A stretch of 64,000 bases of DNA, taken from Microbacterium sp. W4I20 (GTDB taxonomy: Bacteria > Actinomycetota > Actinomycetes > Actinomycetales > Microbacteriaceae). Where the stretch lies: NCBI RefSeq assembly GCF_030816505.1, contig NZ_JAUSYB010000001.1, positions 124,001-188,000 of the forward strand, written 5' to 3'. Shown here in pieces: positions 1-64,000 of this stretch. Position 1 is the stretch's first letter. The number at the start of each line of letters is the position of its first letter. Under the pieces are notes generated by a model. The model saw nothing but the letters and a program-made list of their open reading frames with translations, was not told where the DNA came from and did not search any database. The translations under genes were made by a program, and so were the position numbers.

Positions 1-159
1 CCGCTCAGCGGCGCTGGGCGGGGGAGTCTTCTCGTAGGGGCCGACCGACGCGGGGCCGGCGAACCGGATCAGGTTGCTGTTGACCCACGCGTACAGGCCG
101 CCGGCTTCGCGGATGCGGGTGCGAAGCGGTTCACGCTCAGGGTTCGAGGCCATGTTCAT
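1..159 (-). CDS. hypothetical protein, N-terminal fragment cut by the window edge
   Basis: An open frame runs leftward off the window. It starts at an ATG at 159 or, in the same frame, at an ATG at 153 (MASNPEREPLRTRIREAGG...). About 50 residues are visible: a short charged helix-like start, then a stretch containing YAWVNSNLIRFAGPASVGPY. I do not recognise the family and see no membrane segment or catalytic motif. It is divergent from the OhrR-type regulator, and the inverted repeat at 159-170 touches its upstream ATG, so the regulator may control it. That placement favours the ATG at 153 as the true start. Only the N-terminus is present, so no function is assigned. Confidence 0.55.
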   Translation of the reverse strand, partial: MNMASNPEREPLRTRIREAGGLYAWVNSNLIRFAGPASVGPYEKTPPPSAAER

Positions 160-170
160 TAGTGTACTAA
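159..170. promoter_or_regulatory. inverted repeat, candidate MarR/OhrR operator
   Basis: TTAGT-GT-ACTAA is a perfect 5-bp inverted repeat with a 2-bp spacer. It is AT-rich in GC-rich surroundings and lies in the short gap between the divergent hypothetical gene and the OhrR-type regulator, 13 bp before the regulator's ATG. MarR-family proteins commonly repress their own divergent promoter region from such dyads. Binding is inferred from position and symmetry only. Confidence 0.45.
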
Positions 171-182
171 CTATTAGCGCAC

Positions 183-641
183 ATGTATAGTCGCCTTGTG
201 ACGGCATCCGACGATCTGCTCCGGCTGGACAATCAGCTCTGCTTCGCCCTCGTGACAGCGGCGCGCAACGTCGTCGCGATCTACCGGCCCATCCTCGAGC
301 CGCTGGGACTGACGCACCCGCAGTACCTCGTGATGCTGGCTCTGTGGGAGCGCGCACCCCGCACGCTCAACGACCTGGCGGCCGACCTCGCACTCGAACC
401 GGCGACGGCCTCACCGCTCGTGAAGCGCCTCGAGGTCGACGGGTTGATCGCGCGGCAGCGCAGCGCCGAAGACGAACGACGGCTGGAGATCACGCTCACC
501 GCGGCGGGATCCGCGCTGCGGGAGCGCGCCCTCGACGTACCGCGCCAGGTCATGGCCGCCGTGGGGATGGGCGTATCGGAGGTCGCCGCATTGCGCGACG
601 GTCTCGGCCCCTTCGCGGGGCGACGTCCCGACCTCGGCTGA
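183..641 (+). CDS. ohrR: MarR-family transcriptional regulator, OhrR type (organic peroxide sensing)
   Basis: This 152-residue winged-helix regulator starts with LRLDNQLCFALVTAARNV, the OhrR signature that carries the reactive cysteine (Cys20 here). The winged helix follows at about residues 45-100 (TLNDLAADLALEPATASPLVKRLE, then a DERR wing). In known OhrR proteins, oxidation of this cysteine by organic hydroperoxides releases repression of ohr, a thiol peroxidase gene. No ohr gene is visible here, so the target may lie left of the window or be the divergent hypothetical gene. The length is normal for the family. GTG at 198 is a possible alternative start. The family is certain; the peroxide role rests on the conserved cysteine context. 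Confidence 0.78.
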   Translation: MYSRLVTASDDLLRLDNQLCFALVTAARNVVAIYRPILEPLGLTHPQYLVMLALWERAPRTLNDLAADLALEPATASPLVKRLEVDGLIARQRSAEDERRLEITLTAAGSALRERALDVPRQVMAAVGMGVSEVAALRDGLGPFAGRRPDLG

Positions 642-701
642 TCCGCACCACCCCGAGCCGTCCGACCTCGGCGCGGCGGAAGGCCCGTCTAGGGTGGAGT
701 C

Positions 702-1457
702 ATGTCGCGCCCCGAGCCTCCGGTCACGGAGCGGGAGCCCGTCCGCGACAGACCGCCCACGCGCCTGTTCTTCCCGCTGATCTCGGTCGTCGCGCTGTTC
801 CTGATCGTCATGTTCGCCGCCGCCTCCCAAGGCCTTCCACAGTTCTCCGCCGTGCCGCAGGGTGGGACCGAGGAGTCGTACGCTCCGACCGCACCACCGG
901 CCCCGTCCGCGCCGCCGTCGTCGCTGCCCGAACCTCCCGAGGACTCGCTGCTCCTCACGATCATCGGCATCATCATGGCGACGATCGTCGGCGCGGTGAT
1001 CCTGATCGTGCTGTATCTGGGCCTACGCCTGCTGATCCGATACCTGGCCGGCCTATGGCGCGATCGGCCTCTCGCGCGTCGAGCGGCGGCGGAGGTCGAC
1101 GCCACGCCGATCACCGATTCCCTCACCGACGTCGAGCCCGATGTGGGGACGATGCGTCGCGGGATCGCAGAGGCACTGCGGACCATCGGCGAGCGTCCCG
1201 ATCCCGGAGACAGCATCATCGCCGCCTGGGTGGGGCTCGAGGAGACGGCCTCCGACGCGGGTACCGGCCGCGACATCCACGAGACGCCGTCGGAGTTCAC
1301 CGTGCGCATCGTCGGGAGTCGCGCGGGCATCGCGGACGAGGTCTCGGTGCTGCTGGGTCTGTACGAGCGGGTCCGGTTCGGCGGCCACATCGCCGACGAG
1401 GGGGATCGTCACCAGGCGGCAGCCTGCCTGAGCGGCATCCAGCGGGGGTGGCGATGA
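702..1457 (+). CDS. DUF4129 domain membrane protein
   Basis: This 251-residue protein has a first membrane segment at about residues 23-42, a Pro/Ala/Ser-rich extracytoplasmic linker, and a second membrane segment at about 85-112 (IIGIIMATIVGAVILIVLYLGL). The cytoplasmic C-terminal part has the DUF4129 look (SIIAAWVGLEE...TPSEFTVRI...LLGLYERVRFGGH). DUF4129 proteins typically sit in operons with a MoxR ATPase, a DUF58 protein and a TgpA-type transglutaminase, and that setting is present here except for the transglutaminase. It is the first gene of a five-gene chain with 4-nt overlaps. The molecular role is unknown; a part in envelope or exopolymer assembly is only inferred from context. Confidence 0.7.
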   Translation: MSRPEPPVTEREPVRDRPPTRLFFPLISVVALFLIVMFAAASQGLPQFSAVPQGGTEESYAPTAPPAPSAPPSSLPEPPEDSLLLTIIGIIMATIVGAVILIVLYLGLRLLIRYLAGLWRDRPLARRAAAEVDATPITDSLTDVEPDVGTMRRGIAEALRTIGERPDPGDSIIAAWVGLEETASDAGTGRDIHETPSEFTVRIVGSRAGIADEVSVLLGLYERVRFGGHIADEGDRHQAAACLSGIQRGWR

Positions 1458-1927
1458 CGGGTCGGATCGTGCTCGCGGGCATCGGCGGGATCATGGCGAT
1501 CGCGGTGCTCCTGCTGCTGTCGTGGCTCGGCGTGCCGATGGAGTTCGCGCTCATGTGGCTCATCGTCGTGATCGCAGTCGCCGTCGCGAGCCGACAGGTC
1601 TTCTTCGATGAGACCGTCGAATGGCCACCGCCGGAGCGCGAACGCATGGTGCGGGGCTCCGACGTCTCGCGCCTCGCCTGGTCCCTCAACACCCGCACGG
1701 GCGTCGCCGGGTATGTCGTCGTCGGCCGAGTCCAGCGCATCCTGCGACGTCGGCTGGCGCACCATGGCCTCGATCTCGACGACCCGGTGCAGCACGCGCG
1801 GATCGATGCGCTCCTGGGCTCCGGCATCCGCGAGGCGGTCCACCGTAAAGAAGTGCGGAGTTCCGACATCGACCGACTCCTCGATGCGATCGAGAAGCTT
1901 TCCCCAGAACCGGAGGAGACCAGATGA
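1454..1927 (+). CDS. small membrane protein of the MoxR/DUF58 operon
   Basis: The start is the ATG overlapping the previous stop as ATGA. The 157-residue product has two closely spaced hydrophobic segments at about residues 4-26 and 29-46 (IVLAGIGGIMAIAVLLLLSW, then FALMWLIVVIAVAVASRQVF). A charged cytoplasmic tail of about 110 residues follows, rich in Arg, Asp and His, and probably helical. I recognise no named domain. Tight coupling between a DUF4129 gene and a MoxR gene suggests it belongs to the same membrane machine, possibly as a partner for the MoxR ATPase; that is inference. Confidence 0.6.
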   Translation: MTGRIVLAGIGGIMAIAVLLLLSWLGVPMEFALMWLIVVIAVAVASRQVFFDETVEWPPPERERMVRGSDVSRLAWSLNTRTGVAGYVVVGRVQRILRRRLAHHGLDLDDPVQHARIDALLGSGIREAVHRKEVRSSDIDRLLDAIEKLSPEPEETR

Positions 1928-2895
1928 ACAGTGAAGAGACGGCACGGATCGCCGAGGTCGGGCGTCGGGTGAGGGAGAGCGTCGGCACGGCCGTCGTCGG
2001 GATGGACGAGGCGCTGACGATCGCTCTCGCGGCCATCTTCGCCGGCGGTCATGTGCTGTTCGAGGATGTACCCGGTCTCGGAAAGACGCTGGCCGCGCGG
2101 AGCCTCGCGGCTGCGCTCGGACTCGACTTCCGGCGCCTGCAATGCACCCCGGACATGCTCCCGGGCGACGTCACCGGATCGTATGTGTACGCGCCGGCCA
2201 CGGGCGACTTCCAGTTCCGCCCGGGGCCGATCTTCACCGGGCTGCTGCTGGCCGACGAGGTGAACCGCACCACCCCCAAGACCCAGTCCGCGATGCTGGA
2301 GGCGATGGCCGAACGGCAGGTCACCGTCGAGGGCAACAGGTTCCCGCTGCCACAGCCGTTCCACGTGATCGCGACCTCGAACCCGATCGAGTACGAGGGC
2401 ACCTACGCTCTCCCCGAGGCGCAGCTGGACCGATTCATGGTGCGCCTCGCGGTCGGGTATCCGACCTTTGACGACGAGGCGCGGATCATCCTCGAGCGCG
2501 TGCGACGGCAGACCCCGGACGTCTCGGTCGCCGCCGTGGTCGACAGCGCCGGTCTCCTGGCGATCCAGGCTGCGGTCGAGCGGATCCACGTCGATCCCGA
2601 CGTGGCGCGCTACTGCGTGGAGCTCACCAGGGCGACGCGCGACGCGGTGAACGTCTCGGTCGGAGCGTCCCCCCGCGGATCCCAGACGCTCGTGCTGCTC
2701 GGACGGGCGCTGGCCGCCCTCGACGGTCGGGCGTACGTCCGCCCTGACGACATCAAGCGCATCGCGGGACCCGTCCTGGCGCATCGCCTCACCCTCACCC
2801 CGCAGGCATGGGCACAGGGAGTCGATCCCGCATCCGTGGTCGCGTCAGTGGTGGCGTCGACCCCAGTGCCTCCGACCGTGGCCGCGGTGCGGTGA
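1924..2895 (+). CDS. MoxR-family AAA+ ATPase
   Basis: This 323-residue MoxR-type AAA+ ATPase has a Walker A VPGLGKT (residues 49-55), a Walker B LLLADEVNR (107-115) and a conserved sensor region (VIATSNPIEYEGTYALPEAQ). The C-terminal AAA lid with GASPRGSQ follows. MoxR ATPases act as chaperones that help mature or insert metal ions into partner complexes, often together with von Willebrand A-like proteins such as the DUF58 product next door. It overlaps both neighbours by 4 nt, which implies translational coupling. The family is certain; the client protein is unknown. Confidence 0.92.
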   Translation: MNSEETARIAEVGRRVRESVGTAVVGMDEALTIALAAIFAGGHVLFEDVPGLGKTLAARSLAAALGLDFRRLQCTPDMLPGDVTGSYVYAPATGDFQFRPGPIFTGLLLADEVNRTTPKTQSAMLEAMAERQVTVEGNRFPLPQPFHVIATSNPIEYEGTYALPEAQLDRFMVRLAVGYPTFDDEARIILERVRRQTPDVSVAAVVDSAGLLAIQAAVERIHVDPDVARYCVELTRATRDAVNVSVGASPRGSQTLVLLGRALAALDGRAYVRPDDIKRIAGPVLAHRLTLTPQAWAQGVDPASVVASVVASTPVPPTVAAVR

Positions 2896-4202
2896 GCGAC
2901 GTCCGCGCGTCGAGCCGCTCTCCATTGCGATGGCGGCGGACCCCGGTCATGGCGGCCGGGCTCGGCGGGGCGGTGCTGCTGGCAGCGGTGGGGCTGGCGT
3001 TCTCACGTCCGGACGTCGTCGCGATCGGGCTGCCCCTCGCGCTGACGACGATCTGGGCGCTGCGGGGGCGACCGCGTGGCGGCGATCTGCACATCGTGCT
3101 GCGCGCGCGGTCGGACGCGGCCGAAGGGTCGAACGAGGCAGTGGCGGATGTCGACATCGATGCCGAAGCCGACTGGGTACAGGTCGCGATCGATCAGGAG
3201 GAGCGCAGAACCGGTGTGGCCGATGTGCGTCCCGGCGAGGCCGCCGTCACGGCGCGGGTCCGGCTGCAGCATTCCGGTCCAGCCGAGCTGCTCGACGTCA
3301 CGACCAGGGCCGTCGCTCATGACGGGGCCTGGGTGACCGACAGTGGGCCGCGCACCGCCGTCGTCTGGCACACCGCGCCTCGGACTCGCCCGATCGGCGT
3401 CCTGCCGGTCGCGCCGCGCCTCCGGGGGCTGCACGGCGCACACGAGGGCTCCCGACCCGGACAGGGTGGCGACTTCCGCGACATCCATGCTTTCGCGCCC
3501 GGCGACGAGCTGCGGCGCGTCGACTGGCGCGCCACCGCCAGGGCCGCGCGTCGGCCCGGCGAGCTCCTGGTGCGGCGGAGCAATGCGCTGAGCGATTCCT
3601 CGGTCGTGATCGCGCTCGACACGGCAGACGATCTCGGCACCGTGGTGGCCAGCTGGGGAGCGGCGGACAGCGATCGCTCCGGGGTCACATCGCTCGACCT
3701 CGCCCGTGAGGCGGCGCTCTCCGTTGCCACGGCCGCGATCGGCGCGGGGGATCGAGTCGCCTACCACACGCTCTCGCCGGGAGGCAGGAGCGTCCCGGCG
3801 GGCGGGGGAGTGCGGCACCTCCCGCGTGTGCGCGGTGTCATCGCCGCGACGGGCCCGGGTGGAGACGATTCCCGATATCGCCGATCGCCCGTCGTACCCT
3901 CCGGATCCATCGTCTTCGTGCTCTCGACCTTCTTCGACGGTGCAGCCGCCGACCTCGCGACCCGGTGGCGTGCTGCGGGGCATGCCGTCGTCGCGATCGA
4001 TGTGCTGCCGACACCCGACGCGGGTCGCCTCACTCGGGAGCAGCGGATCGCGCTGCGGATGCTGCTCGCCGAACGCGACGACGTCCTGATCGATCTCCGA
4101 CGCTCAGGGGTGGAGATCGTTCCGTGGGCGGGGGCGGATGTGGATGCCGCCGTGCGGCTGGCCGCACGGCGGCTCGAGCGGACGCGGGCGGTGCGGCGAT
4201 GA
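2892..4202 (+). CDS. DUF58 domain-containing protein
   Basis: The preferred start is the GTG at 2892, which overlaps the MoxR stop as GTGA. The in-frame ATG at 2808 would place 28 extra residues inside moxR. The 436-residue product has two hydrophobic segments near the N-terminus (about residues 18-55), an extracytoplasmic-looking beta-rich region, and the DUF58 core GGDFRDIHAFAPGDELRRVDWRATAR. A von Willebrand A-like region follows, starting SSVVIALDTADDLG. DUF58 proteins pair with MoxR ATPases across bacteria, and the operon here follows that rule. A role in envelope assembly or a secreted complex is suspected but not shown. Confidence 0.85.
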   Translation: MSDVRASSRSPLRWRRTPVMAAGLGGAVLLAAVGLAFSRPDVVAIGLPLALTTIWALRGRPRGGDLHIVLRARSDAAEGSNEAVADVDIDAEADWVQVAIDQEERRTGVADVRPGEAAVTARVRLQHSGPAELLDVTTRAVAHDGAWVTDSGPRTAVVWHTAPRTRPIGVLPVAPRLRGLHGAHEGSRPGQGGDFRDIHAFAPGDELRRVDWRATARAARRPGELLVRRSNALSDSSVVIALDTADDLGTVVASWGAADSDRSGVTSLDLAREAALSVATAAIGAGDRVAYHTLSPGGRSVPAGGGVRHLPRVRGVIAATGPGGDDSRYRRSPVVPSGSIVFVLSTFFDGAAADLATRWRAAGHAVVAIDVLPTPDAGRLTREQRIALRMLLAERDDVLIDLRRSGVEIVPWAGADVDAAVRLAARRLERTRAVRR

Positions 4203-4738
4203 GTCGCGCGATCCGCTCGTTCCGGGCGGGCGTCGCGGTGTTCGGGATCGTTCCGCGGCTGCTGCTCGTCGCCGTGGTCTGGATCGGCGCGATCGCTCTC
4301 GTCCCGTTCGCGCTCTGGCAGGGGGTCGCCGTGCTCGCGGCACTGGTCGCCCTGGTCGTGCCGCGATCGATGGCGGCCTGGCTCGCGGCCGCGTGCCTGG
4401 CCTTCGGAGTCGTGCTGGCGGCGCCGGCGCCGGAACGGACCGCTCTCGCCGTGCTGCTCGTGCACGCGGTGCACGTGCTCGGATCGCTGAGCCTGGTGAT
4501 CCCCTTGCGCTCGCGGCTCTCGTTCTCGGCCCTGCTGCCGAGCCTCTACCGGTTCGTGGTGGTGCAGCTGCTGACGCAACCCCTCGTGTTCGCCGTCTGG
4601 CTGCTCGCGCCGTCGCCCGTGGATCGCGGGATCGCCTGGATCGCTCCGCTCGCGGGGGCGGCGCTGCTGCTGGGAGTGATCCTCGCTCTGCGGGCGGCGA
4701 AGAACGCGGATGCCGCGTCAGAAATGCGCGTCGATTGA
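4199..4738 (+). CDS. multi-pass membrane protein of unknown function
   Basis: The ATG overlaps the DUF58 stop as ATGA. The 179-residue product is almost entirely hydrophobic with about five predicted membrane helices (for example VPRLLLVAVVWIGAIALVPF, LAALVALVVPRSMAAWLAAA, IAPLAGAALLLGVILALRAA) and few polar residues between them. In many actinobacteria this position holds a TgpA-like protein with a transglutaminase domain; here only a membrane part remains and no catalytic Cys-His-Asp domain follows. It ends the operon. It may be the membrane half of a TgpA-like system or an unrelated family. Confidence 0.6.
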   Translation: MSRAIRSFRAGVAVFGIVPRLLLVAVVWIGAIALVPFALWQGVAVLAALVALVVPRSMAAWLAAACLAFGVVLAAPAPERTALAVLLVHAVHVLGSLSLVIPLRSRLSFSALLPSLYRFVVVQLLTQPLVFAVWLLAPSPVDRGIAWIAPLAGAALLLGVILALRAAKNADAASEMRVD

Positions 4739-4781
4739 GCGGTCTCACAGCCACCGCGGAGCCGATGTCCGTGGCCCCTCG

Positions 4782-4793
4782 TAGACTTGTCCG

Positions 4794-4796
<3 letters not shown>
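4782..4796 (+). promoter_or_regulatory. -10 element TAGACT directly before the uvrA GTG, possible leaderless start
   Basis: TAGACT at 4782-4787 ends 6 bp before the GTG start of uvrA at 4794, and no purine-rich ribosome binding site lies between them. If this -10 is used, transcription would begin at or next to the start codon, giving a leaderless mRNA, which is common in actinobacteria. No clear -35 is visible. This is a spacing argument only. Confidence 0.35.
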
Positions 4797-7681
<2,885 letters not shown>

Positions 7682-7682
<1 letters not shown>

Positions 7683-9556
7683 TGGCGGATGCCCTCTCGT
7701 ACAAGCCGCGGGCGGGGGAGATACCCACCGACCCCGGCGTGTATCGGTTCCGCGACGCCGAAGGACGCGTGCTCTACGTGGGCAAGGCGAAGAACCTGCG
7801 CCAGCGGCTCTCGAACTACTTCGCTCCACTGCGGACCCTGCATGAGCGCACCCGGCGCATGGTCACCACGGCGTCGTCGGTCGAATGGACCGTGGTACCC
7901 ACGGACGTCGACTCGCTCCAGCTCGAGTACATGTGGATCAAGGAGTTCGATCCGCCCTTCAACGTGCGGTATAAGGACGACAAGTCCTATCCGTTCATGG
8001 CGGTGACCCTCGGCGACGAGGCGCCGCGAGTGATCGTCACCCGTAACCACAAGATCCCCGGCGCGCGCTACTTCGGACCGTTCCCCAAGGTCTGGGCGGT
8101 GCACGAGACCATCGACCTGATGATCAAGGCGTTCCCGATCCGCACCTGCAGCGACGCGAGCTACAAGCGCGCCATGCAGACGGGCCGTCCGTGCTTCCCC
8201 GGGCAGATCGGCAAGTGCGGCGGTCCCTGCTCCATGACGGTGACGATCGAGGAGCACCGGGCCATGGTCGACGACTTCGTCGCGTTCATGGCCGGCGGAG
8301 ACGAGCGGTTCACCAAAGACCTTCGCAAGCGGATGCTGGCCGCGTCCGCGGCGATGGACTACGAGGCGGCGGCGAAGTACCGCGACAAGCTCACCGCGAT
8401 CGACGCGGTGCTCGGCAGGAGTGCCCTCGTGCTGCAGCCGGACGAGGACGCCGACCTGTTCGGCATCGCCGAGGATGAGCTCGCGGCCGCGGTGCAGCAC
8501 TTCGTGATCCGCGGTGGCCGCGTGCGCGGTGTGCGGGCGATGACGATCGAGAAGGAGATCGACATCACCACGGGGGAACTCGTCGATCAGGTTCTGCAGC
8601 GCGCGTACGGCGACGCGCAGGACGTGCCTCGCCGCATCCTGGTGCCGACCCTCCCCGATGACGCCGCGGAGCTCGAGGTCTGGCTGCGTGAGCGCCGCGG
8701 CAAGAAGACGGAGATCGCGGTGGCGCAGCGCGGTCAGCGCGCCGACCTCATGCGCACGGCGACGCTCAACGCGCAGCAGGCGCTGATCCGGTACAAGACG
8801 CGGCGCACGAGTGACTACGTGGCGCGCACGCAGGCACTGACCGATCTGCAGGAAGCCCTGGGCATGAGCGAGGCTCCGCTGCGCATCGAGTGCTTCGACA
8901 TCTCGCATCTCGGCGGCACGAACGTCGTCGCGTCCATGGTGGTCTTCGAAGACGGACTGCCGCGCAAGGATCAGTACCGGTCGTTCGGGATCCCCGAGAC
9001 CACCGACGACACCGACTCGATGTACCAGGTGCTCCGACGCAGACTCGCCTACCTCGATCGACCGGAGGAGCCCGAGGAGGAAGCGGGCGACGACGCGATC
9101 GTCCGCCGCAAGCCGCGGTTCGCCTACCCGCCGCAGCTGCTCCTCGTCGATGGCGGGAAGCCGCAGGTCGAGGCCGCCGCGCGCGCACTCCGCGACGCCG
9201 GGCACACCGAGATCGCGGTCTGCGGCATCGCGAAGCGCCTCGAGGAGGTCTGGCTTCCCGGCGAGGACTTCCCGGTCATCCTCCCGCGCACGAGCGAGTC
9301 CCTCTACCTGCTGCAACGCCTCCGCGACGAAGCCCATCGATTCGCGATCACGCACCAGCGCAAGAAGCGGCGGAACGACATCACCACCGTGCTCGCCGAG
9401 GTCCCCGGTCTCGGTGAGTCGCGCATCAAGGTCCTGCTCAAGCACTTCGGCTCGGTGACGGCGCTCAAAGGAGCTCAGCCTCACGAGATCCAGGAAGTCC
9501 AGGGAATCGGTCCCGTGCTCGCGCAGAATATCCATACGCACCTCTCCACTCGCTAG
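7682..9556 (+). CDS. uvrC: excinuclease ABC subunit UvrC
   Basis: This 624-residue nuclease makes the 3' and 5' incisions around a lesion marked by UvrA-UvrB. The N-terminal GIY-YIG domain is visible as [20 protein letters not shown] (about residues 20-40). Next come the cysteine-containing insert (IGKCGGPC), the UVR/UvrB-binding segment near residues 200-235, the RNase H-like incision domain ([32 protein letters not shown]) and C-terminal helix-hairpin-helix motifs ([18 protein letters not shown]). The ATG shares one base with the uvrA stop. The length is normal. Confidence 0.98.
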
Positions 9557-9559
9557 GCT
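9554..9559 (+). promoter_or_regulatory. -10-like TAGGCT before rapZ
   Basis: TAGGCTGGA overlaps the uvrC stop codon 27 bp before the rapZ ATG, and the same nonamer recurs before whiA (10476-10484). Both sit where a -10 element would, and similar hexamers precede several genes here. No convincing -35 is seen. A GGGGGAGAAGGG ribosome binding site lies between it and the rapZ start. Promoter use is inferred. Confidence 0.3.
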
Positions 9560-9585
9560 GGATAGCGGGGGAGAAGGGCTGAGCG

Positions 9586-10458
9586 ATGACTGACGGGGAG
9601 AAGGGCGAGTTTCTCATCGTCACGGGGATGTCCGGCGCAGGCCGTACCACTGTGGCGAATGCACTCGAGGACCTCGGCTGGTACGTCGTCGACAACCTGC
9701 CCCCGCAGATCCTCCGCCCACTTCTCGACCTCACCGACATGGGTGGCAAGGCTCTGCCGAAGGTGGCAGCGGTGGTCGACGTCCGAGGCCGCAACCTCTT
9801 CGACGACTTCCCCGGCGTCGCCCGCGCGCTCCGCTCGCGAGGTTCCGTCCGCGTTCTGTTCCTCGACGCGTCCGACGACGTGCTCGTCCGACGTTTCGAG
9901 TCCGTCAGACGGCCGCACCCTCTGCAGGGCGACGGCACACTGCTCGACGGCATCCGCATCGAGCGTGCTCGCCTCGCGCCGATCCGCGAGGCGGCCGACC
10001 TGGTGGTCGACACCTCGACGTTGAACATCCACCAGCTCGCGACACAGGTGTCCGACATCTTCTCGGAAGAGGGCGAGGCGCGTCATCGCCTGACGCTGCT
10101 CAGCTTCGGCTTCAAGTACGGGCTGCCCACCGACGTCGACATCGTCGCCGACATGCGTTTCCTCCCCAACCCGTTCTGGAACGAGGAGCTGCGCGGCCTG
10201 ACGGGGCAGGACGAATCGGTGCGCGACTACGTGCTCTCCCGCGAGGGCGCGACCGAGTTCCTCGATGCCTACGCCGCGGCACTCGTGCCGGTGCTGGAGG
10301 GGTATCAGCGGGAGAACAAGAGCCACTCCACGATCGCCATCGGCTGCACGGGCGGCAAGCACCGTTCGGTGGCGATGTCGGAGGAGCTCGCACGACGGCT
10401 CTCGGCGGTCCCCGGGGTCGCCGTCAATGTCCGTCATCGGGACCTCGGCAGAGAGTAG
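9586..10458 (+). CDS. rapZ: RapZ family nucleotide-binding protein (YvcJ type)
   Basis: This 290-residue RapZ/YvcJ family protein has the N-terminal P-loop [10 protein letters not shown] (residues 12-21), the NLPP segment after the first strand (VVDNLPPQI), and the C-terminal [10 protein letters not shown] motif that forms the family's ligand pocket. In E. coli RapZ delivers the sRNA GlmZ to RNase E and controls amino-sugar synthesis. In actinobacteria, which lack GlmZ, the role is less clear. The gene is conserved next to whiA, as here, and probably shares its transcript. The family is certain. Confidence 0.95.
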
Positions 10459-10475
10459 CCGGTCGCCCGGCCGAG

Positions 10476-10481
10476 TAGGCT
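10476..10481 (+). promoter_or_regulatory. -10-like TAGGCT before whiA
   Basis: TAGGCTGGA lies between rapZ and whiA, about 45 bp before the whiA GTG, and repeats the nonamer found before rapZ. An AAGGAG ribosome binding site follows close to the start codon. It could give whiA its own promoter in addition to read-through from rapZ. No clear -35 is present. Confidence 0.3.
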
Positions 10482-10525
10482 GGACGTTTGCGTCGCGATC
10501 CGGCGCGTGAACGTGAAGGAGTGTC

Positions 10526-11503
10526 GTGGCACTAACCACCGACGTCAAGGCTGAGCTGGTCAGCATCCGCAACGCACCCCCGACGGTGCGCGTCGCCGAG
10601 GTGACCGCGATCCTCCGGTTCGCCGGTGGTCTGCACTCCATCGCAGGCCGCGTGGCCGTGGAGGCGGAGGTGGATGCCGAGACGCTCGCGCGCCGCGTCG
10701 CCCGCGACCTCGCCGAGATCTACGGGGTGCGCCCCGAGATCGCGCAGGTGCAGTCGAGCACGGCCAACGACGGTGCCCGCTGGGCCGTGCGAGTGATCTC
10801 GCAGGGAGAGACCCTGGCACGACAGACCGGGCTCCTCGACCAGCGCCGCCGTCCGGTGCGCGGTCTGCCGAACCGGCTCACCACCGGCTCCCGTGCCGAG
10901 GTCGCCGGCCTCTGGCGAGGCGCGTTCCTCGCAGCCGGAACCCTCAGCGAGCCCGGCCGTTCCGCGATGCTCGAGGTGCTCTGCCCGTCGTCCGAGGCAG
11001 CGATGGCACTCGTCGGCGCCGCACACCGCCTCGGTGTCGCCGCGAAGGCCCGCGAGGTGCGCGGCATGCCCCGCGTCGTGGTCCGCGAGGGGGAGGCGAT
11101 CCGCACCATCCTGAACGAGATGGGCGCGCAGAAGACCGCCGTCACGTGGGAAGAGCTCCGCCAGCGCCGCGAAGTGCGTGCCGGCGTCAATCGACTGGTC
11201 AACTTCGACGACGCCAACCTGCGCCGCTCCGCGCAGGCCGCCGTCGCCGCCTGCGCGCGCGTCGAGCGCGCACTCGAGATCCTCGCCGACGAGGTGCCCG
11301 ACCACTTGCGCGTGGCGGGCGAACTGCGTCTGGCACACCGCGATGCCAGCCTTGACGAGCTCGGTCATCACGCCGATCCGCCGCTGACGAAGGATGCTGT
11401 GGCCGGCCGCATCCGCCGCCTGCTGGCGATGGCCGACAAGCGCGCTCAGCAGGAGGGCATCCCGGGTACCGAGGCCGCTGTGCCGATGGGGCTCGACGTC
11501 TGA
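10526..11503 (+). CDS. whiA: DNA-binding protein WhiA
   Basis: This 325-residue WhiA has an N-terminal domain related to LAGLIDADG homing endonucleases (about residues 1-200; for example [21 protein letters not shown]) and a C-terminal helix-turn-helix (about 215-310; [15 protein letters not shown], then [20 protein letters not shown]). WhiA is required for sporulation septation in Streptomyces and is broadly conserved in Gram-positives, where it affects cell division. The start is GTG with AAGGAG upstream. The gene follows rapZ and is closed by a strong terminator. Confidence 0.96.
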
Positions 11504-11516
11504 TCCGGTTGCATTC

Positions 11517-11554
11517 GAAGGCCCGCCGCCCCGCATGCAGGGCGGCGGGTCTTC
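11517..11554 (+). terminator. terminator after whiA
   Basis: A 15-bp stem lies 13 bp after the whiA stop: GAAGGCCCGCCGCCC (11517-11531) pairs with GGGCGGCGGGTCTTC (11540-11554) through one G-U pair and an 8-nt loop. There is no long T-run, as is usual for high-GC actinobacterial terminators. Confidence 0.75.
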
Positions 11555-11688
11555 GTCATATGGCGGAAGGATCTGGTCCGGCCAGGCGTTGTCGTCAGTA
11601 GGATGAGTTACGTCCGCTCTACGCCGCACATCGGTGGCGCGGAGGATCGGCAAGCGCCGCGGCGCGGCGCGGATTGGATGAAAGCGAT

Positions 11689-13429
<1,741 letters not shown>

Positions 13430-13439
13430 GCTCCGACAC

Positions 13440-14654
13440 ATGACTCTGCGCACCCTGGAATCGCTGGGTTCGCTCGAGGGCAAGCGCGTCATCGTCCGTT
13501 GTGATCTCAACGTCCCCCTGCGGGACGGGGTCATAACGGACGATGGCCGTGTACGCGCCTCGCTGCCGACTCTCAACGCACTGATCAACGCGGGTGCCCG
13601 CGTTGTCGTGTGCTCGCACCTCGGACGCCCCGATGGTGCTCCCGACCCGCAGTACAGCCTCGAGCCGGTGGCTCAGCGTCTGTCCGAACTCCTCGGCGCC
13701 CCCGTCGCGTTCGCGCGCGACACGGTCGGCGAGTCGGCGCAGGATGCTGTGGCGTCGCTGGAGGACGGCGGGGTCGTCGTCATCGAGAACCTGCGCTTCA
13801 ACGCGGGGGAGACCGCGAAGGACGACGCGACGCGTCAGGCCTTCGCCGCTGAGCTCGCGAAGCTCGGCGACGTGCTCGTCTCCGACGGCTTCGGTGTCGT
13901 ACATCGCAAGCAGGCGAGCGTCTACGAGCTCGCCGAGCTGCTGCCGTCTGCGGCCGGCCTGCTGATCGAGACGGAGCTCGACGTGCTCGACCGCCTCACC
14001 GAGAAGCCGGAGCGTCCGTACGCGGTCGTGCTCGGCGGATCGAAGGTGAGCGACAAGCTGGGCGTCATCTCGCACCTGCTGCCGCGCGTCGACCGCATCC
14101 TCGTCGGCGGCGGAATGCTGTTCACCTTCTTGAAGGCGCAGGGACACGAGGTCGCCTCGAGCCTCCTCGAAGAGGATCAGCTCGACACCGTCCGCGAGTA
14201 CATCGCCGAGGCCGAGAGGCGCGGCGTGGAGTTCGTGCTTCCGACCGACGTCGTCGTCGCCGCATCGTTCTCCGCGGATGCCGAGCATGAGACGGTCGCC
14301 GCTGACGCGATCGAGTCGACGGCGTTCGGCGCCTCCGGCATCGGCCTCGACATCGGCCCGGAGACGGCCGCCCGGTTCGCCGAGGTGATCCGGAGTTCGA
14401 AGACGGTGTTCTGGAACGGCCCGATGGGCGTGTTCGAGTTCCAGGCCTTCGCGGCCGGCACGAAGACCGTCGCACAGGCGCTCACCGAGGTCGACGGCCT
14501 CAGCGTCGTTGGCGGGGGCGACTCCGCGGCCGCCGTGCGTCAGCTCGGATTCTCAGACGACCAGTTCGGTCACATCTCGACCGGTGGCGGAGCAAGCCTC
14601 GAGTTCCTCGAGGGAAAGAAACTACCCGGCCTGGAGGTGCTCGGATGGGCATAG
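13440..14654 (+). CDS. pgk: phosphoglycerate kinase
   Basis: This 404-residue, full-length enzyme transfers phosphate from 1,3-bisphosphoglycerate to ADP. Visible motifs are the N-terminal RCDLNVPL substrate loop, VVCSHLGRPDG, ENLRFNAGE, the nucleotide site VLGGSKVSDKLGVI, the FWNGPMGVFE segment and the C-terminal VVGGGDSAAAVRQ with ISTGGGASLEFLEG. It starts 10 bp after gap and overlaps tpiA by 10 nt, so the three genes are one operon. Confidence 0.97.
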   Translation: MTLRTLESLGSLEGKRVIVRCDLNVPLRDGVITDDGRVRASLPTLNALINAGARVVVCSHLGRPDGAPDPQYSLEPVAQRLSELLGAPVAFARDTVGESAQDAVASLEDGGVVVIENLRFNAGETAKDDATRQAFAAELAKLGDVLVSDGFGVVHRKQASVYELAELLPSAAGLLIETELDVLDRLTEKPERPYAVVLGGSKVSDKLGVISHLLPRVDRILVGGGMLFTFLKAQGHEVASSLLEEDQLDTVREYIAEAERRGVEFVLPTDVVVAASFSADAEHETVAADAIESTAFGASGIGLDIGPETAARFAEVIRSSKTVFWNGPMGVFEFQAFAAGTKTVAQALTEVDGLSVVGGGDSAAAVRQLGFSDDQFGHISTGGGASLEFLEGKKLPGLEVLGWA

Positions 14655-15436
14655 CGACCCGTACCCCGCTGATCGCGGGCAACTGGAAGATGAATCTCGA
14701 CCACCTGCAGGCGGTCGCGTTCGTTCAGAAGCTGCACTGGACGTTGAAGGACGCCAAGCACGAAGACGGTTCGGTCGAGGTGGCGGTCTTCCCGCCGTTC
14801 ACCGACATCCGCAGCGTGCAGACGCTGGTCGACGCCGACAAGATCCCGTTCGCCCTGGGCGCGCAGGACATCTCGTCGCACGACTCGGGCGCATACACCG
14901 GTGAGGTGTCCGGCGCGTTCCTGGCGAAGCTCGACGCGAAGTACGTCATCATCGGCCACTCGGAGCGTCGGGAGTACCACGCCGAGTCCGACGAGGTCGT
15001 CGCCGCGAAGGTGCAGGCATCACTCAAGCACGGACTGGTCCCGGTCATCTGCGTCGGCGAGACCGCGGAGGATCTCGAGAAGTTCGGCGCCAGCGCGGTG
15101 CCGGCCGGTCAGCTCGAGGCGGCGCTCCAGGGTGTCTCGCCGAAGGCCGACATCGTCGTCGCCTACGAGCCGGTCTGGGCGATCGGATCCGGTCAGGCGG
15201 CGACGCCGCAGCAGGCACAGGATGTCTGCGCCGCGTTGCGCACGGTCATCGCGAAGGTCCTCGGCGACGATGCCGCCGCGCGCACCCGCATCCTGTACGG
15301 CGGCTCGGTGAAGTCGTCGAACATCGCCAGCTTCATGCGGGAGCCTGATGTGGACGGCGCCCTGGTCGGCGGCGCGAGCCTCGTCGTCGACGAGTTCGCC
15401 GCGATAATCCGCTTCGAGAAGCACGTCGGCGTGTGA
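14645..15436 (+). CDS. tpiA: triosephosphate isomerase
   Basis: This 263-residue TIM-barrel enzyme interconverts dihydroxyacetone phosphate and glyceraldehyde-3-phosphate. Catalytic motifs are complete: Lys in IAGNWKMN, His in VIIGHSERREYH, Glu in VAYEPVWAIGSG, and the phosphate-binding ILYGGSVKSSN with DGALVGGASL. It overlaps the end of pgk by 10 nt and is followed directly by a strong terminator, so it ends the glycolytic operon. Confidence 0.97.
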   Translation: MGIATRTPLIAGNWKMNLDHLQAVAFVQKLHWTLKDAKHEDGSVEVAVFPPFTDIRSVQTLVDADKIPFALGAQDISSHDSGAYTGEVSGAFLAKLDAKYVIIGHSERREYHAESDEVVAAKVQASLKHGLVPVICVGETAEDLEKFGASAVPAGQLEAALQGVSPKADIVVAYEPVWAIGSGQAATPQQAQDVCAALRTVIAKVLGDDAAARTRILYGGSVKSSNIASFMREPDVDGALVGGASLVVDEFAAIIRFEKHVGV

Positions 15437-15464
15437 GTGCAGCGGGGCTCCGGCCCCGCTGCAC
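15437..15464 (+). terminator. terminator after tpiA
   Basis: A perfect 12-bp stem, GTGCAGCGGGGC (15437-15448) with GCCCCGCTGCAC (15453-15464), has a TCCG tetraloop and begins directly after the tpiA stop. Confidence 0.82.
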
Positions 15465-15466
15465 CG

Positions 15467-15472
15467 TATACT
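15467..15472 (+). promoter_or_regulatory. -10 element TATACT before secG
   Basis: TATACT lies 3 bp after the tpiA terminator and about 46 bp before the secG GTG, and matches the TATAAT consensus at five of six positions. The -35 region would lie inside the terminator hairpin and is not recognisable. A GCGAAAGG ribosome binding site follows before secG. Placement right after a terminator supports it. Confidence 0.4.
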
Positions 15473-15517
15473 TGACCGTTACGGGGGCGCACCTGCCCCA
15501 GCGAAAGGCTCTTTCTC

Positions 15518-15766
15518 GTGGCAATTCTCGAGTTCGTCCTGCAGGTCGTGCTGGGCATCACCAGCGTCCTGCTGACCCTCCTCATCCTCTTGCATAAGGG
15601 CCGCGGTGGTGGCCTTTCCGACATGTTCGGCGGAGGCATGACCTCGTCGGCCGGCTCTTCCGGTCTCGCGGAGCGGAACCTCAACCGCTTCACCGTCGTC
15701 CTTGCGCTGACCTGGTTCGTCGCCATCGTCGCGCTCGGCCTCATCACGAAATTCGAGGTCATCTGA
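15518..15766 (+). CDS. secG: preprotein translocase subunit SecG
   Basis: This 82-residue SecG is the small auxiliary subunit of the SecYEG channel. It has two membrane helices (about residues 2-24 and 58-78) joined by a Gly-rich loop with the family sequence LLHKGRGGGLSDMFGGGM. The start is GTG. It is followed at once by rbpA, whose ATG overlaps its stop by one base. Confidence 0.92.
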   Translation: MAILEFVLQVVLGITSVLLTLLILLHKGRGGGLSDMFGGGMTSSAGSSGLAERNLNRFTVVLALTWFVAIVALGLITKFEVI

Positions 15767-16119
15767 TGGCTACCGGTGGAAATGCAATCCGCGGCACCCG
15801 TGTCGGTTCCGGCCCGATGGGCGAACAGGACCATGGCTACCACGCCGACCGCATCGCGGTCTCCTACTGGGACGGGCTCGGCAACGAGACGGTCCGCTAC
15901 TTCGCGGCAGGGCTGCCCGAAGACGAGATCCCGGAGACCATCGATCACCCGCAGTCGGGGCTGCCGGCCGGCCGCGACAAGGAGAACCCTCCTGCTCTCG
16001 CGAAGGCCGAGCCGTACAAGACGCACCTCGCCTACGTGAAGGAGCGCCGCACCGACGAGGAAGCCGTGCAGCTCCTCGAGGATGCGCTCACCCAGCTGCG
16101 CGAGCGCCGGGGCCAGTGA
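15766..16119 (+). CDS. rbpA: RNA polymerase-binding protein RbpA
   Basis: This 117-residue protein matches actinobacterial RbpA in length and pattern: an N-terminal tail with IRGTRVGSGPMGE, a core with YFAAGLPEDEIPETIDHP, and the C-terminal sigma-interacting helix KTHLAYVKERRTDEEAVQLLEDALTQLRERRG (given here as two stretches: KTHLAYVKERRTDEEA and VQLLEDALTQLRERRG). RbpA binds RNA polymerase and group 1 sigma factors and stabilises the open complex; it occurs only in actinobacteria. Zinc-type cysteines are absent, as in many members. The ATG overlaps the secG stop by one base. Confidence 0.9.
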   Translation: MATGGNAIRGTRVGSGPMGEQDHGYHADRIAVSYWDGLGNETVRYFAAGLPEDEIPETIDHPQSGLPAGRDKENPPALAKAEPYKTHLAYVKERRTDEEAVQLLEDALTQLRERRGQ

Positions 16120-16133
16120 CCTTCGCTCTCTGA

Positions 16134-16177
16134 CACGGAAGAAGCCGCCGCGAGTGATCGCGGCGGCTTCTTCCGTG
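16134..16177. terminator. bidirectional terminator between rbpA and the HEVGH gene
   Basis: A perfect 19-bp stem, CACGGAAGAAGCCGCCGCG (16134-16152) and its complement (16159-16177), has a 6-nt AGTGAT loop. It lies between convergent genes. It has an A-run on one arm and a T-run on the other, so it can serve both strands. Confidence 0.85.
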
Positions 16178-16208
16178 TGTCAGCGCCTGACCGGCGTGGA
16201 GCGGGTGG

Positions 16209-17444
16209 TCACCGGCACTTCTTCGCGGCGTCGATGTAGTTCTGCGGCGGGTACCCGTAGGCCCACACGCCGTTGGCGTCGTCCGAGAAGCCCATACTGA
16301 TCGCCCAGGCCGTCGCCCACTTCTCGATGCTGTCCTGCGTCGAGGAGTCGTACATGTCCTCGCATTTGACGCTGATCGCGTGTCCGACCTCGTGAGCGAC
16401 GAGAGCCTTGCTCCGGTCGGCAGGCCATTGCTCGGCGACGGAGTTCGACAGCTCGATGACCGACCGCCCTGGATCATCCCACCACCAGGTCGTGTATCCA
16501 CCCATGCTGCCGTTGTACCCGGCGCCGTTCACGATCGGGGCCCAGTCGAACTCGAGCAGCACTCCGGGGGCCAGCGACCGCGCGAAGGCCTCGATCTCGA
16601 GCCGCGCGTTCATCAGCGGACCGGACTTCTCGGCGAGCTCCGCCTTCTCGGCGGAGACGACCTGTGCCGCTGCGCTCTGCAGGGCGGAGTACGTCGTCAC
16701 CGCGGTCTCATCGATCGTCGTGGTCGCGATCGCGTCGGCGGCAGCGCCGCGCAGGGCGATCACGGCGTCGTTGCGAGTGGAGAGGTGAGCCTTCTCGAAG
16801 GCCGTCGCCTTCTCGCCGGTGGTGGCGATGAGCGAGGTACCGCTCTCGGTGACCGCGTCGGAGGCGTCGAACAGGTCGGCCGCCTCCGCTGTCAGGTCGT
16901 CGGCGTACTGGAGGGCGTCCGCGCGTTCCTGATCGAGCCGACCGGTCTCGCCGAACAGCTCCCAGAACCATGTCGGCTTATCTCCGGCGACGGGGATATC
17001 CCGGGCGATCAGTTCTTCAGCGGCCTGCGCGGCGCCGTCTGCCTCGGCGACGGCGCTGACGAGTGCCTCCTCCGCTGCCGGGTCGACCGTGATGGCCTCG
17101 TTCTCGCTGTCGAGGATCAGCTGCGCGGATTCCGTCACCGCCTGCAGGTCGCTGTTCTCGCCGCGGAGCAGCGTCTTCTCACTGCTCGCGGACGCGACGG
17201 CATCCGCATGGCTCTCAGCCGCCGCGTCATAGCCGAGGTTCGCCGAGACCTGCGTGATCGCCAGGGCGGCGATGACGGCTGCGCCGCCGAGGATGCCGAG
17301 CACGAGGCGTGTGTGCCGCTTCCGCGGCGCGCGCGGGGGAGCTGCCGGTCCGACCCCGGAGAAGTGCGCGGAGAGGTGATGTCCTCCGTCGCGCGATGCG
17401 GGGTCGGGGATACGAGGGTGGTGCGGCGACGGAAGAGCGGTCAC
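16209..17444 (-). CDS. membrane-anchored protein with a HEVGH metalloprotease-like motif
   Basis: This 411-residue protein is of unknown family. A Pro/His-rich cytoplasmic N-terminus of about 45 residues precedes one membrane helix (LVLGILGGAAVIAALAITQV, about 47-66). Then come about 190 residues of Ala/Glu/Asp-rich, probably helical coiled-coil sequence and a C-terminal globular domain with HEVGH at residues 351-355. The HEVGH is in VAHEVGHAISVKCEDMY, a zinc-peptidase-type helix. Two cysteines (in VKCEDMY and at the C-terminus, KKCR) could form a disulfide. The topology places the HEVGH domain outside the cell. Zinc binding and protease activity are inferred from the motif alone; the third ligand is not obvious. 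It is single and convergent with rbpA. Confidence 0.65.
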   Translation of the reverse strand: MTALPSPHHPRIPDPASRDGGHHLSAHFSGVGPAAPPRAPRKRHTRLVLGILGGAAVIAALAITQVSANLGYDAAAESHADAVASASSEKTLLRGENSDLQAVTESAQLILDSENEAITVDPAAEEALVSAVAEADGAAQAAEELIARDIPVAGDKPTWFWELFGETGRLDQERADALQYADDLTAEAADLFDASDAVTESGTSLIATTGEKATAFEKAHLSTRNDAVIALRGAAADAIATTTIDETAVTTYSALQSAAAQVVSAEKAELAEKSGPLMNARLEIEAFARSLAPGVLLEFDWAPIVNGAGYNGSMGGYTTWWWDDPGRSVIELSNSVAEQWPADRSKALVAHEVGHAISVKCEDMYDSSTQDSIEKWATAWAISMGFSDDANGVWAYGYPPQNYIDAAKKCR

Positions 17445-17463
17445 TGGATGCTCATTCGGTAGG

Positions 17464-17537
17464 TGGAGGGGCTGACGGGAATCGAACCCGCATCATTAGT
17501 TTGGAAGACTAAGGCTTTACCACTAAGCTACAGCCCC
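17464..17537 (-). tRNA. tRNA-Gly (anticodon TCC), CCA encoded
   Basis: The minus strand folds as a tRNA. The acceptor stem GGGGCTG (17537-17531) pairs with CAGCCCC (17474-17468), followed by T and an encoded CCA (17466-17464). The anticodon stem TTAGT/ACTAA encloses the loop CTTCCAA with anticodon TCC at 17505-17503, reading glycine codon GGA. The T arm has GGTTCGATTCC. Length is 74 nt including CCA. Confidence 0.95.
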
Positions 17538-17549
17538 GAATCCCGGGCA

Positions 17550-17569
17550 CTTCGTCAGGCTCAGCAACC
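17550..17569 (+). repeat. short dispersed repeat, copy 1 (CTTCGNCAGGCTCAGCRACC)
   Basis: CTTCGTCAGGCTCAGCAACC differs at two of 20 positions from CTTCGACAGGCTCAGCGACC at 57045-57064, which lies inside ileS. Here it sits between two tRNA genes and is bracketed by CCCGGG on both sides. Similar short sequences are scattered in actinobacterial genomes; the function is unknown. Confidence 0.5.
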
Positions 17570-17676
17570 CGGGGATCGGACCGGAGCAGTAACTCCGGCG
17601 TCATCGATCATACCGGACCGTGAGGGGTGCTCCCGTCCGTTAGACTCGATGGGGCTGAATCTGCGCGCGGATTCCC

Positions 17677-17750
17677 CGGGGCGTAGCTCAGCTTGGTAGA
17701 GCGCCCGCTTTGGGAGCGGGAGGTCGCAGGTTCAACTCCTGTCGCCCCGA
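17677..17750 (+). tRNA. tRNA-Pro (anticodon TGG)
   Basis: A 74-nt cloverleaf: acceptor stem CGGGGCG (17677-17683) pairs with CGCCCCG (17743-17749), with discriminator A at 17750 and no encoded CCA. The anticodon stem CCCGC/GCGGG encloses TTTGGGA with anticodon TGG at 17711-17713, reading proline codon CCA. The D arm (GTAGCTCAGCTTGGTAGAGC) and T arm (GGTTCAACTCC) are standard. It is followed 62 bp later by tig. Confidence 0.96.
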
Positions 17751-17812
17751 CACGGCATCTTCAGCCTGACAGCCGCGCTCTTGCGCGGAGACAACAAGGA
17801 GAACACACAAGC

Positions 17813-19297
17813 ATGGCGAACAGCACCGTCGAGAAGCTGACCCCGACCCGGGTCAAGCTCAGCATCACGGTCACCCCGGACGACCTCAAGCCGAGCATCG
17901 CTCACGCGTATGAGCACATCGCTCAGGACGTCCAGATCCCCGGCTTCCGCAAGGGCAAGGTCCCGGCACCGATCATCGATCAGCGCATCGGTCGCGGCGC
18001 GGTCATCGAGCACGCCGTCAACGAAGGACTCGACAAGTTCTTCCGCGAGGCCAGCGCCGAGCACAAGCTCCGCGTCGTGGGCCGCCCGGCCGCCGACATC
18101 ACGCAGTGGCCGAACGAGAAGGACTTCTCGGGCGACCTGCTGGTCGATGTCGAGGTCGATGTCCGTCCCGACATCGAGCTGCCTTCCTACGACGGCATCA
18201 CCGTGACCGTCGACGCCGTCGAGGCCGATGAGGCCGCACTCGACGCCGAGCTCGAGAACATGCGTGCGCGCTTCGGCACGCTCGTGCCCGTCGACCGTCC
18301 GGCCGCGAAGGGCGACTTCGTCGACCTGGACCTCGTCGCCACCATCGACGGCGCCGAGATCGACCGCGCCGAGGGCGTCTCCTACGAGATCGGCTCCGGC
18401 GAGCTGCTCGAGGGCATCGATGATGCGATCGAGTCGCTCACCGCCGGTGAGGACACGACCTTCCGCTCGTCTCTGGTCGGTGGCGACCACGCCGGCTCCG
18501 AGGCCGAGGTCTCCGTGACGGTCAAGGCCGTCAAGGAGCGCGAGCTTCCCGAGGCTGACGACGACTTCGCGCAGATCGCCAGCGAGTTCGACACCATCGC
18601 CGAGCTCCGCGCGAGCCTCGCCGAGCGCGTCGCGCAGCAGGGCGTCTTCACGCAGGGCTCCGCCGCACGCGACAAGCTCGTCGAGGCGCTGCTCGAGAAG
18701 GTCGAGATCCCGGTCCCGCCGCAGCTCATCGAGGACGAGGTACACAACCACCTCGAGGGTGAGAACCGCCTCGAGGACGACGTGCACCGCGCCGAGGTCA
18801 CCGAGGCGAGCGAGAAGCAGTTCCGCACGCAGGTGCTGCTCGACACGATCGCCGAGCAGGCCGACGTGCAGGTCTCGCAGGAGGAGCTCAGCCAGTACCT
18901 GATCCAGTCGGCATCGCAGTACGGCATGGCTCCGCAGGAGTTCGTCGAGGCGCTGCAGTCGTCGAACCAGCTCCCGGCCCTGGTCGGCGAGGTCGCCCGC
19001 AACAAGGCGCTCGCGATCGCTCTCGGCAAGGTGAAGGTCGTCGACACCAACGGCAAGGCCGTCGATCTGTCCGACTTCATCGTCACCGACGACGAGGCGT
19101 CCGAGGACGCTGCTGTCGAGGCCGACGAGAAGCCCGCCAAGAAGCCGGCCGCCAAGAAGCCGGCTGCCAAGAAGGCTCCGGCGAAGAAGGCCGATGACGC
19201 CGAGGCCGAGGACAAGCCCGCCGAGGACAAGCCCGCTGCCAAGAAGCCGGCCGCCAAGAAGGCTCCGGCCAAGAAGGCTGCCGACAAGGCCGAGTGA
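17813..19297 (+). CDS. tig: trigger factor, ribosome-associated chaperone with Lys/Ala-rich tail
   Basis: This 494-residue trigger factor binds the ribosome exit tunnel and holds nascent chains. The N-terminal ribosome-binding domain has the signature-like [17 protein letters not shown] (about residues 43-59). The FKBP-type prolyl isomerase domain follows (about 160-240; [15 protein letters not shown]), then a helical C-terminal chaperone domain. Unusually, residues 427-494 form an acidic then Lys-Ala-Pro-rich tail with repeated KKPAAKK and KKAPAKK units, like a histone H1 tail. The start is the ATG at 17813 with AAGGAG upstream. A strong terminator follows. Confidence 0.96.
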
Positions 19298-19313
19298 TCG
19301 ACACGATCCAGTG

Positions 19314-19347
19314 AAGAGGGCGGATGCTGCGGCATCCGCCCTCTTTT
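19314..19347 (+). terminator. intrinsic terminator after tig
   Basis: A 14-bp stem (19314-19327 with 19332-19345), including GAGGGCGGATGC and its complement, has a TGCG loop and runs straight into a TTTT tract. This is one of the few hairpins here with a classical U-run. Confidence 0.88.
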
Positions 19348-19363
19348 CGCATCGAGGGAGAAC

Positions 19364-19864
19364 GTGAGCATGAAGAGCTGGGACGAGCGGATCGACGACG
19401 TCTGGGCGGAAGCCGCAGGCGACGAGGTCGGCGATGACACGATCGCGCACATCGACGCCTTGGCGGCCGAACGCGGCCCGGACGACGGCAGGGCGGAGTT
19501 CGAACGGGCGGGAGCACGCGATTCGGCGGGCAGGCCCGACGAGGCCGTGGCGCTGTATCGACGTGCTTTGGCGCTCGGACTCGATGAGGACCACCGCTCG
19601 CAGTGCGTGATCCAGCTGGCGAGCTCGCTGCGCAACCTCGGCGAGTTCGACGAGGCGCTCGACGTGATCCGTGCCGAAGCGGCGCGCGCACCGGACGGGC
19701 CGTACCGCGATGCCGTCGCCACAGTGCACGCGTTGATCCTCGCGAGCGCCGGCCGCCCTGCCCAGGGACTCTCGGTGGCGCTCCTCGCGCTGGTCCCTCA
19801 CCTCCCTCGCTACCATCGCTCGATGACGGCGTACGCGCGGGAGATCGCGGAATCCGACACCTGA
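19364..19864 (+). CDS. tetratricopeptide-repeat protein
   Basis: This 166-residue soluble protein of paired helices has TPR-like units (AEFERAGARDSAGRPDEAVALYRRALALGL at about residues 44-73 and QLASSLRNLGEFDEALDVIR at about 84-103). TPR folds mediate protein-protein contacts; no catalytic motif is seen. The start is GTG at 19364, or the in-frame ATG two codons later. It lies between tig and clpP1. The candidate ClgR box of the clpP operon overlaps its stop codon. No specific function can be assigned. Confidence 0.7.
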   Translation: MSMKSWDERIDDVWAEAAGDEVGDDTIAHIDALAAERGPDDGRAEFERAGARDSAGRPDEAVALYRRALALGLDEDHRSQCVIQLASSLRNLGEFDEALDVIRAEAARAPDGPYRDAVATVHALILASAGRPAQGLSVALLALVPHLPRYHRSMTAYAREIAESDT

Positions 19865-19880
19865 TATGCCGACGGCGAAC
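19863..19880 (+). promoter_or_regulatory. candidate ClgR-type operator upstream of clpP1
   Basis: ATGCCGACGGCGAAC within 19863-19880 fits the core of the actinobacterial ClgR box as I recall it (WNNWCGCYNANRGCGWWS), with two mismatches. It lies 63 bp before clpP1. ClgR is a known activator of clpP1P2 in actinobacteria. The clgR gene itself is not in this window, so this is a position-plus-consensus inference. Confidence 0.45.
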
Positions 19881-19943
19881 ACGGCCTGAGCGCCGCGCCG
19901 ACGCCGGTAGATTCGAAGCACGAACAAGGAAACAGGAGCTGAA

Positions 19944-20540
19944 ATGGCTGCAGAACCCCTCGTCGCGACGAGCGTCTTCGACAGGCTGCTGAAGGACCGC
20001 ATCATCTGGCTCGGTTCAGAGGTGCGCGACCAGAACGCCAACGAGATCTGCGCGAAGATCCTTCTTCTCGCCGCGGAAGACTCAGAGAAAGACATCTACC
20101 TCTACATCAACTCGCCCGGTGGGTCGATCACCGCCGGCATGGCGATCTACGACACCATGCAGTTCGTGCCGAACGACATCGTCACCGTCGGCATCGGCAT
20201 GGCGGCGTCCATGGGACAGCTGCTGCTCACCAGCGGCACCAAGGGCAAGCGCTACATCACCCCGAACGCCCGCGTGCTGCTGCACCAGCCGCACGGTGGC
20301 TTCGGCGGCACGTCGAGCGACATCCAGACCCAGGCGCAGCTCATCCTCTCGATGAAGAAGCGCCTTGCGGAGATCACGGCAGGCCAGACCGGCAAGTCGG
20401 TCGAGCAGATCAACGCCGATGGTGACCGCGACCGCTGGTTCACCGCCGAAGAGGCCCTCGAGTACGGCTTCGTCGACCACATCCGTGAGCACGCGAGCGA
20501 TGTCACCGGCGGCGGCGGCACCGCGGACGACGCAGAGTAA
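19944..20540 (+). CDS. clpP1: ATP-dependent Clp protease proteolytic subunit ClpP1
   Basis: This 198-residue serine peptidase forms the Clp proteolytic chamber. The triad is visible as Ser89 in GMAASMGQ, His114 in LLHQPHGG, and the Asp in DRDRWF. Actinobacteria usually carry two tandem clpP genes whose products form one mixed ClpP1P2 tetradecamer, and clpP2 follows 20 bp later. An AACAGGAGC ribosome binding site precedes the ATG. The partner unfoldase ClpX is encoded 5 kb downstream. Confidence 0.96.
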
Positions 20541-20560
20541 TCCGGATTCGAGAGGACACC

Positions 20561-21202
20561 ATGTACACGCCCACTTTCCAATCCGCAGGCAACCTGCCGT
20601 CCAGCCGCTACGTGCTCCCGCAGTTCGAGGAGCGCACGGCCTACGGCTTCAAGCGTCAGGACCCGTACAACAAGCTCTTCGAAGATCGCGTGATCTTCCT
20701 GGGCGTGCAGGTCGATGACGCATCCGCTGACGACGTGATGGCGCAGCTGCTCGTCCTGGAGAGCCAGGACGCCGAGCGCGACATCACGATGTACATCAAC
20801 TCGCCCGGTGGCTCGTTCACCGCGATGACGGCGATCTACGACACGATGCAGTACGTCGCGCCGCAGATCCAGACCGTCGTGTTGGGTCAGGCGGCCTCCG
20901 CTGCTTCCGTGCTGCTCGCAGCCGGCGCGCCGGGCAAGCGTCTCGCGCTTCCGAACGCCCGTGTGCTGATCCATCAGCCGGCGATGGGTGAGGCCGGCCA
21001 GGGCCAGGCGTCCGACATCGAGATCCAGGCGGCGGAGATTCTCCGCATGCGCACCTGGCTCGAGGAGACCATGGCTCGCCACACCGGTCAGCCGGTGGAG
21101 AAGGTCAACCGCGACATCGATCGCGACAACATCCTCTCGGCCGAGCAGGCGCTCGAGTACGGCATCGTCGACCAGGTGCTCACCACGCGCAAGCGCGTCT
21201 GA
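20561..21202 (+). CDS. clpP2: ATP-dependent Clp protease proteolytic subunit ClpP2
   Basis: This 213-residue second ClpP has catalytic Ser113 in GQAASAAS and His138 in VLIHQPAMG, with the Asp in DRDNIL. The N-terminal extension (about 25 residues, [20 protein letters not shown]) is longer than in ClpP1. Its ASAA serine context and [13 protein letters not shown] match the actinobacterial ClpP2 type. It is 20 bp from clpP1, so the genes are co-transcribed; a strong terminator follows. Confidence 0.96.
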
Positions 21203-21215
21203 TCACGTCGATTCC

Positions 21216-21250
21216 GAAGGGGCACCAGTCATCACGACTGGTGCCCCTTC
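21216..21250 (+). terminator. terminator after clpP2
   Basis: A perfect 15-bp stem, GAAGGGGCACCAGTC (21216-21230) with GACTGGTGCCCCTTC (21236-21250) and a 5-nt ATCAC loop, starts 13 bp after the clpP2 stop. Confidence 0.85.
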
Positions 21251-21289
21251 GTCGTACCCGACGGATGCGCAGGCCGCCCACGGGCTAAT

Positions 21290-21301
21290 GCTCATATGAG
21301 C
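21290..21301. promoter_or_regulatory. palindrome, candidate operator of the SorC-type regulator
   Basis: GCTCATATGAGC is a perfect 12-bp palindrome 55 bp before the regulator start, in the only non-coding gap between clpP2 and the deo operon. SorC/DeoR-type sugar regulators commonly bind palindromes in their own promoter. It lies close upstream of the likely -10 region. Binding is inferred. Confidence 0.45.
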
Positions 21302-21356
21302 GAAAAGGTGCGCGAACGCGGCTGACCGCCTACCCTGGAGAGGGAAGGAGGATGCC

Positions 21357-22292
21357 GTGGAAGAAGATCTGCTCATGGTCCGCGTCGCCGAGCTGTACTA
21401 CGACGAGGACAAGACCCAGGACGAGATCGGCGGACTCCTCAAGGTTTCCCGGTGGAAGGTCGGCCGCCTGCTGACGCAGGCACGTGAGCGCGGCATCGTC
21501 CGGATCGAGATCGTTCATCCGCGCGCGCGGCGCCTCGGTTTGGAACGTCTGCTCGTGGAGCGTTTCGGGCTGGCGGATGCGGTCGTCGTCCCAGCCCCGG
21601 AGGGGGACGACGGCACGCTGGAGCGCGTCGCGCAGGCCGCCGCCGATTTCCTCGCCGCACTCCGACCCGCACCGCGAACCTTGGGTGTGAGCTGGGGCCG
21701 CACGCTGCGTGCCGTCGCCGAGGCTCTGCCCGACGGCTGGGCGAACGGCGTCACCGTGGTGCAGCTCAACGGCGGCGTCAGCCTCAACCGTCGTTCCGGC
21801 GGCGCGGCCGGCCTCGCCGTGACGATCGCGCAGCGGGCCTCGGGCCAGGTGTCACTTCTGCCGAGCCCGGCGATCCTGGAGCGCGTCGAGACCAAGCAGG
21901 CCATCGAGGCCGACCGCACCGTCGCGGCGATCCTCGAGGAGGCCGCAGAGGCGCAGGCCTTCCTCTTCACCGCGGGTCCCTGCGACGCGTCGTCCGCCCA
22001 CGTCGAGAACGGCTACCTCAGCGCCGAGGACGTGGAGGAGCTCGCCAGACGCGGCGCCGTCGGCGACGTCCTCGGGCGCTACGTCGACGCCGAAGGCAAC
22101 ATCGTCGACGCGCAGCTCGACGCGCGCACGGTGGGCGTCTCGCTCGACCGGCTGCGCGGCGCCAAGCGCGCGATCTTCGTCACCGCGGGCCCCGCGAAGC
22201 ATGACATCGCGCGTACAGTCGTGACCAGCGGCCTGTGCGGCGTTCTGGTGACCGATGAGACCACAGCACGAGCATTGTTGGAGGAACAGTGA
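21357..22292 (+). CDS. SorC-family sugar-binding transcriptional regulator (DeoR-like)
   Basis: This 311-residue SorC-family regulator has an N-terminal helix-turn-helix (about residues 8-45; LYYDEDKTQDEIGGLLKVSR). The C-terminal sugar-phosphate-binding domain is related to phosphosugar isomerases (LGVSWGRTLRAVAEAL, VVQLNGGVS, GPAKHDIARTVVTSGLCGVLVTDE in two parts). SorC proteins of this size act as deoxyribonucleoside-operon repressors in Bacillus, and here the gene overlaps deoC by 4 nt. The likely inducer is deoxyribose-5-phosphate. The start is GTG with a very strong GGAAGGAGG site. Confidence 0.85.
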   Translation: MEEDLLMVRVAELYYDEDKTQDEIGGLLKVSRWKVGRLLTQARERGIVRIEIVHPRARRLGLERLLVERFGLADAVVVPAPEGDDGTLERVAQAAADFLAALRPAPRTLGVSWGRTLRAVAEALPDGWANGVTVVQLNGGVSLNRRSGGAAGLAVTIAQRASGQVSLLPSPAILERVETKQAIEADRTVAAILEEAAEAQAFLFTAGPCDASSAHVENGYLSAEDVEELARRGAVGDVLGRYVDAEGNIVDAQLDARTVGVSLDRLRGAKRAIFVTAGPAKHDIARTVVTSGLCGVLVTDETTARALLEEQ

Positions 22293-23290
22293 CGACCCAA
22301 GAACTCAGCCGCAGGACGGCGGTGGACGTCCTCGGCGGTGAGCCGGACGACGCCACTCTCCGTCGCTTCCTGCACGGCCTCCCCGGCGTGGACGCGGTCG
22401 GACTCGAGCAGCGCGCTGCCGGTCTCGGCACCCGCTCGATCAAGACCACGTCGAAGGCGTGGGCGCTCGACACGATCATCAAGCTGATCGACCTGACGAC
22501 CCTCGAGGGTGCCGACACCCCGGGCAAGGTGCGATCGCTCGTCGCGAAGGCGAAGAACCCGGATGCTGCGGATCCCACGACGCCTCGCGTCGCTGCCGTG
22601 TGCGTCTACGGCGACATGGTCGGCGACGCGGTCACCGCGCTCGGCAGCCTGCACGGCGACCCCGACGACGGGCTCATCTCGGTCGCTGCGGTGGCGACGG
22701 CGTTCCCGAGCGGACGCTCCTCTCTGGCAATCAAGCTCGCCGACACCGCCGAAGCAGTGGCCGCCGGTGCGGACGAGATCGACATGGTCATCGACCGCGG
22801 CGCCTTCCTGTCCGGGCGCTACGGCCTCGTGTTCGATCAGATCGCCCAGGTCAAGGAGGCCTGCCGCCGCGCGGACGGCACTTACGCCTCCCTGAAGGTC
22901 ATCCTCGAGACCGGCGAGCTCAACACCTACGACAACATCAAGCGGGCCTCGTGGCTCGGCATCCTCGCCGGCGGCGATTTCATCAAGACCTCGACCGGCA
23001 AGGTGCAGCCCGCGGCCACGCTGCCGACCACTCTCTTGATGCTCGAGACCGTGCGCGACTGGCACCGCGGTACGGGCGAGAAGATCGGCGTGAAGCCCGC
23101 CGGCGGCATCCGCGCATCGAAGGATGCCGTGAAGTACCTCGTCACGGTCGCCGAGACGGTGGGGGAGGAGTGGCTCCAGCCGCACCTCTTCCGCTTCGGC
23201 GCCTCGAGCCTCCTGAACGACGTGCTCCTGCAGCGGCAGAAGCTCAGCTCCGGCCACTACTCGGGCCCCGACTACGTCACGATCGACTAG
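22289..23290 (+). CDS. deoC: deoxyribose-phosphate aldolase
   Basis: This 333-residue class I aldolase splits 2-deoxyribose-5-phosphate into acetaldehyde and glyceraldehyde-3-phosphate. The Schiff-base lysine is in GDFIKTSTGK, and the second conserved lysine is in GVKPAGGIRASKDAV. KVILETGELNTYDNI is also family-typical. It is longer than the 220-260 residues of short DeoC forms, like E. coli-type or animal-like long DeoC. The GTG overlaps the regulator stop. The aldehyde dehydrogenases downstream would oxidise the acetaldehyde released. Confidence 0.95.
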   Translation: MTTQELSRRTAVDVLGGEPDDATLRRFLHGLPGVDAVGLEQRAAGLGTRSIKTTSKAWALDTIIKLIDLTTLEGADTPGKVRSLVAKAKNPDAADPTTPRVAAVCVYGDMVGDAVTALGSLHGDPDDGLISVAAVATAFPSGRSSLAIKLADTAEAVAAGADEIDMVIDRGAFLSGRYGLVFDQIAQVKEACRRADGTYASLKVILETGELNTYDNIKRASWLGILAGGDFIKTSTGKVQPAATLPTTLLMLETVRDWHRGTGEKIGVKPAGGIRASKDAVKYLVTVAETVGEEWLQPHLFRFGASSLLNDVLLQRQKLSSGHYSGPDYVTID

Positions 23291-23298
23291 GGATACAC

Positions 23299-24741
23299 AT
23301 GTCATTTCTGGAATACGCTCCGGCACCGGAGTCCAAGGCGGTCCTGAACCTGAAGGACAGCTACGGGCTGTTCATCAACGGCGAGTTCGTCGACGGGTCG
23401 GGGGAGAGCTTCACCACCATCTCGCCGGCCGACGAGACGCGCATCGCCGAGATCGCCTCCGCGAACGACGAGGACATCGACCGGGCCGTCGCCGCTGCGC
23501 GACGCGCCTACGAGAAGACCTGGTCGAAGATGTCGGGCCGCGACCGCGGCAAGTACCTCTTCCGCATCGCCCGTCTCGTGCAGGAGCGCGCCCGCGAGCT
23601 CGCCGTGGCCGAGAGCCTCGACAACGGCAAGCCGATCAAGGAGAGCCGCGACGTCGACGTGCCACTGGTCGCCTCCTGGTTCTTCTACTACGCCGGCTGG
23701 GCCGACAAGCTCGATTACGCCGGGCTGGGTGCGAACCCGCGTGCCCTCGGCGTCGCCGGACAGATCATCCCGTGGAACTTCCCGCTGCTGATGCTCGCGT
23801 GGAAGCTCGCTCCGGCTCTTGCCGCGGGCAACACCGTCGTGCTGAAGCCCGCCGAGACCACGCCGCTGACCGCGCTGATCTTCGCCGAGATCCTGCAGCA
23901 GGCAGATCTTCCCGCCGGGGTCGTCAACATCGTCACGGGTGCGGGAGCATCCGGCGCATCGCTGGTGCGCCACCCCGACGTCGACAAGGTCGCGTTCACC
24001 GGGTCGACCGGTGTCGGCCGTGACATCGCGCGCGCCGTCGCGGGGACGCACAAGAAGGTCACGCTCGAGTTGGGCGGCAAAGCGGCGAACATCGTGTTCG
24101 ACGACGCGCCCATCGACCAGGCGATCGAGGGCATCGTCAACGGCATCTTCTTCAACCAGGGTCACGTGTGCTGTGCCGGCAGCCGTCTGCTGGTGCAAGA
24201 GTCGATCCACGACGAGGTCATCGATCGGCTCAAGAGCCGTCTGTCGACACTGCGCCTCGGCGACCCCCTCGACAAGAACACCGATATCGGCGCCATCAAC
24301 TCCGCAGCCCAACTGGCCCGCATCCGTGAGCTCAGCGACATCGGCGAGGCCGAGGGTGCCGAGCGCTGGACGGCCGACTGCGCGATCCCGGAGAAGGGGT
24401 TCTGGTTCGCCCCGACGATCTTCACCGGCGTCGAGGCCTCGCACCGCATCGCCCGCGATGAGGTGTTCGGGCCTGTGCTCTCGGTGCTGACGTTCCGCAC
24501 GCCCGCCGAGGCGATCGCCAAGGCGAACAACACGCCGTACGGTCTCTCCGCCGGCATCTGGTCCGACAAGGGATCGCGCATCCTCGCGGTCGCCGACCGT
24601 CTGCGTGCCGGCGTGATCTGGGCCAACACCTTCAACCGTTTCGATCCGTCGAGCCCGTTCGGCGGGTACAAGGAGTCCGGGTACGGCCGCGAGGGCGGAC
24701 GTCAGGGCCTCACCGCCTACCTCAAGGGAGCCGCAGCATGA
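23299..24741 (+). CDS. aldehyde dehydrogenase (NAD(P)+), catalytically complete
   Basis: This 480-residue ALDH-superfamily enzyme starts at the ATG at 23299 (MSFLEYAPAPESKAVLNLKD). Catalytic residues are present: Glu in TLELGGKAANIV and the nucleophile at C291/C292 in GHVCCAGSR. The nucleotide-binding region has VIAP-type IIPWNFPLLMLAWKLAPAL, FTGSTGVGRDIARAV and the C-terminal PFGGYKESGYGREGG. The context after deoC suggests it oxidises acetaldehyde or a related product of deoxynucleoside breakdown. It overlaps the next, shorter ALDH gene by 4 nt. Confidence 0.9.
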   Translation: MSFLEYAPAPESKAVLNLKDSYGLFINGEFVDGSGESFTTISPADETRIAEIASANDEDIDRAVAAARRAYEKTWSKMSGRDRGKYLFRIARLVQERARELAVAESLDNGKPIKESRDVDVPLVASWFFYYAGWADKLDYAGLGANPRALGVAGQIIPWNFPLLMLAWKLAPALAAGNTVVLKPAETTPLTALIFAEILQQADLPAGVVNIVTGAGASGASLVRHPDVDKVAFTGSTGVGRDIARAVAGTHKKVTLELGGKAANIVFDDAPIDQAIEGIVNGIFFNQGHVCCAGSRLLVQESIHDEVIDRLKSRLSTLRLGDPLDKNTDIGAINSAAQLARIRELSDIGEAEGAERWTADCAIPEKGFWFAPTIFTGVEASHRIARDEVFGPVLSVLTFRTPAEAIAKANNTPYGLSAGIWSDKGSRILAVADRLRAGVIWANTFNRFDPSSPFGGYKESGYGREGGRQGLTAYLKGAAA

Positions 24742-25589
24742 GCAAGCGACTGGCCGTGCCGAAGACGTACAAGCTGGCGATCGGCGGGGCGTTCCCGCGG
24801 AGCGAGTCCGGACGCACGTACGAGGTGTTCTCGCCCAAGGGCGCGTTCCTCGCCAACGCGGCGAAGGGTTCGCGAAAGGATGCCCGCGACGCGGTGGTCG
24901 CCGCGCGTGCCGCGGTGAAGGGCTGGTCGGGAGCGACGGCCTACAACCGCGGCCAGGTGCTCTACCGTGTCGCAGAGGTGCTCGAGGGACGCCGCGCGCA
25001 GTTCGTGGAGGAGATCGTCGCGCAGGAGGGCGGCTCGACATCTGCCGCCGAGTCGCAGGTCGACGCGGCCATCGATCTCTGGGTCTGGTACGCCGGCTGG
25101 TGCGACAAGTACGAGCAGGTGGCGGGCAACGCCAACCCCGTGTCGGGCCCGTACTTCAACATCTCAGTGCCCGAGCCGACCGGTGTGGTCGCGATCGTCG
25201 CCCCGCAGGACTCGGCGCTGCTGGGTCTGGTCTCGGTCGTCGCTCCGGCCCTCGTCGCCGGCAACGCCGTGGTCGTGATCGCCAGCGAGCGGCATCCGCT
25301 GTCGGCCATCAGCCTCGCCGAGGTCCTGGCGACGAGCGATGTGCCCGGGGGAGTCGTCAACGTGCTCACCGGCTCGCCCGCCGAGATCGCGCCGTGGCTC
25401 GCCTCTCACCAGGACGTGAACGCGCTCGACCTCGCAGGAGCGGGCCACCTGGACTGGGTCGACATGCAGATCGCCGCGGCCGAGACGCTGAAGCGCGTGC
25501 TCGCGCCGGGCGAGGTCGTCGCCTCGCCGGAGCGGATCGGCGTCTTCACCGAGGTGAAGACCGTCTGGCATACGAAGAGCATGGTCTGA
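24738..25589 (+). CDS. short aldehyde dehydrogenase-like protein lacking the catalytic half
   Basis: This 283-residue protein matches the N-terminal NAD-binding half of ALDHs ([70 protein letters not shown]). It ends before or replaces the ELGGK and catalytic-Cys regions, so the nucleophile is missing. The reading frame is open and well-coded up to [10 protein letters not shown], so it looks like a real short gene rather than recent decay. The 4-nt overlap with the full ALDH suggests the two polypeptides work together, for example as a subunit or regulator; that is inference. Confidence 0.8.
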
Positions 25590-25610
25590 CACATCCATCG
25601 GATCCGACGG

Positions 25611-25642
25611 AGGCCGGGCTCGCAGCTGCTGCGGTCCGGCTT
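25611..25642 (+). terminator. terminator-like hairpin after the deo operon
   Basis: An interrupted stem, GCCGG (25613-25617) with CCGGC (25636-25640) and inner CGCAG/CTGCG around CTG, is followed by TTTC. It lies 22 bp after the last stop. The internal loop makes it less certain than the others here. Confidence 0.5.
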
Positions 25643-25740
25643 TCGCCGTCACCAGACCGGATCGCGCCAATGCGGCCCTGTGTCGGATGCAGAGGTTAGG
25701 CTCGAAGGACGATCTCTGGATCCCCCATAGGAGGACGCGC

Positions 25741-27009
25741 ATGGCCCGTATCGGTGAAAGCGCTGACCTGTTCAAATGCTCATTCTGCGGAAAGAGCCAG
25801 AAGCAGGTGCAGCAGCTCATCGCTGGCCCCGGTGTGTACATCTGCGACGAGTGCGTCGAGCTGTGCAACGAGATCATCGAGGAGCGCATGGCGGAGTCCT
25901 CCGCCGAGGGCGTCGCGGAGTTCGAACTGCCGAAGCCGCGCGAGATCTTCTCCTTCCTCGAGGAGTACGTCGTCGGACAGGAGCCCGCGAAGCGCGCCCT
26001 CGCCGTCGCGGTCTACAACCACTACAAGCGCGTCCGCGCGCACGGCACCCTGCAGACCGCCGAGCAGAAGGCCGAAGAGATCGAGATCGCGAAGAGCAAC
26101 ATCCTGCTCATCGGACCGACCGGCTGCGGCAAGACCTATCTCGCTCAGACGCTCGCCAAGCGCCTCAATGTGCCGTTCGCCGTGGCCGATGCCACCGCGT
26201 TGACCGAGGCCGGCTACGTCGGTGAGGACGTCGAGAACATCCTGCTCAAGCTGATCCAGGCCGCGGACTACGACGTGAAGCGTGCCGAGCAGGGCATCAT
26301 CTACATCGACGAGGTCGACAAGATCGCCCGCAAGGCCGAGAACCCGTCGATCACGCGCGACGTGTCGGGCGAGGGCGTGCAGCAGGCGCTGCTGAAGATC
26401 ATCGAAGGCACGGTCGCCTCGGTGCCGCCGCAGGGCGGCCGCAAGCACCCGCACCAGGAGTTCCTGCAGATCGACACCACCAACGTGCTCTTCATCGTCG
26501 CCGGTGCGTTCGCCGGACTCGAAGACATCGTGTCCGCGCGCGTCGGAAAGCACGGCATCGGCTTCGGCGCTCCGCTGCACGACAAGACCAAGGACCTCGA
26601 TCTCTTCAGCGAGGTGCTGCCGGAGGACCTGCACAAGTTCGGGCTCATCCCGGAGTTCATCGGTCGTCTGCCCGTCGTCACGAACGTCTCGCCGCTCGAC
26701 CAGGACGCGCTGATGGAGATCCTCACCGGACCCCGCAACGCGCTCGTCAAGCAGTACCAGCGCATGTTCGAGCTCGACGGCGTCCAGCTGGAGTTCGACG
26801 AGGAGGCACTGCGATCGATCGCCGACTTGGCCGTCGAACGCAAGACAGGCGCCCGTGGTCTCCGCGCCATCCTCGAAGATGTCCTCGGACCGATCATGTT
26901 CGAGATCCCCTCCGCGGAAGACGTCGCCAAGGTCATCGTGACTCGCGCCGCCGTCGACGAAGGCGCACCGCCCACCATCGTGATGGAGCGCAAGCGCAAG
27001 AGCGCGTGA
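25741..27009 (+). CDS. clpX: ATP-dependent Clp protease ATP-binding subunit ClpX
   Basis: This 422-residue AAA+ unfoldase feeds substrates to ClpP. The N-terminal C4 zinc finger is visible (Cys13, Cys16 in FKCSFCGKS; Cys35, Cys38 in ICDECVELC). Walker A is GPTGCGKT (residues 125-132), Walker B is [13 protein letters not shown], and the GFGA pore-loop (IGFGAPLH) and sensor regions are intact. The ATG at 25741 follows a clear AGGAGG site. It lies about 4.5 kb after clpP1P2, separated by the deo operon. Confidence 0.98.
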
Positions 27010-27026
27010 TGGGCTGAGGGCCGATC

Positions 27027-27797
27027 GTGCGTCAGGTCACGCTCGTCGTCGGGACCGTCTGCGTGGTCATGGTCGGTTTGGCTGTCTTCGCCACGCTCTG
27101 GCTCACCGGCTCGATCTTCGGTTCGCAAGACGGTGACAGGATCGCCTGGGATCGGGCGGCAGCGACGGCGGACGCCATGCAGGAAGACTTCGGCTATCAG
27201 CGCGACCGGCGCGATGCCGAGACGATCGCGGCCGGACCGGTGTTCACCGGGAGAAACGGTGCCACGCCCGTCGCCTGGTCGGGCTCCACAGACGCAGGTG
27301 ACGAGGCAGTGATCGACGTCCGTATCCGCGTGGACGTCGCAGCCAACGAAGGCGGGTTCGGCAACGGTCCCGTCGTGAGCGCAGGAAATGCCGAGCGCTG
27401 CTACCGCTTCACACTGGTCATCAGCCAGGACGCCCGCCGAGACGAGGTCGACTGCGCCGATCTCCCGACCGACGTGGAGCCACCCGTGATCACGCCGCTG
27501 GCTGCTCTGCCGGAAGACGCGGCCGTCCGGTTGGAAGCCCTGCTGGCGGCATCCGATCCATCCGACCTCGCGCAGAACGTGCGTGCGGAGTTCACCGACC
27601 CGAAGTTCTCCGTTGACACGACGGTGACCGACGCCGGCGAGCTCGTCGTCGCCGTCGGTGCCCAAGAATCCCGCGACTGCCTCGTGAGAGTGCGCAAGCT
27701 CGACGGAACGATCGCTCCGGTGTCCTTCGATCGCATCCTGCTCGAGCCGGGCGAGGGCGGATGCACGGTGCAGCTCTACACAGCGCCGCCACTCTGA
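27027..27797 (+). CDS. hypothetical membrane-anchored or secreted protein
   Basis: This 256-residue protein starts at a GTG 17 bp after clpX. An N-terminal hydrophobic segment ([20 protein letters not shown], about residues 4-23) is a signal anchor or signal peptide without a lipobox. The rest is Asp/Ala-rich and probably extracytoplasmic, with three cysteines (in AERCYRF, EVDCADL, SRDCLVR and a further one near GGCTVQL) that could pair as disulfides. I recognise no domain. It may share the clpX transcript. Confidence 0.6.
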
Positions 27798-27831
27798 GCG
27801 CGTTGCCGTGCTAGCCAGAAGGAGAAGTCCT

Positions 27832-28398
27832 GTGAATGGATCGACGAACGATTCTCCTCACCCCTGGCGTGTTGTCTCGTCGGAGATGCTCGTCGCGGAT
27901 CGATGGATCCGAGTCCGGGCTGACGAATGCGTCGATGAGCACGATCGTCGCATCGCGCCGTTCTACGTGTTGGAGTATGGCGATTGGGTCTCCGTGCTCG
28001 CCGTCGACACCGAGGGCCAGGCGATCCTCGTCGAGGAGTATCGCCACGGCGCCGGCATCGTCGCACAGGGAACCATCGGCGGAGGGGTCGAGCCCGCTGA
28101 AGAACCCCGCCGAGCGGCCGAGCGCGAGCTACGCGAAGAGACCGGCTACGAGGCTCGAGAAATCATCGACCTCGGAGCTACGTGGGCCAACTTCGGCAAT
28201 CACACCAATCGCGTGCACCACTTCCTGGCACGCGACTGCGTTCTGGTGTCCGAGCAGTCGCTCGACGAGAGCGAGTCGATCGCGGTCCGGTTGCTGCCGG
28301 TGGCCGACGCGGGAGCCCGGCTGGAGCAGAGCTATCACCAGCTCACCTGGTACAAAGCGCAGGCGTGGCTCGCCGGGCAACCGCCGGACTCGCCCTAG
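27832..28398 (+). CDS. NUDIX hydrolase
   Basis: This 188-residue protein has a canonical Nudix box, [20 protein letters not shown] followed by ETGY (about residues 80-103), which coordinates Mg for hydrolysis of a nucleoside diphosphate linked to another moiety. The surrounding folds ([25 protein letters not shown]) resemble ADP-ribose/ADP-sugar pyrophosphatases. The GTG at 27832 is preferred because AAGGAGA lies just upstream; an upstream in-frame start at 27808 has no such site. Its stop interlocks with that of the convergent methyltransferase. Confidence 0.85.
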
Positions 28399-29021
28399 GG
28401 GGTCGGCACGACGAGCTCTGCGATCAGCAACTCATCGATGGCATCGCTCCACTCCCGATGACGACGCAGTGTGAAGCCGTATCGGTCGAACGTCGCCGAG
28501 AGGTTCGCCGCGCCGGAGTACGGGGCGTGGTCGCGTGCATACGGCCGCTGCGCCGAGGGCTGCTCGGGAGCGCCATGACCGGACGTGTCCGTCTTCTGGA
28601 ACGTCGCCGTCACGAGTCGTCCACCCGGTCGCAGGATCCGCCGCCATTCCGCCGCAGCTGTAGGCACATCTGGGATGATGTGCAGCGCTGTCACGCAGGT
28701 GAGCAGGTCGACCGACGCGGACTCGACCGGTATGTCCGCTGCGGACGCCCGGAGCCACGTCGCTCCCGGCAGATGGCCGCGCGCGACCTCGAGCATCCCC
28801 GCGGAGATGTCGACACCGATGAGGTCGGCGTCGACGGCACGGGGCGCGATCGCGCGGAGCACCAATCCCGTCCCTGTCGCGACATCGAGGATGACGTGCA
28901 CGTCGGTGAGATCGGCGAACTCCGCCGTCGCGGTGGCGACAGCTCGATGCATCGCGCTGTCGTCGTATCGTTCAGCGCGGGAATCGAAGGCAGCGCTGAT
29001 GAGGCTCAGCGGATCACTCAT
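28395..29021 (-). CDS. class I SAM-dependent methyltransferase
   Basis: This 208-residue Rossmann-like methyltransferase has SAM-binding motif I in ILDVATGTGLVLRAIAP (about residues 43-59), acidic residue D in IGVDISAGMLEVARG, and motif post-I/II in VDLLTCVTALHIIP. The type 11 family (DUF/UbiE-like) fits best. The substrate cannot be told from sequence. It overlaps the convergent NUDIX gene at a shared CTAG (both stops are TAG). It starts 7 bp after the M3 peptidase stop on the same strand, so it is probably co-transcribed with it. Confidence 0.82.
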   Translation of the reverse strand: MSDPLSLISAAFDSRAERYDDSAMHRAVATATAEFADLTDVHVILDVATGTGLVLRAIAPRAVDADLIGVDISAGMLEVARGHLPGATWLRASAADIPVESASVDLLTCVTALHIIPDVPTAAAEWRRILRPGGRLVTATFQKTDTSGHGAPEQPSAQRPYARDHAPYSGAANLSATFDRYGFTLRRHREWSDAIDELLIAELVVPTP

Positions 29022-29028
29022 CCGTGGC

Positions 29029-31080
29029 TCAGCCCTCGAGTCCTCGTCGTTCGAGCAGCGGCGCGATCTCGGCGTCCCGGCCGCGGAAGTCGCGGTAGGC
29101 GTCCAGTGGATCCTGGGAACCGCCCACGCCGAGGAGACGCTGCCGGAATCGGTCGCCGTTCTCGCGGGTGAGGCCGCCGTTCTCGCGGAACCAGTCGACC
29201 GTGTCGGCGTCGAGCACCTCGCTCCAGATGTACGAGTAGTACCCGGCGCTGTATCCGCCGGAGAAGATGTGGGCGAAGTACGTCGAGGAGTAGCGCGTCG
29301 GGACGACCGGGTCGTTCAGACCGATGTCGGCGAGGGCCGCCGCCTCGAACGTCGGCACGTCGTCGATCGTCGCATCCGGGCCGATCCGATGCCACGCCTG
29401 ATCCAGCCACGCCGCCGCCAGATACTCGCTCGTCGCGTGCCCCTGGTCGAACTTCTCCGTGGCGCGGAGTCGCTCGACGATCGCCGGATCGAGCGGCTCT
29501 CCGGTCTCGTGGTGCCGCGCGTAGTTGTCGAGGATCTCGGGCCAGAGAATCCACATCTCATTCACCTGGCTCGGGAACTCGACGAAGTCGCGGAACACGT
29601 TCGTCCCGGCGAAGTGCGGGTACGTGACCGTCGCGAACAATCCGTGCAGCGCATGGCCGAACTCGTGGAACAGCGTCGTGACCTCGTCGAGGGTCAGGAG
29701 AGTCGGCTCGCCGTCGCCCGGAAGCGGGACGTTCAGATTGTTGACCACCACGGGAGAGGTGCCGCGCAGCGTCGACTGGCTCACGATCGAGTTCATCCAC
29801 GCTCCGCCGCGCTTCGAATCACGGGTGTAGAGGTCGAGGACGTAGAGACCCAGCGGGCTGCCGTCGGCGTTGTGCACCTCGAAGACGCGGGCGCCGGAGT
29901 GATACGCGGGAAGGTCGGCCCGTTCGGTGAAGGTCACGCCGTAGAGGCGGGTGGCCGCGAAGAAGACGCCGTCCTGCAGGACGCGTTCGGCCTCGAACCA
30001 CGGGCGCAGCGCACGGGAGTCGATGTCGTAGCGCGCGCTGCGCACCTTCTCGGTGTAGTACGCCCAGTCGTGCGCCTCGATCGGGAAGAGTTCGCTCTCG
30101 GTCTCATCCACGATCGCCTGCAGTGCCTCACGCTCCGCTGCGGCGTTGCGCGCCGACGGTGCCGCGAGCTGACGCAGCATCCGCTCTACCGCCTCCGGGG
30201 TACCGGCGGTCTCGTCTGCCGTGACGTACGCCGCATGGGAGGCGTAGCCGAGCAGTGCGGCGCGCTCCGCGCGCAGTCGCACGATCTCGATGAGGACCGG
30301 ACGATTGTCGTGGGAGTTGTCCCGTGCGCCGCGCTGCCGTGACGCCGCCATGATGCGTCGCCGCGATTCGCGGTCGCGCAGCTGCGCCAGGTACGGGTGT
30401 CCGGTGAAGAGCGGCAGCGCGATCAGCAGCTTGCCGTCCAAGCCACGTTCCTGCGCCGCGCGGGCTGCCGCGGAGAGCTCTCCCGCGCTGAGACCGTCGA
30501 GTTCCTCGGGGGAGTCGAACACGACCGCGAGGTCGTTCGTGTCGTCGAGCAGGTTGCGCTCGAACGTGTTGCTCAGCGTCGAGAGCTGCTGGTTGAGCAC
30601 GGTCAGGCGTGCCTTGGCCTCGTCATCGAGCGCGGCTCCGGCGTGCGTCATCTCGCGGTGGTGACGCTCGACCAGATACCGCTGCTCTGGTTCGAGGTCG
30701 AGATCGTCGAGCTGGGCGTGCACCTGCTGCACCCGCCAGTAGAGGGCACTGTCGAGGGTTATGGCGTCCTGGTGCGCGGCCATGAGCGGAGCCAGCTGCT
30801 CGTCGACCGCCTGGATCTCCGGTGTCGCGTCCGCCGAGCTCACCGTGTAGAACGTGTGGGCCACCCGGTCGAGCAGCTCGCCGGAGCGCTCCAACGCCTC
30901 GATGGTGTTCTCGAACGTCGGCATCGATCGCACCATGGTGATGCGGGAGATCTCGCGGAGGTGCTCCTCGAATGCCGTCCGGAAGGCCGGGAGATAATGT
31001 TCGGCGCGGATCGTCCGGTAGTCGGGGAGCCCGTAGTCGAGCGAAGACGGCAGGAGCAGCGGGTTCGAGGCGTCGGTCAT
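29029..31080 (-). CDS. dcp: M3 family oligopeptidase (peptidyl-dipeptidase Dcp type)
   Basis: This 683-residue zinc metallopeptidase is full length for Dcp/oligopeptidase A-like M3 enzymes. The catalytic motif HEFGH is in TTLFHEFGHALHGLFATV (about residues 465-482), with the third ligand Glu in FPSQVNEMWI. SGGYSAGYYSYIWSEVLDAD near the C-terminus is also M3-typical. No signal peptide is visible, so it acts in the cytoplasm on short peptides. It may serve the peptide-import locus at 35-55 kb, but it is not part of that cluster. Confidence 0.92.
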   Translation of the reverse strand: MTDASNPLLLPSSLDYGLPDYRTIRAEHYLPAFRTAFEEHLREISRITMVRSMPTFENTIEALERSGELLDRVAHTFYTVSSADATPEIQAVDEQLAPLMAAHQDAITLDSALYWRVQQVHAQLDDLDLEPEQRYLVERHHREMTHAGAALDDEAKARLTVLNQQLSTLSNTFERNLLDDTNDLAVVFDSPEELDGLSAGELSAAARAAQERGLDGKLLIALPLFTGHPYLAQLRDRESRRRIMAASRQRGARDNSHDNRPVLIEIVRLRAERAALLGYASHAAYVTADETAGTPEAVERMLRQLAAPSARNAAAEREALQAIVDETESELFPIEAHDWAYYTEKVRSARYDIDSRALRPWFEAERVLQDGVFFAATRLYGVTFTERADLPAYHSGARVFEVHNADGSPLGLYVLDLYTRDSKRGGAWMNSIVSQSTLRGTSPVVVNNLNVPLPGDGEPTLLTLDEVTTLFHEFGHALHGLFATVTYPHFAGTNVFRDFVEFPSQVNEMWILWPEILDNYARHHETGEPLDPAIVERLRATEKFDQGHATSEYLAAAWLDQAWHRIGPDATIDDVPTFEAAALADIGLNDPVVPTRYSSTYFAHIFSGGYSAGYYSYIWSEVLDADTVDWFRENGGLTRENGDRFRQRLLGVGGSQDPLDAYRDFRGRDAEIAPLLERRGLEG

Positions 31081-31135
31081 CCTCCGAGCCTAGCCACCGT
31101 CCCTCTCGAAGTCAGGGTGCAGTACAAAGGAACGG

Positions 31136-31183
31136 TTGCAAAGAAATGCTTGCAAAGAACCCTTTGCAAGAGTATCTTTGCAA
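31136..31183. promoter_or_regulatory. four-half-site nested operator of the ArsR-type regulator
   Basis: TTGCAAAG occurs at 31136-31143 and 31150-31157, and its complement CTTTGCAA at 31162-31169 and 31176-31183. All four share one dyad centre (31159.5) with 14-bp spacing on each arm; the inner pair extends to a perfect 9-bp inverted repeat (31149-31157 and 31162-31170). The array ends 3 bp before the regulator ATG. It is AT-rich in GC-rich DNA and is almost certainly an autoregulatory binding array. Confidence 0.75.
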
Positions 31184-31185
31184 GC

Positions 31186-31797
31186 ATGACGGAGAACACG
31201 CAGATCAAGACCCTCGATTCGGGGGCGCTCAAGGCCCTCGCGCACCCGTTGCGGGTGCGGATCTTCGATCTGCTCGCCTCGCAGGGGCCGCAGACCGCCA
31301 GCTCGCTTGCCGCGCTGGTCGGGGAGACCTCGGGGTCGACGAGCTACCACCTGCGCGCCCTCGCCGCCCACGACCTCATCCAGGAGGTCGAAGGCCGCGG
31401 CACCGCGCGGGAGCGATGGTGGGAGCGCCCCAAGGGGCGGATCGACCTGCCGGGGCCGGACGACACCATGTCGCCCGCGAACCGCGCCGCAGCCCAGATC
31501 GTGACATCGGAATTCTTCCGGCTGCGCCACGAGACGCTGATGGCCTACCTCAACCGCCCGCAGGCTCAGGAGCCGGAGGAGTGGCGCGACGTCGGCATGG
31601 CCACGACCACCCACCTCGACATGACCGCGGCGCAGGTGCGGGAACTGCGGGAAGAGATCGAAGCATTCCTCGAGAGCGCGATCTCGCGCTTCCGCGGACA
31701 GACCGGCCCCGACGTGCGCCGCGTGTCTCTCCGTACCGACATCTTCGATCTGCCGAAGATCAGCACTCGCCAGAACAGCCCTGAGGAGGGATCATGA
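31186..31797 (+). CDS. ArsR-type winged-helix transcriptional regulator
   Basis: This 203-residue regulator has an ArsR-like winged helix at about residues 10-85 (ALKALAHPLRVRIFDLLASQ, TASSLAALVGETSGSTSYHL, wing RGTARERWWERP). The C-terminal ~110 residues form a mostly helical domain. No metal-binding Cys motif is visible, so it is not a classic arsenic or zinc sensor. The ATG at 31186 lies directly behind the nested operator; frames extending upstream would run through the operator and the divergent M3 gene. It overlaps a small helical protein by 4 nt. The inducer is unknown. Confidence 0.85.
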   Translation: MTENTQIKTLDSGALKALAHPLRVRIFDLLASQGPQTASSLAALVGETSGSTSYHLRALAAHDLIQEVEGRGTARERWWERPKGRIDLPGPDDTMSPANRAAAQIVTSEFFRLRHETLMAYLNRPQAQEPEEWRDVGMATTTHLDMTAAQVRELREEIEAFLESAISRFRGQTGPDVRRVSLRTDIFDLPKISTRQNSPEEGS

Positions 31798-32012
31798 CCA
31801 CCGCAACGCTCCGACTCGCCACTCCCACGCCCTTCGAGCGGATGCTCCGGCAGGCCGCGCTCGGGCTCGCCCGACACGTCGATCGTCGGATCGCCGCCCG
31901 CGCCGAACGCCGAGACATCGCTCTCGACATGCTCCGCGAGCAGCAGGCCCGGAAGCAGGACCCGCGCGCCGTCGACCATGCACTCGCGCAGCTGGGACTC
32001 CCGCGGCGCTGA
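31794..32012 (+). CDS. small hypothetical protein coupled to the ArsR-type regulator
   Basis: This 72-residue, Arg/Ala/Leu-rich, fully helical protein (MTTATLRLATPTPFERMLRQ start) has no membrane segment, cysteine or known domain. Its ATG overlaps the regulator stop as ATGA, so the two are translated together and both fall under the nested operator. Downstream is the convergent small gene and valS. It may modulate the regulator or be a remnant of a longer partner; neither is shown. Confidence 0.5.
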   Translation: MTTATLRLATPTPFERMLRQAALGLARHVDRRIAARAERRDIALDMLREQQARKQDPRAVDHALAQLGLPRR

Positions 32013-32027
32013 GGCGACGAGCCCGGG

Positions 32028-32261
32028 TCAGTCCTCGAACGGCCGCGCGATGACCTCGCCGGTTGCGGTCTGAAGGACTTCCCATCCCGCATCGAGCTCG
32101 GCGATGGCCCGCCCTTCGAGCCAGGTGAGGGTCCAGTGGCCCTTCGACAGGCTCACGGACCCAGCCAGATTCGCTTCCACCTCGGCGATCGCCGGCCGCA
32201 GGGCCGCGGGGACCGATGCCGGCGGTTCGGATCCCGCGGCCCAGCGCGTGCCGAGCTGCAT
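32028..32261 (-). CDS. small hypothetical protein after valS
   Basis: This 77-residue protein (MQLGTRWAAGSEPPASVPAA start) has no recognised domain. Its ATG shares one base with the valS stop (TGATG), so it is translationally coupled to valS. The sequence is a mix of short beta-like and helical stretches (HWTLTWLEGRAIAELDAGWE) and ends IARPFED. A longer frame upstream would run through valS out of frame and is rejected. The function is unknown. Confidence 0.55.
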   Translation of the reverse strand: MQLGTRWAAGSEPPASVPAALRPAIAEVEANLAGSVSLSKGHWTLTWLEGRAIAELDAGWEVLQTATGEVIARPFED

Positions 32262-34877
32262 CAGGCGTCCTCGGTCGGGGCGAACTCGATCGCGGTGACC
32301 GCGAACTCCTCTGCCTCGACGAACTCGATCTCGGCGATGCGACCCACAGCCCGCAGGTCGTCGGCGGCGGCTCGCAGGGCATCGAGCTTGGCGGCCGGGG
32401 CAGCGATGACGGCGCGCGAGACCGGGGTCTTCTGTGACGCCTTCGCCTCGGTCTTCGCACGACGGATGCCGATGAGCGCCTCGCTCGCGACGGAGAGCAC
32501 CGCGGCGTCGCCCTCGACGCCCAGGGGCTCCGGCCACGCGGCGTTGTGCACCGAGCCCTCTTCGAACCAGGACCAGACCTCCTCCGTGGCGAACGAGATC
32601 ACCGGCGCGAGCAGGCGGAGCAGAGTCGACAGCGCCAGACGCAGTGACAGGGCGGCGGATGCCTGGCCCGCGTCGGTCCGGTCGTAGGCGCGCTCCTTGA
32701 CGAGCTCGAGGTAGTCGTCGCAGAAGGTCCAGAAGAACGCCTCGGTGAGTTCGAGGGCTCGAGCGGCGTCGTACCGCTCGAAGGCCTTGGTCGCCTCGAC
32801 CACCACGCCGTCGAGGGCGGTGAGCATCGAGGCATCCAGGGCACGCGTCACCTCGGCGCCCTCGGGCACCGGGAACGACAGCACGAACTTCGCGGCGTTG
32901 AGCACCTTGATCGCCAGGCGCCGACCGATCTTGACCTGCGTCGGGTTCTGCGGGTCGAAGGCGGCATCCATGCCGAGTCGGCTCGAGGCCGCCCAGTAGC
33001 GCACGGCATCCGATCCGTGGTTGTCGAGCACGTCGGCGGGGGTGACGACGTTGCCCTTCGACTTCGACATCTTCTTGCGGTCGGGGTCGACGATGAAGCC
33101 GGAGATCGCGGCGTTGCGCCACGGCGTCCTGTCGTCTTCGAGCGTCGAGCGCAGCATGGTCGAGAACAGCCAGGTACGGATGATGTCCTGACCCTGCGGG
33201 CGCAGGTCGAACGGCGCCGTGAGCTGCCACAGCTCCTCGTCACGCTTCCACCCGCCGGCCAGCTGCGGAGTGAGCGACGACGTCGCCCAGGTGTCGAGGA
33301 TGTCGGCCTCGGCGTCGAACCCGCCAGCGACGCCCCTCTGCGCTTCGGTGTAGCCCGCGGGCACATCGGTGGTCGGGTCGATCGGGAGCGACGCGGCATC
33401 CGGCGTCAGGACACGGTCGTAGTCGCGGTCGCCGTTCTCGTCCAGGCCGTACCAGAGCGGGATCGGCACGCCGAAGAACCGCTGCCGCGAGACCAGCCAG
33501 GTCGCCCGTCAGGCCGCCCACCCAGTTCTCGTAGCGCACGCGCATGAAGTCGGGGTGCCAGGCGAGTTCCTGGCCGTGTGCGATCAGCTTGTCGCGCAGG
33601 TCGCCGTCTCGGGCGCCGTTGCGGATGTACCACTGACGGGTCGAGACGATCTCGAGTGGACGGTCGCCCTTCTCGAAGAACTTCACCGCGTGGTTGAACG
33701 GCTTGCCGACCGCGGTCATGTCGCCGGTCTCCTGCAGCTTCTCGACGATCGCCTTGCGCGCGCTGAACACCGTCTTGCCGCCGATGTTCTCGGCGTACCA
33801 GGCGGCGGCATCCGCGTCGGCGACCGAGGACGGCGCGTCCGGCAGGAAACGGCCGTCCAGACCGATCGTGGTCATGTTGGGCAGCGAATCTCCGGTGGTG
33901 GTGCGCAGCTCGCGCCACCAGATGATGTCGGTCACGTCACCGAAGGTGCAGACCATCGCGGCACCCGTGCCCTTGTCGGGCTGAGCGAGGTGATGACCGT
34001 GGACCTCGATCTCGGCGTCGAAGAACGGAGTCCGCACCTTCGTCCCGATGAGGTGCTTGTGCGGGCCCTCCGGGTGCGTCACGATCGCGATGCACGCGGG
34101 GAGCAGCTCGGGGCGGGTGGTGTCGACGGCGATGGAACCCGATCCGTCCGCGAAGGGGAACTCGATCGTGTGGTACGCCGCCTGCTGGTCGCGGTCCTCG
34201 AGCTCGGCCTGCGCGATGGCCGAGCGGAAGTCGACATCCCACAGAGTCGGCGCCAGCGCCTGGTAGGCCTCGCCCCGCTCGATGTTGCGCAGGAACGCCA
34301 GCTGACTCTGCCGCATCGAGTCGTCGGAGATGGTGCGGTAGGTCTGCGTCCAGTCGACGCTCAGTCCGAGTTGCCGGAACAGCGACTCGAACTGCTTCTC
34401 GTCCTCGATCGTCAGCCGCTCGCAGAGCTCGATGAAGTTGCGGCGGCTGATCGGCAGCTGGTCAGCCGCACGGCTGGACTTGTTGTCGCCGCCCTCGAAC
34501 GGAGGCGTGAAGTCATCGGTGTAGGGGAGCGACGGGTCGCAGCGCACGCCGTAGTAGTTCTGCACCCGGCGCTCCGTCGGCAGGCCGTTGTCGTCCCACC
34601 CCATCGGGTAGAACACGGTCTTGCCGCGCATGCGCTCGAACCGGGCCTTGACGTCGGTGTGCGTGTAAGAGAACACGTGCCCGATGTGCAGGCTTCCGGA
34701 TGCCGTCGGCGGCGGGGTATCGATCGAGTACACGCCCTCGCGGCCGACCTCCGCCGCGCGCAGACGGTCGAACAGGTAGGTGCCCTGCTCCGCCCAGGCG
34801 GCGTCCCACTTCGCTTCGAGACCTTCGAGTGCGGGCTTGTCGGGAATCCGGTTCAGAGTCGAATCAGAAGCAGGCAT
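32261..34877 (-). CDS. valS: valine--tRNA ligase, interrupted by an apparent 1-nt frameshift
   Basis: This class I synthetase charges tRNA-Val. The 5' part (34877 to about 33501) has the HIGH-type SLHIGHVFSYT, FYPMGWDDNGLPTER and the editing domain. The 3' part (about 33499 to 32261) carries the KMSKS-type KKMSKSKGNVVTPADVLD and the anticodon domain. The frames join at 33500-33501 if one base is dropped from GACCTGG, restoring GDWLVSRQRFFGVPIPLWYG. Corrected, the protein would be 871 residues, normal for ValS. The ATG at 34877 has GAGGAGA upstream. This is an essential gene with no second copy here, so sequencing error is likely. Confidence 0.88.
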
Positions 34878-34942
34878 GGAGGTCTCCTCGAGCGATGTAT
34901 GCGGCACTGTGTGAGCGTGCCTGAGTGTGGGTTGTGCGCTCC

Positions 34943-34948
34943 AGTCTA
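34943..34948 (-). promoter_or_regulatory. -10-like TAGACT before valS
   Basis: TAGACT (minus strand, 34948-34943) lies 66 bp before the valS ATG in the gap after the beta-lactamase-like gene. The same hexamer precedes uvrA and tRNA-Pro in this window. No clear -35 is seen. It would allow valS to be transcribed apart from the peptide cluster upstream. Confidence 0.3.
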
Positions 34949-34958
34949 CAGAGGGGGT

Positions 34959-35792
34959 TCAGGGACGAGCGTCGTCGCGGTCGCGCCCGGTGACATGCCG
35001 GCGGAGCAGTTCGCCGACCGCCCTCATGCCGTCGATGACCGGAGCTCGGAGGTCGACCGGCGAGGTCTTCCAGTTCGCCGCGACGGCGTAGGCGACGCGG
35101 GAGGCCGGTCCGGTGAGGAGTCCGACGTCGACCCGGGCGAAGCTCACGCTGCCGGTCTTGTGCCGGAGAACCATGCCCTGGTACTCCGCATCGACGTGTG
35201 CGAGCGGGTCGAGGAGGAACGAGTCCGCCGTCATGGAGGTGTCGGCATCCGCGGCGAGCCAGCCCAGCACGCGTGCGCAGACGCCCGGGGAGTAGACGTC
35301 TCCCGCGCCCAGGCGCCGAATGACGTCGGCGAGTTCGGCCGCGGTGCCGTACGACGGGGTCCAGGGGAGGTCGGGTGTGCGCTCGTTCCGGATGTAGTCG
35401 AGCAGCGAGGTGCGGGTGTAGCCGAGGTCGGGGGCGACCCGGCGCACGGCCTCCAGTCCGCAGAGGTGGATCAGAGCGTTGGTCGCCAGGTTGTCGCTCA
35501 CCGCCCCGACGAGGAGCGCGGCATCGTGCACCGTGATCCGCTGGTCGTGCATCCGATACAGCAGACCGGAGTCCTCCACGCGGTGCTCGTCCGGCACCGA
35601 GATCCGGTCGTCCTCCGACAGCGTGCCCTCCTCGAGCCGCCGTGCCACCTCGATGAGGAGGAAGATCTTCCCGATGCTCGCGGTCTCGCATTGCTCGTCC
35701 GGCTGGAACTGCGCGAGCACGGTTCCGTCATCCGCGTCGAGCACGGCCACCGACCAGGTGGCGCGCGGATCGAGAGGAGGAAGCGCGATCAT
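34959..35792 (-). CDS. class A beta-lactamase-like serine hydrolase without signal peptide
   Basis: This 277-residue member of the penicillin-recognising serine hydrolase fold has all three motifs: SIGK at residues 39-42, SDN at 99-101 and KTG at 212-214. There is no N-terminal signal peptide (MIALPPLDPRATWSVAVLDA), so it should be cytoplasmic, which argues against secreted antibiotic defence and for a peptidase or amidase acting on imported peptides. Its ATG overlaps the S66 carboxypeptidase stop as ATGA, placing it last in the importer operon. The family is clear; the substrate is inferred from context. Confidence 0.82.
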   Translation of the reverse strand: MIALPPLDPRATWSVAVLDADDGTVLAQFQPDEQCETASIGKIFLLIEVARRLEEGTLSEDDRISVPDEHRVEDSGLLYRMHDQRITVHDAALLVGAVSDNLATNALIHLCGLEAVRRVAPDLGYTRTSLLDYIRNERTPDLPWTPSYGTAAELADVIRRLGAGDVYSPGVCARVLGWLAADADTSMTADSFLLDPLAHVDAEYQGMVLRHKTGSVSFARVDVGLLTGPASRVAYAVAANWKTSPVDLRAPVIDGMRAVGELLRRHVTGRDRDDARP

Positions 35793-36745
35793 GCGTCCGC
35801 CCCGACCGTGAGCTTCGCGCGGTCGCCGTTGGCATCGAGCACCCCGTCCACGCCGAGCGGGATGCTGAGCGCGTTCGGATCGTGGCCGAAACCCTGCTCC
35901 CAGAGGACCGGTATCCCGGCTCGGGCGAATTCCTCCTCCATCAGGGCGCGCACGAGGTCGAGATCTCCGCACTCGTGCCAGGAACCGAGCACGACGGCAG
36001 ACGCGGCAGCGAGCCGGCCCGCCCGCCTCAGCTGCGTGAGGTACCCGTCCAAACGGTAGGGCTCCTCGGTGATGTCCTCCAGGAACAGGATGCCGGGGGC
36101 GGCGACGGCGGCTTCGGGTGCGCCCATCGCGGCGGCGAGCAGACTCAGGTTGCCCCCGGTGAATCGTCCGGTGGCGGTTCCGGGGCTCATCACCTCGGCC
36201 TTCGGCCCGATGAGGTCGCGTCCGCCCCACGGCTCGAACAGCCAGCGGTGCACGTCATCACGGACGAACTCGGAGTCGCGGAACACGTTGTTCCCTGGCA
36301 TCGGACAGAACAGCGTGGCGAGGTCGAGGTGCGCGCGCACCGCCTCGTGCAGCGCCGTGATGTCGGACGAGCCGGTGAGGAGCTTCGGGCGACCATCGAG
36401 CCGGGCGGCCGCGCGCCGCATCTCGTCCCAGTCGATCCCGTCGAGGAGCCGCAGCGCCCCGTATCCGCCGCGGAGCGCGACGACGGCGTCCACCTCGGGG
36501 TCGAGCCACGCATCGACGAGGTCGCGACGTCGGGCGTCGTCCGGGCCGGCGAGGTACTTCGCGCGGGGGTGGGGAGTGAGCACGGCCTCGCCGACGCGCA
36601 CGCGCAGCCCCCACGCCTCATAGAACCCGACGGCGCGCTGCAGGCTCGCTTCATCACCGGGACCTGCGGGCGCGACGAGCGCGACGGTGTCACCGGGCTG
36701 CAGCGGTGCGGAATCAAGGTAGGGCGACCGGCTGGACCGGGTCAT
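35789..36745 (-). CDS. LD-carboxypeptidase, S66 family (LdcA-like)
   Basis: This 318-residue S66 family serine peptidase normally cleaves the L,D bond before the terminal D-Ala of cytoplasmic murein tetrapeptides. The nucleophile is Ser127 in TGSSDITAL, the Glu is in FLEDITEEPYRLDGYL, and the His is in GFGHDPNALSIPLG; LRGGYGALRLLD is also typical. There is no signal peptide. A related reaction is self-immunity cleavage of microcin C-like peptides (MccF), an alternative for this family. It overlaps both the ABC ATPase gene and the beta-lactamase-like gene by 4 nt. Confidence 0.88.
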   Translation of the reverse strand: MTRSSRSPYLDSAPLQPGDTVALVAPAGPGDEASLQRAVGFYEAWGLRVRVGEAVLTPHPRAKYLAGPDDARRRDLVDAWLDPEVDAVVALRGGYGALRLLDGIDWDEMRRAAARLDGRPKLLTGSSDITALHEAVRAHLDLATLFCPMPGNNVFRDSEFVRDDVHRWLFEPWGGRDLIGPKAEVMSPGTATGRFTGGNLSLLAAAMGAPEAAVAAPGILFLEDITEEPYRLDGYLTQLRRAGRLAAASAVVLGSWHECGDLDLVRALMEEEFARAGIPVLWEQGFGHDPNALSIPLGVDGVLDANGDRAKLTVGADA

Positions 36746-38391
36746 GCCGCGCTCTCCTCGATGCGGGGTGCGGCTGCCAGCAGTCGCCGGGTGTACTCGT
36801 GCTGCGGATTCAGCAGCACCTCCTCGGTGCTGCCGCGCTCGACGATCTCGCCCTGGTACATCACCGCCACGCTGTCGGCGATGTTCCACGCCAGACCGAG
36901 GTCGTGCGTGATCACGAGTGCCGACAGGCCGAGCTTGCGCCGCAGAGACAGCAGCAGCCCGAGGATCTCGCCGCGCACCGATGCGTCCAGCGACGCGACC
37001 GGCTCGTCGGCGATGAGCATCTGGGGCTGCACGGCGAGCGCGCCGGCCATGACCACGCGCTGGCGCTGTCCGCCGCTGAGCTCCTGCGGGATCGCACTGA
37101 AGTACCGCTCGGGCGGAGTGAGCTCGGCCTCGGCCAGGCTCTGCGCGACGCGCTCGCGTTCGTCGCCGCCGAAGCGCTGGATGCGCAGGCCTTCGGCCAC
37201 GGATTCGTACACGCTGTGCTTCGGGTTCAGCGCGGCCCAGGGGTCCTGGAGGATGAGCTGCACCTTCGACCGGAACTGCCCGAGGAGGCGGCCCCTGGTC
37301 GGGATCCGCTCGCCGGCGAACAGGATCTCCGAGCCCTGATCTGCGGGCTGCAGGCCCATCAGCGCGCGGGCGAGCGTGGACTTCCCCGAACCCGACTGAC
37401 CGACCAGTGCGACGATCTCGCCCCGGCGCACCGCCAGGTCGACGGTGCGCACCGCGTGCACCGGGCGCCCGCCGGAGCGGTAGGTGACGTTGAGGCCCCG
37501 CGCTTCCAGCAGGACCTCGTCGCCGTGTTCCGTCTCGGGGATGTCGTCCGCGTCGCGGCCGTGCCGTGTGACCGGCGCCATGCGCGACGCGGGGTCGCCG
37601 ATCGTCGGGAAGGCATCCGCCAGCTGGCGCGTGTACGGCTGCGTCGGTCGAGTGCACACGGCGTAGGCCTCACCGACCTCCACGAGCTCTCCATTGCGCA
37701 TGATGGCGATTCGCTGGCAGGCGGTGGCGAGCACCGACAGGTCGTGGCTGATCATCAGCATCGAGATCCCGCGCTCGGCCACCAGCCGCGAGATCATGTC
37801 GAGGATCTGCTTCTGCACGATCACGTCGAGCGCTGTCGTCGGCTCGTCCGCGATGATGACCTCCGGATCGCACGCGAGCGCCATCGCGATCATGACGCGC
37901 TGCTTCTGTCCGCCGGACAGCTCGTGCGGGTAGGACTCCGCCTTCTGCGGGTCGAGGTCGACCACGTCGAGCAGCTCGAGCACTCGGGCCTTGCGTGCCT
38001 GCTCGGTCGACCACTGCTCGGAGACGTGGAGCTGGAGGGCCTCCATGATCTGCCACCCCACGGTGCGCACCGGGTTGAGGGAGTGCATGGCGCCCTGGAA
38101 GACGATCGATGTCTGCGACCACCGCACGGCGCGAAGCCGGCCGAACGACAGCGTCGCCACGTCTTCGTCTCCGAGCAGCACGCGTCCGGTCAGCGTCGCG
38201 TTGCGGGGGAGCAGCCGCAGCACGCTCATCGCCAGGGTGGACTTGCCGGAGCCCGACTCGCCCGCGATGCCGAGGGTCTCGCCGGCCGGGATCGTGAGCG
38301 AGATGTTCCGGACTGCGGCAATCTGCTCACGGGCCGAGCGACCGGTGGTGCGATAGGTGATCGAGACGTCCTCGAAGATGAGATCGGGCAT
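36742..38391 (-). CDS. peptide ABC transporter, fused two-domain ATPase (DppD-DppF type)
   Basis: This 549-residue protein has two complete ABC domains in one chain. Domain 1 has Walker A GESGSGKST (about residues 44-52), signature LSGGQKQRVMIA and Walker B VIIADEPTT. Domain 2 (from about residue 300) has GQSGSGKST, LSGGQRQRVVMAGA and MLIADEPVASLD. The C-terminal oligopeptide-type extensions (PYTRQLADAFP, EYTRRLLAAAPR) mark the Opp/Dpp family. It energises the two permeases upstream. The stop overlaps the S66 gene. Confidence 0.93.
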   Translation of the reverse strand: MPDLIFEDVSITYRTTGRSAREQIAAVRNISLTIPAGETLGIAGESGSGKSTLAMSVLRLLPRNATLTGRVLLGDEDVATLSFGRLRAVRWSQTSIVFQGAMHSLNPVRTVGWQIMEALQLHVSEQWSTEQARKARVLELLDVVDLDPQKAESYPHELSGGQKQRVMIAMALACDPEVIIADEPTTALDVIVQKQILDMISRLVAERGISMLMISHDLSVLATACQRIAIMRNGELVEVGEAYAVCTRPTQPYTRQLADAFPTIGDPASRMAPVTRHGRDADDIPETEHGDEVLLEARGLNVTYRSGGRPVHAVRTVDLAVRRGEIVALVGQSGSGKSTLARALMGLQPADQGSEILFAGERIPTRGRLLGQFRSKVQLILQDPWAALNPKHSVYESVAEGLRIQRFGGDERERVAQSLAEAELTPPERYFSAIPQELSGGQRQRVVMAGALAVQPQMLIADEPVASLDASVRGEILGLLLSLRRKLGLSALVITHDLGLAWNIADSVAVMYQGEIVERGSTEEVLLNPQHEYTRRLLAAAPRIEESAA

Positions 38392-38392
38392 G

Positions 38393-39307
38393 TCACCGGG
38401 TCCTTAGCGTCGGGTTGGTGATGTTCTCGACGGCGCGACCCATCAGAGTGAAGGCGAGCACGACGAGGACGATCGCGAGGCCGGGGACGAGCACGTACCA
38501 CCAGTAGCCGCTCGTGGCCGCGGAGACGTCCATCGCGTTCTTCAGGATGGAGCCCCAGGACTGCAGCGTGGTGTCGCCGAGCCCGAGGAAGGCGAGCGTC
38601 GATTCGGAGATGATGGCGGATCCGACCGTGAGCGTGGTGTTCGCGAGCACCAGCGGCAGCACGCCGGGCAGCAGGTGCTTGATGATGATGTGCCAGTGGC
38701 CGGCGCCGAGCGCGCGGGAGCGCTCGATGTAGTCGCGGGATTCGACGGACAGGGTCTGGGCCCTCACGACCCGAGCGGTGCCCGCCCAGGAGGTGAGACC
38801 GATCGCGATGATGATCGTCCAGACTCCGCGGCTGAGCACCGAGGACAGCACGATCGCCAGGATCAGCGCCGGGAGCACCAGGAAGAAGTCGATGATGCGC
38901 ATCATCAGTCCACCGAAGAATCCGGTGAAGTGACCGGCGGCAATCCCCACGAGGGTGCCGATGATCATCGACATCGCAGTGGCCGCGAGGCCGACGAGCA
39001 GCGACACCCGCGCTCCCCACACCATGCGTACCCAGAGCTCTCTGCCCTGATGGTCGGTGCCGAGCAGATGCTCCCACGACGGGGGAGCGAACCGCTCGAC
39101 GTCGACGAGCTTCGTGACGTCGAGCATGCTCGGCGGTGCGATCACGGGGGCGAGCAGGGCGATCACCGTCACGATGACGAGGAAGACCAGACCGACCATG
39201 CCGGCGCGGTGGTGCGAGAACTGCCGGCAGAAGTCGGCGAAGGCCACGCCTCGGCGATGCCAGGCGAGCGCACGCGGGGAACGGACGGACGGCGCTGACG
39301 TGCTCAT
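38393..39307 (-). CDS. peptide ABC transporter permease (DppC type)
   Basis: This 304-residue permease has an N-terminal membrane helix (VGLVFLVIVTVIALLAPVIA), the DppC-type GTDHQGRELWVRMVWGAR loop, and the EAA loop region ERSRALGAGHWHIIIKHLLP that contacts the ATPase. It has about six membrane helices. The ATG at 39307 overlaps the DppB-type stop as ATGA. The gene starts the pair of downstream permease-ATPase couplings. Confidence 0.92.
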   Translation of the reverse strand: MSTSAPSVRSPRALAWHRRGVAFADFCRQFSHHRAGMVGLVFLVIVTVIALLAPVIAPPSMLDVTKLVDVERFAPPSWEHLLGTDHQGRELWVRMVWGARVSLLVGLAATAMSMIIGTLVGIAAGHFTGFFGGLMMRIIDFFLVLPALILAIVLSSVLSRGVWTIIIAIGLTSWAGTARVVRAQTLSVESRDYIERSRALGAGHWHIIIKHLLPGVLPLVLANTTLTVGSAIISESTLAFLGLGDTTLQSWGSILKNAMDVSAATSGYWWYVLVPGLAIVLVVLAFTLMGRAVENITNPTLRTR

Positions 39308-40347
39308 GCGCGCCTCACTCTCGGGTCGAGCTGTCGATAGATGAGGTCGGCGACGAGGTTCATCACGATGATGATCGCGGAGAACACCACGAACGTGCCC
39401 TGCAGCAGTGGCAGGTCGGGGCCGGAGATCGCCTCGAACGTGAGCTTGCCGAGGCCGGGCCAGGAGAAGACCGTCTCGACCGTCACAGCCCCGGCGATGA
39501 GCCCGCCGATGTGCATGAAGACGAGAGTGACCGTCGGCAGCATGGCGTTCGGCACCGCGTGACGGCGCCGGACGAGGTCGTCGCGAAGACCCTTCGCACG
39601 CGCGGTGGTCAGGTAGTCGGCACCCATCTCCTCGAGCAGCGAGCTGCGCATCACCATGAGGTACTGGGCGTATACGACCGCGACCATCGTGATCACGGGC
39701 AGCACCATGTGCGAGACGACGTCGAGCACGGCGCCCACGGGATCCGTCGGCGGATTGGGAGAGACCATCCCGCCGGTCGGGAACCAGTGCAGCGTGCCAC
39801 CGAAGACCATCAGCAGCAGGAGAGCCAGCCAGAACGTCGGTACCGACCAGAACACCAGCGAGGTGCCCGAGGCGATGCGGTCGAAGGTGGAGCCGTGCTT
39901 CCAGGCGGCCTTCTGGCCGAGCCACAGACCGAGAGCGATCGCGAGGACCGCCGCCGTGCCGGTGAGCAGGATCGTGTTCCAGAAGTACGCGCCGATGAGT
40001 TCGGAGACCGAAGTCCGGTACACGTAGCTCGTGCCGAAGTTCAGCGTGAACACGTTGCCGAGGTAGTCGATGAACTGCTGCCAGAGGGGTTTGTTCAGGC
40101 CGAGCTGCTCGCGCAGCTGATCGGCCTGTTCCGCACTCATCCCGCGCTCGCGGGCGATCGACGCGACCGGGTCGCCGGGGAGGATCTTGAACGCGAAGAA
40201 GCCGAGCAGGATCACCATCGCCATGCTGATGGCCGCTCCGCCGAGCTTGGCGAGGATGTAGCGCAGGGCGCCGACGCCCTGGGGCTGCTCCTCGGCGGAG
40301 CCACTGGTCGCGATGGCGGAGGTGGACGGGGGTACCGCGTTCGTCAT
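39304..40347 (-). CDS. peptide ABC transporter permease (DppB type)
   Basis: This 347-residue permease has about six membrane helices, the DppB-type FKILPGDPVASIARERGMS loop after the first helix, the EAA loop TTARAKGLRDDLVRRRHAVP, and the conserved ETVFSWPGLGKLTFEAI near the end. It has a 30-residue Ser/Pro/Gln-rich cytoplasmic N-terminus. It follows the substrate-binding protein after a gap that holds a strong hairpin. Confidence 0.93.
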   Translation of the reverse strand: MTNAVPPSTSAIATSGSAEEQPQGVGALRYILAKLGGAAISMAMVILLGFFAFKILPGDPVASIARERGMSAEQADQLREQLGLNKPLWQQFIDYLGNVFTLNFGTSYVYRTSVSELIGAYFWNTILLTGTAAVLAIALGLWLGQKAAWKHGSTFDRIASGTSLVFWSVPTFWLALLLLMVFGGTLHWFPTGGMVSPNPPTDPVGAVLDVVSHMVLPVITMVAVVYAQYLMVMRSSLLEEMGADYLTTARAKGLRDDLVRRRHAVPNAMLPTVTLVFMHIGGLIAGAVTVETVFSWPGLGKLTFEAISGPDLPLLQGTFVVFSAIIIVMNLVADLIYRQLDPRVRRA

Positions 40348-40370
40348 GGGGTCTCCTTGCTGCGGACAGC

Positions 40371-40409
40371 GACGCCGCGGGAGCGGAAGGATCCGCTGCC
40401 CGCGGCGTC
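40371..40409 (-). promoter_or_regulatory. stem-loop between substrate-binding protein and permease genes
   Basis: An 11-bp stem, GACGCCGCGGG (40371-40381) with CCCGCGGCGTC (40399-40409), encloses a further AGCGGA/TCCGCT inner stem. It lies 8 bp after the binding-protein stop and before the permease start. Hairpins in this position commonly stabilise the upstream message or partly terminate, giving more binding protein than permease. The sequence shows the hairpin; the effect is inferred. Confidence 0.6.
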
Positions 40410-40417
40410 TGCCGGAA

Positions 40418-42250
40418 TCATTCGACGTCGGCGATGTTGCGACGTCGGATCAGGAAGAAGATCAGTCCTCCGACGAGGATGACCCCGACCACGACTCCGC
40501 CGATGATCAGTCCGGTGTTGGTGCCGGTGCCGCCGGCGGTGGCGCCCTCCACCGGCTCGACGGTGAGGTAGCCCCAGTAACCCGCCTGGTTGGCGATGAT
40601 GCCGGTGTCCTTCGGCTGCAGCGTGAAGCCCGTGAAGCGGTCGGACCGGTAGGCCTCCAGGGAGTTCGCGTACCAGGTGGCGATCTGCGCGGTGTCGGTG
40701 TAGTTCAGCTCGAGCATCTCGCGAACGATCTCCTCGCGCTTCGTCTCGTCGAGCTCCGAGCGCTGCTGCGTGTACAGCTCGTCGAACTCCGGGTTGCAGT
40801 AGCCGTCCTGCGTCGTTCCGCCGGTGCCGTCGGTCGACGTCGGCAGGTTCATGCAGGTGTTGATCCCGAGCTGGTAGTCGGGGTCGGGGTTGACGGACCA
40901 GCCGCTGAAGTACAGGTCGTAGTCACCGCTCACGGCCTTCGCGCTGATGGTGTCGGAGTCCGTGGACTCGACCGTGATCTCGATGCCGATGTCCTTCATC
41001 CAGGGCACGAAGAAGTCCGCGATGGACTGCTCGTTGGAGTCGTCGGCGTCGATCATCAGGCGGAGCGCGAGCCGCTCTCCGTCCTTCTCGCGGATGCCGT
41101 CTGCGCCGGGAGCCCAGCCGGCCTCATCGAGCTTCGCCTTCGCTGCATCCGGATCGAATCCCTCGATCACGGAGCTGTCCTCGGGGAGGCTCCACTTCGG
41201 GAACGATGCGGGGATGAAGCTGGTCGCGTGCACGCCCTGTCCTTCGAGGACCTTGTCGAGAAGCGTCTCGGTGTCGGTCCCGAGGCGGATGGCCTGACGC
41301 ACCTCGACGTCCTTCAGCGCTTCGCTTCCCGTGCCGTAGGGCACGTTGTCGCGGGTCTGCTGACCGAGGTTGACGCTGATCGAGTGGAACCGTCGCCCTT
41401 CGCCCGAGTGCGTGGTGATGCCCTCGACGCCGTCCAGCGCGTCGAACTGCGTGGGCGTGAGCCCGGTGACCAGGTCGACGTCGCCGGCCTTGAGCGCCTG
41501 CACCTGTGCGTCGGAGTTCGTGTAGTACACGTACTGGATCGCATCGATCTTCGGGGCTCCACGCCAGAACTTCTCGTTCGCCTTGAGGACGATCGACTGG
41601 TTCGCCGCGTAGCTCTCGAGCAGGAAGGGCCCGGAGCCGACGACATCCTTGTCGTTCGCGAAGGTGGTGGGGTCGTCGACGTTCTCCCAGATGTGCTGGG
41701 GGACGACCGGGATCTCGGAGCCCGGGTTCGGCGCCTGCGGGGTCTTGAGGGTGATCACGACGGTCTTGTCGTCGGGTGCCTCGACGGTGTCGAAGTTCGA
41801 CACGAGGTTGCCGTTCGCGGTGGCGAGCGCCGGAACGGTCATCATCTGCTCGTACGTGTACTTGACGTCTGCGGACGTGATGGGTTCGCCATCCGACCAC
41901 TCCAGATCATCCTGCAGGGTGAAGGTCCACGTGCGGCCGCCGTCGCTCACGTCCCAGGAGTCGGCGAGACCCTTGGTCGGCGAGCCGTCCTCGGCGTCGT
42001 TCTGCACGAGCGACTCGTACACGTAGCGGATGATGTTCGTCGGCGCGAGGTAGATCGAGATGAACGGGTTGAACGTGTCGACGAAGCCGGAGGTCGCGAT
42101 ACGCAGCGTGGTGTCGTCGGCCGGAGCTTCGGTTGAGGCCTGCACCGACTGCGCCTGCGCGGCACTGACCGGGGCGGCGATGAGGAGCGCGGAGACGATC
42201 GCAGCGGCGGTCAGACTTCGCACTGTTCGGGAGCGGGGATCAAGGCGCAT
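40418..42250 (-). CDS. peptide ABC transporter substrate-binding protein with C-terminal membrane anchor
   Basis: This 610-residue family 5 solute-binding protein has an N-terminal Sec signal (SLTAAAIVSALLIAAPVSAAQA) without a lipobox cysteine, and the family core LRIATSGFVDTFNPFISIYL, DDLEWSDGEPITSADVKYTY. Its last residues form a membrane helix (NTGLIIGGVVVGVILVGGLI) followed by RRR, so it is tethered at the C-terminus instead of by lipid. The ATG at 42250 has GAAGGGA upstream. It feeds the permeases and fused ATPase that follow. Confidence 0.9.
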   Translation of the reverse strand: MRLDPRSRTVRSLTAAAIVSALLIAAPVSAAQAQSVQASTEAPADDTTLRIATSGFVDTFNPFISIYLAPTNIIRYVYESLVQNDAEDGSPTKGLADSWDVSDGGRTWTFTLQDDLEWSDGEPITSADVKYTYEQMMTVPALATANGNLVSNFDTVEAPDDKTVVITLKTPQAPNPGSEIPVVPQHIWENVDDPTTFANDKDVVGSGPFLLESYAANQSIVLKANEKFWRGAPKIDAIQYVYYTNSDAQVQALKAGDVDLVTGLTPTQFDALDGVEGITTHSGEGRRFHSISVNLGQQTRDNVPYGTGSEALKDVEVRQAIRLGTDTETLLDKVLEGQGVHATSFIPASFPKWSLPEDSSVIEGFDPDAAKAKLDEAGWAPGADGIREKDGERLALRLMIDADDSNEQSIADFFVPWMKDIGIEITVESTDSDTISAKAVSGDYDLYFSGWSVNPDPDYQLGINTCMNLPTSTDGTGGTTQDGYCNPEFDELYTQQRSELDETKREEIVREMLELNYTDTAQIATWYANSLEAYRSDRFTGFTLQPKDTGIIANQAGYWGYLTVEPVEGATAGGTGTNTGLIIGGVVVGVILVGGLIFFLIRRRNIADVE

Positions 42251-42344
42251 GGAGGAAGTCCCTTCGGGCACCGCCCGGATTCACGATGAAGGCGGGTCGG
42301 TGGAGACCATGCAAGCGGATGTCGGCCCCGGGGTCAAGGGATCG

Positions 42345-42356
42345 GATGCGTATCGT
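42345..42356. promoter_or_regulatory. CGTATCGT motif upstream of the binding-protein gene
   Basis: GATGCGTATCGT lies 95 bp upstream of the 40418-42250 gene, inside its 256-bp leader. It resembles GAAACGTATCGT at 43738-43749 and GAACCGTATC at 43662-43671, both in the divergent control region of the same locus. No other feature explains the 42251-42506 gap, apart from a TAAAAT -10-like hexamer on the minus strand at 42459-42454. A shared regulator is a hypothesis. Confidence 0.3.
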
Positions 42357-42506
42357 CCGGAATTGCTCACGGTGTGTTGCGCCTCGACGTCGGTTCGATT
42401 GCCCTGAAACGGCGGAAAACAGCGGGTACGCGCGATCATCGGTAGTCGTGCAGATTTTACAGCTCGGTAACACGGCGGGGTGATCCGGATCGTATCTGGG
42501 CCGTCG

Positions 42507-43655
42507 TCAGGGTGTCGAAACGCGGAGGACGGCGCACAGCAGTTCGACCCGCTCGATCAGCGACGAGACCAGGAAGTGCTCGTCCCTGGCGTGCGCGCCG
42601 CCACCGCGGGGGCCGAATCCGTCGACCGTGGGGATGCCGCGGCTGCCGAGGAGGTTCGTGTCTCCCGCGCCCGCGGCCGGGCGTCCGGAGACCTGCTGGC
42701 CGACGGCTCGCCCCGCCACGGAGATCTGTTCGAGAAGCAGGGCGTCGGCGGGCGACGGCTGCCACGCCGGCCGGGAACTGAGGACGTCGACGGCGAGTCG
42801 AGCGCGGGCGCGTATCGGACTCAGTGCGGTCAGCGCCTCGAGCACCTGCCGCTCGGTCGCGGCGTCGGTGAACCGCAGGCCCACCTCGGCCTCGGCATGC
42901 GCGGGGACGACATTGGCCCTCGTCCCTCCCGAGATCGTGCCGACGTTGCAGAGGACGGGGCCGGGAAGCGCAGGGTCGGAGGTGATCGCGCGCACCCGCA
43001 CCAGCTGATCGACGAGCTCCTCGATCGCGGACACGCCATCTTCGGGATCGAGTGCGGCGTGCGCGGCCTTGCCCTCGACCGACAGTCGCACCCGAGTGCT
43101 TCCGCGTCGGCCCACCTTCAACGCCCCGTCCGGATGCGGGGACTCGAACCCGATGGCGCCGGCGACACCCTCCGCGCGCTCGAGGAGCAGGGGTGAGGAC
43201 AGGGGTGAGCCGACCTCCTCGTCGCAGACGAGCACGATCCGCACAGCCCGGCGTTCCGCCGGCGGCAGGTCCTTCGTTCGCCGCAGAGCCTCGAGCATCA
43301 CGACGATGCCTGCCTTCATGTCGTAGGTGCCGGGCCCGCGGACGACGTCGCCGTCTCTCGACAAGGGCACGTCGCCGTCGAGAGTGCCCACGGGCCAGAC
43401 GGTGTCGGTGTGCCCGACCAGCAGCAGTGGAGCGCCCGTGCCGGGGAAGTCGGCGACGAGGTCGATGCCGGCAGGGGAGGGGATCCGCTCGACGACGGCT
43501 CCGAGTGATTCGAATCGCGCACTCAGGCTCTCGGCGATTCGCGCGCTCGCGGCGGCGTCGTAGCTCGGCGTCTCATGACCCACGAGTTCGGCGACGAGTG
43601 CGAGGATGGCCTCTGACTGAGGGTCCGTTCCGGAGGTCGTCGAGGATGTGCTCAC
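42507..43655 (-). CDS. M20 family metallopeptidase / N-acyl-amino acid deacylase
   Basis: This 382-residue di-zinc M20 peptidase has ligands visible at His82 and Asp84 in LLVGHTDTVWP, Asp112 in GTYDMKAG, and Glu146-Glu147 in VCDEEVGS. The dimerisation (lid) domain lies in the middle. M20 members include carboxypeptidase G2, dipeptidases and N-acyl/N-succinyl-L-amino acid hydrolases. The last would suit the GNAT and racemase genes across the divergent promoter. The GTG at 43655 is chosen because earlier in-frame starts run into the intergenic region. Confidence 0.87.
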   Translation of the reverse strand: MSTSSTTSGTDPQSEAILALVAELVGHETPSYDAAASARIAESLSARFESLGAVVERIPSPAGIDLVADFPGTGAPLLLVGHTDTVWPVGTLDGDVPLSRDGDVVRGPGTYDMKAGIVVMLEALRRTKDLPPAERRAVRIVLVCDEEVGSPLSSPLLLERAEGVAGAIGFESPHPDGALKVGRRGSTRVRLSVEGKAAHAALDPEDGVSAIEELVDQLVRVRAITSDPALPGPVLCNVGTISGGTRANVVPAHAEAEVGLRFTDAATERQVLEALTALSPIRARARLAVDVLSSRPAWQPSPADALLLEQISVAGRAVGQQVSGRPAAGAGDTNLLGSRGIPTVDGFGPRGGGAHARDEHFLVSSLIERVELLCAVLRVSTP

Positions 43656-43677
43656 ATTTACGAACCGTATCTGCCTC

Positions 43678-43706
43678 TTGATCGTGGTGCAACCCGCCGA
43701 TAACAT
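43678..43706 (+). promoter_or_regulatory. promoter of the GNAT-led operon
   Basis: TTGATC (43678-43683), a 17-bp spacer and TAACAT (43701-43706) form a recognisable -35/-10 pair 41 bp before the GNAT GTG. An AAGAT-N6-ATCTT inverted repeat (43720-43724 and 43731-43735) lies near the expected start of transcription. A GAA-C-CGTATC direct repeat flanks the region (43662-43671 and 43738-43747). Sigma recognition is inferred from the match. Confidence 0.5.
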
Positions 43707-43747
43707 CGCTCGCATCACAAAGATTCGTCGATCTTAGGAAACGTATC

Positions 43748-44539
43748 GTGCCTCATGCTTCGGTGGCTGCCAGCGCCAGCGTCGGATTCAGCTGCCGGGA
43801 ACTCCGCACCCATGCCGAGTTCATCGAGGCCTCGGCCCTGTACTCCCGGGTGTTCGCCTATTCCGAGAACGAGTTCGCGCTGAATGCGAACCTGCTCACG
43901 TCCCTCGCGCGCAACGGCGGGTCCGCGGTCGGCGCCTACTCGTCCGAGGGCGACCTGATCGGATTCGCCTATGGGTTCGCCGGCAGCGACGGACATGGCG
44001 CGACGTACCACTTCTCACAGGCCGCCGCGGTGGACCCCGACCATCAGGGGCGCGGGGTCGGCAAAGCACTGAAGCTCGCCCAGCGCGACGTCGCGCTCGG
44101 GTGGGGGCAGCGCACGATGCGATGGACCTTCGACCCGATCCTGTCGCGTAACGCCCACTTCAACCTCTCCTCTCTCGGCGCCGTCGGCATCGCGTTCGTG
44201 CCCGACTACTACGCACGGCCGGGCACCGACCGGCTCGTCGTCGCCTGGGACCTCACCGATACCTCCGCGACCGCCGCCACCGACGCCGCCATCGAGAGCC
44301 CGCCGCCGGTCGAGCGGGCGGACTGGGGGCGGTCTCTGCCGGCAGCCGACGGGGGCAGCTGGATCGTGACCTCTGCTCGCCCGGACGACCTCTCGGCGGC
44401 GGAACGCACGACGTTGGCCAGCAAGCTCGGCCAGACGCTGACCGAGGTCTTCCTGCGCGGCGAGGTGCTGATCTCCGCATCGCGGATCGACGAGACGACG
44501 GCGGTCTACCGCGCCGTGCCAGGGGAGGGGGCGGCATGA
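43748..44539 (+). CDS. GNAT-family acyltransferase (COG3375-like)
   Basis: This 263-residue GNAT protein has the acyl-CoA loop in AAAVDPDHQGRGVGKALKLA (about residues 96-115), followed by the long C-terminal region of the COG3375 type (MRWTFDPILSRNAHFNLSSL, GIAFVPDYYARPGTDRLVV). Members of this type next to an N-succinylamino acid racemase act as succinyl-CoA:D-amino acid N-succinyltransferases in Geobacillus, and such a racemase gene lies 700 bp downstream here. The acyl donor and acceptor are inferred from context. It leads a tightly overlapped plus-strand operon. Confidence 0.82.
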   Translation: MPHASVAASASVGFSCRELRTHAEFIEASALYSRVFAYSENEFALNANLLTSLARNGGSAVGAYSSEGDLIGFAYGFAGSDGHGATYHFSQAAAVDPDHQGRGVGKALKLAQRDVALGWGQRTMRWTFDPILSRNAHFNLSSLGAVGIAFVPDYYARPGTDRLVVAWDLTDTSATAATDAAIESPPPVERADWGRSLPAADGGSWIVTSARPDDLSAAERTTLASKLGQTLTEVFLRGEVLISASRIDETTAVYRAVPGEGAA

Positions 44540-45225
44540 CCGCACAGGACCACGAGGATCGCGATCTGATGTCACCCCGCGATCGCTTCGGCGAGCGCAT
44601 CCGCACGAATCAGTCTGCGGAGAGCATCCAGGCGCACATCATCGAGACCGAGCAGCGCTCGCTCGCGCAGACGTTCGAGGAGCTGAGCAGATCGGCGCAG
44701 GTGCCCCAGGCGGCCTCGCTGCTTCTCGGCGCCCGCCGCCGCTACATCGCCGGCGAGGGCAAGGCGGCGGCATACGCGCAGCTGCTCAATGCCGATCTGT
44801 CCGCGACGCTCTCGAACGTCTTCCTCGTCGACGGTCATGCCCTGCATCCGCTCACGGTGCTCACCGACGTCCGCGCGTCGGATGTGCTGGTGGCGTTCTC
44901 GCTTCGCCGCTACCGGGAGGAGACCGTCCGGTTGGGGCGCCTCTTCCGGGAGGCCGGCGGTCAGCTCGTGGTCATCACTGACAGCGACGACGCGCCTCTC
45001 GCTCCGATCGCCACCTCTCTGATCCGCGTGCGCACCGGTTCGGCGTCGTACGCGGATTCACCCACACCGGTCGCCGCGGTCTGCCATCTGCTGAGCGCTC
45101 TGACGACCGCGAGCGCGAAAGGTGCCAGGCGACGCCTCGCCGAACGGGACCGGCTGGTCGCGCGCCTCGGCCTCTACGCGCCGGAGCAGAAGCGGACGCG
45201 CGCGGATGCGGAGGGCGACGCGTGA
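44536..45225 (+). CDS. SIS-domain protein, RpiR/MurR-like but without helix-turn-helix
   Basis: This 229-residue protein matches the C-terminal SIS sugar-phosphate-binding domain of RpiR/MurR regulators (LGARRRYIAGEGKAAAYAQL, then DVLVAFSLRRYREETVRLGR and LVVITDSDDAPLAPIA). The N-terminal 45 residues are charged and helical but too short and different for the usual HTH_6 DNA-binding domain. It may sense a phosphosugar such as a MurNAc derivative, or act as an isomerase-like subunit. It overlaps both neighbours by 4 nt. Confidence 0.75.
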   Translation: MTAQDHEDRDLMSPRDRFGERIRTNQSAESIQAHIIETEQRSLAQTFEELSRSAQVPQAASLLLGARRRYIAGEGKAAAYAQLLNADLSATLSNVFLVDGHALHPLTVLTDVRASDVLVAFSLRRYREETVRLGRLFREAGGQLVVITDSDDAPLAPIATSLIRVRTGSASYADSPTPVAAVCHLLSALTTASAKGARRRLAERDRLVARLGLYAPEQKRTRADAEGDA

Positions 45226-46385
45226 GGATCTCCCGCGTCCGGCTGTTCGTGCTGCGGCAGTCGCTGCTGCACAGCTTCGAGACGAGTTCGCACCGGAAGT
45301 CCGGGATCGAGCACATCCTGGTCGAGTTGACGGATGCCGACGGCCGGACCGGCTGGGGAGAGATCGCATCCCCCAGCGATCCCTACTTCGGCGCCGAGAC
45401 GACTGCCACGGCGTGGGAGATCGCGACGCGCTACCTGCTGCCCGCCGTGCTCGGCCGAGAGTTCGATCGGCCCGAGCAGCTGGAGGAGGGGTGGAGCCGC
45501 ATCCGCGGTCATGAGTTCGCCAAGGCGGGATTCTCGGGAGCCGTCTGGGACCTCTACGCCCGTGCGACGGGAGTGGCCCTGGCCTCGGCGCTCGGAGGCG
45601 ACCGTGACGAGGTGGTGGCGGGCGTATCTCTCGGGATCGAGCCGTCGATCGATGATCTCCTGCGCCAGGTCGACGTGCAGCGGGCCGCCGGGTATGGGCG
45701 GGTGAAGCTGAAGATCGCCCCCGGGTGGGATGTCGAGCCGGTCCACGCGGTGCGCGGGGCGCATCCCGACCTGGACCTCCATGTCGATGCCAACGGTGCC
45801 TACTCGGACGACGAGGAGTCCGCCGGGGTGTTCGCGCGCCTCGACCGGGAGGGCCTCACGATGATCGAGCAGCCGTTCGCTCCGCGGGACCTCGTCTCGC
45901 ACGCCGCGCTGCAGGCCAGGATCGGAACCGACGTCTGCCTCGACGAGTCGATCGTCGCGCTGGGTGACCTGCAGACCATGCTCCGGCTGCGGGCGGGACG
46001 AGTGCTCAACATCAAGGTGTCGCGCATGGGCGGGCTCAGCGTCGCGCGGGCGGCGCACGACATCGCCGTCGACGCGGGCATGCCGGTCTGGTGCGGGGGT
46101 ATGCACGAGTTCGGCATCGGACGGGCGGCGAATGTCGCGATCTCCTCGCTTCCCGGTTTCCTCCTCCCCTCGGACGTCTCCGGATCGGACAAGTACTACG
46201 CCTCGGACATCATCGACCCGCCGATCGTGGCGGTGGACGGCCGCGTGCGCGTGCCCCGCTCAACCGGCATCGGACACGAGGTGCTGGTCGAGAGCATCGA
46301 GCGCGGTGCGTCGCGCTCCTTCGACTCGGCCGGTGCGAGAGCATCGGAGCAGGAGCCGACCCCGGTGGGCCTCCGGCGCGAATGA
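45222..46385 (+). CDS. enolase-superfamily N-succinylamino acid racemase / o-succinylbenzoate synthase-like
   Basis: This 387-residue protein has the full catalytic set of the OSBS/NSAR branch: KLK with Lys162 and Lys164 in RVKLKIAPGWD, metal ligands Asp189 (VDANGAY), Glu216 (MIEQPF) and Asp241 (LDESI), and the opposite-face base Lys265 in NIKVSRMGG. OSBS and NSAR activities often coexist and cannot be separated by sequence. No menaquinone genes are nearby, while GNAT and M20 genes are, which favours the racemase role. An L-Ala-D/L-Glu epimerase is an alternative. The start is GTG. Confidence 0.82.
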   Translation: MRISRVRLFVLRQSLLHSFETSSHRKSGIEHILVELTDADGRTGWGEIASPSDPYFGAETTATAWEIATRYLLPAVLGREFDRPEQLEEGWSRIRGHEFAKAGFSGAVWDLYARATGVALASALGGDRDEVVAGVSLGIEPSIDDLLRQVDVQRAAGYGRVKLKIAPGWDVEPVHAVRGAHPDLDLHVDANGAYSDDEESAGVFARLDREGLTMIEQPFAPRDLVSHAALQARIGTDVCLDESIVALGDLQTMLRLRAGRVLNIKVSRMGGLSVARAAHDIAVDAGMPVWCGGMHEFGIGRAANVAISSLPGFLLPSDVSGSDKYYASDIIDPPIVAVDGRVRVPRSTGIGHEVLVESIERGASRSFDSAGARASEQEPTPVGLRRE

Positions 46386-46412
46386 ACCCAGAGCAGACGA
46401 TCGAGGAGTGAG

Positions 46413-47516
46413 TTGAACGGTACGAGGATAGGCGTCATCGACGGGCACAACGATCTCGCCTGGGCGAGCCGATCCGTCCTGGGCTACGGCGTCGACGAAC
46501 TGTGCGAAGCCGTGCCGGCACTGCACACCGACCTCCCGAGGCTCGCGGCCGGCGGGGTCGCCGGACAATTCTGGTCGGTGTGGGTGGATCCGGTGCTCCA
46601 GGATGCGGAGCAGGTGGTCGGCACTCTCGAGCAGATCGACTTCGTGCACCGCCTGGTCGACGCGTACCCCGCCCAGCTGGCGTTCGCGCGCACGGCGGCG
46701 GATGCACGGGCGGCGATGGCGGAGGGACGGATCGCCTCCTTCATCGGCATCGAGGGCGGCGACCAGATCGGCGGCTCGCTCGCCGTGCTGCGGCAGTTCG
46801 CCCGGCTGGGCGCCCGCTACATGACGTTGACCTGGTCGCGCACGATCGCCTGGGCGGACTCCGCCACCGACGATGCGGAACACGGCGGGCTCTCTGACTT
46901 CGGGCGCGAGGTGGTGCGGGAGATGAACCGCATCGGGGTGCTGATCGACCTCGCGCACGTCGCGCCGACCACGATGCGCGATGCGCTGGCCGAGACGACC
47001 CGACCCGTGATCGTGAGTCATTCCGGCGCGTTGGCGCTGTGCGACCATCCGCGCAACGTGCCCGACGACGTGATCGCCGCGATCGGCAGTCAGGGCGGCG
47101 TCGTGATGGTGCCGTTCGTGCCGACCTTCCTCACCCAGGCGCGCCGGGACTGGTGGACCACCGGTGAGGCGGGAGACGCACCCCCGGTCGGCGTGTCCGA
47201 TGTGGCGGACCACCTCGACCACGTCCGGCGGATCGCGGGGATTCATGCGGTCGGGATCGGCGCCGACTACGACGGCACCGACGTGATGCCGGACGGCCTG
47301 GCCGACGTCTCCTCCTACCCCGCGCTCTTCGAGGAGCTCCGCGATCGCGGGTGGTCCGACGCCGACCTCGCCGCGGCCGCGCATGAGAACGTGCTGCGCG
47401 TGCTGGAGGCATCCGACCCTGATCATGAGGCGTTCCTCGCCGGACGCGCGGGTGCCCCATCGCGTGCCGCGATCGCACCCGCGATCGACACGGCTGTGCG
47501 GGCGAGGCGCTCATGA
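46413..47516 (+). CDS. membrane dipeptidase-type (M19) dipeptidase
   Basis: This 367-residue M19 amidohydrolase-fold peptidase has zinc-site motifs IDGHNDLAW (residues 8-16), IGIEGGDQIGGSL, VIVSHSGALALCDHPRNV and GIGADYDGTD. M19 enzymes hydrolyse dipeptides, and many bacterial members accept a D-residue at the C-terminal position. No signal peptide is present. The start is TTG at 46413, supported by GAGGAG 5 bp upstream. It follows the racemase gene by 27 bp and overlaps the amidotransferase by 4 nt. Confidence 0.88.
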   Translation: MNGTRIGVIDGHNDLAWASRSVLGYGVDELCEAVPALHTDLPRLAAGGVAGQFWSVWVDPVLQDAEQVVGTLEQIDFVHRLVDAYPAQLAFARTAADARAAMAEGRIASFIGIEGGDQIGGSLAVLRQFARLGARYMTLTWSRTIAWADSATDDAEHGGLSDFGREVVREMNRIGVLIDLAHVAPTTMRDALAETTRPVIVSHSGALALCDHPRNVPDDVIAAIGSQGGVVMVPFVPTFLTQARRDWWTTGEAGDAPPVGVSDVADHLDHVRRIAGIHAVGIGADYDGTDVMPDGLADVSSYPALFEELRDRGWSDADLAAAAHENVLRVLEASDPDHEAFLAGRAGAPSRAAIAPAIDTAVRARRS

Positions 47517-48226
47517 GCGCCCGCGTGCTCGTGGTCGTCAACTCGGTGAGCTCGGGTCCACGGCGACTAGAGACCTGGCTGAGGGAGCGCGACATCTCGG
47601 TCGAGCAGGTGGTCGGAGCGGAGGCGCCGCTTCCCGCGGCGCTGGACGGCTTCGACGGCCTCGTGCTTCTCGGCGGCGGGCTGATGCCCGACGACGACGA
47701 CCAGGCGCCGTGGCTCCCGGCGGAGCGAGCGCTCGCCGCGGCAGCCATCGCCGCAGACCTTCCGACCCTCGGCATCTGCCTGGGCGGCCAGCTGATCGCC
47801 CACGTCGGCGGGGGAGAGGTCCGGGCCAAGACAGGGCCCGTCGAGCGCGGGGCGACACCGATCCGGCCGACGGATGCCGGTCGCCAGGACGCTCTGTTCG
47901 GAGTGCTCGGCGATGGTGCCCCGATGATCGAGAACCATCAGGACATGATCACGCGTCTCCCGCCGGATGCCGTGCTGCTGGCATCCAGCGACGCCGTCGC
48001 GAACCAGGCCTTCCGGCTGGGCGAGCACGTGCGCGGCGTGCAGTTCCATCCGGAGGCCAGTGCGGCCGACCTCCGTCAGTGGGATGACGCGGCGCTGCGC
48101 GGCGAAGGGCGCGCGCTGCCGGAGCTCATCGCCGAGGCGGAACGGGCCGATGCGCGCAACACCGCTGCCAGCCGCGGCCTCGTCGACGCCTTCGCCGACG
48201 AGGTGCTCGAGCGGGTGCACGCATGA
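47513..48226 (+). CDS. class I glutamine amidotransferase domain protein
   Basis: This 237-residue stand-alone triad GATase has nucleophile Cys89 in LGICLGGQL and the His179/Glu181 pair in VQFHPEAS. There is no synthase partner in the operon, so it may hydrolyse an amide or gamma-glutamyl bond rather than supply ammonia. In the peptide-salvage context, removal of the amide from amidated D-Glu or diamino acid residues is one possibility; this is speculation. It overlaps the M19 and S12 genes by 4 nt each. Confidence 0.83.
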   Translation: MSARVLVVVNSVSSGPRRLETWLRERDISVEQVVGAEAPLPAALDGFDGLVLLGGGLMPDDDDQAPWLPAERALAAAAIAADLPTLGICLGGQLIAHVGGGEVRAKTGPVERGATPIRPTDAGRQDALFGVLGDGAPMIENHQDMITRLPPDAVLLASSDAVANQAFRLGEHVRGVQFHPEASAADLRQWDDAALRGEGRALPELIAEAERADARNTAASRGLVDAFADEVLERVHA

Positions 48227-49758
48227 GCCGGTGGGACAGCCTCGACCATCTGACGTTCGATCAGGCAGCGGGGCGCGCGCTGGAGGCGGGACTCGACGAG
48301 CGTGCCAAGACACTGGCGCCCGGGTCGATCGCGGCGATCTCGCTGCGCGGCGAGGTGCGGGCCGTGGTCCCGCAGGGCACCCCGCGTGAGGATGCCGCGC
48401 CGACGACCCGCGACACCGTCTTCCGCATCGCCTCGATGTCGAAGAGCTTCCTGGCCGCGGCGGTGCTCGCGCTCCGCGATCGCGGTCTGCTCGATCTGCA
48501 TGCACCGATCACGGAATACGTCCCGTACGTCAAGGCTCAGTACGCCGGCCGGGATACCGTGATGACGGGCGCTCTGCTGCTGTCCAACCGCGCAGGGCTC
48601 AGCGAGGATAACGCGTGGGTCGATCGCCACCTCGGCGCCACCAGGGCCGAGATCGCGGAGCTGTTCACCACCGGACTCCCGCTGTCGGCGAGGCCGGGGA
48701 CGGTGTATCAGTACTCGAATCTCGGCCAGTCCCTGCTCGGCCGGGCTGTCGAGACAGTGACGGGGCGGCCGGTGGATGATGTCGTGCGCGAGCTCCTGCT
48801 CGAACCGCTCGGCCTGGACCGCACCGCCCACGTCGCCGACCGGTACACGAGCACGTCACTCGCCACCGGATTCCGCACCTTCGACGAGGGGGCGACGTTC
48901 GTCGCGGAGCCGTTCGTCGGCTCGGGCGCCCTCGCCTGCATCGGCAGCCTGTTCAGCACGGTCGAGGACATCGCCACGTGGATGTGGTTCCTCGGCTCGG
49001 CGTACACCGATCAGCCGACGCATCCGGAGGTCCTCGCCCCGGAGTCCCGCCGTGAGATGCAGCAGCTGCACACGCCCATGCCGGTGCCTGCCGCAAAGCC
49101 CGGTGAGCGCGAACTCGCCGGACTCGGCTACGGCTACGGGCTGTTCGTGGAGGACGACCGTCGGTTTGGCCGAATCGTGCAGCACTCGGGTGGCCTCCCC
49201 GGTTTCTCGGCGCACATGCGCTGGCACGCCGCGACAGGGGCAGGCGCCGTCGTGTTCGGCAACTCCGACGGCTATGGGGCGAAGCGTGTCGCAGAGAACG
49301 TGCTGCGCGAGCTCCTCGTCGGTATCCACGCGCCCTCCGCGGTGATCCAGCCATGGCCGGCGACGGTGGATGCGGCGCGCAGCATCGACCGGATGCTGCG
49401 CGATGGCAGCTCGTCGACGGAGCTGCCCCTGCTCGCCAGCAACGTCCTCGAGGACGTTCCCGCCGCCGTGCGCGACGAGCGGTTCGCCGCCCGACGGGAC
49501 GAGGTCGGCGGGATCGTCGCCGAACAAGAGCAGTTCGAAGAGCGGATCGTCTCATCGGCGACGGAGGCGCAGCTGCGCTGGCGGATCTCGGGGGAGAGCG
49601 GCGACCTCCTGGTCGATACGGCGATGGTCGGCGTCCCGAAGCCGCTCGTCCAGAGCCTGGTGATCTCGGCGGTGGACCGCGGACAGTCGCTCCTCCCCGA
49701 CGAAGAACCCTCCGCGTCCGACCATCATCGGCTGGTGATCCCCGGGTCGCAGCGCTGA
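48223..49758 (+). CDS. S12-family serine hydrolase (beta-lactamase/D-aminopeptidase-like)
   Basis: This 511-residue class C beta-lactamase fold protein has SMSK at residues 71-74, YSN at 164-166 and HSGG in IVQHSGGLPGFSAHM. A C-terminal ~140-residue extension follows the catalytic domain, as in D-aminopeptidases and some esterases of this family. No signal peptide is visible, so it is probably cytoplasmic. The operon context favours a peptidase acting on D-residue peptides. It ends the tightly coupled gene chain; a 101-bp gap follows. Confidence 0.8.
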   Translation: MSRWDSLDHLTFDQAAGRALEAGLDERAKTLAPGSIAAISLRGEVRAVVPQGTPREDAAPTTRDTVFRIASMSKSFLAAAVLALRDRGLLDLHAPITEYVPYVKAQYAGRDTVMTGALLLSNRAGLSEDNAWVDRHLGATRAEIAELFTTGLPLSARPGTVYQYSNLGQSLLGRAVETVTGRPVDDVVRELLLEPLGLDRTAHVADRYTSTSLATGFRTFDEGATFVAEPFVGSGALACIGSLFSTVEDIATWMWFLGSAYTDQPTHPEVLAPESRREMQQLHTPMPVPAAKPGERELAGLGYGYGLFVEDDRRFGRIVQHSGGLPGFSAHMRWHAATGAGAVVFGNSDGYGAKRVAENVLRELLVGIHAPSAVIQPWPATVDAARSIDRMLRDGSSSTELPLLASNVLEDVPAAVRDERFAARRDEVGGIVAEQEQFEERIVSSATEAQLRWRISGESGDLLVDTAMVGVPKPLVQSLVISAVDRGQSLLPDEEPSASDHHRLVIPGSQR

Positions 49759-49794
49759 CGAGACCAGTGGCGTCAGGTGATTCCCGCCGCACAT

Positions 49795-49823
49795 CGACCG
49801 AGTCCAACAATCGGTCGTAGACT
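49795..49823 (+). promoter_or_regulatory. inverted repeat with -10-like TAGACT before the second binding protein
   Basis: CGACCGA (49795-49801) and TCGGTCG (49811-49817) form a perfect 7-bp inverted repeat, followed directly by TAGACT (49818-49823). TCGACC at 49794-49799 would be an 18-bp-spaced -35. The dyad covers the core promoter, so it could be an operator or a weak terminator of the S12 gene. It lies 37 bp before the binding-protein ATG. Confidence 0.35.
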
Positions 49824-49859
49824 GGAAGCATCCCGACCCGCTCTTTCAGAGGAATCGTC

Positions 49860-51479
49860 ATGCCCGCACGTCCCGCGCGCCGCCTTCTGCCGCTCACCGC
49901 CCTCGTCGCCGCCACCGGACTCGTGCTGAGCGCCTGCGCTGCGCCGGCATCCCCGAGCGGCGGAGACGCCGACGCCGAACTCGTCTGGTCCATCGAGGGC
50001 GCGAACCTGTCGGCGGGGCACATGGATCCGCAGATCAGCCAGCTCGACGTCTCGGGCATGGTGCAGCGCGCCGTTCTCGATTCGCTGGTGTTCCAGGAGG
50101 ACGACGGCTCCTTCTCACCGTGGTTGGCGACGGAATGGAAGGTCTCGGACGACAGCACCGAGTACACCTTCACGCTGCGCGACGACGTCACCTTCACCGA
50201 CGGCGAACCGTTCGACGCTGAGGCGGTCAAGGCGAACTTCGACCGCATCGTCGATCCCGAGACCGCGTCGAAGCAGGCGGCCAGCATGCTCGGCGCCGAC
50301 TTCTACGACGGCACCGAGGTGGTCGACGAGCACACGGTGACCGTGCGGTTCACGCAGCCCTACGCGCCGTTCCTGCAGGCCGCGAGCACCCCGCAGCTCG
50401 GCTTCTACTCGCCGGCGGTGCTCGCCGAGTCCGCCGACCAGCTGGCGGCCGGCGGCCCCGGCATCACCGTCGGCACCGGTCCGTTCGAACTGACTGAGTA
50501 CACGCCCGATCAGGAGATCGTGTACACGCGCAATGACGACTACGCCTGGGGTCCGCACGGCGACGAGGCGCCGAAGTTCGAGACGCTGCGGGTGGAGATC
50601 CAGCCCGAGGCCTCGGTCCGTACCGGGGTGGTGGAGAGCGGCGAGAGCGATCTCGCCAGCAACATCCCGCCGAACCTCGCGAAGGACCTCGGCGACGGCA
50701 TCACGGTGGACTCCGTCGAGTACCCGGGCCTGCCGTACTCGCTGTACCTCAATGAGAAGTACGGCCTGTTCGCCGACGAGAAGGTGCGGCAGGCGTTCGC
50801 CCGCGGCATCGACATCGACGCGGCGGTCGACGAGATCTTCTTCGGTCAGTTCCCGCGTGCGTGGAGCATCCTCGGATCGACCACGCCCGGGTACGACGCG
50901 TCTCTCGAGGACAGCTGGCCCTTCGACCAGGACGAGGCGAACAGGCTGCTCGACGAGGCCGGATGGACCGAGCGGAACGCCGACGGCATCCGCACGAAGG
51001 ACGGGGCGCCGCTCTCCGTCCGCTGGATCGCCTACACGCCGGTCCCGGATGACCGCGCCGCTCTCGCGAACGCGATCCAGTCCGACCTCAAGGAGATCGG
51101 ATTCGACGTGAAGCGCGAGGTCCTCGAGCCCGGCGCCTACAACGACCAGTACATCCCGAAGACGTTCGACCTCACGGACTGGGGCTTCTCCGGCGTCGAT
51201 CCGGATCTGCTGCGCGCCCACCTGCACACCGACGGCTTCCAGAACGCCTCCCAGGTGAGCGATCCCGAGATCGACGGGCTTCTCGAGCAGGCGGTCGCGA
51301 CCAGCGACCAGGGCGAGCGCGACGAGCTGTACACGCAGCTGCAGGAGTGGAACGCCGACTACACGGCGATCGTGCCGCTCTACAGCCCGTCGGCGATCAC
51401 CGCGGTCGGTGAGCGGGTCGAGGGACTCGACTACGACCTGTACGGTCGGCCCCTGTTCTACGATGTGACGGTCGGCTGA
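49860..51479 (+). CDS. peptide ABC transporter substrate-binding lipoprotein
   Basis: This 539-residue family 5 solute-binding protein has a lipoprotein signal (LLPLTALVAATGLVLSAC, Cys26). The core motifs are FTLRDDVTFTDGEPFDAEAV, PYAPFLQAASTPQLGFYSPA and DWGFSGVDPDLLRAHLHTDG. In contrast to the other binding protein of this locus it is lipid-anchored. It begins the second importer set, followed by two permeases and a fused ATPase. Confidence 0.93.
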   Translation: MPARPARRLLPLTALVAATGLVLSACAAPASPSGGDADAELVWSIEGANLSAGHMDPQISQLDVSGMVQRAVLDSLVFQEDDGSFSPWLATEWKVSDDSTEYTFTLRDDVTFTDGEPFDAEAVKANFDRIVDPETASKQAASMLGADFYDGTEVVDEHTVTVRFTQPYAPFLQAASTPQLGFYSPAVLAESADQLAAGGPGITVGTGPFELTEYTPDQEIVYTRNDDYAWGPHGDEAPKFETLRVEIQPEASVRTGVVESGESDLASNIPPNLAKDLGDGITVDSVEYPGLPYSLYLNEKYGLFADEKVRQAFARGIDIDAAVDEIFFGQFPRAWSILGSTTPGYDASLEDSWPFDQDEANRLLDEAGWTERNADGIRTKDGAPLSVRWIAYTPVPDDRAALANAIQSDLKEIGFDVKREVLEPGAYNDQYIPKTFDLTDWGFSGVDPDLLRAHLHTDGFQNASQVSDPEIDGLLEQAVATSDQGERDELYTQLQEWNADYTAIVPLYSPSAITAVGERVEGLDYDLYGRPLFYDVTVG

Positions 51480-51545
51480 CCCGGCGTCCTTCGTCTCGTC
51501 GCTTCGCTCCTCGCTCAGGAACCGGACATCGGTCGGCTGACCCGG
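51469..51545 (+). repeat. 16-bp direct repeat flanking a 45-bp insert
   Basis: CGGTCGGCTGACCCGG occurs at 51469-51484 (over the binding-protein stop) and again, identical, at 51530-51545. The 45 bp between contains CTCGTCGCTTCGCTCCTCGC, a type of sequence I associate with short dispersed repeats in this group. The layout looks like a small insertion with a target duplication. A GGAAGGGAG site for the permease follows the second copy. Confidence 0.65.
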
Positions 51546-51556
51546 AAGGGAGAACG

Positions 51557-52501
51557 GTGAAGGCTGCGTCACTCCGTATCGCGGGCCTCGCCGCATCCCT
51601 CGTCATCGTCCTGTGGGGCGCGGCGACCGTCGCGTTCCTGGCCTTCCGGCTGATCCCGGGCGACCCCGTGTCGGTGATGCTCGGCCCGCAGGCCCAGGTG
51701 AGCGAGGCCGTCAAGGACGGCATCCGCGCCGAACTCGGCCTCGATCGACCGCCGTTCGAGCAGTACCTGACCTTCATCGCCCAGCTCGCTCGCGGCGACC
51801 TGGGGGAGTCGTACCAGCTGCGGATGCCGGTGACCGAGGTGATCGGCAGGCAGCTCGGGGCGACCCTGCAGCTGGCGGTGCTGGCGCTCGTCATCGCGGT
51901 GGTCCTCGCGCTCGCGGTGGCTCTGTTCGTGCGCGGCGAGGCGGGTCGTGCGGTCGCGGCCGGCATCGAGCTCGTGGTGCTGTCGTCGCCGGTGTTCTGG
52001 ATCGGGCTCATCCTGCTCAGCGTCTTCGCGTTCGGCCTCGGGTGGTTCCCGGTATCGGGCACGCGGAACCCCGCGACGATCGTGCTGCCCGCGATCACGC
52101 TGGCGCTCCCGGTCGCCGCGCTGCTGAGCCAGGTGCTCCGGGATGGGCTGGTCCAGGCCGAGCGGATGCCGTTCGCCGAGACGGTCCGCGCACGCGGCGC
52201 AGGGCCGACCTGGTTCACGCTGCGGCATGGGCTGCGGCACGGAGCCGCGAACGCCGTGACCCTCGCCGCCTATCTCACCGGCTCGGTCCTCGGCGGAGCG
52301 GTGCTCGTGGAGACCGTCTTCGCCCGCCCGGGGCTCGGTCGCGTGACGCTCGCGGCGATCAGTGACCGCGACCTGCCGGTGATCACCGGGGTCATCCTGC
52401 TGAGCGCGGTGGTCTTCGTCGCCGTGAACCTCGTGGTGGAGTTGCTGCATCCGCTGATCGATCCCCGGGTGACCGTGTCTCGCCCCGGTCTCGTGCGATG
52501 A
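51557..52501 (+). CDS. peptide ABC transporter permease (DppB type), second set
   Basis: This 314-residue permease has about six membrane helices, the FRLIPGDPVSVMLGPQAQVS loop after helix 1, the EAA loop ETVRARGAGPTWFTLRHGLR and the conserved ETVFARPGLGRVTLAAISDR. The GTG at 51557 has GGAAGGGAGAA upstream. Sequence identity to the first-set DppB is visibly low outside the motifs, so the sets are not recent duplicates. Confidence 0.92.
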   Translation: MKAASLRIAGLAASLVIVLWGAATVAFLAFRLIPGDPVSVMLGPQAQVSEAVKDGIRAELGLDRPPFEQYLTFIAQLARGDLGESYQLRMPVTEVIGRQLGATLQLAVLALVIAVVLALAVALFVRGEAGRAVAAGIELVVLSSPVFWIGLILLSVFAFGLGWFPVSGTRNPATIVLPAITLALPVAALLSQVLRDGLVQAERMPFAETVRARGAGPTWFTLRHGLRHGAANAVTLAAYLTGSVLGGAVLVETVFARPGLGRVTLAAISDRDLPVITGVILLSAVVFVAVNLVVELLHPLIDPRVTVSRPGLVR

Positions 52502-53310
52502 GGCGCGCGCAGCGCGGGCTGCTGTGGGTCGCGATCGGCGTGCTGCTCGTGATCGGCTTCGCGGCCCTCTGGCCCGGCCTCCTGGCGACGCACGATCCGC
52601 TGCAGACCGACGTGCGGTCCGCGCTCCTGCCGCCGGGCGCCGAGCACCTCTTCGGTACCGATCAGAGCGGACGCGACGTGTACTCGCGCGTCGTCTTCGG
52701 CGCCGGGCGATCGCTCGGCATCGGGCTGCTCGCCACCGCGATCGCCCTCGTGGGCGGACTCGTCCTCGGGGCGCTCGCCGGCGTCGCCCCGCGCGCGGCC
52801 GACGCGATCATGATGCGGATCAACGACGTCCTGATGGCGTTCCCCGAGTTCCTGGTGGCGCTCGTCGTCGTCGCCGTGCTCGGGCCGGGACCGGTGAACA
52901 TCGCAATCGCGGTGACCCTCGCGGCCGTTCCGGTGTACATCCGTCTCGCCCGGGTGCAGACACGCACCCTGCGCGGGGCCGAGCATGTCGAAGCGGCGCG
53001 CATCCTCGGCGTTCCGCCGGTACGGGCATTCGTACGCCATGTCGCGCCGGGGGTGCTGGGCTCGCTCAGCGTGCTGGCGACGATCGGCATCGGCTCGAGC
53101 ATTCTCGCCGCGGCGGGTCTGAGCTTTCTCGGCCTCGGACCATCCGAACCCACCCCGGAGTGGGGGCTGATGCTCGCCGGCGGACGCAACGTGCTCGGTC
53201 AGGCGTGGTGGATCTCGGTGTTCCCCGGTATCGCGATCACGCTGACCGTGGTCGCCGCGACCGTCGTGGGGCGCATCCTCCGGGCGCGGGCAGACGGGCG
53301 GCGCGCATGA
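52498..53310 (+). CDS. peptide ABC transporter permease (DppC type), second set
   Basis: This 270-residue permease has the DppC-type GTDQSGRDVYSRVVFGAGRS loop, the ATPase-contact region EAARILGVPPVRAFVRHVAP and SFLGLGPSEPTPEWGLMLAG before the last helix. The ATG overlaps the DppB stop as ATGA, and its own stop overlaps the ATPase gene by 4 nt. Confidence 0.92.
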   Translation: MRRAQRGLLWVAIGVLLVIGFAALWPGLLATHDPLQTDVRSALLPPGAEHLFGTDQSGRDVYSRVVFGAGRSLGIGLLATAIALVGGLVLGALAGVAPRAADAIMMRINDVLMAFPEFLVALVVVAVLGPGPVNIAIAVTLAAVPVYIRLARVQTRTLRGAEHVEAARILGVPPVRAFVRHVAPGVLGSLSVLATIGIGSSILAAAGLSFLGLGPSEPTPEWGLMLAGGRNVLGQAWWISVFPGIAITLTVVAATVVGRILRARADGRRA

Positions 53311-54815
53311 CCGCGGCGCTCGAGATGCAGGGTCTGCGGATCTCGTTCGACGGCACGCCGGTCGTCGACGGCGTCTCGTTCACGGTCGCGCCGGGGGAGT
53401 GCGTGGCGATCGTCGGAGAGTCGGGCGCGGGCAAGTCGCTGACCGCCCGTGCGCTTCTCGGGCTCACACCGGCGGATGCCGAGGTGCACGTCGAGCGGCT
53501 CGTGGTCGACGGGGTGGACGCAGGGTCGCTCAGCGAGCGTGCCTGGCGGGGGCTGCGCGGACGGCGGATCGCGCTCGTCTCTCAGGACGCCCTCGTCTCC
53601 CTCGATCCGCTGCGCCGGATCGCGGACGAGATCGCCGAGCCTCTGCGGCTGCACGGGCTCGTCCGCGGGCGGATGGCGCTCGCCGGCCGGGTGCGGGAAC
53701 TGCTGCAGAGGGTGTGGATGCCGGATGCCGAGCGCCGGGCGCGCCAGCATCCGCATGAACTCTCGGGCGGGCTGCGGCAGCGCGCCCTGATCGCGTCGGC
53801 GCTCGCTGCCGATCCGGCGGTGCTCGTGGCGGACGAGCCGACGACCGCGCTCGATGCGACGGTGCAGGCCCGGATCCTCGATCTCCTGCGGGAGATCCCG
53901 GACGACGGGACTGCCGTGGTGTTCATCAGTCACGACTTCGCCGCCGTGCGCCGTCTCGCCGACCGGGTGCTGGTGATGCGCGGCGGCGTGGTGGTGGAGC
54001 AGGGACCCGTGGCCGAGGTGCTCGAGCATCCGCGTCACGAATACACCCGGCAGCTCATCGCGGCCACCATCCACGAACCGCGCACCTCGGTGGAGACGTC
54101 GGCCGATCCGGTGCTGGTGGTCGCCGAAGCCTCGAAGAGCTTCGGCGAGGTCCCGGCCGTGGTGGACGCCTCGTTCTCGGTGCCCACGGGACGCACGCTC
54201 GGTATCGTCGGGGAGTCGGGCTCGGGCAAGACCACGCTCGCGCGCATGATCGTCGGGGTCGAACGCCCTGATTCCGGAGCACTGCGCTGGATCGGCGAGC
54301 GCCGGGTGCAGCTCGTCCACCAGAATCCGCTCGGAGCGTTCGACCCCCGCTGGACCGTGGCTCGCTCGCTGCGCGAGGCCCTCGAGGCCGGGGGCGTGCC
54401 GCGCTCGCACCGTGCCGCGCGCGTGACCGCCCTGCTCGCCGAGGTCGATCTCGACCCCTCGCTGGCCGGCCGGCGACCGATCGCCCTCTCCGGCGGGCAG
54501 CGCCAGCGGGCGGCCATTGCCCGGGCGCTGGCCGCCGATCCCGAGGTGCTGGTGCTCGATGAACCGGTCTCGGCTCTCGATCCTTCGGTGCGCGAACGCA
54601 TCCTGCGCCTGCTGGCTCGACTGCAGCGGGAGCGCGGTCTCACGATGATCCTCGTGTCACACGATCTCGATGTGGTCGCTGCGGTGTCCGACGAACTCTT
54701 GGTGATGCAGGACGGCCGCATCGTCGAGCAGGGTGCGACCGCCACGGTGTTCGGTTCACCGCAGCATCCGTTCACTCGAGAACTGCTCGCCGCGAGCGGT
54801 GCCGTCAGTCCTTGA
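53307..54815 (+). CDS. peptide ABC transporter, fused two-domain ATPase, second set
   Basis: This 502-residue protein has two ABC domains. Domain 1 has GESGAGKSLTARALL (about residues 34-48), signature LSGGLRQRALIA and VLVADEPTTALD. Domain 2 has GESGSGKTTLARMIV, LSGGQRQRAAIARA and VLVLDEPVSALD. The GL in the first signature (LSGGL) replaces the usual GQ and may be functional or degenerate. The ATG at 53307 overlaps the permease. Its 3' end overlaps the convergent pentapeptide-like gene by 11 nt. Confidence 0.92.
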   Translation: MTAALEMQGLRISFDGTPVVDGVSFTVAPGECVAIVGESGAGKSLTARALLGLTPADAEVHVERLVVDGVDAGSLSERAWRGLRGRRIALVSQDALVSLDPLRRIADEIAEPLRLHGLVRGRMALAGRVRELLQRVWMPDAERRARQHPHELSGGLRQRALIASALAADPAVLVADEPTTALDATVQARILDLLREIPDDGTAVVFISHDFAAVRRLADRVLVMRGGVVVEQGPVAEVLEHPRHEYTRQLIAATIHEPRTSVETSADPVLVVAEASKSFGEVPAVVDASFSVPTGRTLGIVGESGSGKTTLARMIVGVERPDSGALRWIGERRVQLVHQNPLGAFDPRWTVARSLREALEAGGVPRSHRAARVTALLAEVDLDPSLAGRRPIALSGGQRQRAAIARALAADPEVLVLDEPVSALDPSVRERILRLLARLQRERGLTMILVSHDLDVVAAVSDELLVMQDGRIVEQGATATVFGSPQHPFTRELLAASGAVSP

Positions 54816-55455
54816 GCTGGATGCCGAGTCCGGCAGCGATCACGGGGGCGAGCTGCTGCACCTGATAGCCGGTGAGCGTCGTGCCGCGGAGGCTGTTCGC
54901 GTCGAGGTACGACAGGGCGTCGAGCCCGCGCAGGTCGACGTCCCTGGCCCGCATGCCGCGCGGGTCGACCTCGTCGCTGGACGTGTCGGCGAAGCGCACG
55001 CGGGTGAGCTCTGCCTGCGGCAGGTCGATGGTGCGGATGCTGCAGCCCGAGATCTCGATGTCGGTGGCGCGTGCGGCGCCGAGGTTCAGATAGTCGATCC
55101 GCAGGTCGCGCAGTTCGAGTTCGTCGATGCGGGCCCCGCTGAGATCGAGGGTGCCGATCCGGCCGTCGCTGATCCGCAGCCGCCGCACTCCCGCATCACG
55201 CATCTTCAGTGATGCGATGCGCACCCCGGTCATCGCGACGTCGAGGATCGTCGCGCCGGTGAGGTCGACGGCATCCGCATCGGCCCGGAGGGTGCACTGC
55301 TCGAGGGAGGCGTAGGCGAGGTCGGTGTCACCGTTGAGCTCGAGGCTCGCGGCGAGGAGGTCGGCGCTGCGGCGTGGCGTCGCCGACTCGAGGACGTCGG
55401 GAAGGTCGGGCGGCGAGACGCGGGGAGCGGCAGGGGATTCGGTGGTGCGAGGCAT
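54805..55455 (-). CDS. pentapeptide-repeat-like protein
   Basis: This 216-residue protein is built largely of short leucine/isoleucine steps typical of pentapeptide or related right-handed beta-helices (AVDLTGATILDVAMTGVRIA, LRISDGRIGTLDLSGARID, LNLGAARATDIEISGCSIRT). An N-terminal part (about 80 residues) is Pro/Thr/Ala-rich. The ATG at 55455 is preferred; the frame stays open to 55695 but that part is the GFRGFRRFRR tandem-repeat region and looks non-coding. No catalytic motif is seen. Pentapeptide proteins can mimic DNA or mediate binding; the role here is unknown. Confidence 0.62.
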   Translation of the reverse strand: MPRTTESPAAPRVSPPDLPDVLESATPRRSADLLAASLELNGDTDLAYASLEQCTLRADADAVDLTGATILDVAMTGVRIASLKMRDAGVRRLRISDGRIGTLDLSGARIDELELRDLRIDYLNLGAARATDIEISGCSIRTIDLPQAELTRVRFADTSSDEVDPRGMRARDVDLRGLDALSYLDANSLRGTTLTGYQVQQLAPVIAAGLGIQLKD

Positions 55456-55516
55456 GGTTCGAGGGTAGGCGGTGGGGCGGACACTCCGGCGGCGCGAGGT
55501 CACGGCCACGCGTGTG

Positions 55517-55579
55517 CGTCGGAAGCGTCGGAAGCGTCGGAAGCCTCGGAAGCCTCTGTGGCCTCGGAAGCCTCTGTGG
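55517..55579. repeat. tandem 9-bp repeat, seven units
   Basis: Units in order: CGTCGGAAG three times, CCTCGGAAG, CCTCTGTGG, CCTCGGAAG, CCTCTGTGG. The array lies in the non-coding gap 55456-55777 before the DUF559 gene. Copy number could vary by replication slippage. No function can be assigned. Confidence 0.8.
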
Positions 55580-55591
55580 CCTGCGCGCCTG

Positions 55592-55660
55592 ACAAGGCGT
55601 TGTGCGCGTCGCAAGGCCGGATGCGGCCCAGCAGGCCTTGCAAGACGCACAAGGCCTTGT
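55592..55660. repeat. GCAAGGCC / GGCCTTGC inverted elements, left cluster
   Basis: ACAAGGC (55592), GCAAGGCC (55611-55618), GGCCTTGC (55634-55641) and the perfect palindrome ACAAGGCCTTGT (55649-55660) lie within 70 bp left of the DUF559 gene. A matching cluster lies to its right. They can form several alternative hairpins. Confidence 0.7.
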
Positions 55661-55777
55661 CCGGCGGATGCCGACTCTTCCTCCGGATCGCGCACCTAGA
55701 GGAGTTATCCACGGATGCCGCGGAATGAACAGGCGGCGAGCGCCGTCCAGCGTCCGAGATGTTCAGACTGTTGCGCA

Positions 55778-56618
55778 ATGAAGAAGATCGATGACCTGGT
55801 CGCACTCCTGTCGCGGCGCGGTGGCGTCGTGCGCGCTTCTGTCGTCAGGGACGACGGCTACCCCCCGGAGAACGGTGGATGCTGCGGTCGCTCGCGGCAT
55901 CCTCACCCGACCCCGTCGGGGATGGCTCGCGCTGCACGACGCCGACCGCGTCCTGGTCGCGGCCGCACGACTCGGGGTGGTCGTGACGTGTCGGACCGAA
56001 GCCAGCCTGCGGGGGTTGTGGCTGCACGACCACCGCGGTCCGCCGCATTTCGCGTTGTCGCCCAACGCCGTGGGGAGGCGGGCGGTCGCGGCGACGTTCC
56101 ACTGGGGTACGCCTCCTGTGCCGCGGCATCCGGACATGCTAGCCGATCCGATCGAGAACGTTCTGGCGTTCATCGCCGAGTGCGAACCGTTCGAGCAGGC
56201 GCTCGCCACGTGGGAGTCGGCCTTGAACAAGTCCCTGGTCACGATCGAAGGTCTGCGCGGCCTCTCGTGGCGACCGGCCGCACGTCGTGTGCTCGACGTG
56301 GCCAGCCCTTTCGCGGATGCAGGGCTCGAGACCTATCTGCGCGAAAGGCTGCGGTGGCTGCGGGTGTCGATCCGGATGCAGATTTGGATCGCCGGGCATC
56401 GTGTCGACACTCTGATCGGGGACCGGCTCGTGGTGCAGATCGACGGCGCACACCACGTCGGAGCGCAGCGTGCGGAGGACATCAGGCACGACGCCGAGCT
56501 GATGATGATGGGGTATCACGTCATCCGCGTGTCGTACACGCAGGTCATGTTCGACTGGCCCGCGGTGCAGGACGTGATCATGCGGGCCGTGGCTCAGGGG
56601 CTGCATCGGACTCGCTGA
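55778..56618 (+). CDS. DUF559 endonuclease-like protein with AbiEi-type N-terminus, apparent frameshift in a C6 tract
   Basis: The N-terminal frame from the ATG at 55778 (MKKIDDLVALLSRRGGVVRA) continues in the next frame after six Cs at 55861-55866 (PRRTVDAAVARGILTRPRRG). Removing one C joins them into a 279-residue protein. The N-terminus resembles AbiEi-type winged helices, and the C-terminus has the DUF559/restriction-endonuclease-like core (HRVDTLIGDRLVVQIDGAHH, then ELMMMGYHVIRVSY). Family members are common lone genes in actinobacteria. The homopolymer could be a sequencing error or a phase-variable switch. Confidence 0.68.
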
Positions 56619-56630
56619 GCCGTACGTCTC

Positions 56631-56755
56631 GCAAGGCCATGTGCACCTCGCAAGGCCGTATATCCCGCATAAGGCCTTGCGACACGCGCAACACCTTGCG
56701 GGGCGTACGCGAAGACGGGATAGGGCGACGCACGCACCACCTTGCGGGACGCACG
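56631..56755. repeat. GCAAGGCC / GGCCTTGC elements, right cluster, and CACCTTGCGGG direct repeat
   Basis: GCAAGGCC (56631-56638, 56650-56657) and GGCCTTGC (56673-56680) repeat the left cluster. CACCTTGCGGGGCGTACG (56692-56709) and CACCTTGCGGGACGCACG (56738-56755) are near-identical. Together with the left cluster they bracket the DUF559 gene. The rest of the 56619-57004 gap is the ileS T-box leader. Confidence 0.68.
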
Positions 56756-56792
56756 ACGTCACGGATGCCGGCGCCTCCGGAGCGCGTACAAT

Positions 56793-56974
56793 GGAGGGAC
56801 GAGCATAGATCCGGCATCACCGGGGAGCTCTCGGAAGAACAGCCCTCCCTCGTGAGAGAGCGGGCTCAGTAGAACCGAGCGGGGCAGGCCCGTCACAGCC
56901 GTAGTGAGAGTGGCCCGCCGTGAGGCGCGCACGCGAGGTGGTACCGCGGTCCGCGAGGGTCGTCCTCGCAGGAG
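56793..56974 (+). promoter_or_regulatory. T-box riboswitch (ileS leader, short Stem I)
   Basis: Stem I closes by GGAGGG (56793-56798) with CCCTCC (56843-56848) and is unusually short. The likely specifier is ATC (Ile) at 56809-56811, beside the CCGG-CATCA-CCGG hairpin. The T-box consensus GAGGTGGTACCGCGG lies at 56935-56949 and binds the uncharged tRNA acceptor end. A GCGAGG/CCTCGC hairpin (56953-56969) with GGAG directly after it lies downstream; in actinobacteria such leaders usually act on translation. Uncharged tRNA-Ile would turn ileS on. Confidence 0.85.
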
Positions 56975-57004
56975 CATCCGCCACGACGATCACTGCGAGA
57001 CGAT

Positions 57005-60000
57005 ATGACCTACCCGCGTTCCTCCTTCGGACCCGCCGCCGACGCTTCGACAGGCTCAGCGACCGCCGCCGCCGTCGCGCCCAGCCCCCGCTTCCCGCAG
57101 ATCGAGGAGGAGGTGCTCGACTTCTGGAAGACGGATGATACGTTCCGCGCCTCGATCGAGCAGCGCGAGGGCTCGCCCGAGTGGGTGTTCTACGACGGTC
57201 CGCCGTTCGCCAACGGCCTTCCCCACTACGGTCACCTGCTCACCGGGTATGCCAAGGACGTGTTCCCGCGCTTCCAGACCATGATCGGCCACAAGGTCGA
57301 CCGCGTCTTCGGTTGGGACACCCACGGGCTCCCCGCCGAGCTCGAGGCGATGAAGCAGCTCGGCATCACCGAGAAGAGCGAGATCGAGGCCATGGGCATC
57401 GACGTCTTCAACGACAAGGCGAAGAACTCGGTGCTCGCTTACACGCACGAGTGGCAGGACTACGTCACGCGTCAGGCTCGCTGGGTCGACTTCGACCGCG
57501 GCTACAAGACCCTCGACCTCGGGTACATGGAGAGCGTGCTCTGGGCCTTCAAGACCCTGTACGACAAGAACCTGGCCTACGAGGGCTACCGCGTGCTGCC
57601 GTACTGCTGGCGTGACGAGACGCCGCTGAGCGCGCACGAACTCCGCATGGACGACGACGTGTACCAGATGCGTCAGGACCCCTCCGTCACGGTCACGTTC
57701 CCCCTGACCGGCGCGAAGGCCGAGTCGCTCGGACTCACCGGCGTGCGCGCCCTCGCCTGGACGACCACGCCCTGGACCCTGCCGACGAACCTCGCGCTCG
57801 CCGTCGGACCCGACATCGAGTACGTCGTGCTCCCCGCCGGACCGAACGGTGCAGCCGACGTGCACCAGACGCCGGGAACGACGGATGCCGCTGTCGAGGC
57901 CTCCGCGCACCGCTACCTCCTCGCCCGTGAACTGCTCGGCGGCTACGCGAAGGATCTCGGCTACGAGAGTGCCGAGGACGCGCTCGCCGCGGTCGACGCG
58001 ACGCTTCGCGGCGCCGAGCTGCAGGACGTCACGTACGACCGGCTCTTCGACTACTACGCCGACGAAGAGACCTACGGCACGCAGAACGCCTGGCGCATCC
58101 TCGTCGACGACTACGTCACCACCACCGACGGCACCGGCATCGTCCATCAGGCTCCGGCCTTCGGTGAGGACGACCTCCGCGTCGCCGGAGCCGCCGGCAT
58201 CCCCACGATCCTCTCGCTCGACGACGGCGGACGTTTCCTCCCGAACGTCAGCGACGTCGCCGGAGAGCTGTGGATGGAGGCGAACACTCCGCTGGTCCGC
58301 ATCATCCGCGACAACGGGCGTCTCGTGCGCCTGCAGAGCTATGAGCACTCGTACCCGCACTGCTGGCGCTGCCGGAACCCCCTGATCTACAAGGCGGTGT
58401 CGAGCTGGTTCATCCGCGTCACCGACATCAAGGACGATATGCTCGCGAACAACGAGCAGATCACCTGGGTGCCGGAGAACGTCAAGCACGGGCAGTTCGG
58501 CAAGTGGCTCGAGGGCGCGCGCGACTGGTCGATCAGCCGCAACCGCTACTGGGGCTCGCCGATCCCGATCTGGAAGAGCGACGACCCCGAGTACCCGCGT
58601 GTCGACGCCTACGGATCGCTGGCGGACATGGAGCGCGACTTCGGCACGCTGCCGCGCAACCCCGAGGGCGAGATCGACCTGCACCGGCCGTACATCGACG
58701 ACCTCACGCGGCCGAACCCCGACGACCCCACGGGGAAGTCCACCATGCGGCGCATCGAGGACGTCTTCGACGTGTGGTTCGACTCGGGATCGATGCCCTA
58801 CGCGCAGGTGCACTACCCGTTCGAGAACCAGGAATGGTTCGACTCGCACGCGCCGGCGGACTTCATCGTCGAGTACATCGGGCAGACCCGCGGCTGGTTC
58901 TACGTCATGCACGTGCTCTCGACCGCGCTGTTCGACCGTCCGGCGTTCACCGGTGTGAGCTGCCATGGCATCGTGCTCGGCAGCGACGGCTACAAGATGT
59001 CCGAAGTCGCTGCGCAACTATCCCGACGTCAGCGAGGTGCTCGATCGCGACGGCTCCGACGCGATGCGCTGGTTCCTGATGTCGAGCTCCGTGCTGCGCG
59101 GTGGCAACCTCGCCGTTACCGAGGAGGGCATCCGGGCCGGCGTCCGCGAGTTCCTGCTGCCGCTGTGGAACTCGTGGTACTTCTTCGCGACCTACGCGAA
59201 CGCTTCGGGCGCCGACGGATACGAGGCGTCCTGGCGCACGGATTCGACCGACGTGCTCGACAGGTACATCCTGGCTCGGCTCGGCGACCTCGTCCGCGAG
59301 GTCAGAGCCGATCTGGAAGGGCTCGACTCCACCACGGCATCCGCTCGCCTGCGCGACTTCGCCGAGGTGCTGACGAACTGGTACATCCGGCGATCGCGCG
59401 ACCGTTTCTGGGTGGGAGTGACCGCTGACCCGAAGAGTCGCGAGGCGTTCGACACGCTCTACACCGTGCTGGAGACGCTGACCCGCGTCGCCGCTCCGCT
59501 GGTGCCGCTGGTCAGCGAACGCGTCTGGCAGGGCCTCACCGGCGGACGCAGCGTGCACCTGCAGGACTGGCCGGATGCTGAAGCGTTCCCCGCCGCAGAT
59601 GACATCCGCGATGCGATGGATGCCGTCCGTGAGCTCTCGAGCGTGGGCAACGCCCTGCGCAAGAAGGAGAAGCTCCGGGTGCGCCTGCCGCTCGCACGTC
59701 TGACGGTCGTCTCGCCGCTGGCCGGCGGTCTCGCGCAGTTCGAGGACATCCTGCGGGAAGAGCTCAACGTCAAGGCCGTCGAGCTCGTCGGCCAGCAGGA
59801 CACCACGGCCGCCGAGTACGGCATCACGCACCGCTTGAGCGTCAACGCCCGTGCCGCCGGTCCGCGCCTCGGAAAGAACGTGCAGACGGTGATCAAGGCC
59901 GCGAAGGCCGGCGACTGGTTGGAGGTCGACGGCGTCGTCACCGCGGGCGGACTCGCCCTGGAGCCCGCCGAGTACGACCTCGCGCTCGAGACGACGGGCC

Positions 60001-60413
60001 GGCCGGAGGGCGAGGCTCTGGCCATCGTCCCCTCGGGTGGGTTCGTGCTGCTCGACACGCAGACGACGCCGGAGCTCGAGGCCGAGGGTCTCGCCCGCGA
60101 CGCGATCCGCGTCGTACAGGAGGCACGTAAGAACGCCGGCCTCGACGTGAGCGACCGCATCGTGCTCGCCCTCAACGCCGCGCCCGCAGAGGCGGCTGCC
60201 CTCGAGGTGCACGCCGACCTGATCGCGGCCGAGACACTGGCGGTCGCCTTCGCCGTGCAGGCGACGGACGACATCGAGACGCTGGTCGATGAGGTCGGCA
60301 GTCCCGGTGACGGCGTGTTCCGCTCCGGCGCCCGCGCGCTGGGCTCCGGCAAGGCGCCGATCATCGTCACGATCGATGCGACCGCGGTCGTCAGCGAAGG
60401 GGCAGCCTCATGA
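57005..60413 (+). CDS. ileS: isoleucine--tRNA ligase, interrupted by an apparent 1-nt frameshift in KMSKS
   Basis: This class I synthetase of the long actinobacterial type would be 1135 residues if corrected. The 5' part has the HIGH-type motif [13 protein letters not shown] and the editing domain up to GSDGYKMS (59002). The extra G at 59003 breaks [15 protein letters not shown], which resumes in the next frame and continues to 60413 with the anticodon domain. Restoring TCC AAG TCG gives the intact KMSKS. A 20-bp dispersed repeat lies in the N-terminal coding region. It is regulated by the T-box upstream and overlaps folC by 4 nt. Confidence 0.88.
57045..57064 (+). repeat. short dispersed repeat, copy 2, inside ileS coding sequence
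   Basis: CTTCGACAGGCTCAGCGACC, 18 of 20 identical to the copy at 17550-17569, encodes residues near 14-20 of IleS (within DASTGSAT). It lies in the variable N-terminal extension before the conserved [15 protein letters not shown] start, so an insertion there would be tolerated. Confidence 0.5.
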
Positions 60414-61762
60414 GTGATCGCGAACGGGCGGATGCCGTCTACGAGACGCTCCTCGGCCGGGCGGGGGAGCGCTGGGTGCAGCCGCGCAAGGAGCGCACCG
60501 CGCGCATCCTCGCCTTCCTCGACGACCCGCAGCGCACCTACCGCGTCGTGCACATCACCGGCACGAACGGCAAGACCTCCACGGCCCGGATCATCGAGAG
60601 CCTGCTCCGCGCGCACGATCTGCGCACCGGACTGTTCACCAGCCCGCACCTGGAGCGGTTCACCGAGCGCATCATGATCGACGGCGAGCCGATCGCGGAT
60701 GCCGCCGTCGCCGACGCCTGGGATGAGATCGAACCGTTCGTCGACATCGTGGATGCAGAGCTCGAGGCAGCAGGCGACGCCCCGCTGACCTTCTTCGAGC
60801 TGCTCACCGTGCTCGCCTTCGTGGCGGCATCCGACGCTCCCATCGATGTGCTGGTGCTCGAAGTGGGCATGGGCGGGGAGTGGGACTCGACCAACACCGC
60901 CGATGGCGACGTCGCGGTGTTCGCGCCCATCGACATCGACCACGCGGATCGCCTCGGCAGCACGATCGCCGAGATCGCCGAGGTCAAGGCGGGCATCATC
61001 AAGGAGGGTGCTGCCGTCGTCTCGGCCCAGCAGCCGCCGGAGGCCGCGGAAGTGCTGCGACGCGTCGCAGCGGAGAAGAACGCGACGATCGCCTTCGAGG
61101 GCGAGGAGTTCGGACTGGCCGAGCAGAAGCTCGCGGTGGGCGGCCAGCTGCTCACCATCCGCGGACTCGCGGGAGAGTACGTCGAGGAGTACCTGCCGCT
61201 CTACGGCGCACACCAGGGGCACAATGCCGCTCTCGCCGTCGCCGCGGTCGAGTCGCTGATCGGAGGCGCGTCGCAGCGCATCGCGGGCGACATCATCTCC
61301 GACGGGCTCCAGGCCGCGACCTCGCCGGGTCGGCTTCAGCTGCTCGGGGTCGCGCCGACCGTCGTGGTCGACGCCGCACACAACCCGCACGGCGCCAAGG
61401 CCCTCGTGCAGGCGCTGGACGACAGCTTCGACTTCGACGAGTGGGGTCTGGTGCTGGGCGTGCTGTCCGACAAGGATGCCGCGGGCATCGTCGCGCAGCT
61501 CGCTCCCGCGGTCGCGCACGTCTTCGCCACGGCGCCGGACTCCGAACGGGCCAACGATGCCGACGTCATCGCCGACCTGGTCGAGCAGACCGAGACCCGC
61601 GCCACCGTGCATCCCTCGCTGGCCGATGCCGCCGACGCCGCGCGCGAATGGGCGGCGTCGTCGGATCGTCGTGCGGTGGTGATCGCCGGTTCCGTGGTTC
61701 TCGCCGGCGAGGCGATCGCTCTGGCCGAGGAAGAGGATTGGAAGTCCGGGTGGCGCGCATGA
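60410..61762 (+). CDS. folC: bifunctional folylpolyglutamate synthase / dihydrofolate synthase
   Basis: This 450-residue Mur-ligase-family enzyme adds glutamates to folates and in many bacteria also makes dihydrofolate. The ATP P-loop is HITGTNGKTSTARI (about residues 46-59), with the substrate region LFTSPHLERFTERI, the conserved LEVGMGGEWDSTN and the C-terminal VVDAAHNPHGAKALV. The ATG overlaps the ileS stop. The chain ileS-folC-DUF4233-ndk is common in actinobacteria. Confidence 0.95.
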   Translation: MSDRERADAVYETLLGRAGERWVQPRKERTARILAFLDDPQRTYRVVHITGTNGKTSTARIIESLLRAHDLRTGLFTSPHLERFTERIMIDGEPIADAAVADAWDEIEPFVDIVDAELEAAGDAPLTFFELLTVLAFVAASDAPIDVLVLEVGMGGEWDSTNTADGDVAVFAPIDIDHADRLGSTIAEIAEVKAGIIKEGAAVVSAQQPPEAAEVLRRVAAEKNATIAFEGEEFGLAEQKLAVGGQLLTIRGLAGEYVEEYLPLYGAHQGHNAALAVAAVESLIGGASQRIAGDIISDGLQAATSPGRLQLLGVAPTVVVDAAHNPHGAKALVQALDDSFDFDEWGLVLGVLSDKDAAGIVAQLAPAVAHVFATAPDSERANDADVIADLVEQTETRATVHPSLADAADAAREWAASSDRRAVVIAGSVVLAGEAIALAEEEDWKSGWRA

Positions 61763-62181
61763 GTTCCGATGCCGCTCCCGCGCCCGCGCCGCGCACGCCG
61801 CGCCCGCCGCGCACCCTGGTGCAGAAGCTCGCGCCCGTGGTGCTCGGCTTCGAGGCGATCGTCGTCTTCCTCGCGGGGCTGACGATCTTCGGCCTGAAGG
61901 CCCTCCCCGCCGGGATCGAGCCCTGGTGGGCGATCGTCGCCGGCGGTGTGGTCGGTCTCTTCTGCATCGTCGTGGCGGGATCGATCACGAGGCCCTGGGC
62001 CATCCCCGCCGGATGGGTGATCCAGGTGCTCATCGCCCTGTCCGCCCTCCTCGTGCCCGCCATCCTGCTCGCCGTCCTGGTTTTCGGTGGGATGTGGGCG
62101 TATGCGACGATCGTGGGGGCTCGACTGGATGCACGACTTCCCGCGAAGCCCTCGACCGAGACTCAGACAGAGAGTGAATGA
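61759..62181 (+). CDS. DUF4233 domain membrane protein
   Basis: This 140-residue protein has about four membrane helices (VLGFEAIVVFLAGLTIFGLK, IVAGGVVGLFCIVVAGS, IPAGWVIQVLIALSALLVPA, ILLAVLVFGGMWAYATIVGA) after an Ala/Pro-rich N-terminus. DUF4233 is typically found between folC and ndk in actinobacteria, as here. The ATG overlaps folC as ATGA. Function unknown. Confidence 0.85.
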   Translation: MSSDAAPAPAPRTPRPPRTLVQKLAPVVLGFEAIVVFLAGLTIFGLKALPAGIEPWWAIVAGGVVGLFCIVVAGSITRPWAIPAGWVIQVLIALSALLVPAILLAVLVFGGMWAYATIVGARLDARLPAKPSTETQTESE

Positions 62182-62182
62182 C

Positions 62183-62599
62183 ATGGCCACCGAAGAGACA
62201 CTCGTCCTCGTCAAGCCCGACGGCGTCGCCCGCGGACTCACCGGCGCGATTCTCGCGCGTATCGAAGCGAAGGGTTACGCGCTCGTCGACATCCGCCTCG
62301 TGGACCCCGACCGCGACGTGCTCGCCGCCCACTACGCCGAGCACGAGGGAAAGCCGTTCTACGAGCCGCTGCTCGAGTTCATGCTCTCCGGCCCGTCGGT
62401 CGCCATCCGACTCGCGGGCAACCGGGTGATCGAGGGCTTCCGCTCGCTCGCCGGCACCACCGACCCGACGACCGCGGCACCCGGCACGATCCGCGGCGAC
62501 TTCGGCCGCGACTGGGGCCTCAAGGTGCAGCAGAACCTCGTGCACGGCTCGGACAGCCCCGAGTCGGCTGCGCGCGAACTCGGCATCTGGTTCGACTGA
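62183..62599 (+). CDS. ndk: nucleoside-diphosphate kinase
   Basis: This 138-residue enzyme equalises NTP and dNTP pools by phosphate transfer through a histidine. The catalytic His is in QQNLVHGSDSPESA, and the fold signature ETLVLVKPDGVARGLTG at the N-terminus is intact. Length is normal. The ATG is 1 bp after the DUF4233 stop, and a strong terminator follows. Confidence 0.97.
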   Translation: MATEETLVLVKPDGVARGLTGAILARIEAKGYALVDIRLVDPDRDVLAAHYAEHEGKPFYEPLLEFMLSGPSVAIRLAGNRVIEGFRSLAGTTDPTTAAPGTIRGDFGRDWGLKVQQNLVHGSDSPESAARELGIWFD

Positions 62600-62610
62600 G
62601 ACCACTCGCG

Positions 62611-62645
62611 CGAAAGCCCGCTCCCTCCGTGGGGGCGGGCTTTCG
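62611..62645. terminator. terminator after ndk
   Basis: A 15-bp stem (62611-62625 with 62631-62645) contains CGAAAGCCCGC and GCGGGCTTTCG with one G-U pair and a TCCGT loop. It lies between convergent ndk and VKOR genes and can serve both strands. Confidence 0.85.
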
Positions 62646-62660
62646 TCGTCCGGGGGAGAG

Positions 62661-63278
62661 TCAGAACAGGATGCGGACCATCTCGCCGAGGAAGTCGATA
62701 CCGCGCAGCTGGATCAGCAGGATGATGAACGCATACGCGAGGATCGTCGCGAGCGGCACCCAGACCATCGCCTTCTCCGCGGTCGCCCTGGCCTTCTCGT
62801 TCCGGGTGAAGGTGCCGTTGCGCGTGAGATGCACCATCGTGGCGAAGAAGGTCGGGATCACCACTGCCCAGGTGACCATGCACCACGGGCAGAGCACGCC
62901 GAGGTTGGGTGCGTAGAGACTCTGGCCGATGAGCCAGCAGACGAAGACGAAGGACCCCGTGATCCCGGCGCCGAAGACCGCCCAGAACCACCGGGGGAAC
63001 TGCGCTCCCGCGAGCACGGCCACGCCGACGACGAGGGGCGCCATCCAGCCGGTGAGTCCGAGGAGCGGGTTGGGGAAGCCGAACAGCTCACCCTGCCACG
63101 ACCCCAGGTTGGTGGTGCACTGGACGAACGGGCTCAGATCACAGGCGAGCGCTTCCTTCGGATTCTCCAGAAGGATGAACTTCTCGACCGTGAGTTGGAA
63201 GGCGGCGAACCAGCCGACGACGCTCGCGATGATCAGCCAGACGGCGTAGACGACGGGGCGGGTGCGCTGCTCGCTCAT
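62661..63278 (-). CDS. vitamin K epoxide reductase family protein (VKOR)
   Basis: This 205-residue membrane protein has about five helices and all four catalytic cysteines: the loop pair Cys46 and Cys54 (ACDLSPFVQCTT) and the CPWC active site (Cys130, Cys133). Bacterial VKORs reoxidise a DsbA-like partner using quinone and so drive disulfide formation in secreted proteins. The next gene upstream is the RNase E-like gene, divergent from it. The partner thioredoxin-like protein is not in the window. Confidence 0.9.
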   Translation of the reverse strand: MSEQRTRPVVYAVWLIIASVVGWFAAFQLTVEKFILLENPKEALACDLSPFVQCTTNLGSWQGELFGFPNPLLGLTGWMAPLVVGVAVLAGAQFPRWFWAVFGAGITGSFVFVCWLIGQSLYAPNLGVLCPWCMVTWAVVIPTFFATMVHLTRNGTFTRNEKARATAEKAMVWVPLATILAYAFIILLIQLRGIDFLGEMVRILF

Positions 63279-63373
63279 GGGGTGATTATCTCAGTGGGAG
63301 CTATGGAAGTCGGGAGAACGGGCCGGTGAAAACGCGGGCTCGACGGCGTGATGCCGTAATCGGGGCGACTTGG

Positions 63374-63382
63374 TGCGATAAT
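63374..63382 (+). promoter_or_regulatory. extended -10 promoter of the RNase E-like gene
   Basis: TGCGATAAT (63374-63382) is a TGn-extended -10 with GATAAT as the core, about 180 bp before the coding start. The -35 region is poor, which is normal for extended -10 promoters. It implies a long 5' leader that holds two strong hairpins. Confidence 0.5.
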
Positions 63383-63491
63383 GGCCTGTGATGCGATGAC
63401 CGGCGCCGCCGTGACACGCATCGACGCAGACTTCGGGGCCCCATGCCCCACGCGATCAGAGCCATGAGCCGGTCGCACGCCGATTGAGTTC

Positions 63492-63544
63492 GCGGCACCC
63501 GCGGGTGCCGCATGAGATTTCGCGAAGGCACCTGGTGCCTCGCG
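63492..63544 (+). other. two hairpins in the leader of the RNase E-like gene
   Basis: GCGGCACCCGCGGGTGCCGC (63492-63511) is a perfect 20-bp palindrome. A second hairpin, CGCG-AAGGCACC-T-GGTGCCT-CGCG (63521-63543), follows with one bulge. The GCAGGGAGCAAG ribosome binding region comes directly after. Structured leaders can let RNase E control its own message; this is inferred. Confidence 0.6.
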
Positions 63545-63561
63545 CAGGGAGCAAGCCAGAG

Positions 63562-64000
63562 ATGGCCGATGAGAACAATGACAACAACATCCCGACCCTC
63601 GACCTCCCGGCTGACGCCGCGGAGCAGCTGACGGAGCCTGACGCTCCTGACGCCGACGTCGTGTCGGAGGCATCCGCCGAGTCTGAGGACGCGGCCGCCG
63701 AGGCTGCGGGGGAAGAGACCGCAGGCGGTTCCGATTCGGACGCCACGGACCTCGCCGAAGCGGAGCTGGCAGCGGATGCCGCGAACAACGCCGCCTCCGC
63801 CCAGGAATCCGATGACGCGCAGAGCGCCGAGCAGACCGACGGCGGTGCAGAGGCGATCGCCGAGGCGCTGATCGCCTCAGATCTCGAGATCGAGTCCGAC
63901 GTGATCTCGACGGATGCTGACGCGCCGGCCGACCAGGAGTCTGCTGCCGACGCCGAGCCCGCTGCCGACACCGAGCCTGCTGCCGAGGCTGAGCCCGCTG
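63562..64000 (+). CDS. RNase E/G family protein, N-terminal acidic region, cut by the window end
   Basis: An open frame of 146 codons runs off the right edge. It begins MADENNDNNIPTLDLPADAA and is strongly acidic and Ala-rich (many EPAAE, DAEPAADTEPA-type repeats), with no folded domain yet. This looks like the disordered N-terminus of actinobacterial RNase E, which usually lies here after ndk and VKOR, before rplU-rpmA. The catalytic domain is beyond the window, so the call is by position and composition only. Confidence 0.6.
   Translation, partial: MADENNDNNIPTLDLPADAAEQLTEPDAPDADVVSEASAESEDAAAEAAGEETAGGSDSDATDLAEAELAADAANNAASAQESDDAQSAEQTDGGAEAIAEALIASDLEIESDVISTDADAPADQESAADAEPAADTEPAAEAEPA

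Follow-up and report, generated by a model that had tools for sequence, protein, structure and literature searches.

Why does Microbacterium sp. W4I20 keep two oligopeptide importers, several peptide hydrolases and an NSAR/OSBS-family racemase side by side, and what could they do together? The genes lie at positions 34959-54815 of the window, by which we mean the whole stretch of 64,000 nucleotides that was analysed (assembly GCF_030816505.1, contig NZ_JAUSYB010000001.1, forward strand, positions 124,001-188,000). A first-pass annotation, made from the DNA letters, had read them as a possible locus for the salvage of D-amino acid peptides, with muropeptides as the suggested source. To judge from the sequence, the genes probably serve to assimilate D-peptides. 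What each gene encodes, the integrity of the key residues, the co-occurrence and order of the genes and the paired sites were established directly.

The locus and its genes

The locus comprises 17 genes, which were identified by Pfam and NCBIfam scans and have their key catalytic residues intact (Table 1). They form two divergent sets, as had been noted from the letters; the gap between the sets is at 43656-43747. The scans also bear out the two complete Opp/Dpp importers, each consisting of an SBP_bac_5 protein, two BPD_transp_1 proteins and one ATPase with two ABC_tran stretches, all seven enzymes that had been named (S66, class-A-like, M20, GNAT, NSAR/OSBS, M19 and S12), the class I glutamine amidotransferase (GATase) and the SIS protein. 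The N-termini of the seven enzymes, judged by eye, show no signal peptides. The statement that nearly all genes overlap by 4 nt was inexact: 9 of the 15 same-strand junctions do, and M20 is 235 bp away from importer 1. A scan of 42200-43800 for the sigma-70 consensus found no site in the divergent gap, for which reason we claim no promoter there; its single hit is a minus-strand site at the stop codon of M20, upstream of the solute-binding protein gene of importer 1.

Table 1. Genes and operator-like sites of the locus (window positions).
Feature	Position	Strand	Evidence or remark
Class-A-like serine hydrolase, cytoplasmic	34959..35792	-	PF13354, Pfam 1.5e-36
S66 LD-carboxypeptidase	35789..36745	-	PF02016/PF17676, both domains
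Importer 1, fused ATPase	36742..38391	-	two ABC_tran stretches, oligo_HPY
Importer 1, permease C	38393..39307	-	BPD_transp_1, OppC_N
Importer 1, permease B	39304..40347	-	BPD_transp_1
Importer 1, solute-binding protein	40418..42271	-	SBP_bac_5 3.2e-89
M20 metallohydrolase, CPG2-like, GTG start assigned	42507..43655	-	PF01546/PF07687
Operator-like site, left copy	43658..43671	+	2 bp off the assigned M20 start
Operator-like site, right copy	43734..43747	+	directly against the GNAT start
GNAT acyltransferase	43748..44539	+	PF00583
SIS protein, 229 aa, RpiR/MurR relative without HTH_6	44536..45225	+	Pfam, structure model
NSAR/OSBS-family racemase, enolase superfamily	45222..46385	+	TIGR01928 279.5 bits, cut-off 200.65
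M19 dipeptidase	46413..47516	+	PF01244 2.9e-108; best solved relative 3id7, 1.4e-107
Class I glutamine amidotransferase-like protein	47513..48226	+	PF00117
S12-type serine hydrolase	48223..49758	+	PF00144 1.4e-45
Importer 2, solute-binding protein, accessory	49860..51479	+	SBP_bac_5
Importer 2, permease B, accessory	51557..52501	+	BPD_transp_1
Importer 2, permease C, accessory	52498..53310	+	BPD_transp_1
Importer 2, fused ATPase, accessory	53307..54815	+	two ABC_tran stretches

The best solved relatives of the racemase are N-acylamino acid racemases. Its two catalytic lysines and three metal ligands (KLK 162-164, D189, E216, D241 and K265) are invariant in all 22 rows of one alignment and in the 24 rows of a second. 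R268 is likewise invariant across 24 rows that cover both NSAR groups; an arginine three positions past the second lysine is associated with NSAR activity. Models for L-Ala-D/L-Glu dipeptide epimerases scored far lower (NF041118, 59.3 with a cut-off of 500; NF011708, 45.9 with a cut-off of 343). Promiscuity is common among NSAR-family enzymes, many of which carry annotations for menaquinone synthesis, and NSAR activity extends to several N-acyl groups.

The other enzymes appear equally intact in the rows compared: SxxK, SDN and KTG of the class-A-like hydrolase in 16 of 16, GSSD of S66 in 18 of 18, the cysteine and FHPE of the GATase in 18 of 18, and the serine and lysine of SxxK together with YSN of the S12-type hydrolase in 15 of 15. 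The metal-ligand residues of M20, whose best solved relative is carboxypeptidase G2, are conserved in 23 rows. Rows with less than 40% identity or an internal stop were excluded from these alignments, among them the racemases of genomes G263 and G265, M19 of G186 and M20 of G476.

Conservation in the genus and beyond

A lack of co-occurrence elsewhere had been named in advance as what would refute the salvage reading. The genes do co-occur: the 13 genes other than importer 2 stand in one block and in the same order in all 11 other same-genus carriers, so the locus is not a chance assembly. The racemase type, the SIS protein and the S66 type are confined to the identical 12 of 99 same-genus genomes, which offers a natural comparison between genomes with and without the block. 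In the genus searches nearly all candidates were scored; in two other searches it was the first 9 and the first 7 per genome, and matches were possibly missed there. The presence of genes in relatives was judged by tblastn, their open reading frames being called by a simple base-position rule.

From 108 relatives of the SIS protein 80 loci were kept, with flanks of at most 10 kb, so that genes past the end of a contig or flank count as absent. The canonical arrangement, M20 divergent from GNAT-SIS-NSAR, was found in 72 of the 80, in many actinobacterial genera; the other 8 are non-canonical, two of them (L158 and L214) without a match to NSAR, GNAT or M20. Loci that have the core only contain no match to S66 or importer 1 within the flanks read, and the core alone therefore does not imply peptide import. 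It is mostly in Microbacteriaceae that the core is wrapped by an importer, an LD-carboxypeptidase, serine hydrolases and the M19 dipeptidase.

Pfam scans of 10 chosen open reading frames next to five core-only loci found an Amidohydro_3 protein, which follows NSAR immediately in L195 and lies one frame beyond that place in L178. The other neighbours have no clear link to the core: gamma-glutamyltranspeptidase, diaminopimelate epimerase, a Na/H antiporter, CoA-transferase, TIM, a sugar-binding regulator domain, MMPL and an NMT1-like protein.

A DadA-like FAD enzyme was matched in 6 of the 80 loci (score 176.5, model cut-off 383) and a class IV aminotransferase in 25. The nearest solved relative of the latter is CpuTA1, which is active on D-alanine (PMC5131300). 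Of two such aminotransferases scanned, both were far under the cut-off of the D-amino-acid transaminase models; the best fit was to the NCBIfam aminodeoxychorismate lyase models, with one protein over the cut-off and the other just under it.

The association of racemase and GNAT extends to plasmids. A match to NSAR was found in 84 plasmid records, of which six were inspected, and in five of these (from Priestia, Lysinibacillus, Streptomyces, Deinococcus and Arthrobacter) a GNAT of the same family lies beside it. Lysinibacillus also has a peptide transporter there. Serine hydrolases are neighbours in both Streptomyces and Deinococcus, together with an Opp-type importer in the former and with permeases and a D-aminoacylase in the latter.

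More distant racemases keep different company. W4I20 itself has a second NSAR copy at C1:3318447, and at 34 NSAR loci of about 40-47% identity, this one included, a GNAT match was found within the 20 kb read in 23 and an M20 match in 5. The SIS protein, S66, M19 and GATase, all present in the locus described here, had no match in any of the 34 stretches.

A proposed pathway from D-peptides to L-amino acids

The N-succinylamino acid racemase pathway of Sakai et al. (2006, Biochemistry 45:4455) reportedly converts D- to L-amino acids irreversibly. As in that pathway, genes for an NSAR-family racemase, a GNAT and an M20 protein are adjacent here. The locus differs in that its M20 is of the CPG2 type and in adding a peptide importer, the S66, class-A-like, S12 and M19 hydrolases, the GATase, an SIS protein that lacks HTH_6, and the pair of operator-like sites. 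The first-pass annotation knew of no described system with this set of genes, which is true only of the full set, because GNAT, NSAR and M20 together are the gene set reported for D-to-L conversion. No description of the full set was found among the matches listed in a literature search that covered few subscription papers. The chemistry of the core resembles a known pathway; that such a core is joined to import, peptidases and a conserved pair of control sites seems not to have been described before.

In our best explanation, of which we infer every substrate, acyl donor, peptide source and regulatory step, importer 1, and in this lineage also importer 2, would take up oligopeptides containing D-residues. 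In the cytoplasm S66 would clip C-terminal D-residues off L-X-D-Ala ends, the class-A-like and S12-type hydrolases would cleave D-D or D-amide bonds, and the M19 dipeptidase would split L-X-D-Y dipeptides. The GATase may strip an amide, e.g. from D-Gln or D-isoGln, working together with M19; the two are a single fused protein in 8 of the 17 relatives that have M19. Free D-amino acids would be N-acylated by GNAT, probably succinylated from succinyl-CoA, the N-acyl-D forms would be reversibly converted to N-acyl-L forms by NSAR, and M20 would pull the pathway forward by cleaving the latter to L-amino acids. The SIS protein probably senses a compound of the pathway and acts at the divergent promoter with the paired sites. 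Uptake of peptides with D-residues and their subsequent cleavage in the cytoplasm, as had been suggested, are supported by the way in which the genes are conserved and co-occur and by the types of enzyme that they encode.

We propose that GNAT may transfer succinyl or other acyl groups to the nitrogen of D-amino acids and that M20 may be an N-acyl-L-amino acid hydrolase. In a 23-protein set the GNAT profile matches the NSAR-adjacent GNATs of five other genera with 2e-33 to 5e-41, and GNAT is homologous to those of Bacillota, Deinococcus and Streptomyces. In the Geobacillus type of D-to-L conversion pathway the M20 hydrolase is specific for N-succinyl-L-amino acids. M20 of the locus has weak similarity (E about 1e-4) to the NSAR-adjacent M20 proteins of Lysinibacillus and Cytobacillus and no match in that set to the NSAR-adjacent amidohydrolase of Priestia; its role as deacylase therefore rests on its position.

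Muropeptides as a possible source of the peptides

The locus could instead serve muropeptide recycling proper, using wall fragments of the cell itself or of its neighbours as an actinobacterial counterpart of Bacillus ykf; NSAR might then act on D-Glu, D-Ala or D-Orn of the stem peptide after acylation. We regard this as possible rather than likely. The S66 protein has murein tetrapeptide carboxypeptidases as its nearest solved relatives (104.7 bits; best MccF, 54.9), and RpiR and MurR domains come closest to the fold of the SIS protein. SIS sugar binders are expected to carry a phosphosugar loop, however, and its position is occupied here by an RRY stretch. Pfam scans of the 17 genes also found no sugar-processing, amidase or NlpC/P60 domain, and carriage by only 12 of 99 genomes of the genus is odd for a housekeeping function.

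The ykf isomerase belongs to the enolase superfamily, as does the racemase. In Bacillus, ykfABCD are genes for the peptides of muropeptides and encode an S66 protein, an epimerase and an Opp ATPase (PMC3305447). The locus shares with them the S66 carboxypeptidase, the isomerase and part of an Opp-type importer; it differs in having NSAR, GNAT and M20 in place of the dipeptide epimerase, additional M19 and serine hydrolases, and no NlpC/P60 endopeptidase among the 17 genes scanned. Of the original reading the D-peptide part is supported; muropeptides are a plausible source. If D-peptide assimilation is correct, the locus would connect nitrogen supply with the exploitation of D-peptides or D-rich walls.

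One system or two adjoining operons

Importer 2 is a local addition: it adjoins the block in 4 of 11 same-genus loci, near relatives only, and its solute-binding protein was matched in 10 of the 80 SIS loci. These counts, the 101-bp gap ahead of that protein's gene and the absence of any further operator-like site from the genome at one mismatch would suit two operons touching by chance, one made up of the D-amino acid genes and importer 1, the other an importer 2 with a substrate of its own. We consider this rather unlikely, since the order is kept in the relatives that have importer 2 there and since Opp genes with S12 and M20 adjoin the second NSAR locus of this genome (L067), too.

The SIS protein and the paired sites

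For D-peptide assimilation the SIS protein is the candidate sensor. A Pfam scan found no HTH_6 in it, and precomputed Pfam assignments, listed for 120 of the 461 homologs found, give only the SIS domain; in the structure model the helix at residue 28 is preceded by only two short helices of low confidence. MurR/RpiR proteins beside the NSAR operons of Priestia and Cytobacillus share the SIS domain (profile 1e-13 and 3e-16 in the 23-protein set) and the neighbourhood of M20 and NSAR, but they have 284 and 265 amino acids and are annotated as transcriptional regulators, whereas the protein of the locus has 229 and the SIS domain only.

The two operator-like copies form a direct pair, with a copy next to each of the divergent start codons, and at up to one mismatch the genome contains just these two sites. 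The pair is present in 14 of 23 loci compared, a count to which we attach no probability because the consensus was derived from the same sequences, shuffles preserved only non-overlapping dinucleotides and the related genomes are not independent. It was found neither in G287, G133 and G186, which retain the right-hand copy, nor in G062 and G124, which have other single matches (12-13 of 14), nor in G070, G122, G003 and G088; the last has no good match and is the sole locus of 22 without a match to the SIS protein. Among the 72 canonical SIS loci only 28 have the pair. Its copies are mostly 76-77 bp apart.

These observations could point to a dedicated actinobacterial D-peptide regulon whose SIS protein, descended from RpiR but no longer equipped with an HTH, would bind an (acyl-)D-amino acid rather than a phosphosugar and still control its own operon; this is a doubtful reading. 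That such control would operate via the palindrome-like pair, by a new DNA contact or by steering a partner, is just as tentative. A relative of regulators without HTH_6 and co-conserved with these sites is a testable puzzle of its own.

Resistance and menaquinone synthesis as alternative readings

A defence or resistance island inactivating peptide antibiotics of the microcin C or beta-lactam type by means of S66, GNAT and the serine hydrolases is very improbable. MccF does belong to S66, and beta-lactamases are found within the class A and S12 folds, but the S66 protein is closer to tetrapeptide carboxypeptidases than to MccF, all beta-lactamase models listed scored far under their cut-offs (the curated class A model gave 49.4 bits for the class-A-like hydrolase, cut-off 200), PADLOC had no match for the five proteins tested, and the NSAR-GNAT-M20 core is metabolic.

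That the racemase is the o-succinylbenzoate synthase of the cell amid unrelated peptide genes is barely credible and was rejected, in spite of the name of TIGR01928 and the menC label on many plasmid relatives, since a dedicated actinobacterial MenC is encoded at C1:1445229 (474.3 bits, cut-off 288) and the racemase gene travels with GNAT and M20. Because the genome has its own menC and the racemase gene sits in a conserved block, the role of the racemase is directly testable, and the locus gives a handle on what NSAR activity is for in Actinobacteria.

Gene Order and Conservation of the Locus

In the 4.31-Mb genome of Microbacterium sp. W4I20, 17 genes within the window (C1:124001-188000) form two divergent sets, with 4-nt overlaps at 9 of the 15 same-strand junctions (see table). 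In the ortholog rows compared, all eight enzyme families checked retain their key catalytic residues, rows with internal stops or less than 40% identity being excluded; one S66 row is incomplete, the gene being split in one relative (G291). The solute-binding protein of importer 2 (SBP2) has by eye a lipobox-like cysteine.

Features of the locus, its surroundings and related loci (window coordinates unless a contig or fetched stretch is named)
Feature	Position	Strand	Remarks
Whole locus	34959-54815		17 genes
Minus-strand set, centre outward		-	M20, SBP1, permease B1, permease C1, fused ATPase 1, S66, class-A-like hydrolase
Plus-strand set		+	GNAT, SIS, NSAR, M19, GATase, S12, SBP2, permease B2, permease C2, fused ATPase 2
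SBP1	40418-42271	-	By eye: apparent signal peptide without lipobox cysteine; apparent C-terminal membrane segment, then RRR
Pentapeptide-repeat-like protein	54805-55473	-	Adjoins importer 2; under Pfam cut-off
Gap without second class-A-like gene	34908-34958		51 bp; gene present there in many near relatives
Gap without class IV aminotransferase	46386-46412		27 bp; gene present there in many near relatives
valS	32264-34907	-	Matches in two frames meeting near 33500
valS-family-like gene	57098-59834	+	Match pieces in different open frames, joining near 59003
Second NSAR locus (L067)	G000:C1:3309000-3328999		NSAR identity 42%; Opp permeases, ATPase parts, S12, M20, GNAT in row
Aminotransferase elsewhere in own genome	C1:3735280		47% identity
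Lrp/AsnC-type regulator, family genome G133	L038 12983-13498		Between S66 and class A; relative at same place in G186
SIS homolog, phylum-sample genome G476	L112 18756-19685		By eye: longer N-terminus resembling a worn RpiR helix-turn-helix region

Among 199 family genomes (first nine candidates per genome scored) the racemase was found at 54-100% identity in at least 12, own included, the remaining matches being at most 45% identical. The 99 genus genomes again yielded a close group of 12 (65-100%), with all others at or below 47%. The SIS protein, an RpiR/MurR relative, and the S66 type of the locus occur in the identical 12 genus genomes; at E ≤ 1e-20 neither was matched in any of the remaining 87. 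The own genome also carries another S66 gene, distinct from that of the locus.

In all 11 other genus carriers 13 genes (class A, S66, the four importer-1 genes, M20, GNAT, SIS, NSAR, M19, GATase and S12) are clustered in identical order. The 11 other family carriers all have M20, GNAT and NSAR together, 10 of them with SIS, and three (G133, G186, G051) have all 13 genes. Four of these 11 genus carriers have importer 2 next to the block: it is whole in G220, G227 and G256, and in G221 it is present over the stretch read, completed by the fetched stretch L140. The neighboring pentapeptide-repeat-like protein is 76-79% conserved in G220, G227 and G256.

Core and Expanded Forms

The SIS alignment, used to scan species genomes, found 108 relatives; the 80 best loci were retained (flanks up to 10 kb; genes beyond flank or contig ends scored absent). 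Of these best 80 of 108 loci, 78 match NSAR, 76 GNAT and 75 M20, and 72 show the canonical divergent order M20 <-|-> GNAT-SIS-NSAR. This core stands alone in most loci of Kribbella, Jiangella, Saccharopolyspora, Nesterenkonia and Acidipropionibacterium. To it are added, in the same best 80, M19 (37 loci), GATase (37), S12 (36), SBP1 (33), S66 (31) and class A (23); the expanded form is found in records of Microbacteriaceae genera, in Gordonia amarae and partly in Galactobacter. In the phylum sample at least 2 of 396 genomes carry SIS (first seven candidates per genome scored). In G476, one of these two, the genes for S66, M20, NSAR, GNAT and Opp proteins share a strand, and SIS lies further along.

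A class IV aminotransferase adjoins NSAR in 11 relatives, in nine of them between NSAR and M19, and was matched in 25 of the best 80 of 108 SIS loci. Both of the two scanned belong to PF01063 and fit aminodeoxychorismate lyase models best, one passing the cut-off; both are far under the cut-off of the D-amino-acid transaminase models. The nearest solved relative is CpuTA1, which transaminates D-alanine (PMC5131300); a mycobacterial relative is reported to catalyze both the lyase and the transaminase reaction (PMC8105722). Some gene runs also contain a DadA-like FAD enzyme, under its model's cut-off. The locus of Leucobacter zeae (L158) has SIS, M19, GATase, S12, S66, importer 1 and a DadA-like gene and no match to NSAR, GNAT or M20, as if one route of D-amino acid use had been swapped for another.

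Proposed Pathway

The nearest proteins of known structure to the NSAR of the locus are N-acylamino acid racemases, and the genome has a separate menC at full score. NSAR was matched in 84 plasmid records, and the six of these that were examined show related gene sets. Priestia has NSAR and GNAT with RpiR and an amidohydrolase; Lysinibacillus has both with M20 and a peptide transporter; and Cytobacillus has NSAR with RpiR and M20 but lacks the GNAT. In Streptomyces, NSAR and GNAT are accompanied by M20, serine hydrolases and an Opp importer; in Deinococcus by permeases, a binding protein, two serine hydrolases and a D-aminoacylase; and in Arthrobacter by M20 and a serine hydrolase. The locus GNAT profile matched five plasmid NSAR-linked GNATs at 2e-33 to 5e-41 (23-protein set). 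The same gene set (GNAT, NSAR, M20) reportedly makes up a published pathway of irreversible D- to L-amino acid conversion. Runs resembling the second NSAR locus of the own genome occur in G028, G256 and G280.

From the relatives of NSAR, the NSAR-linked gene sets elsewhere, the separate menC and the fusion of M19 with GATase in 8 of 17 relatives having M19, we propose that peptides with D-residues would be imported and cleaved, and that the products would be acylated, racemized and deacylated; acyl donor, substrates and the role of GATase are assigned here only putatively. The first-pass annotation had suggested muropeptide salvage. That the peptides are wall fragments, with the locus as a counterpart of Bacillus ykf, is plausible but less likely: Pfam scans of the 17 genes detected neither a sugar-processing nor an amidase nor an NlpC/P60 domain, and the block is confined to 12 of 99 genus genomes. 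The conserved gene set is real and its single parts are ordinary; as a whole, the set is a conserved variant on a known pathway, and no description of this variant was found in the literature searched.

Possible Assembly Indels Nearby

The valS gene next to the locus is about 91% identical to a relative on either side of its frame break, which is probably an assembly indel; no match in the own genome, this gene included, passes the valS cut-off. The valS-family-like gene beyond importer 2 is probably ileS, and its split frames again suggest assembly indels in the own genome.
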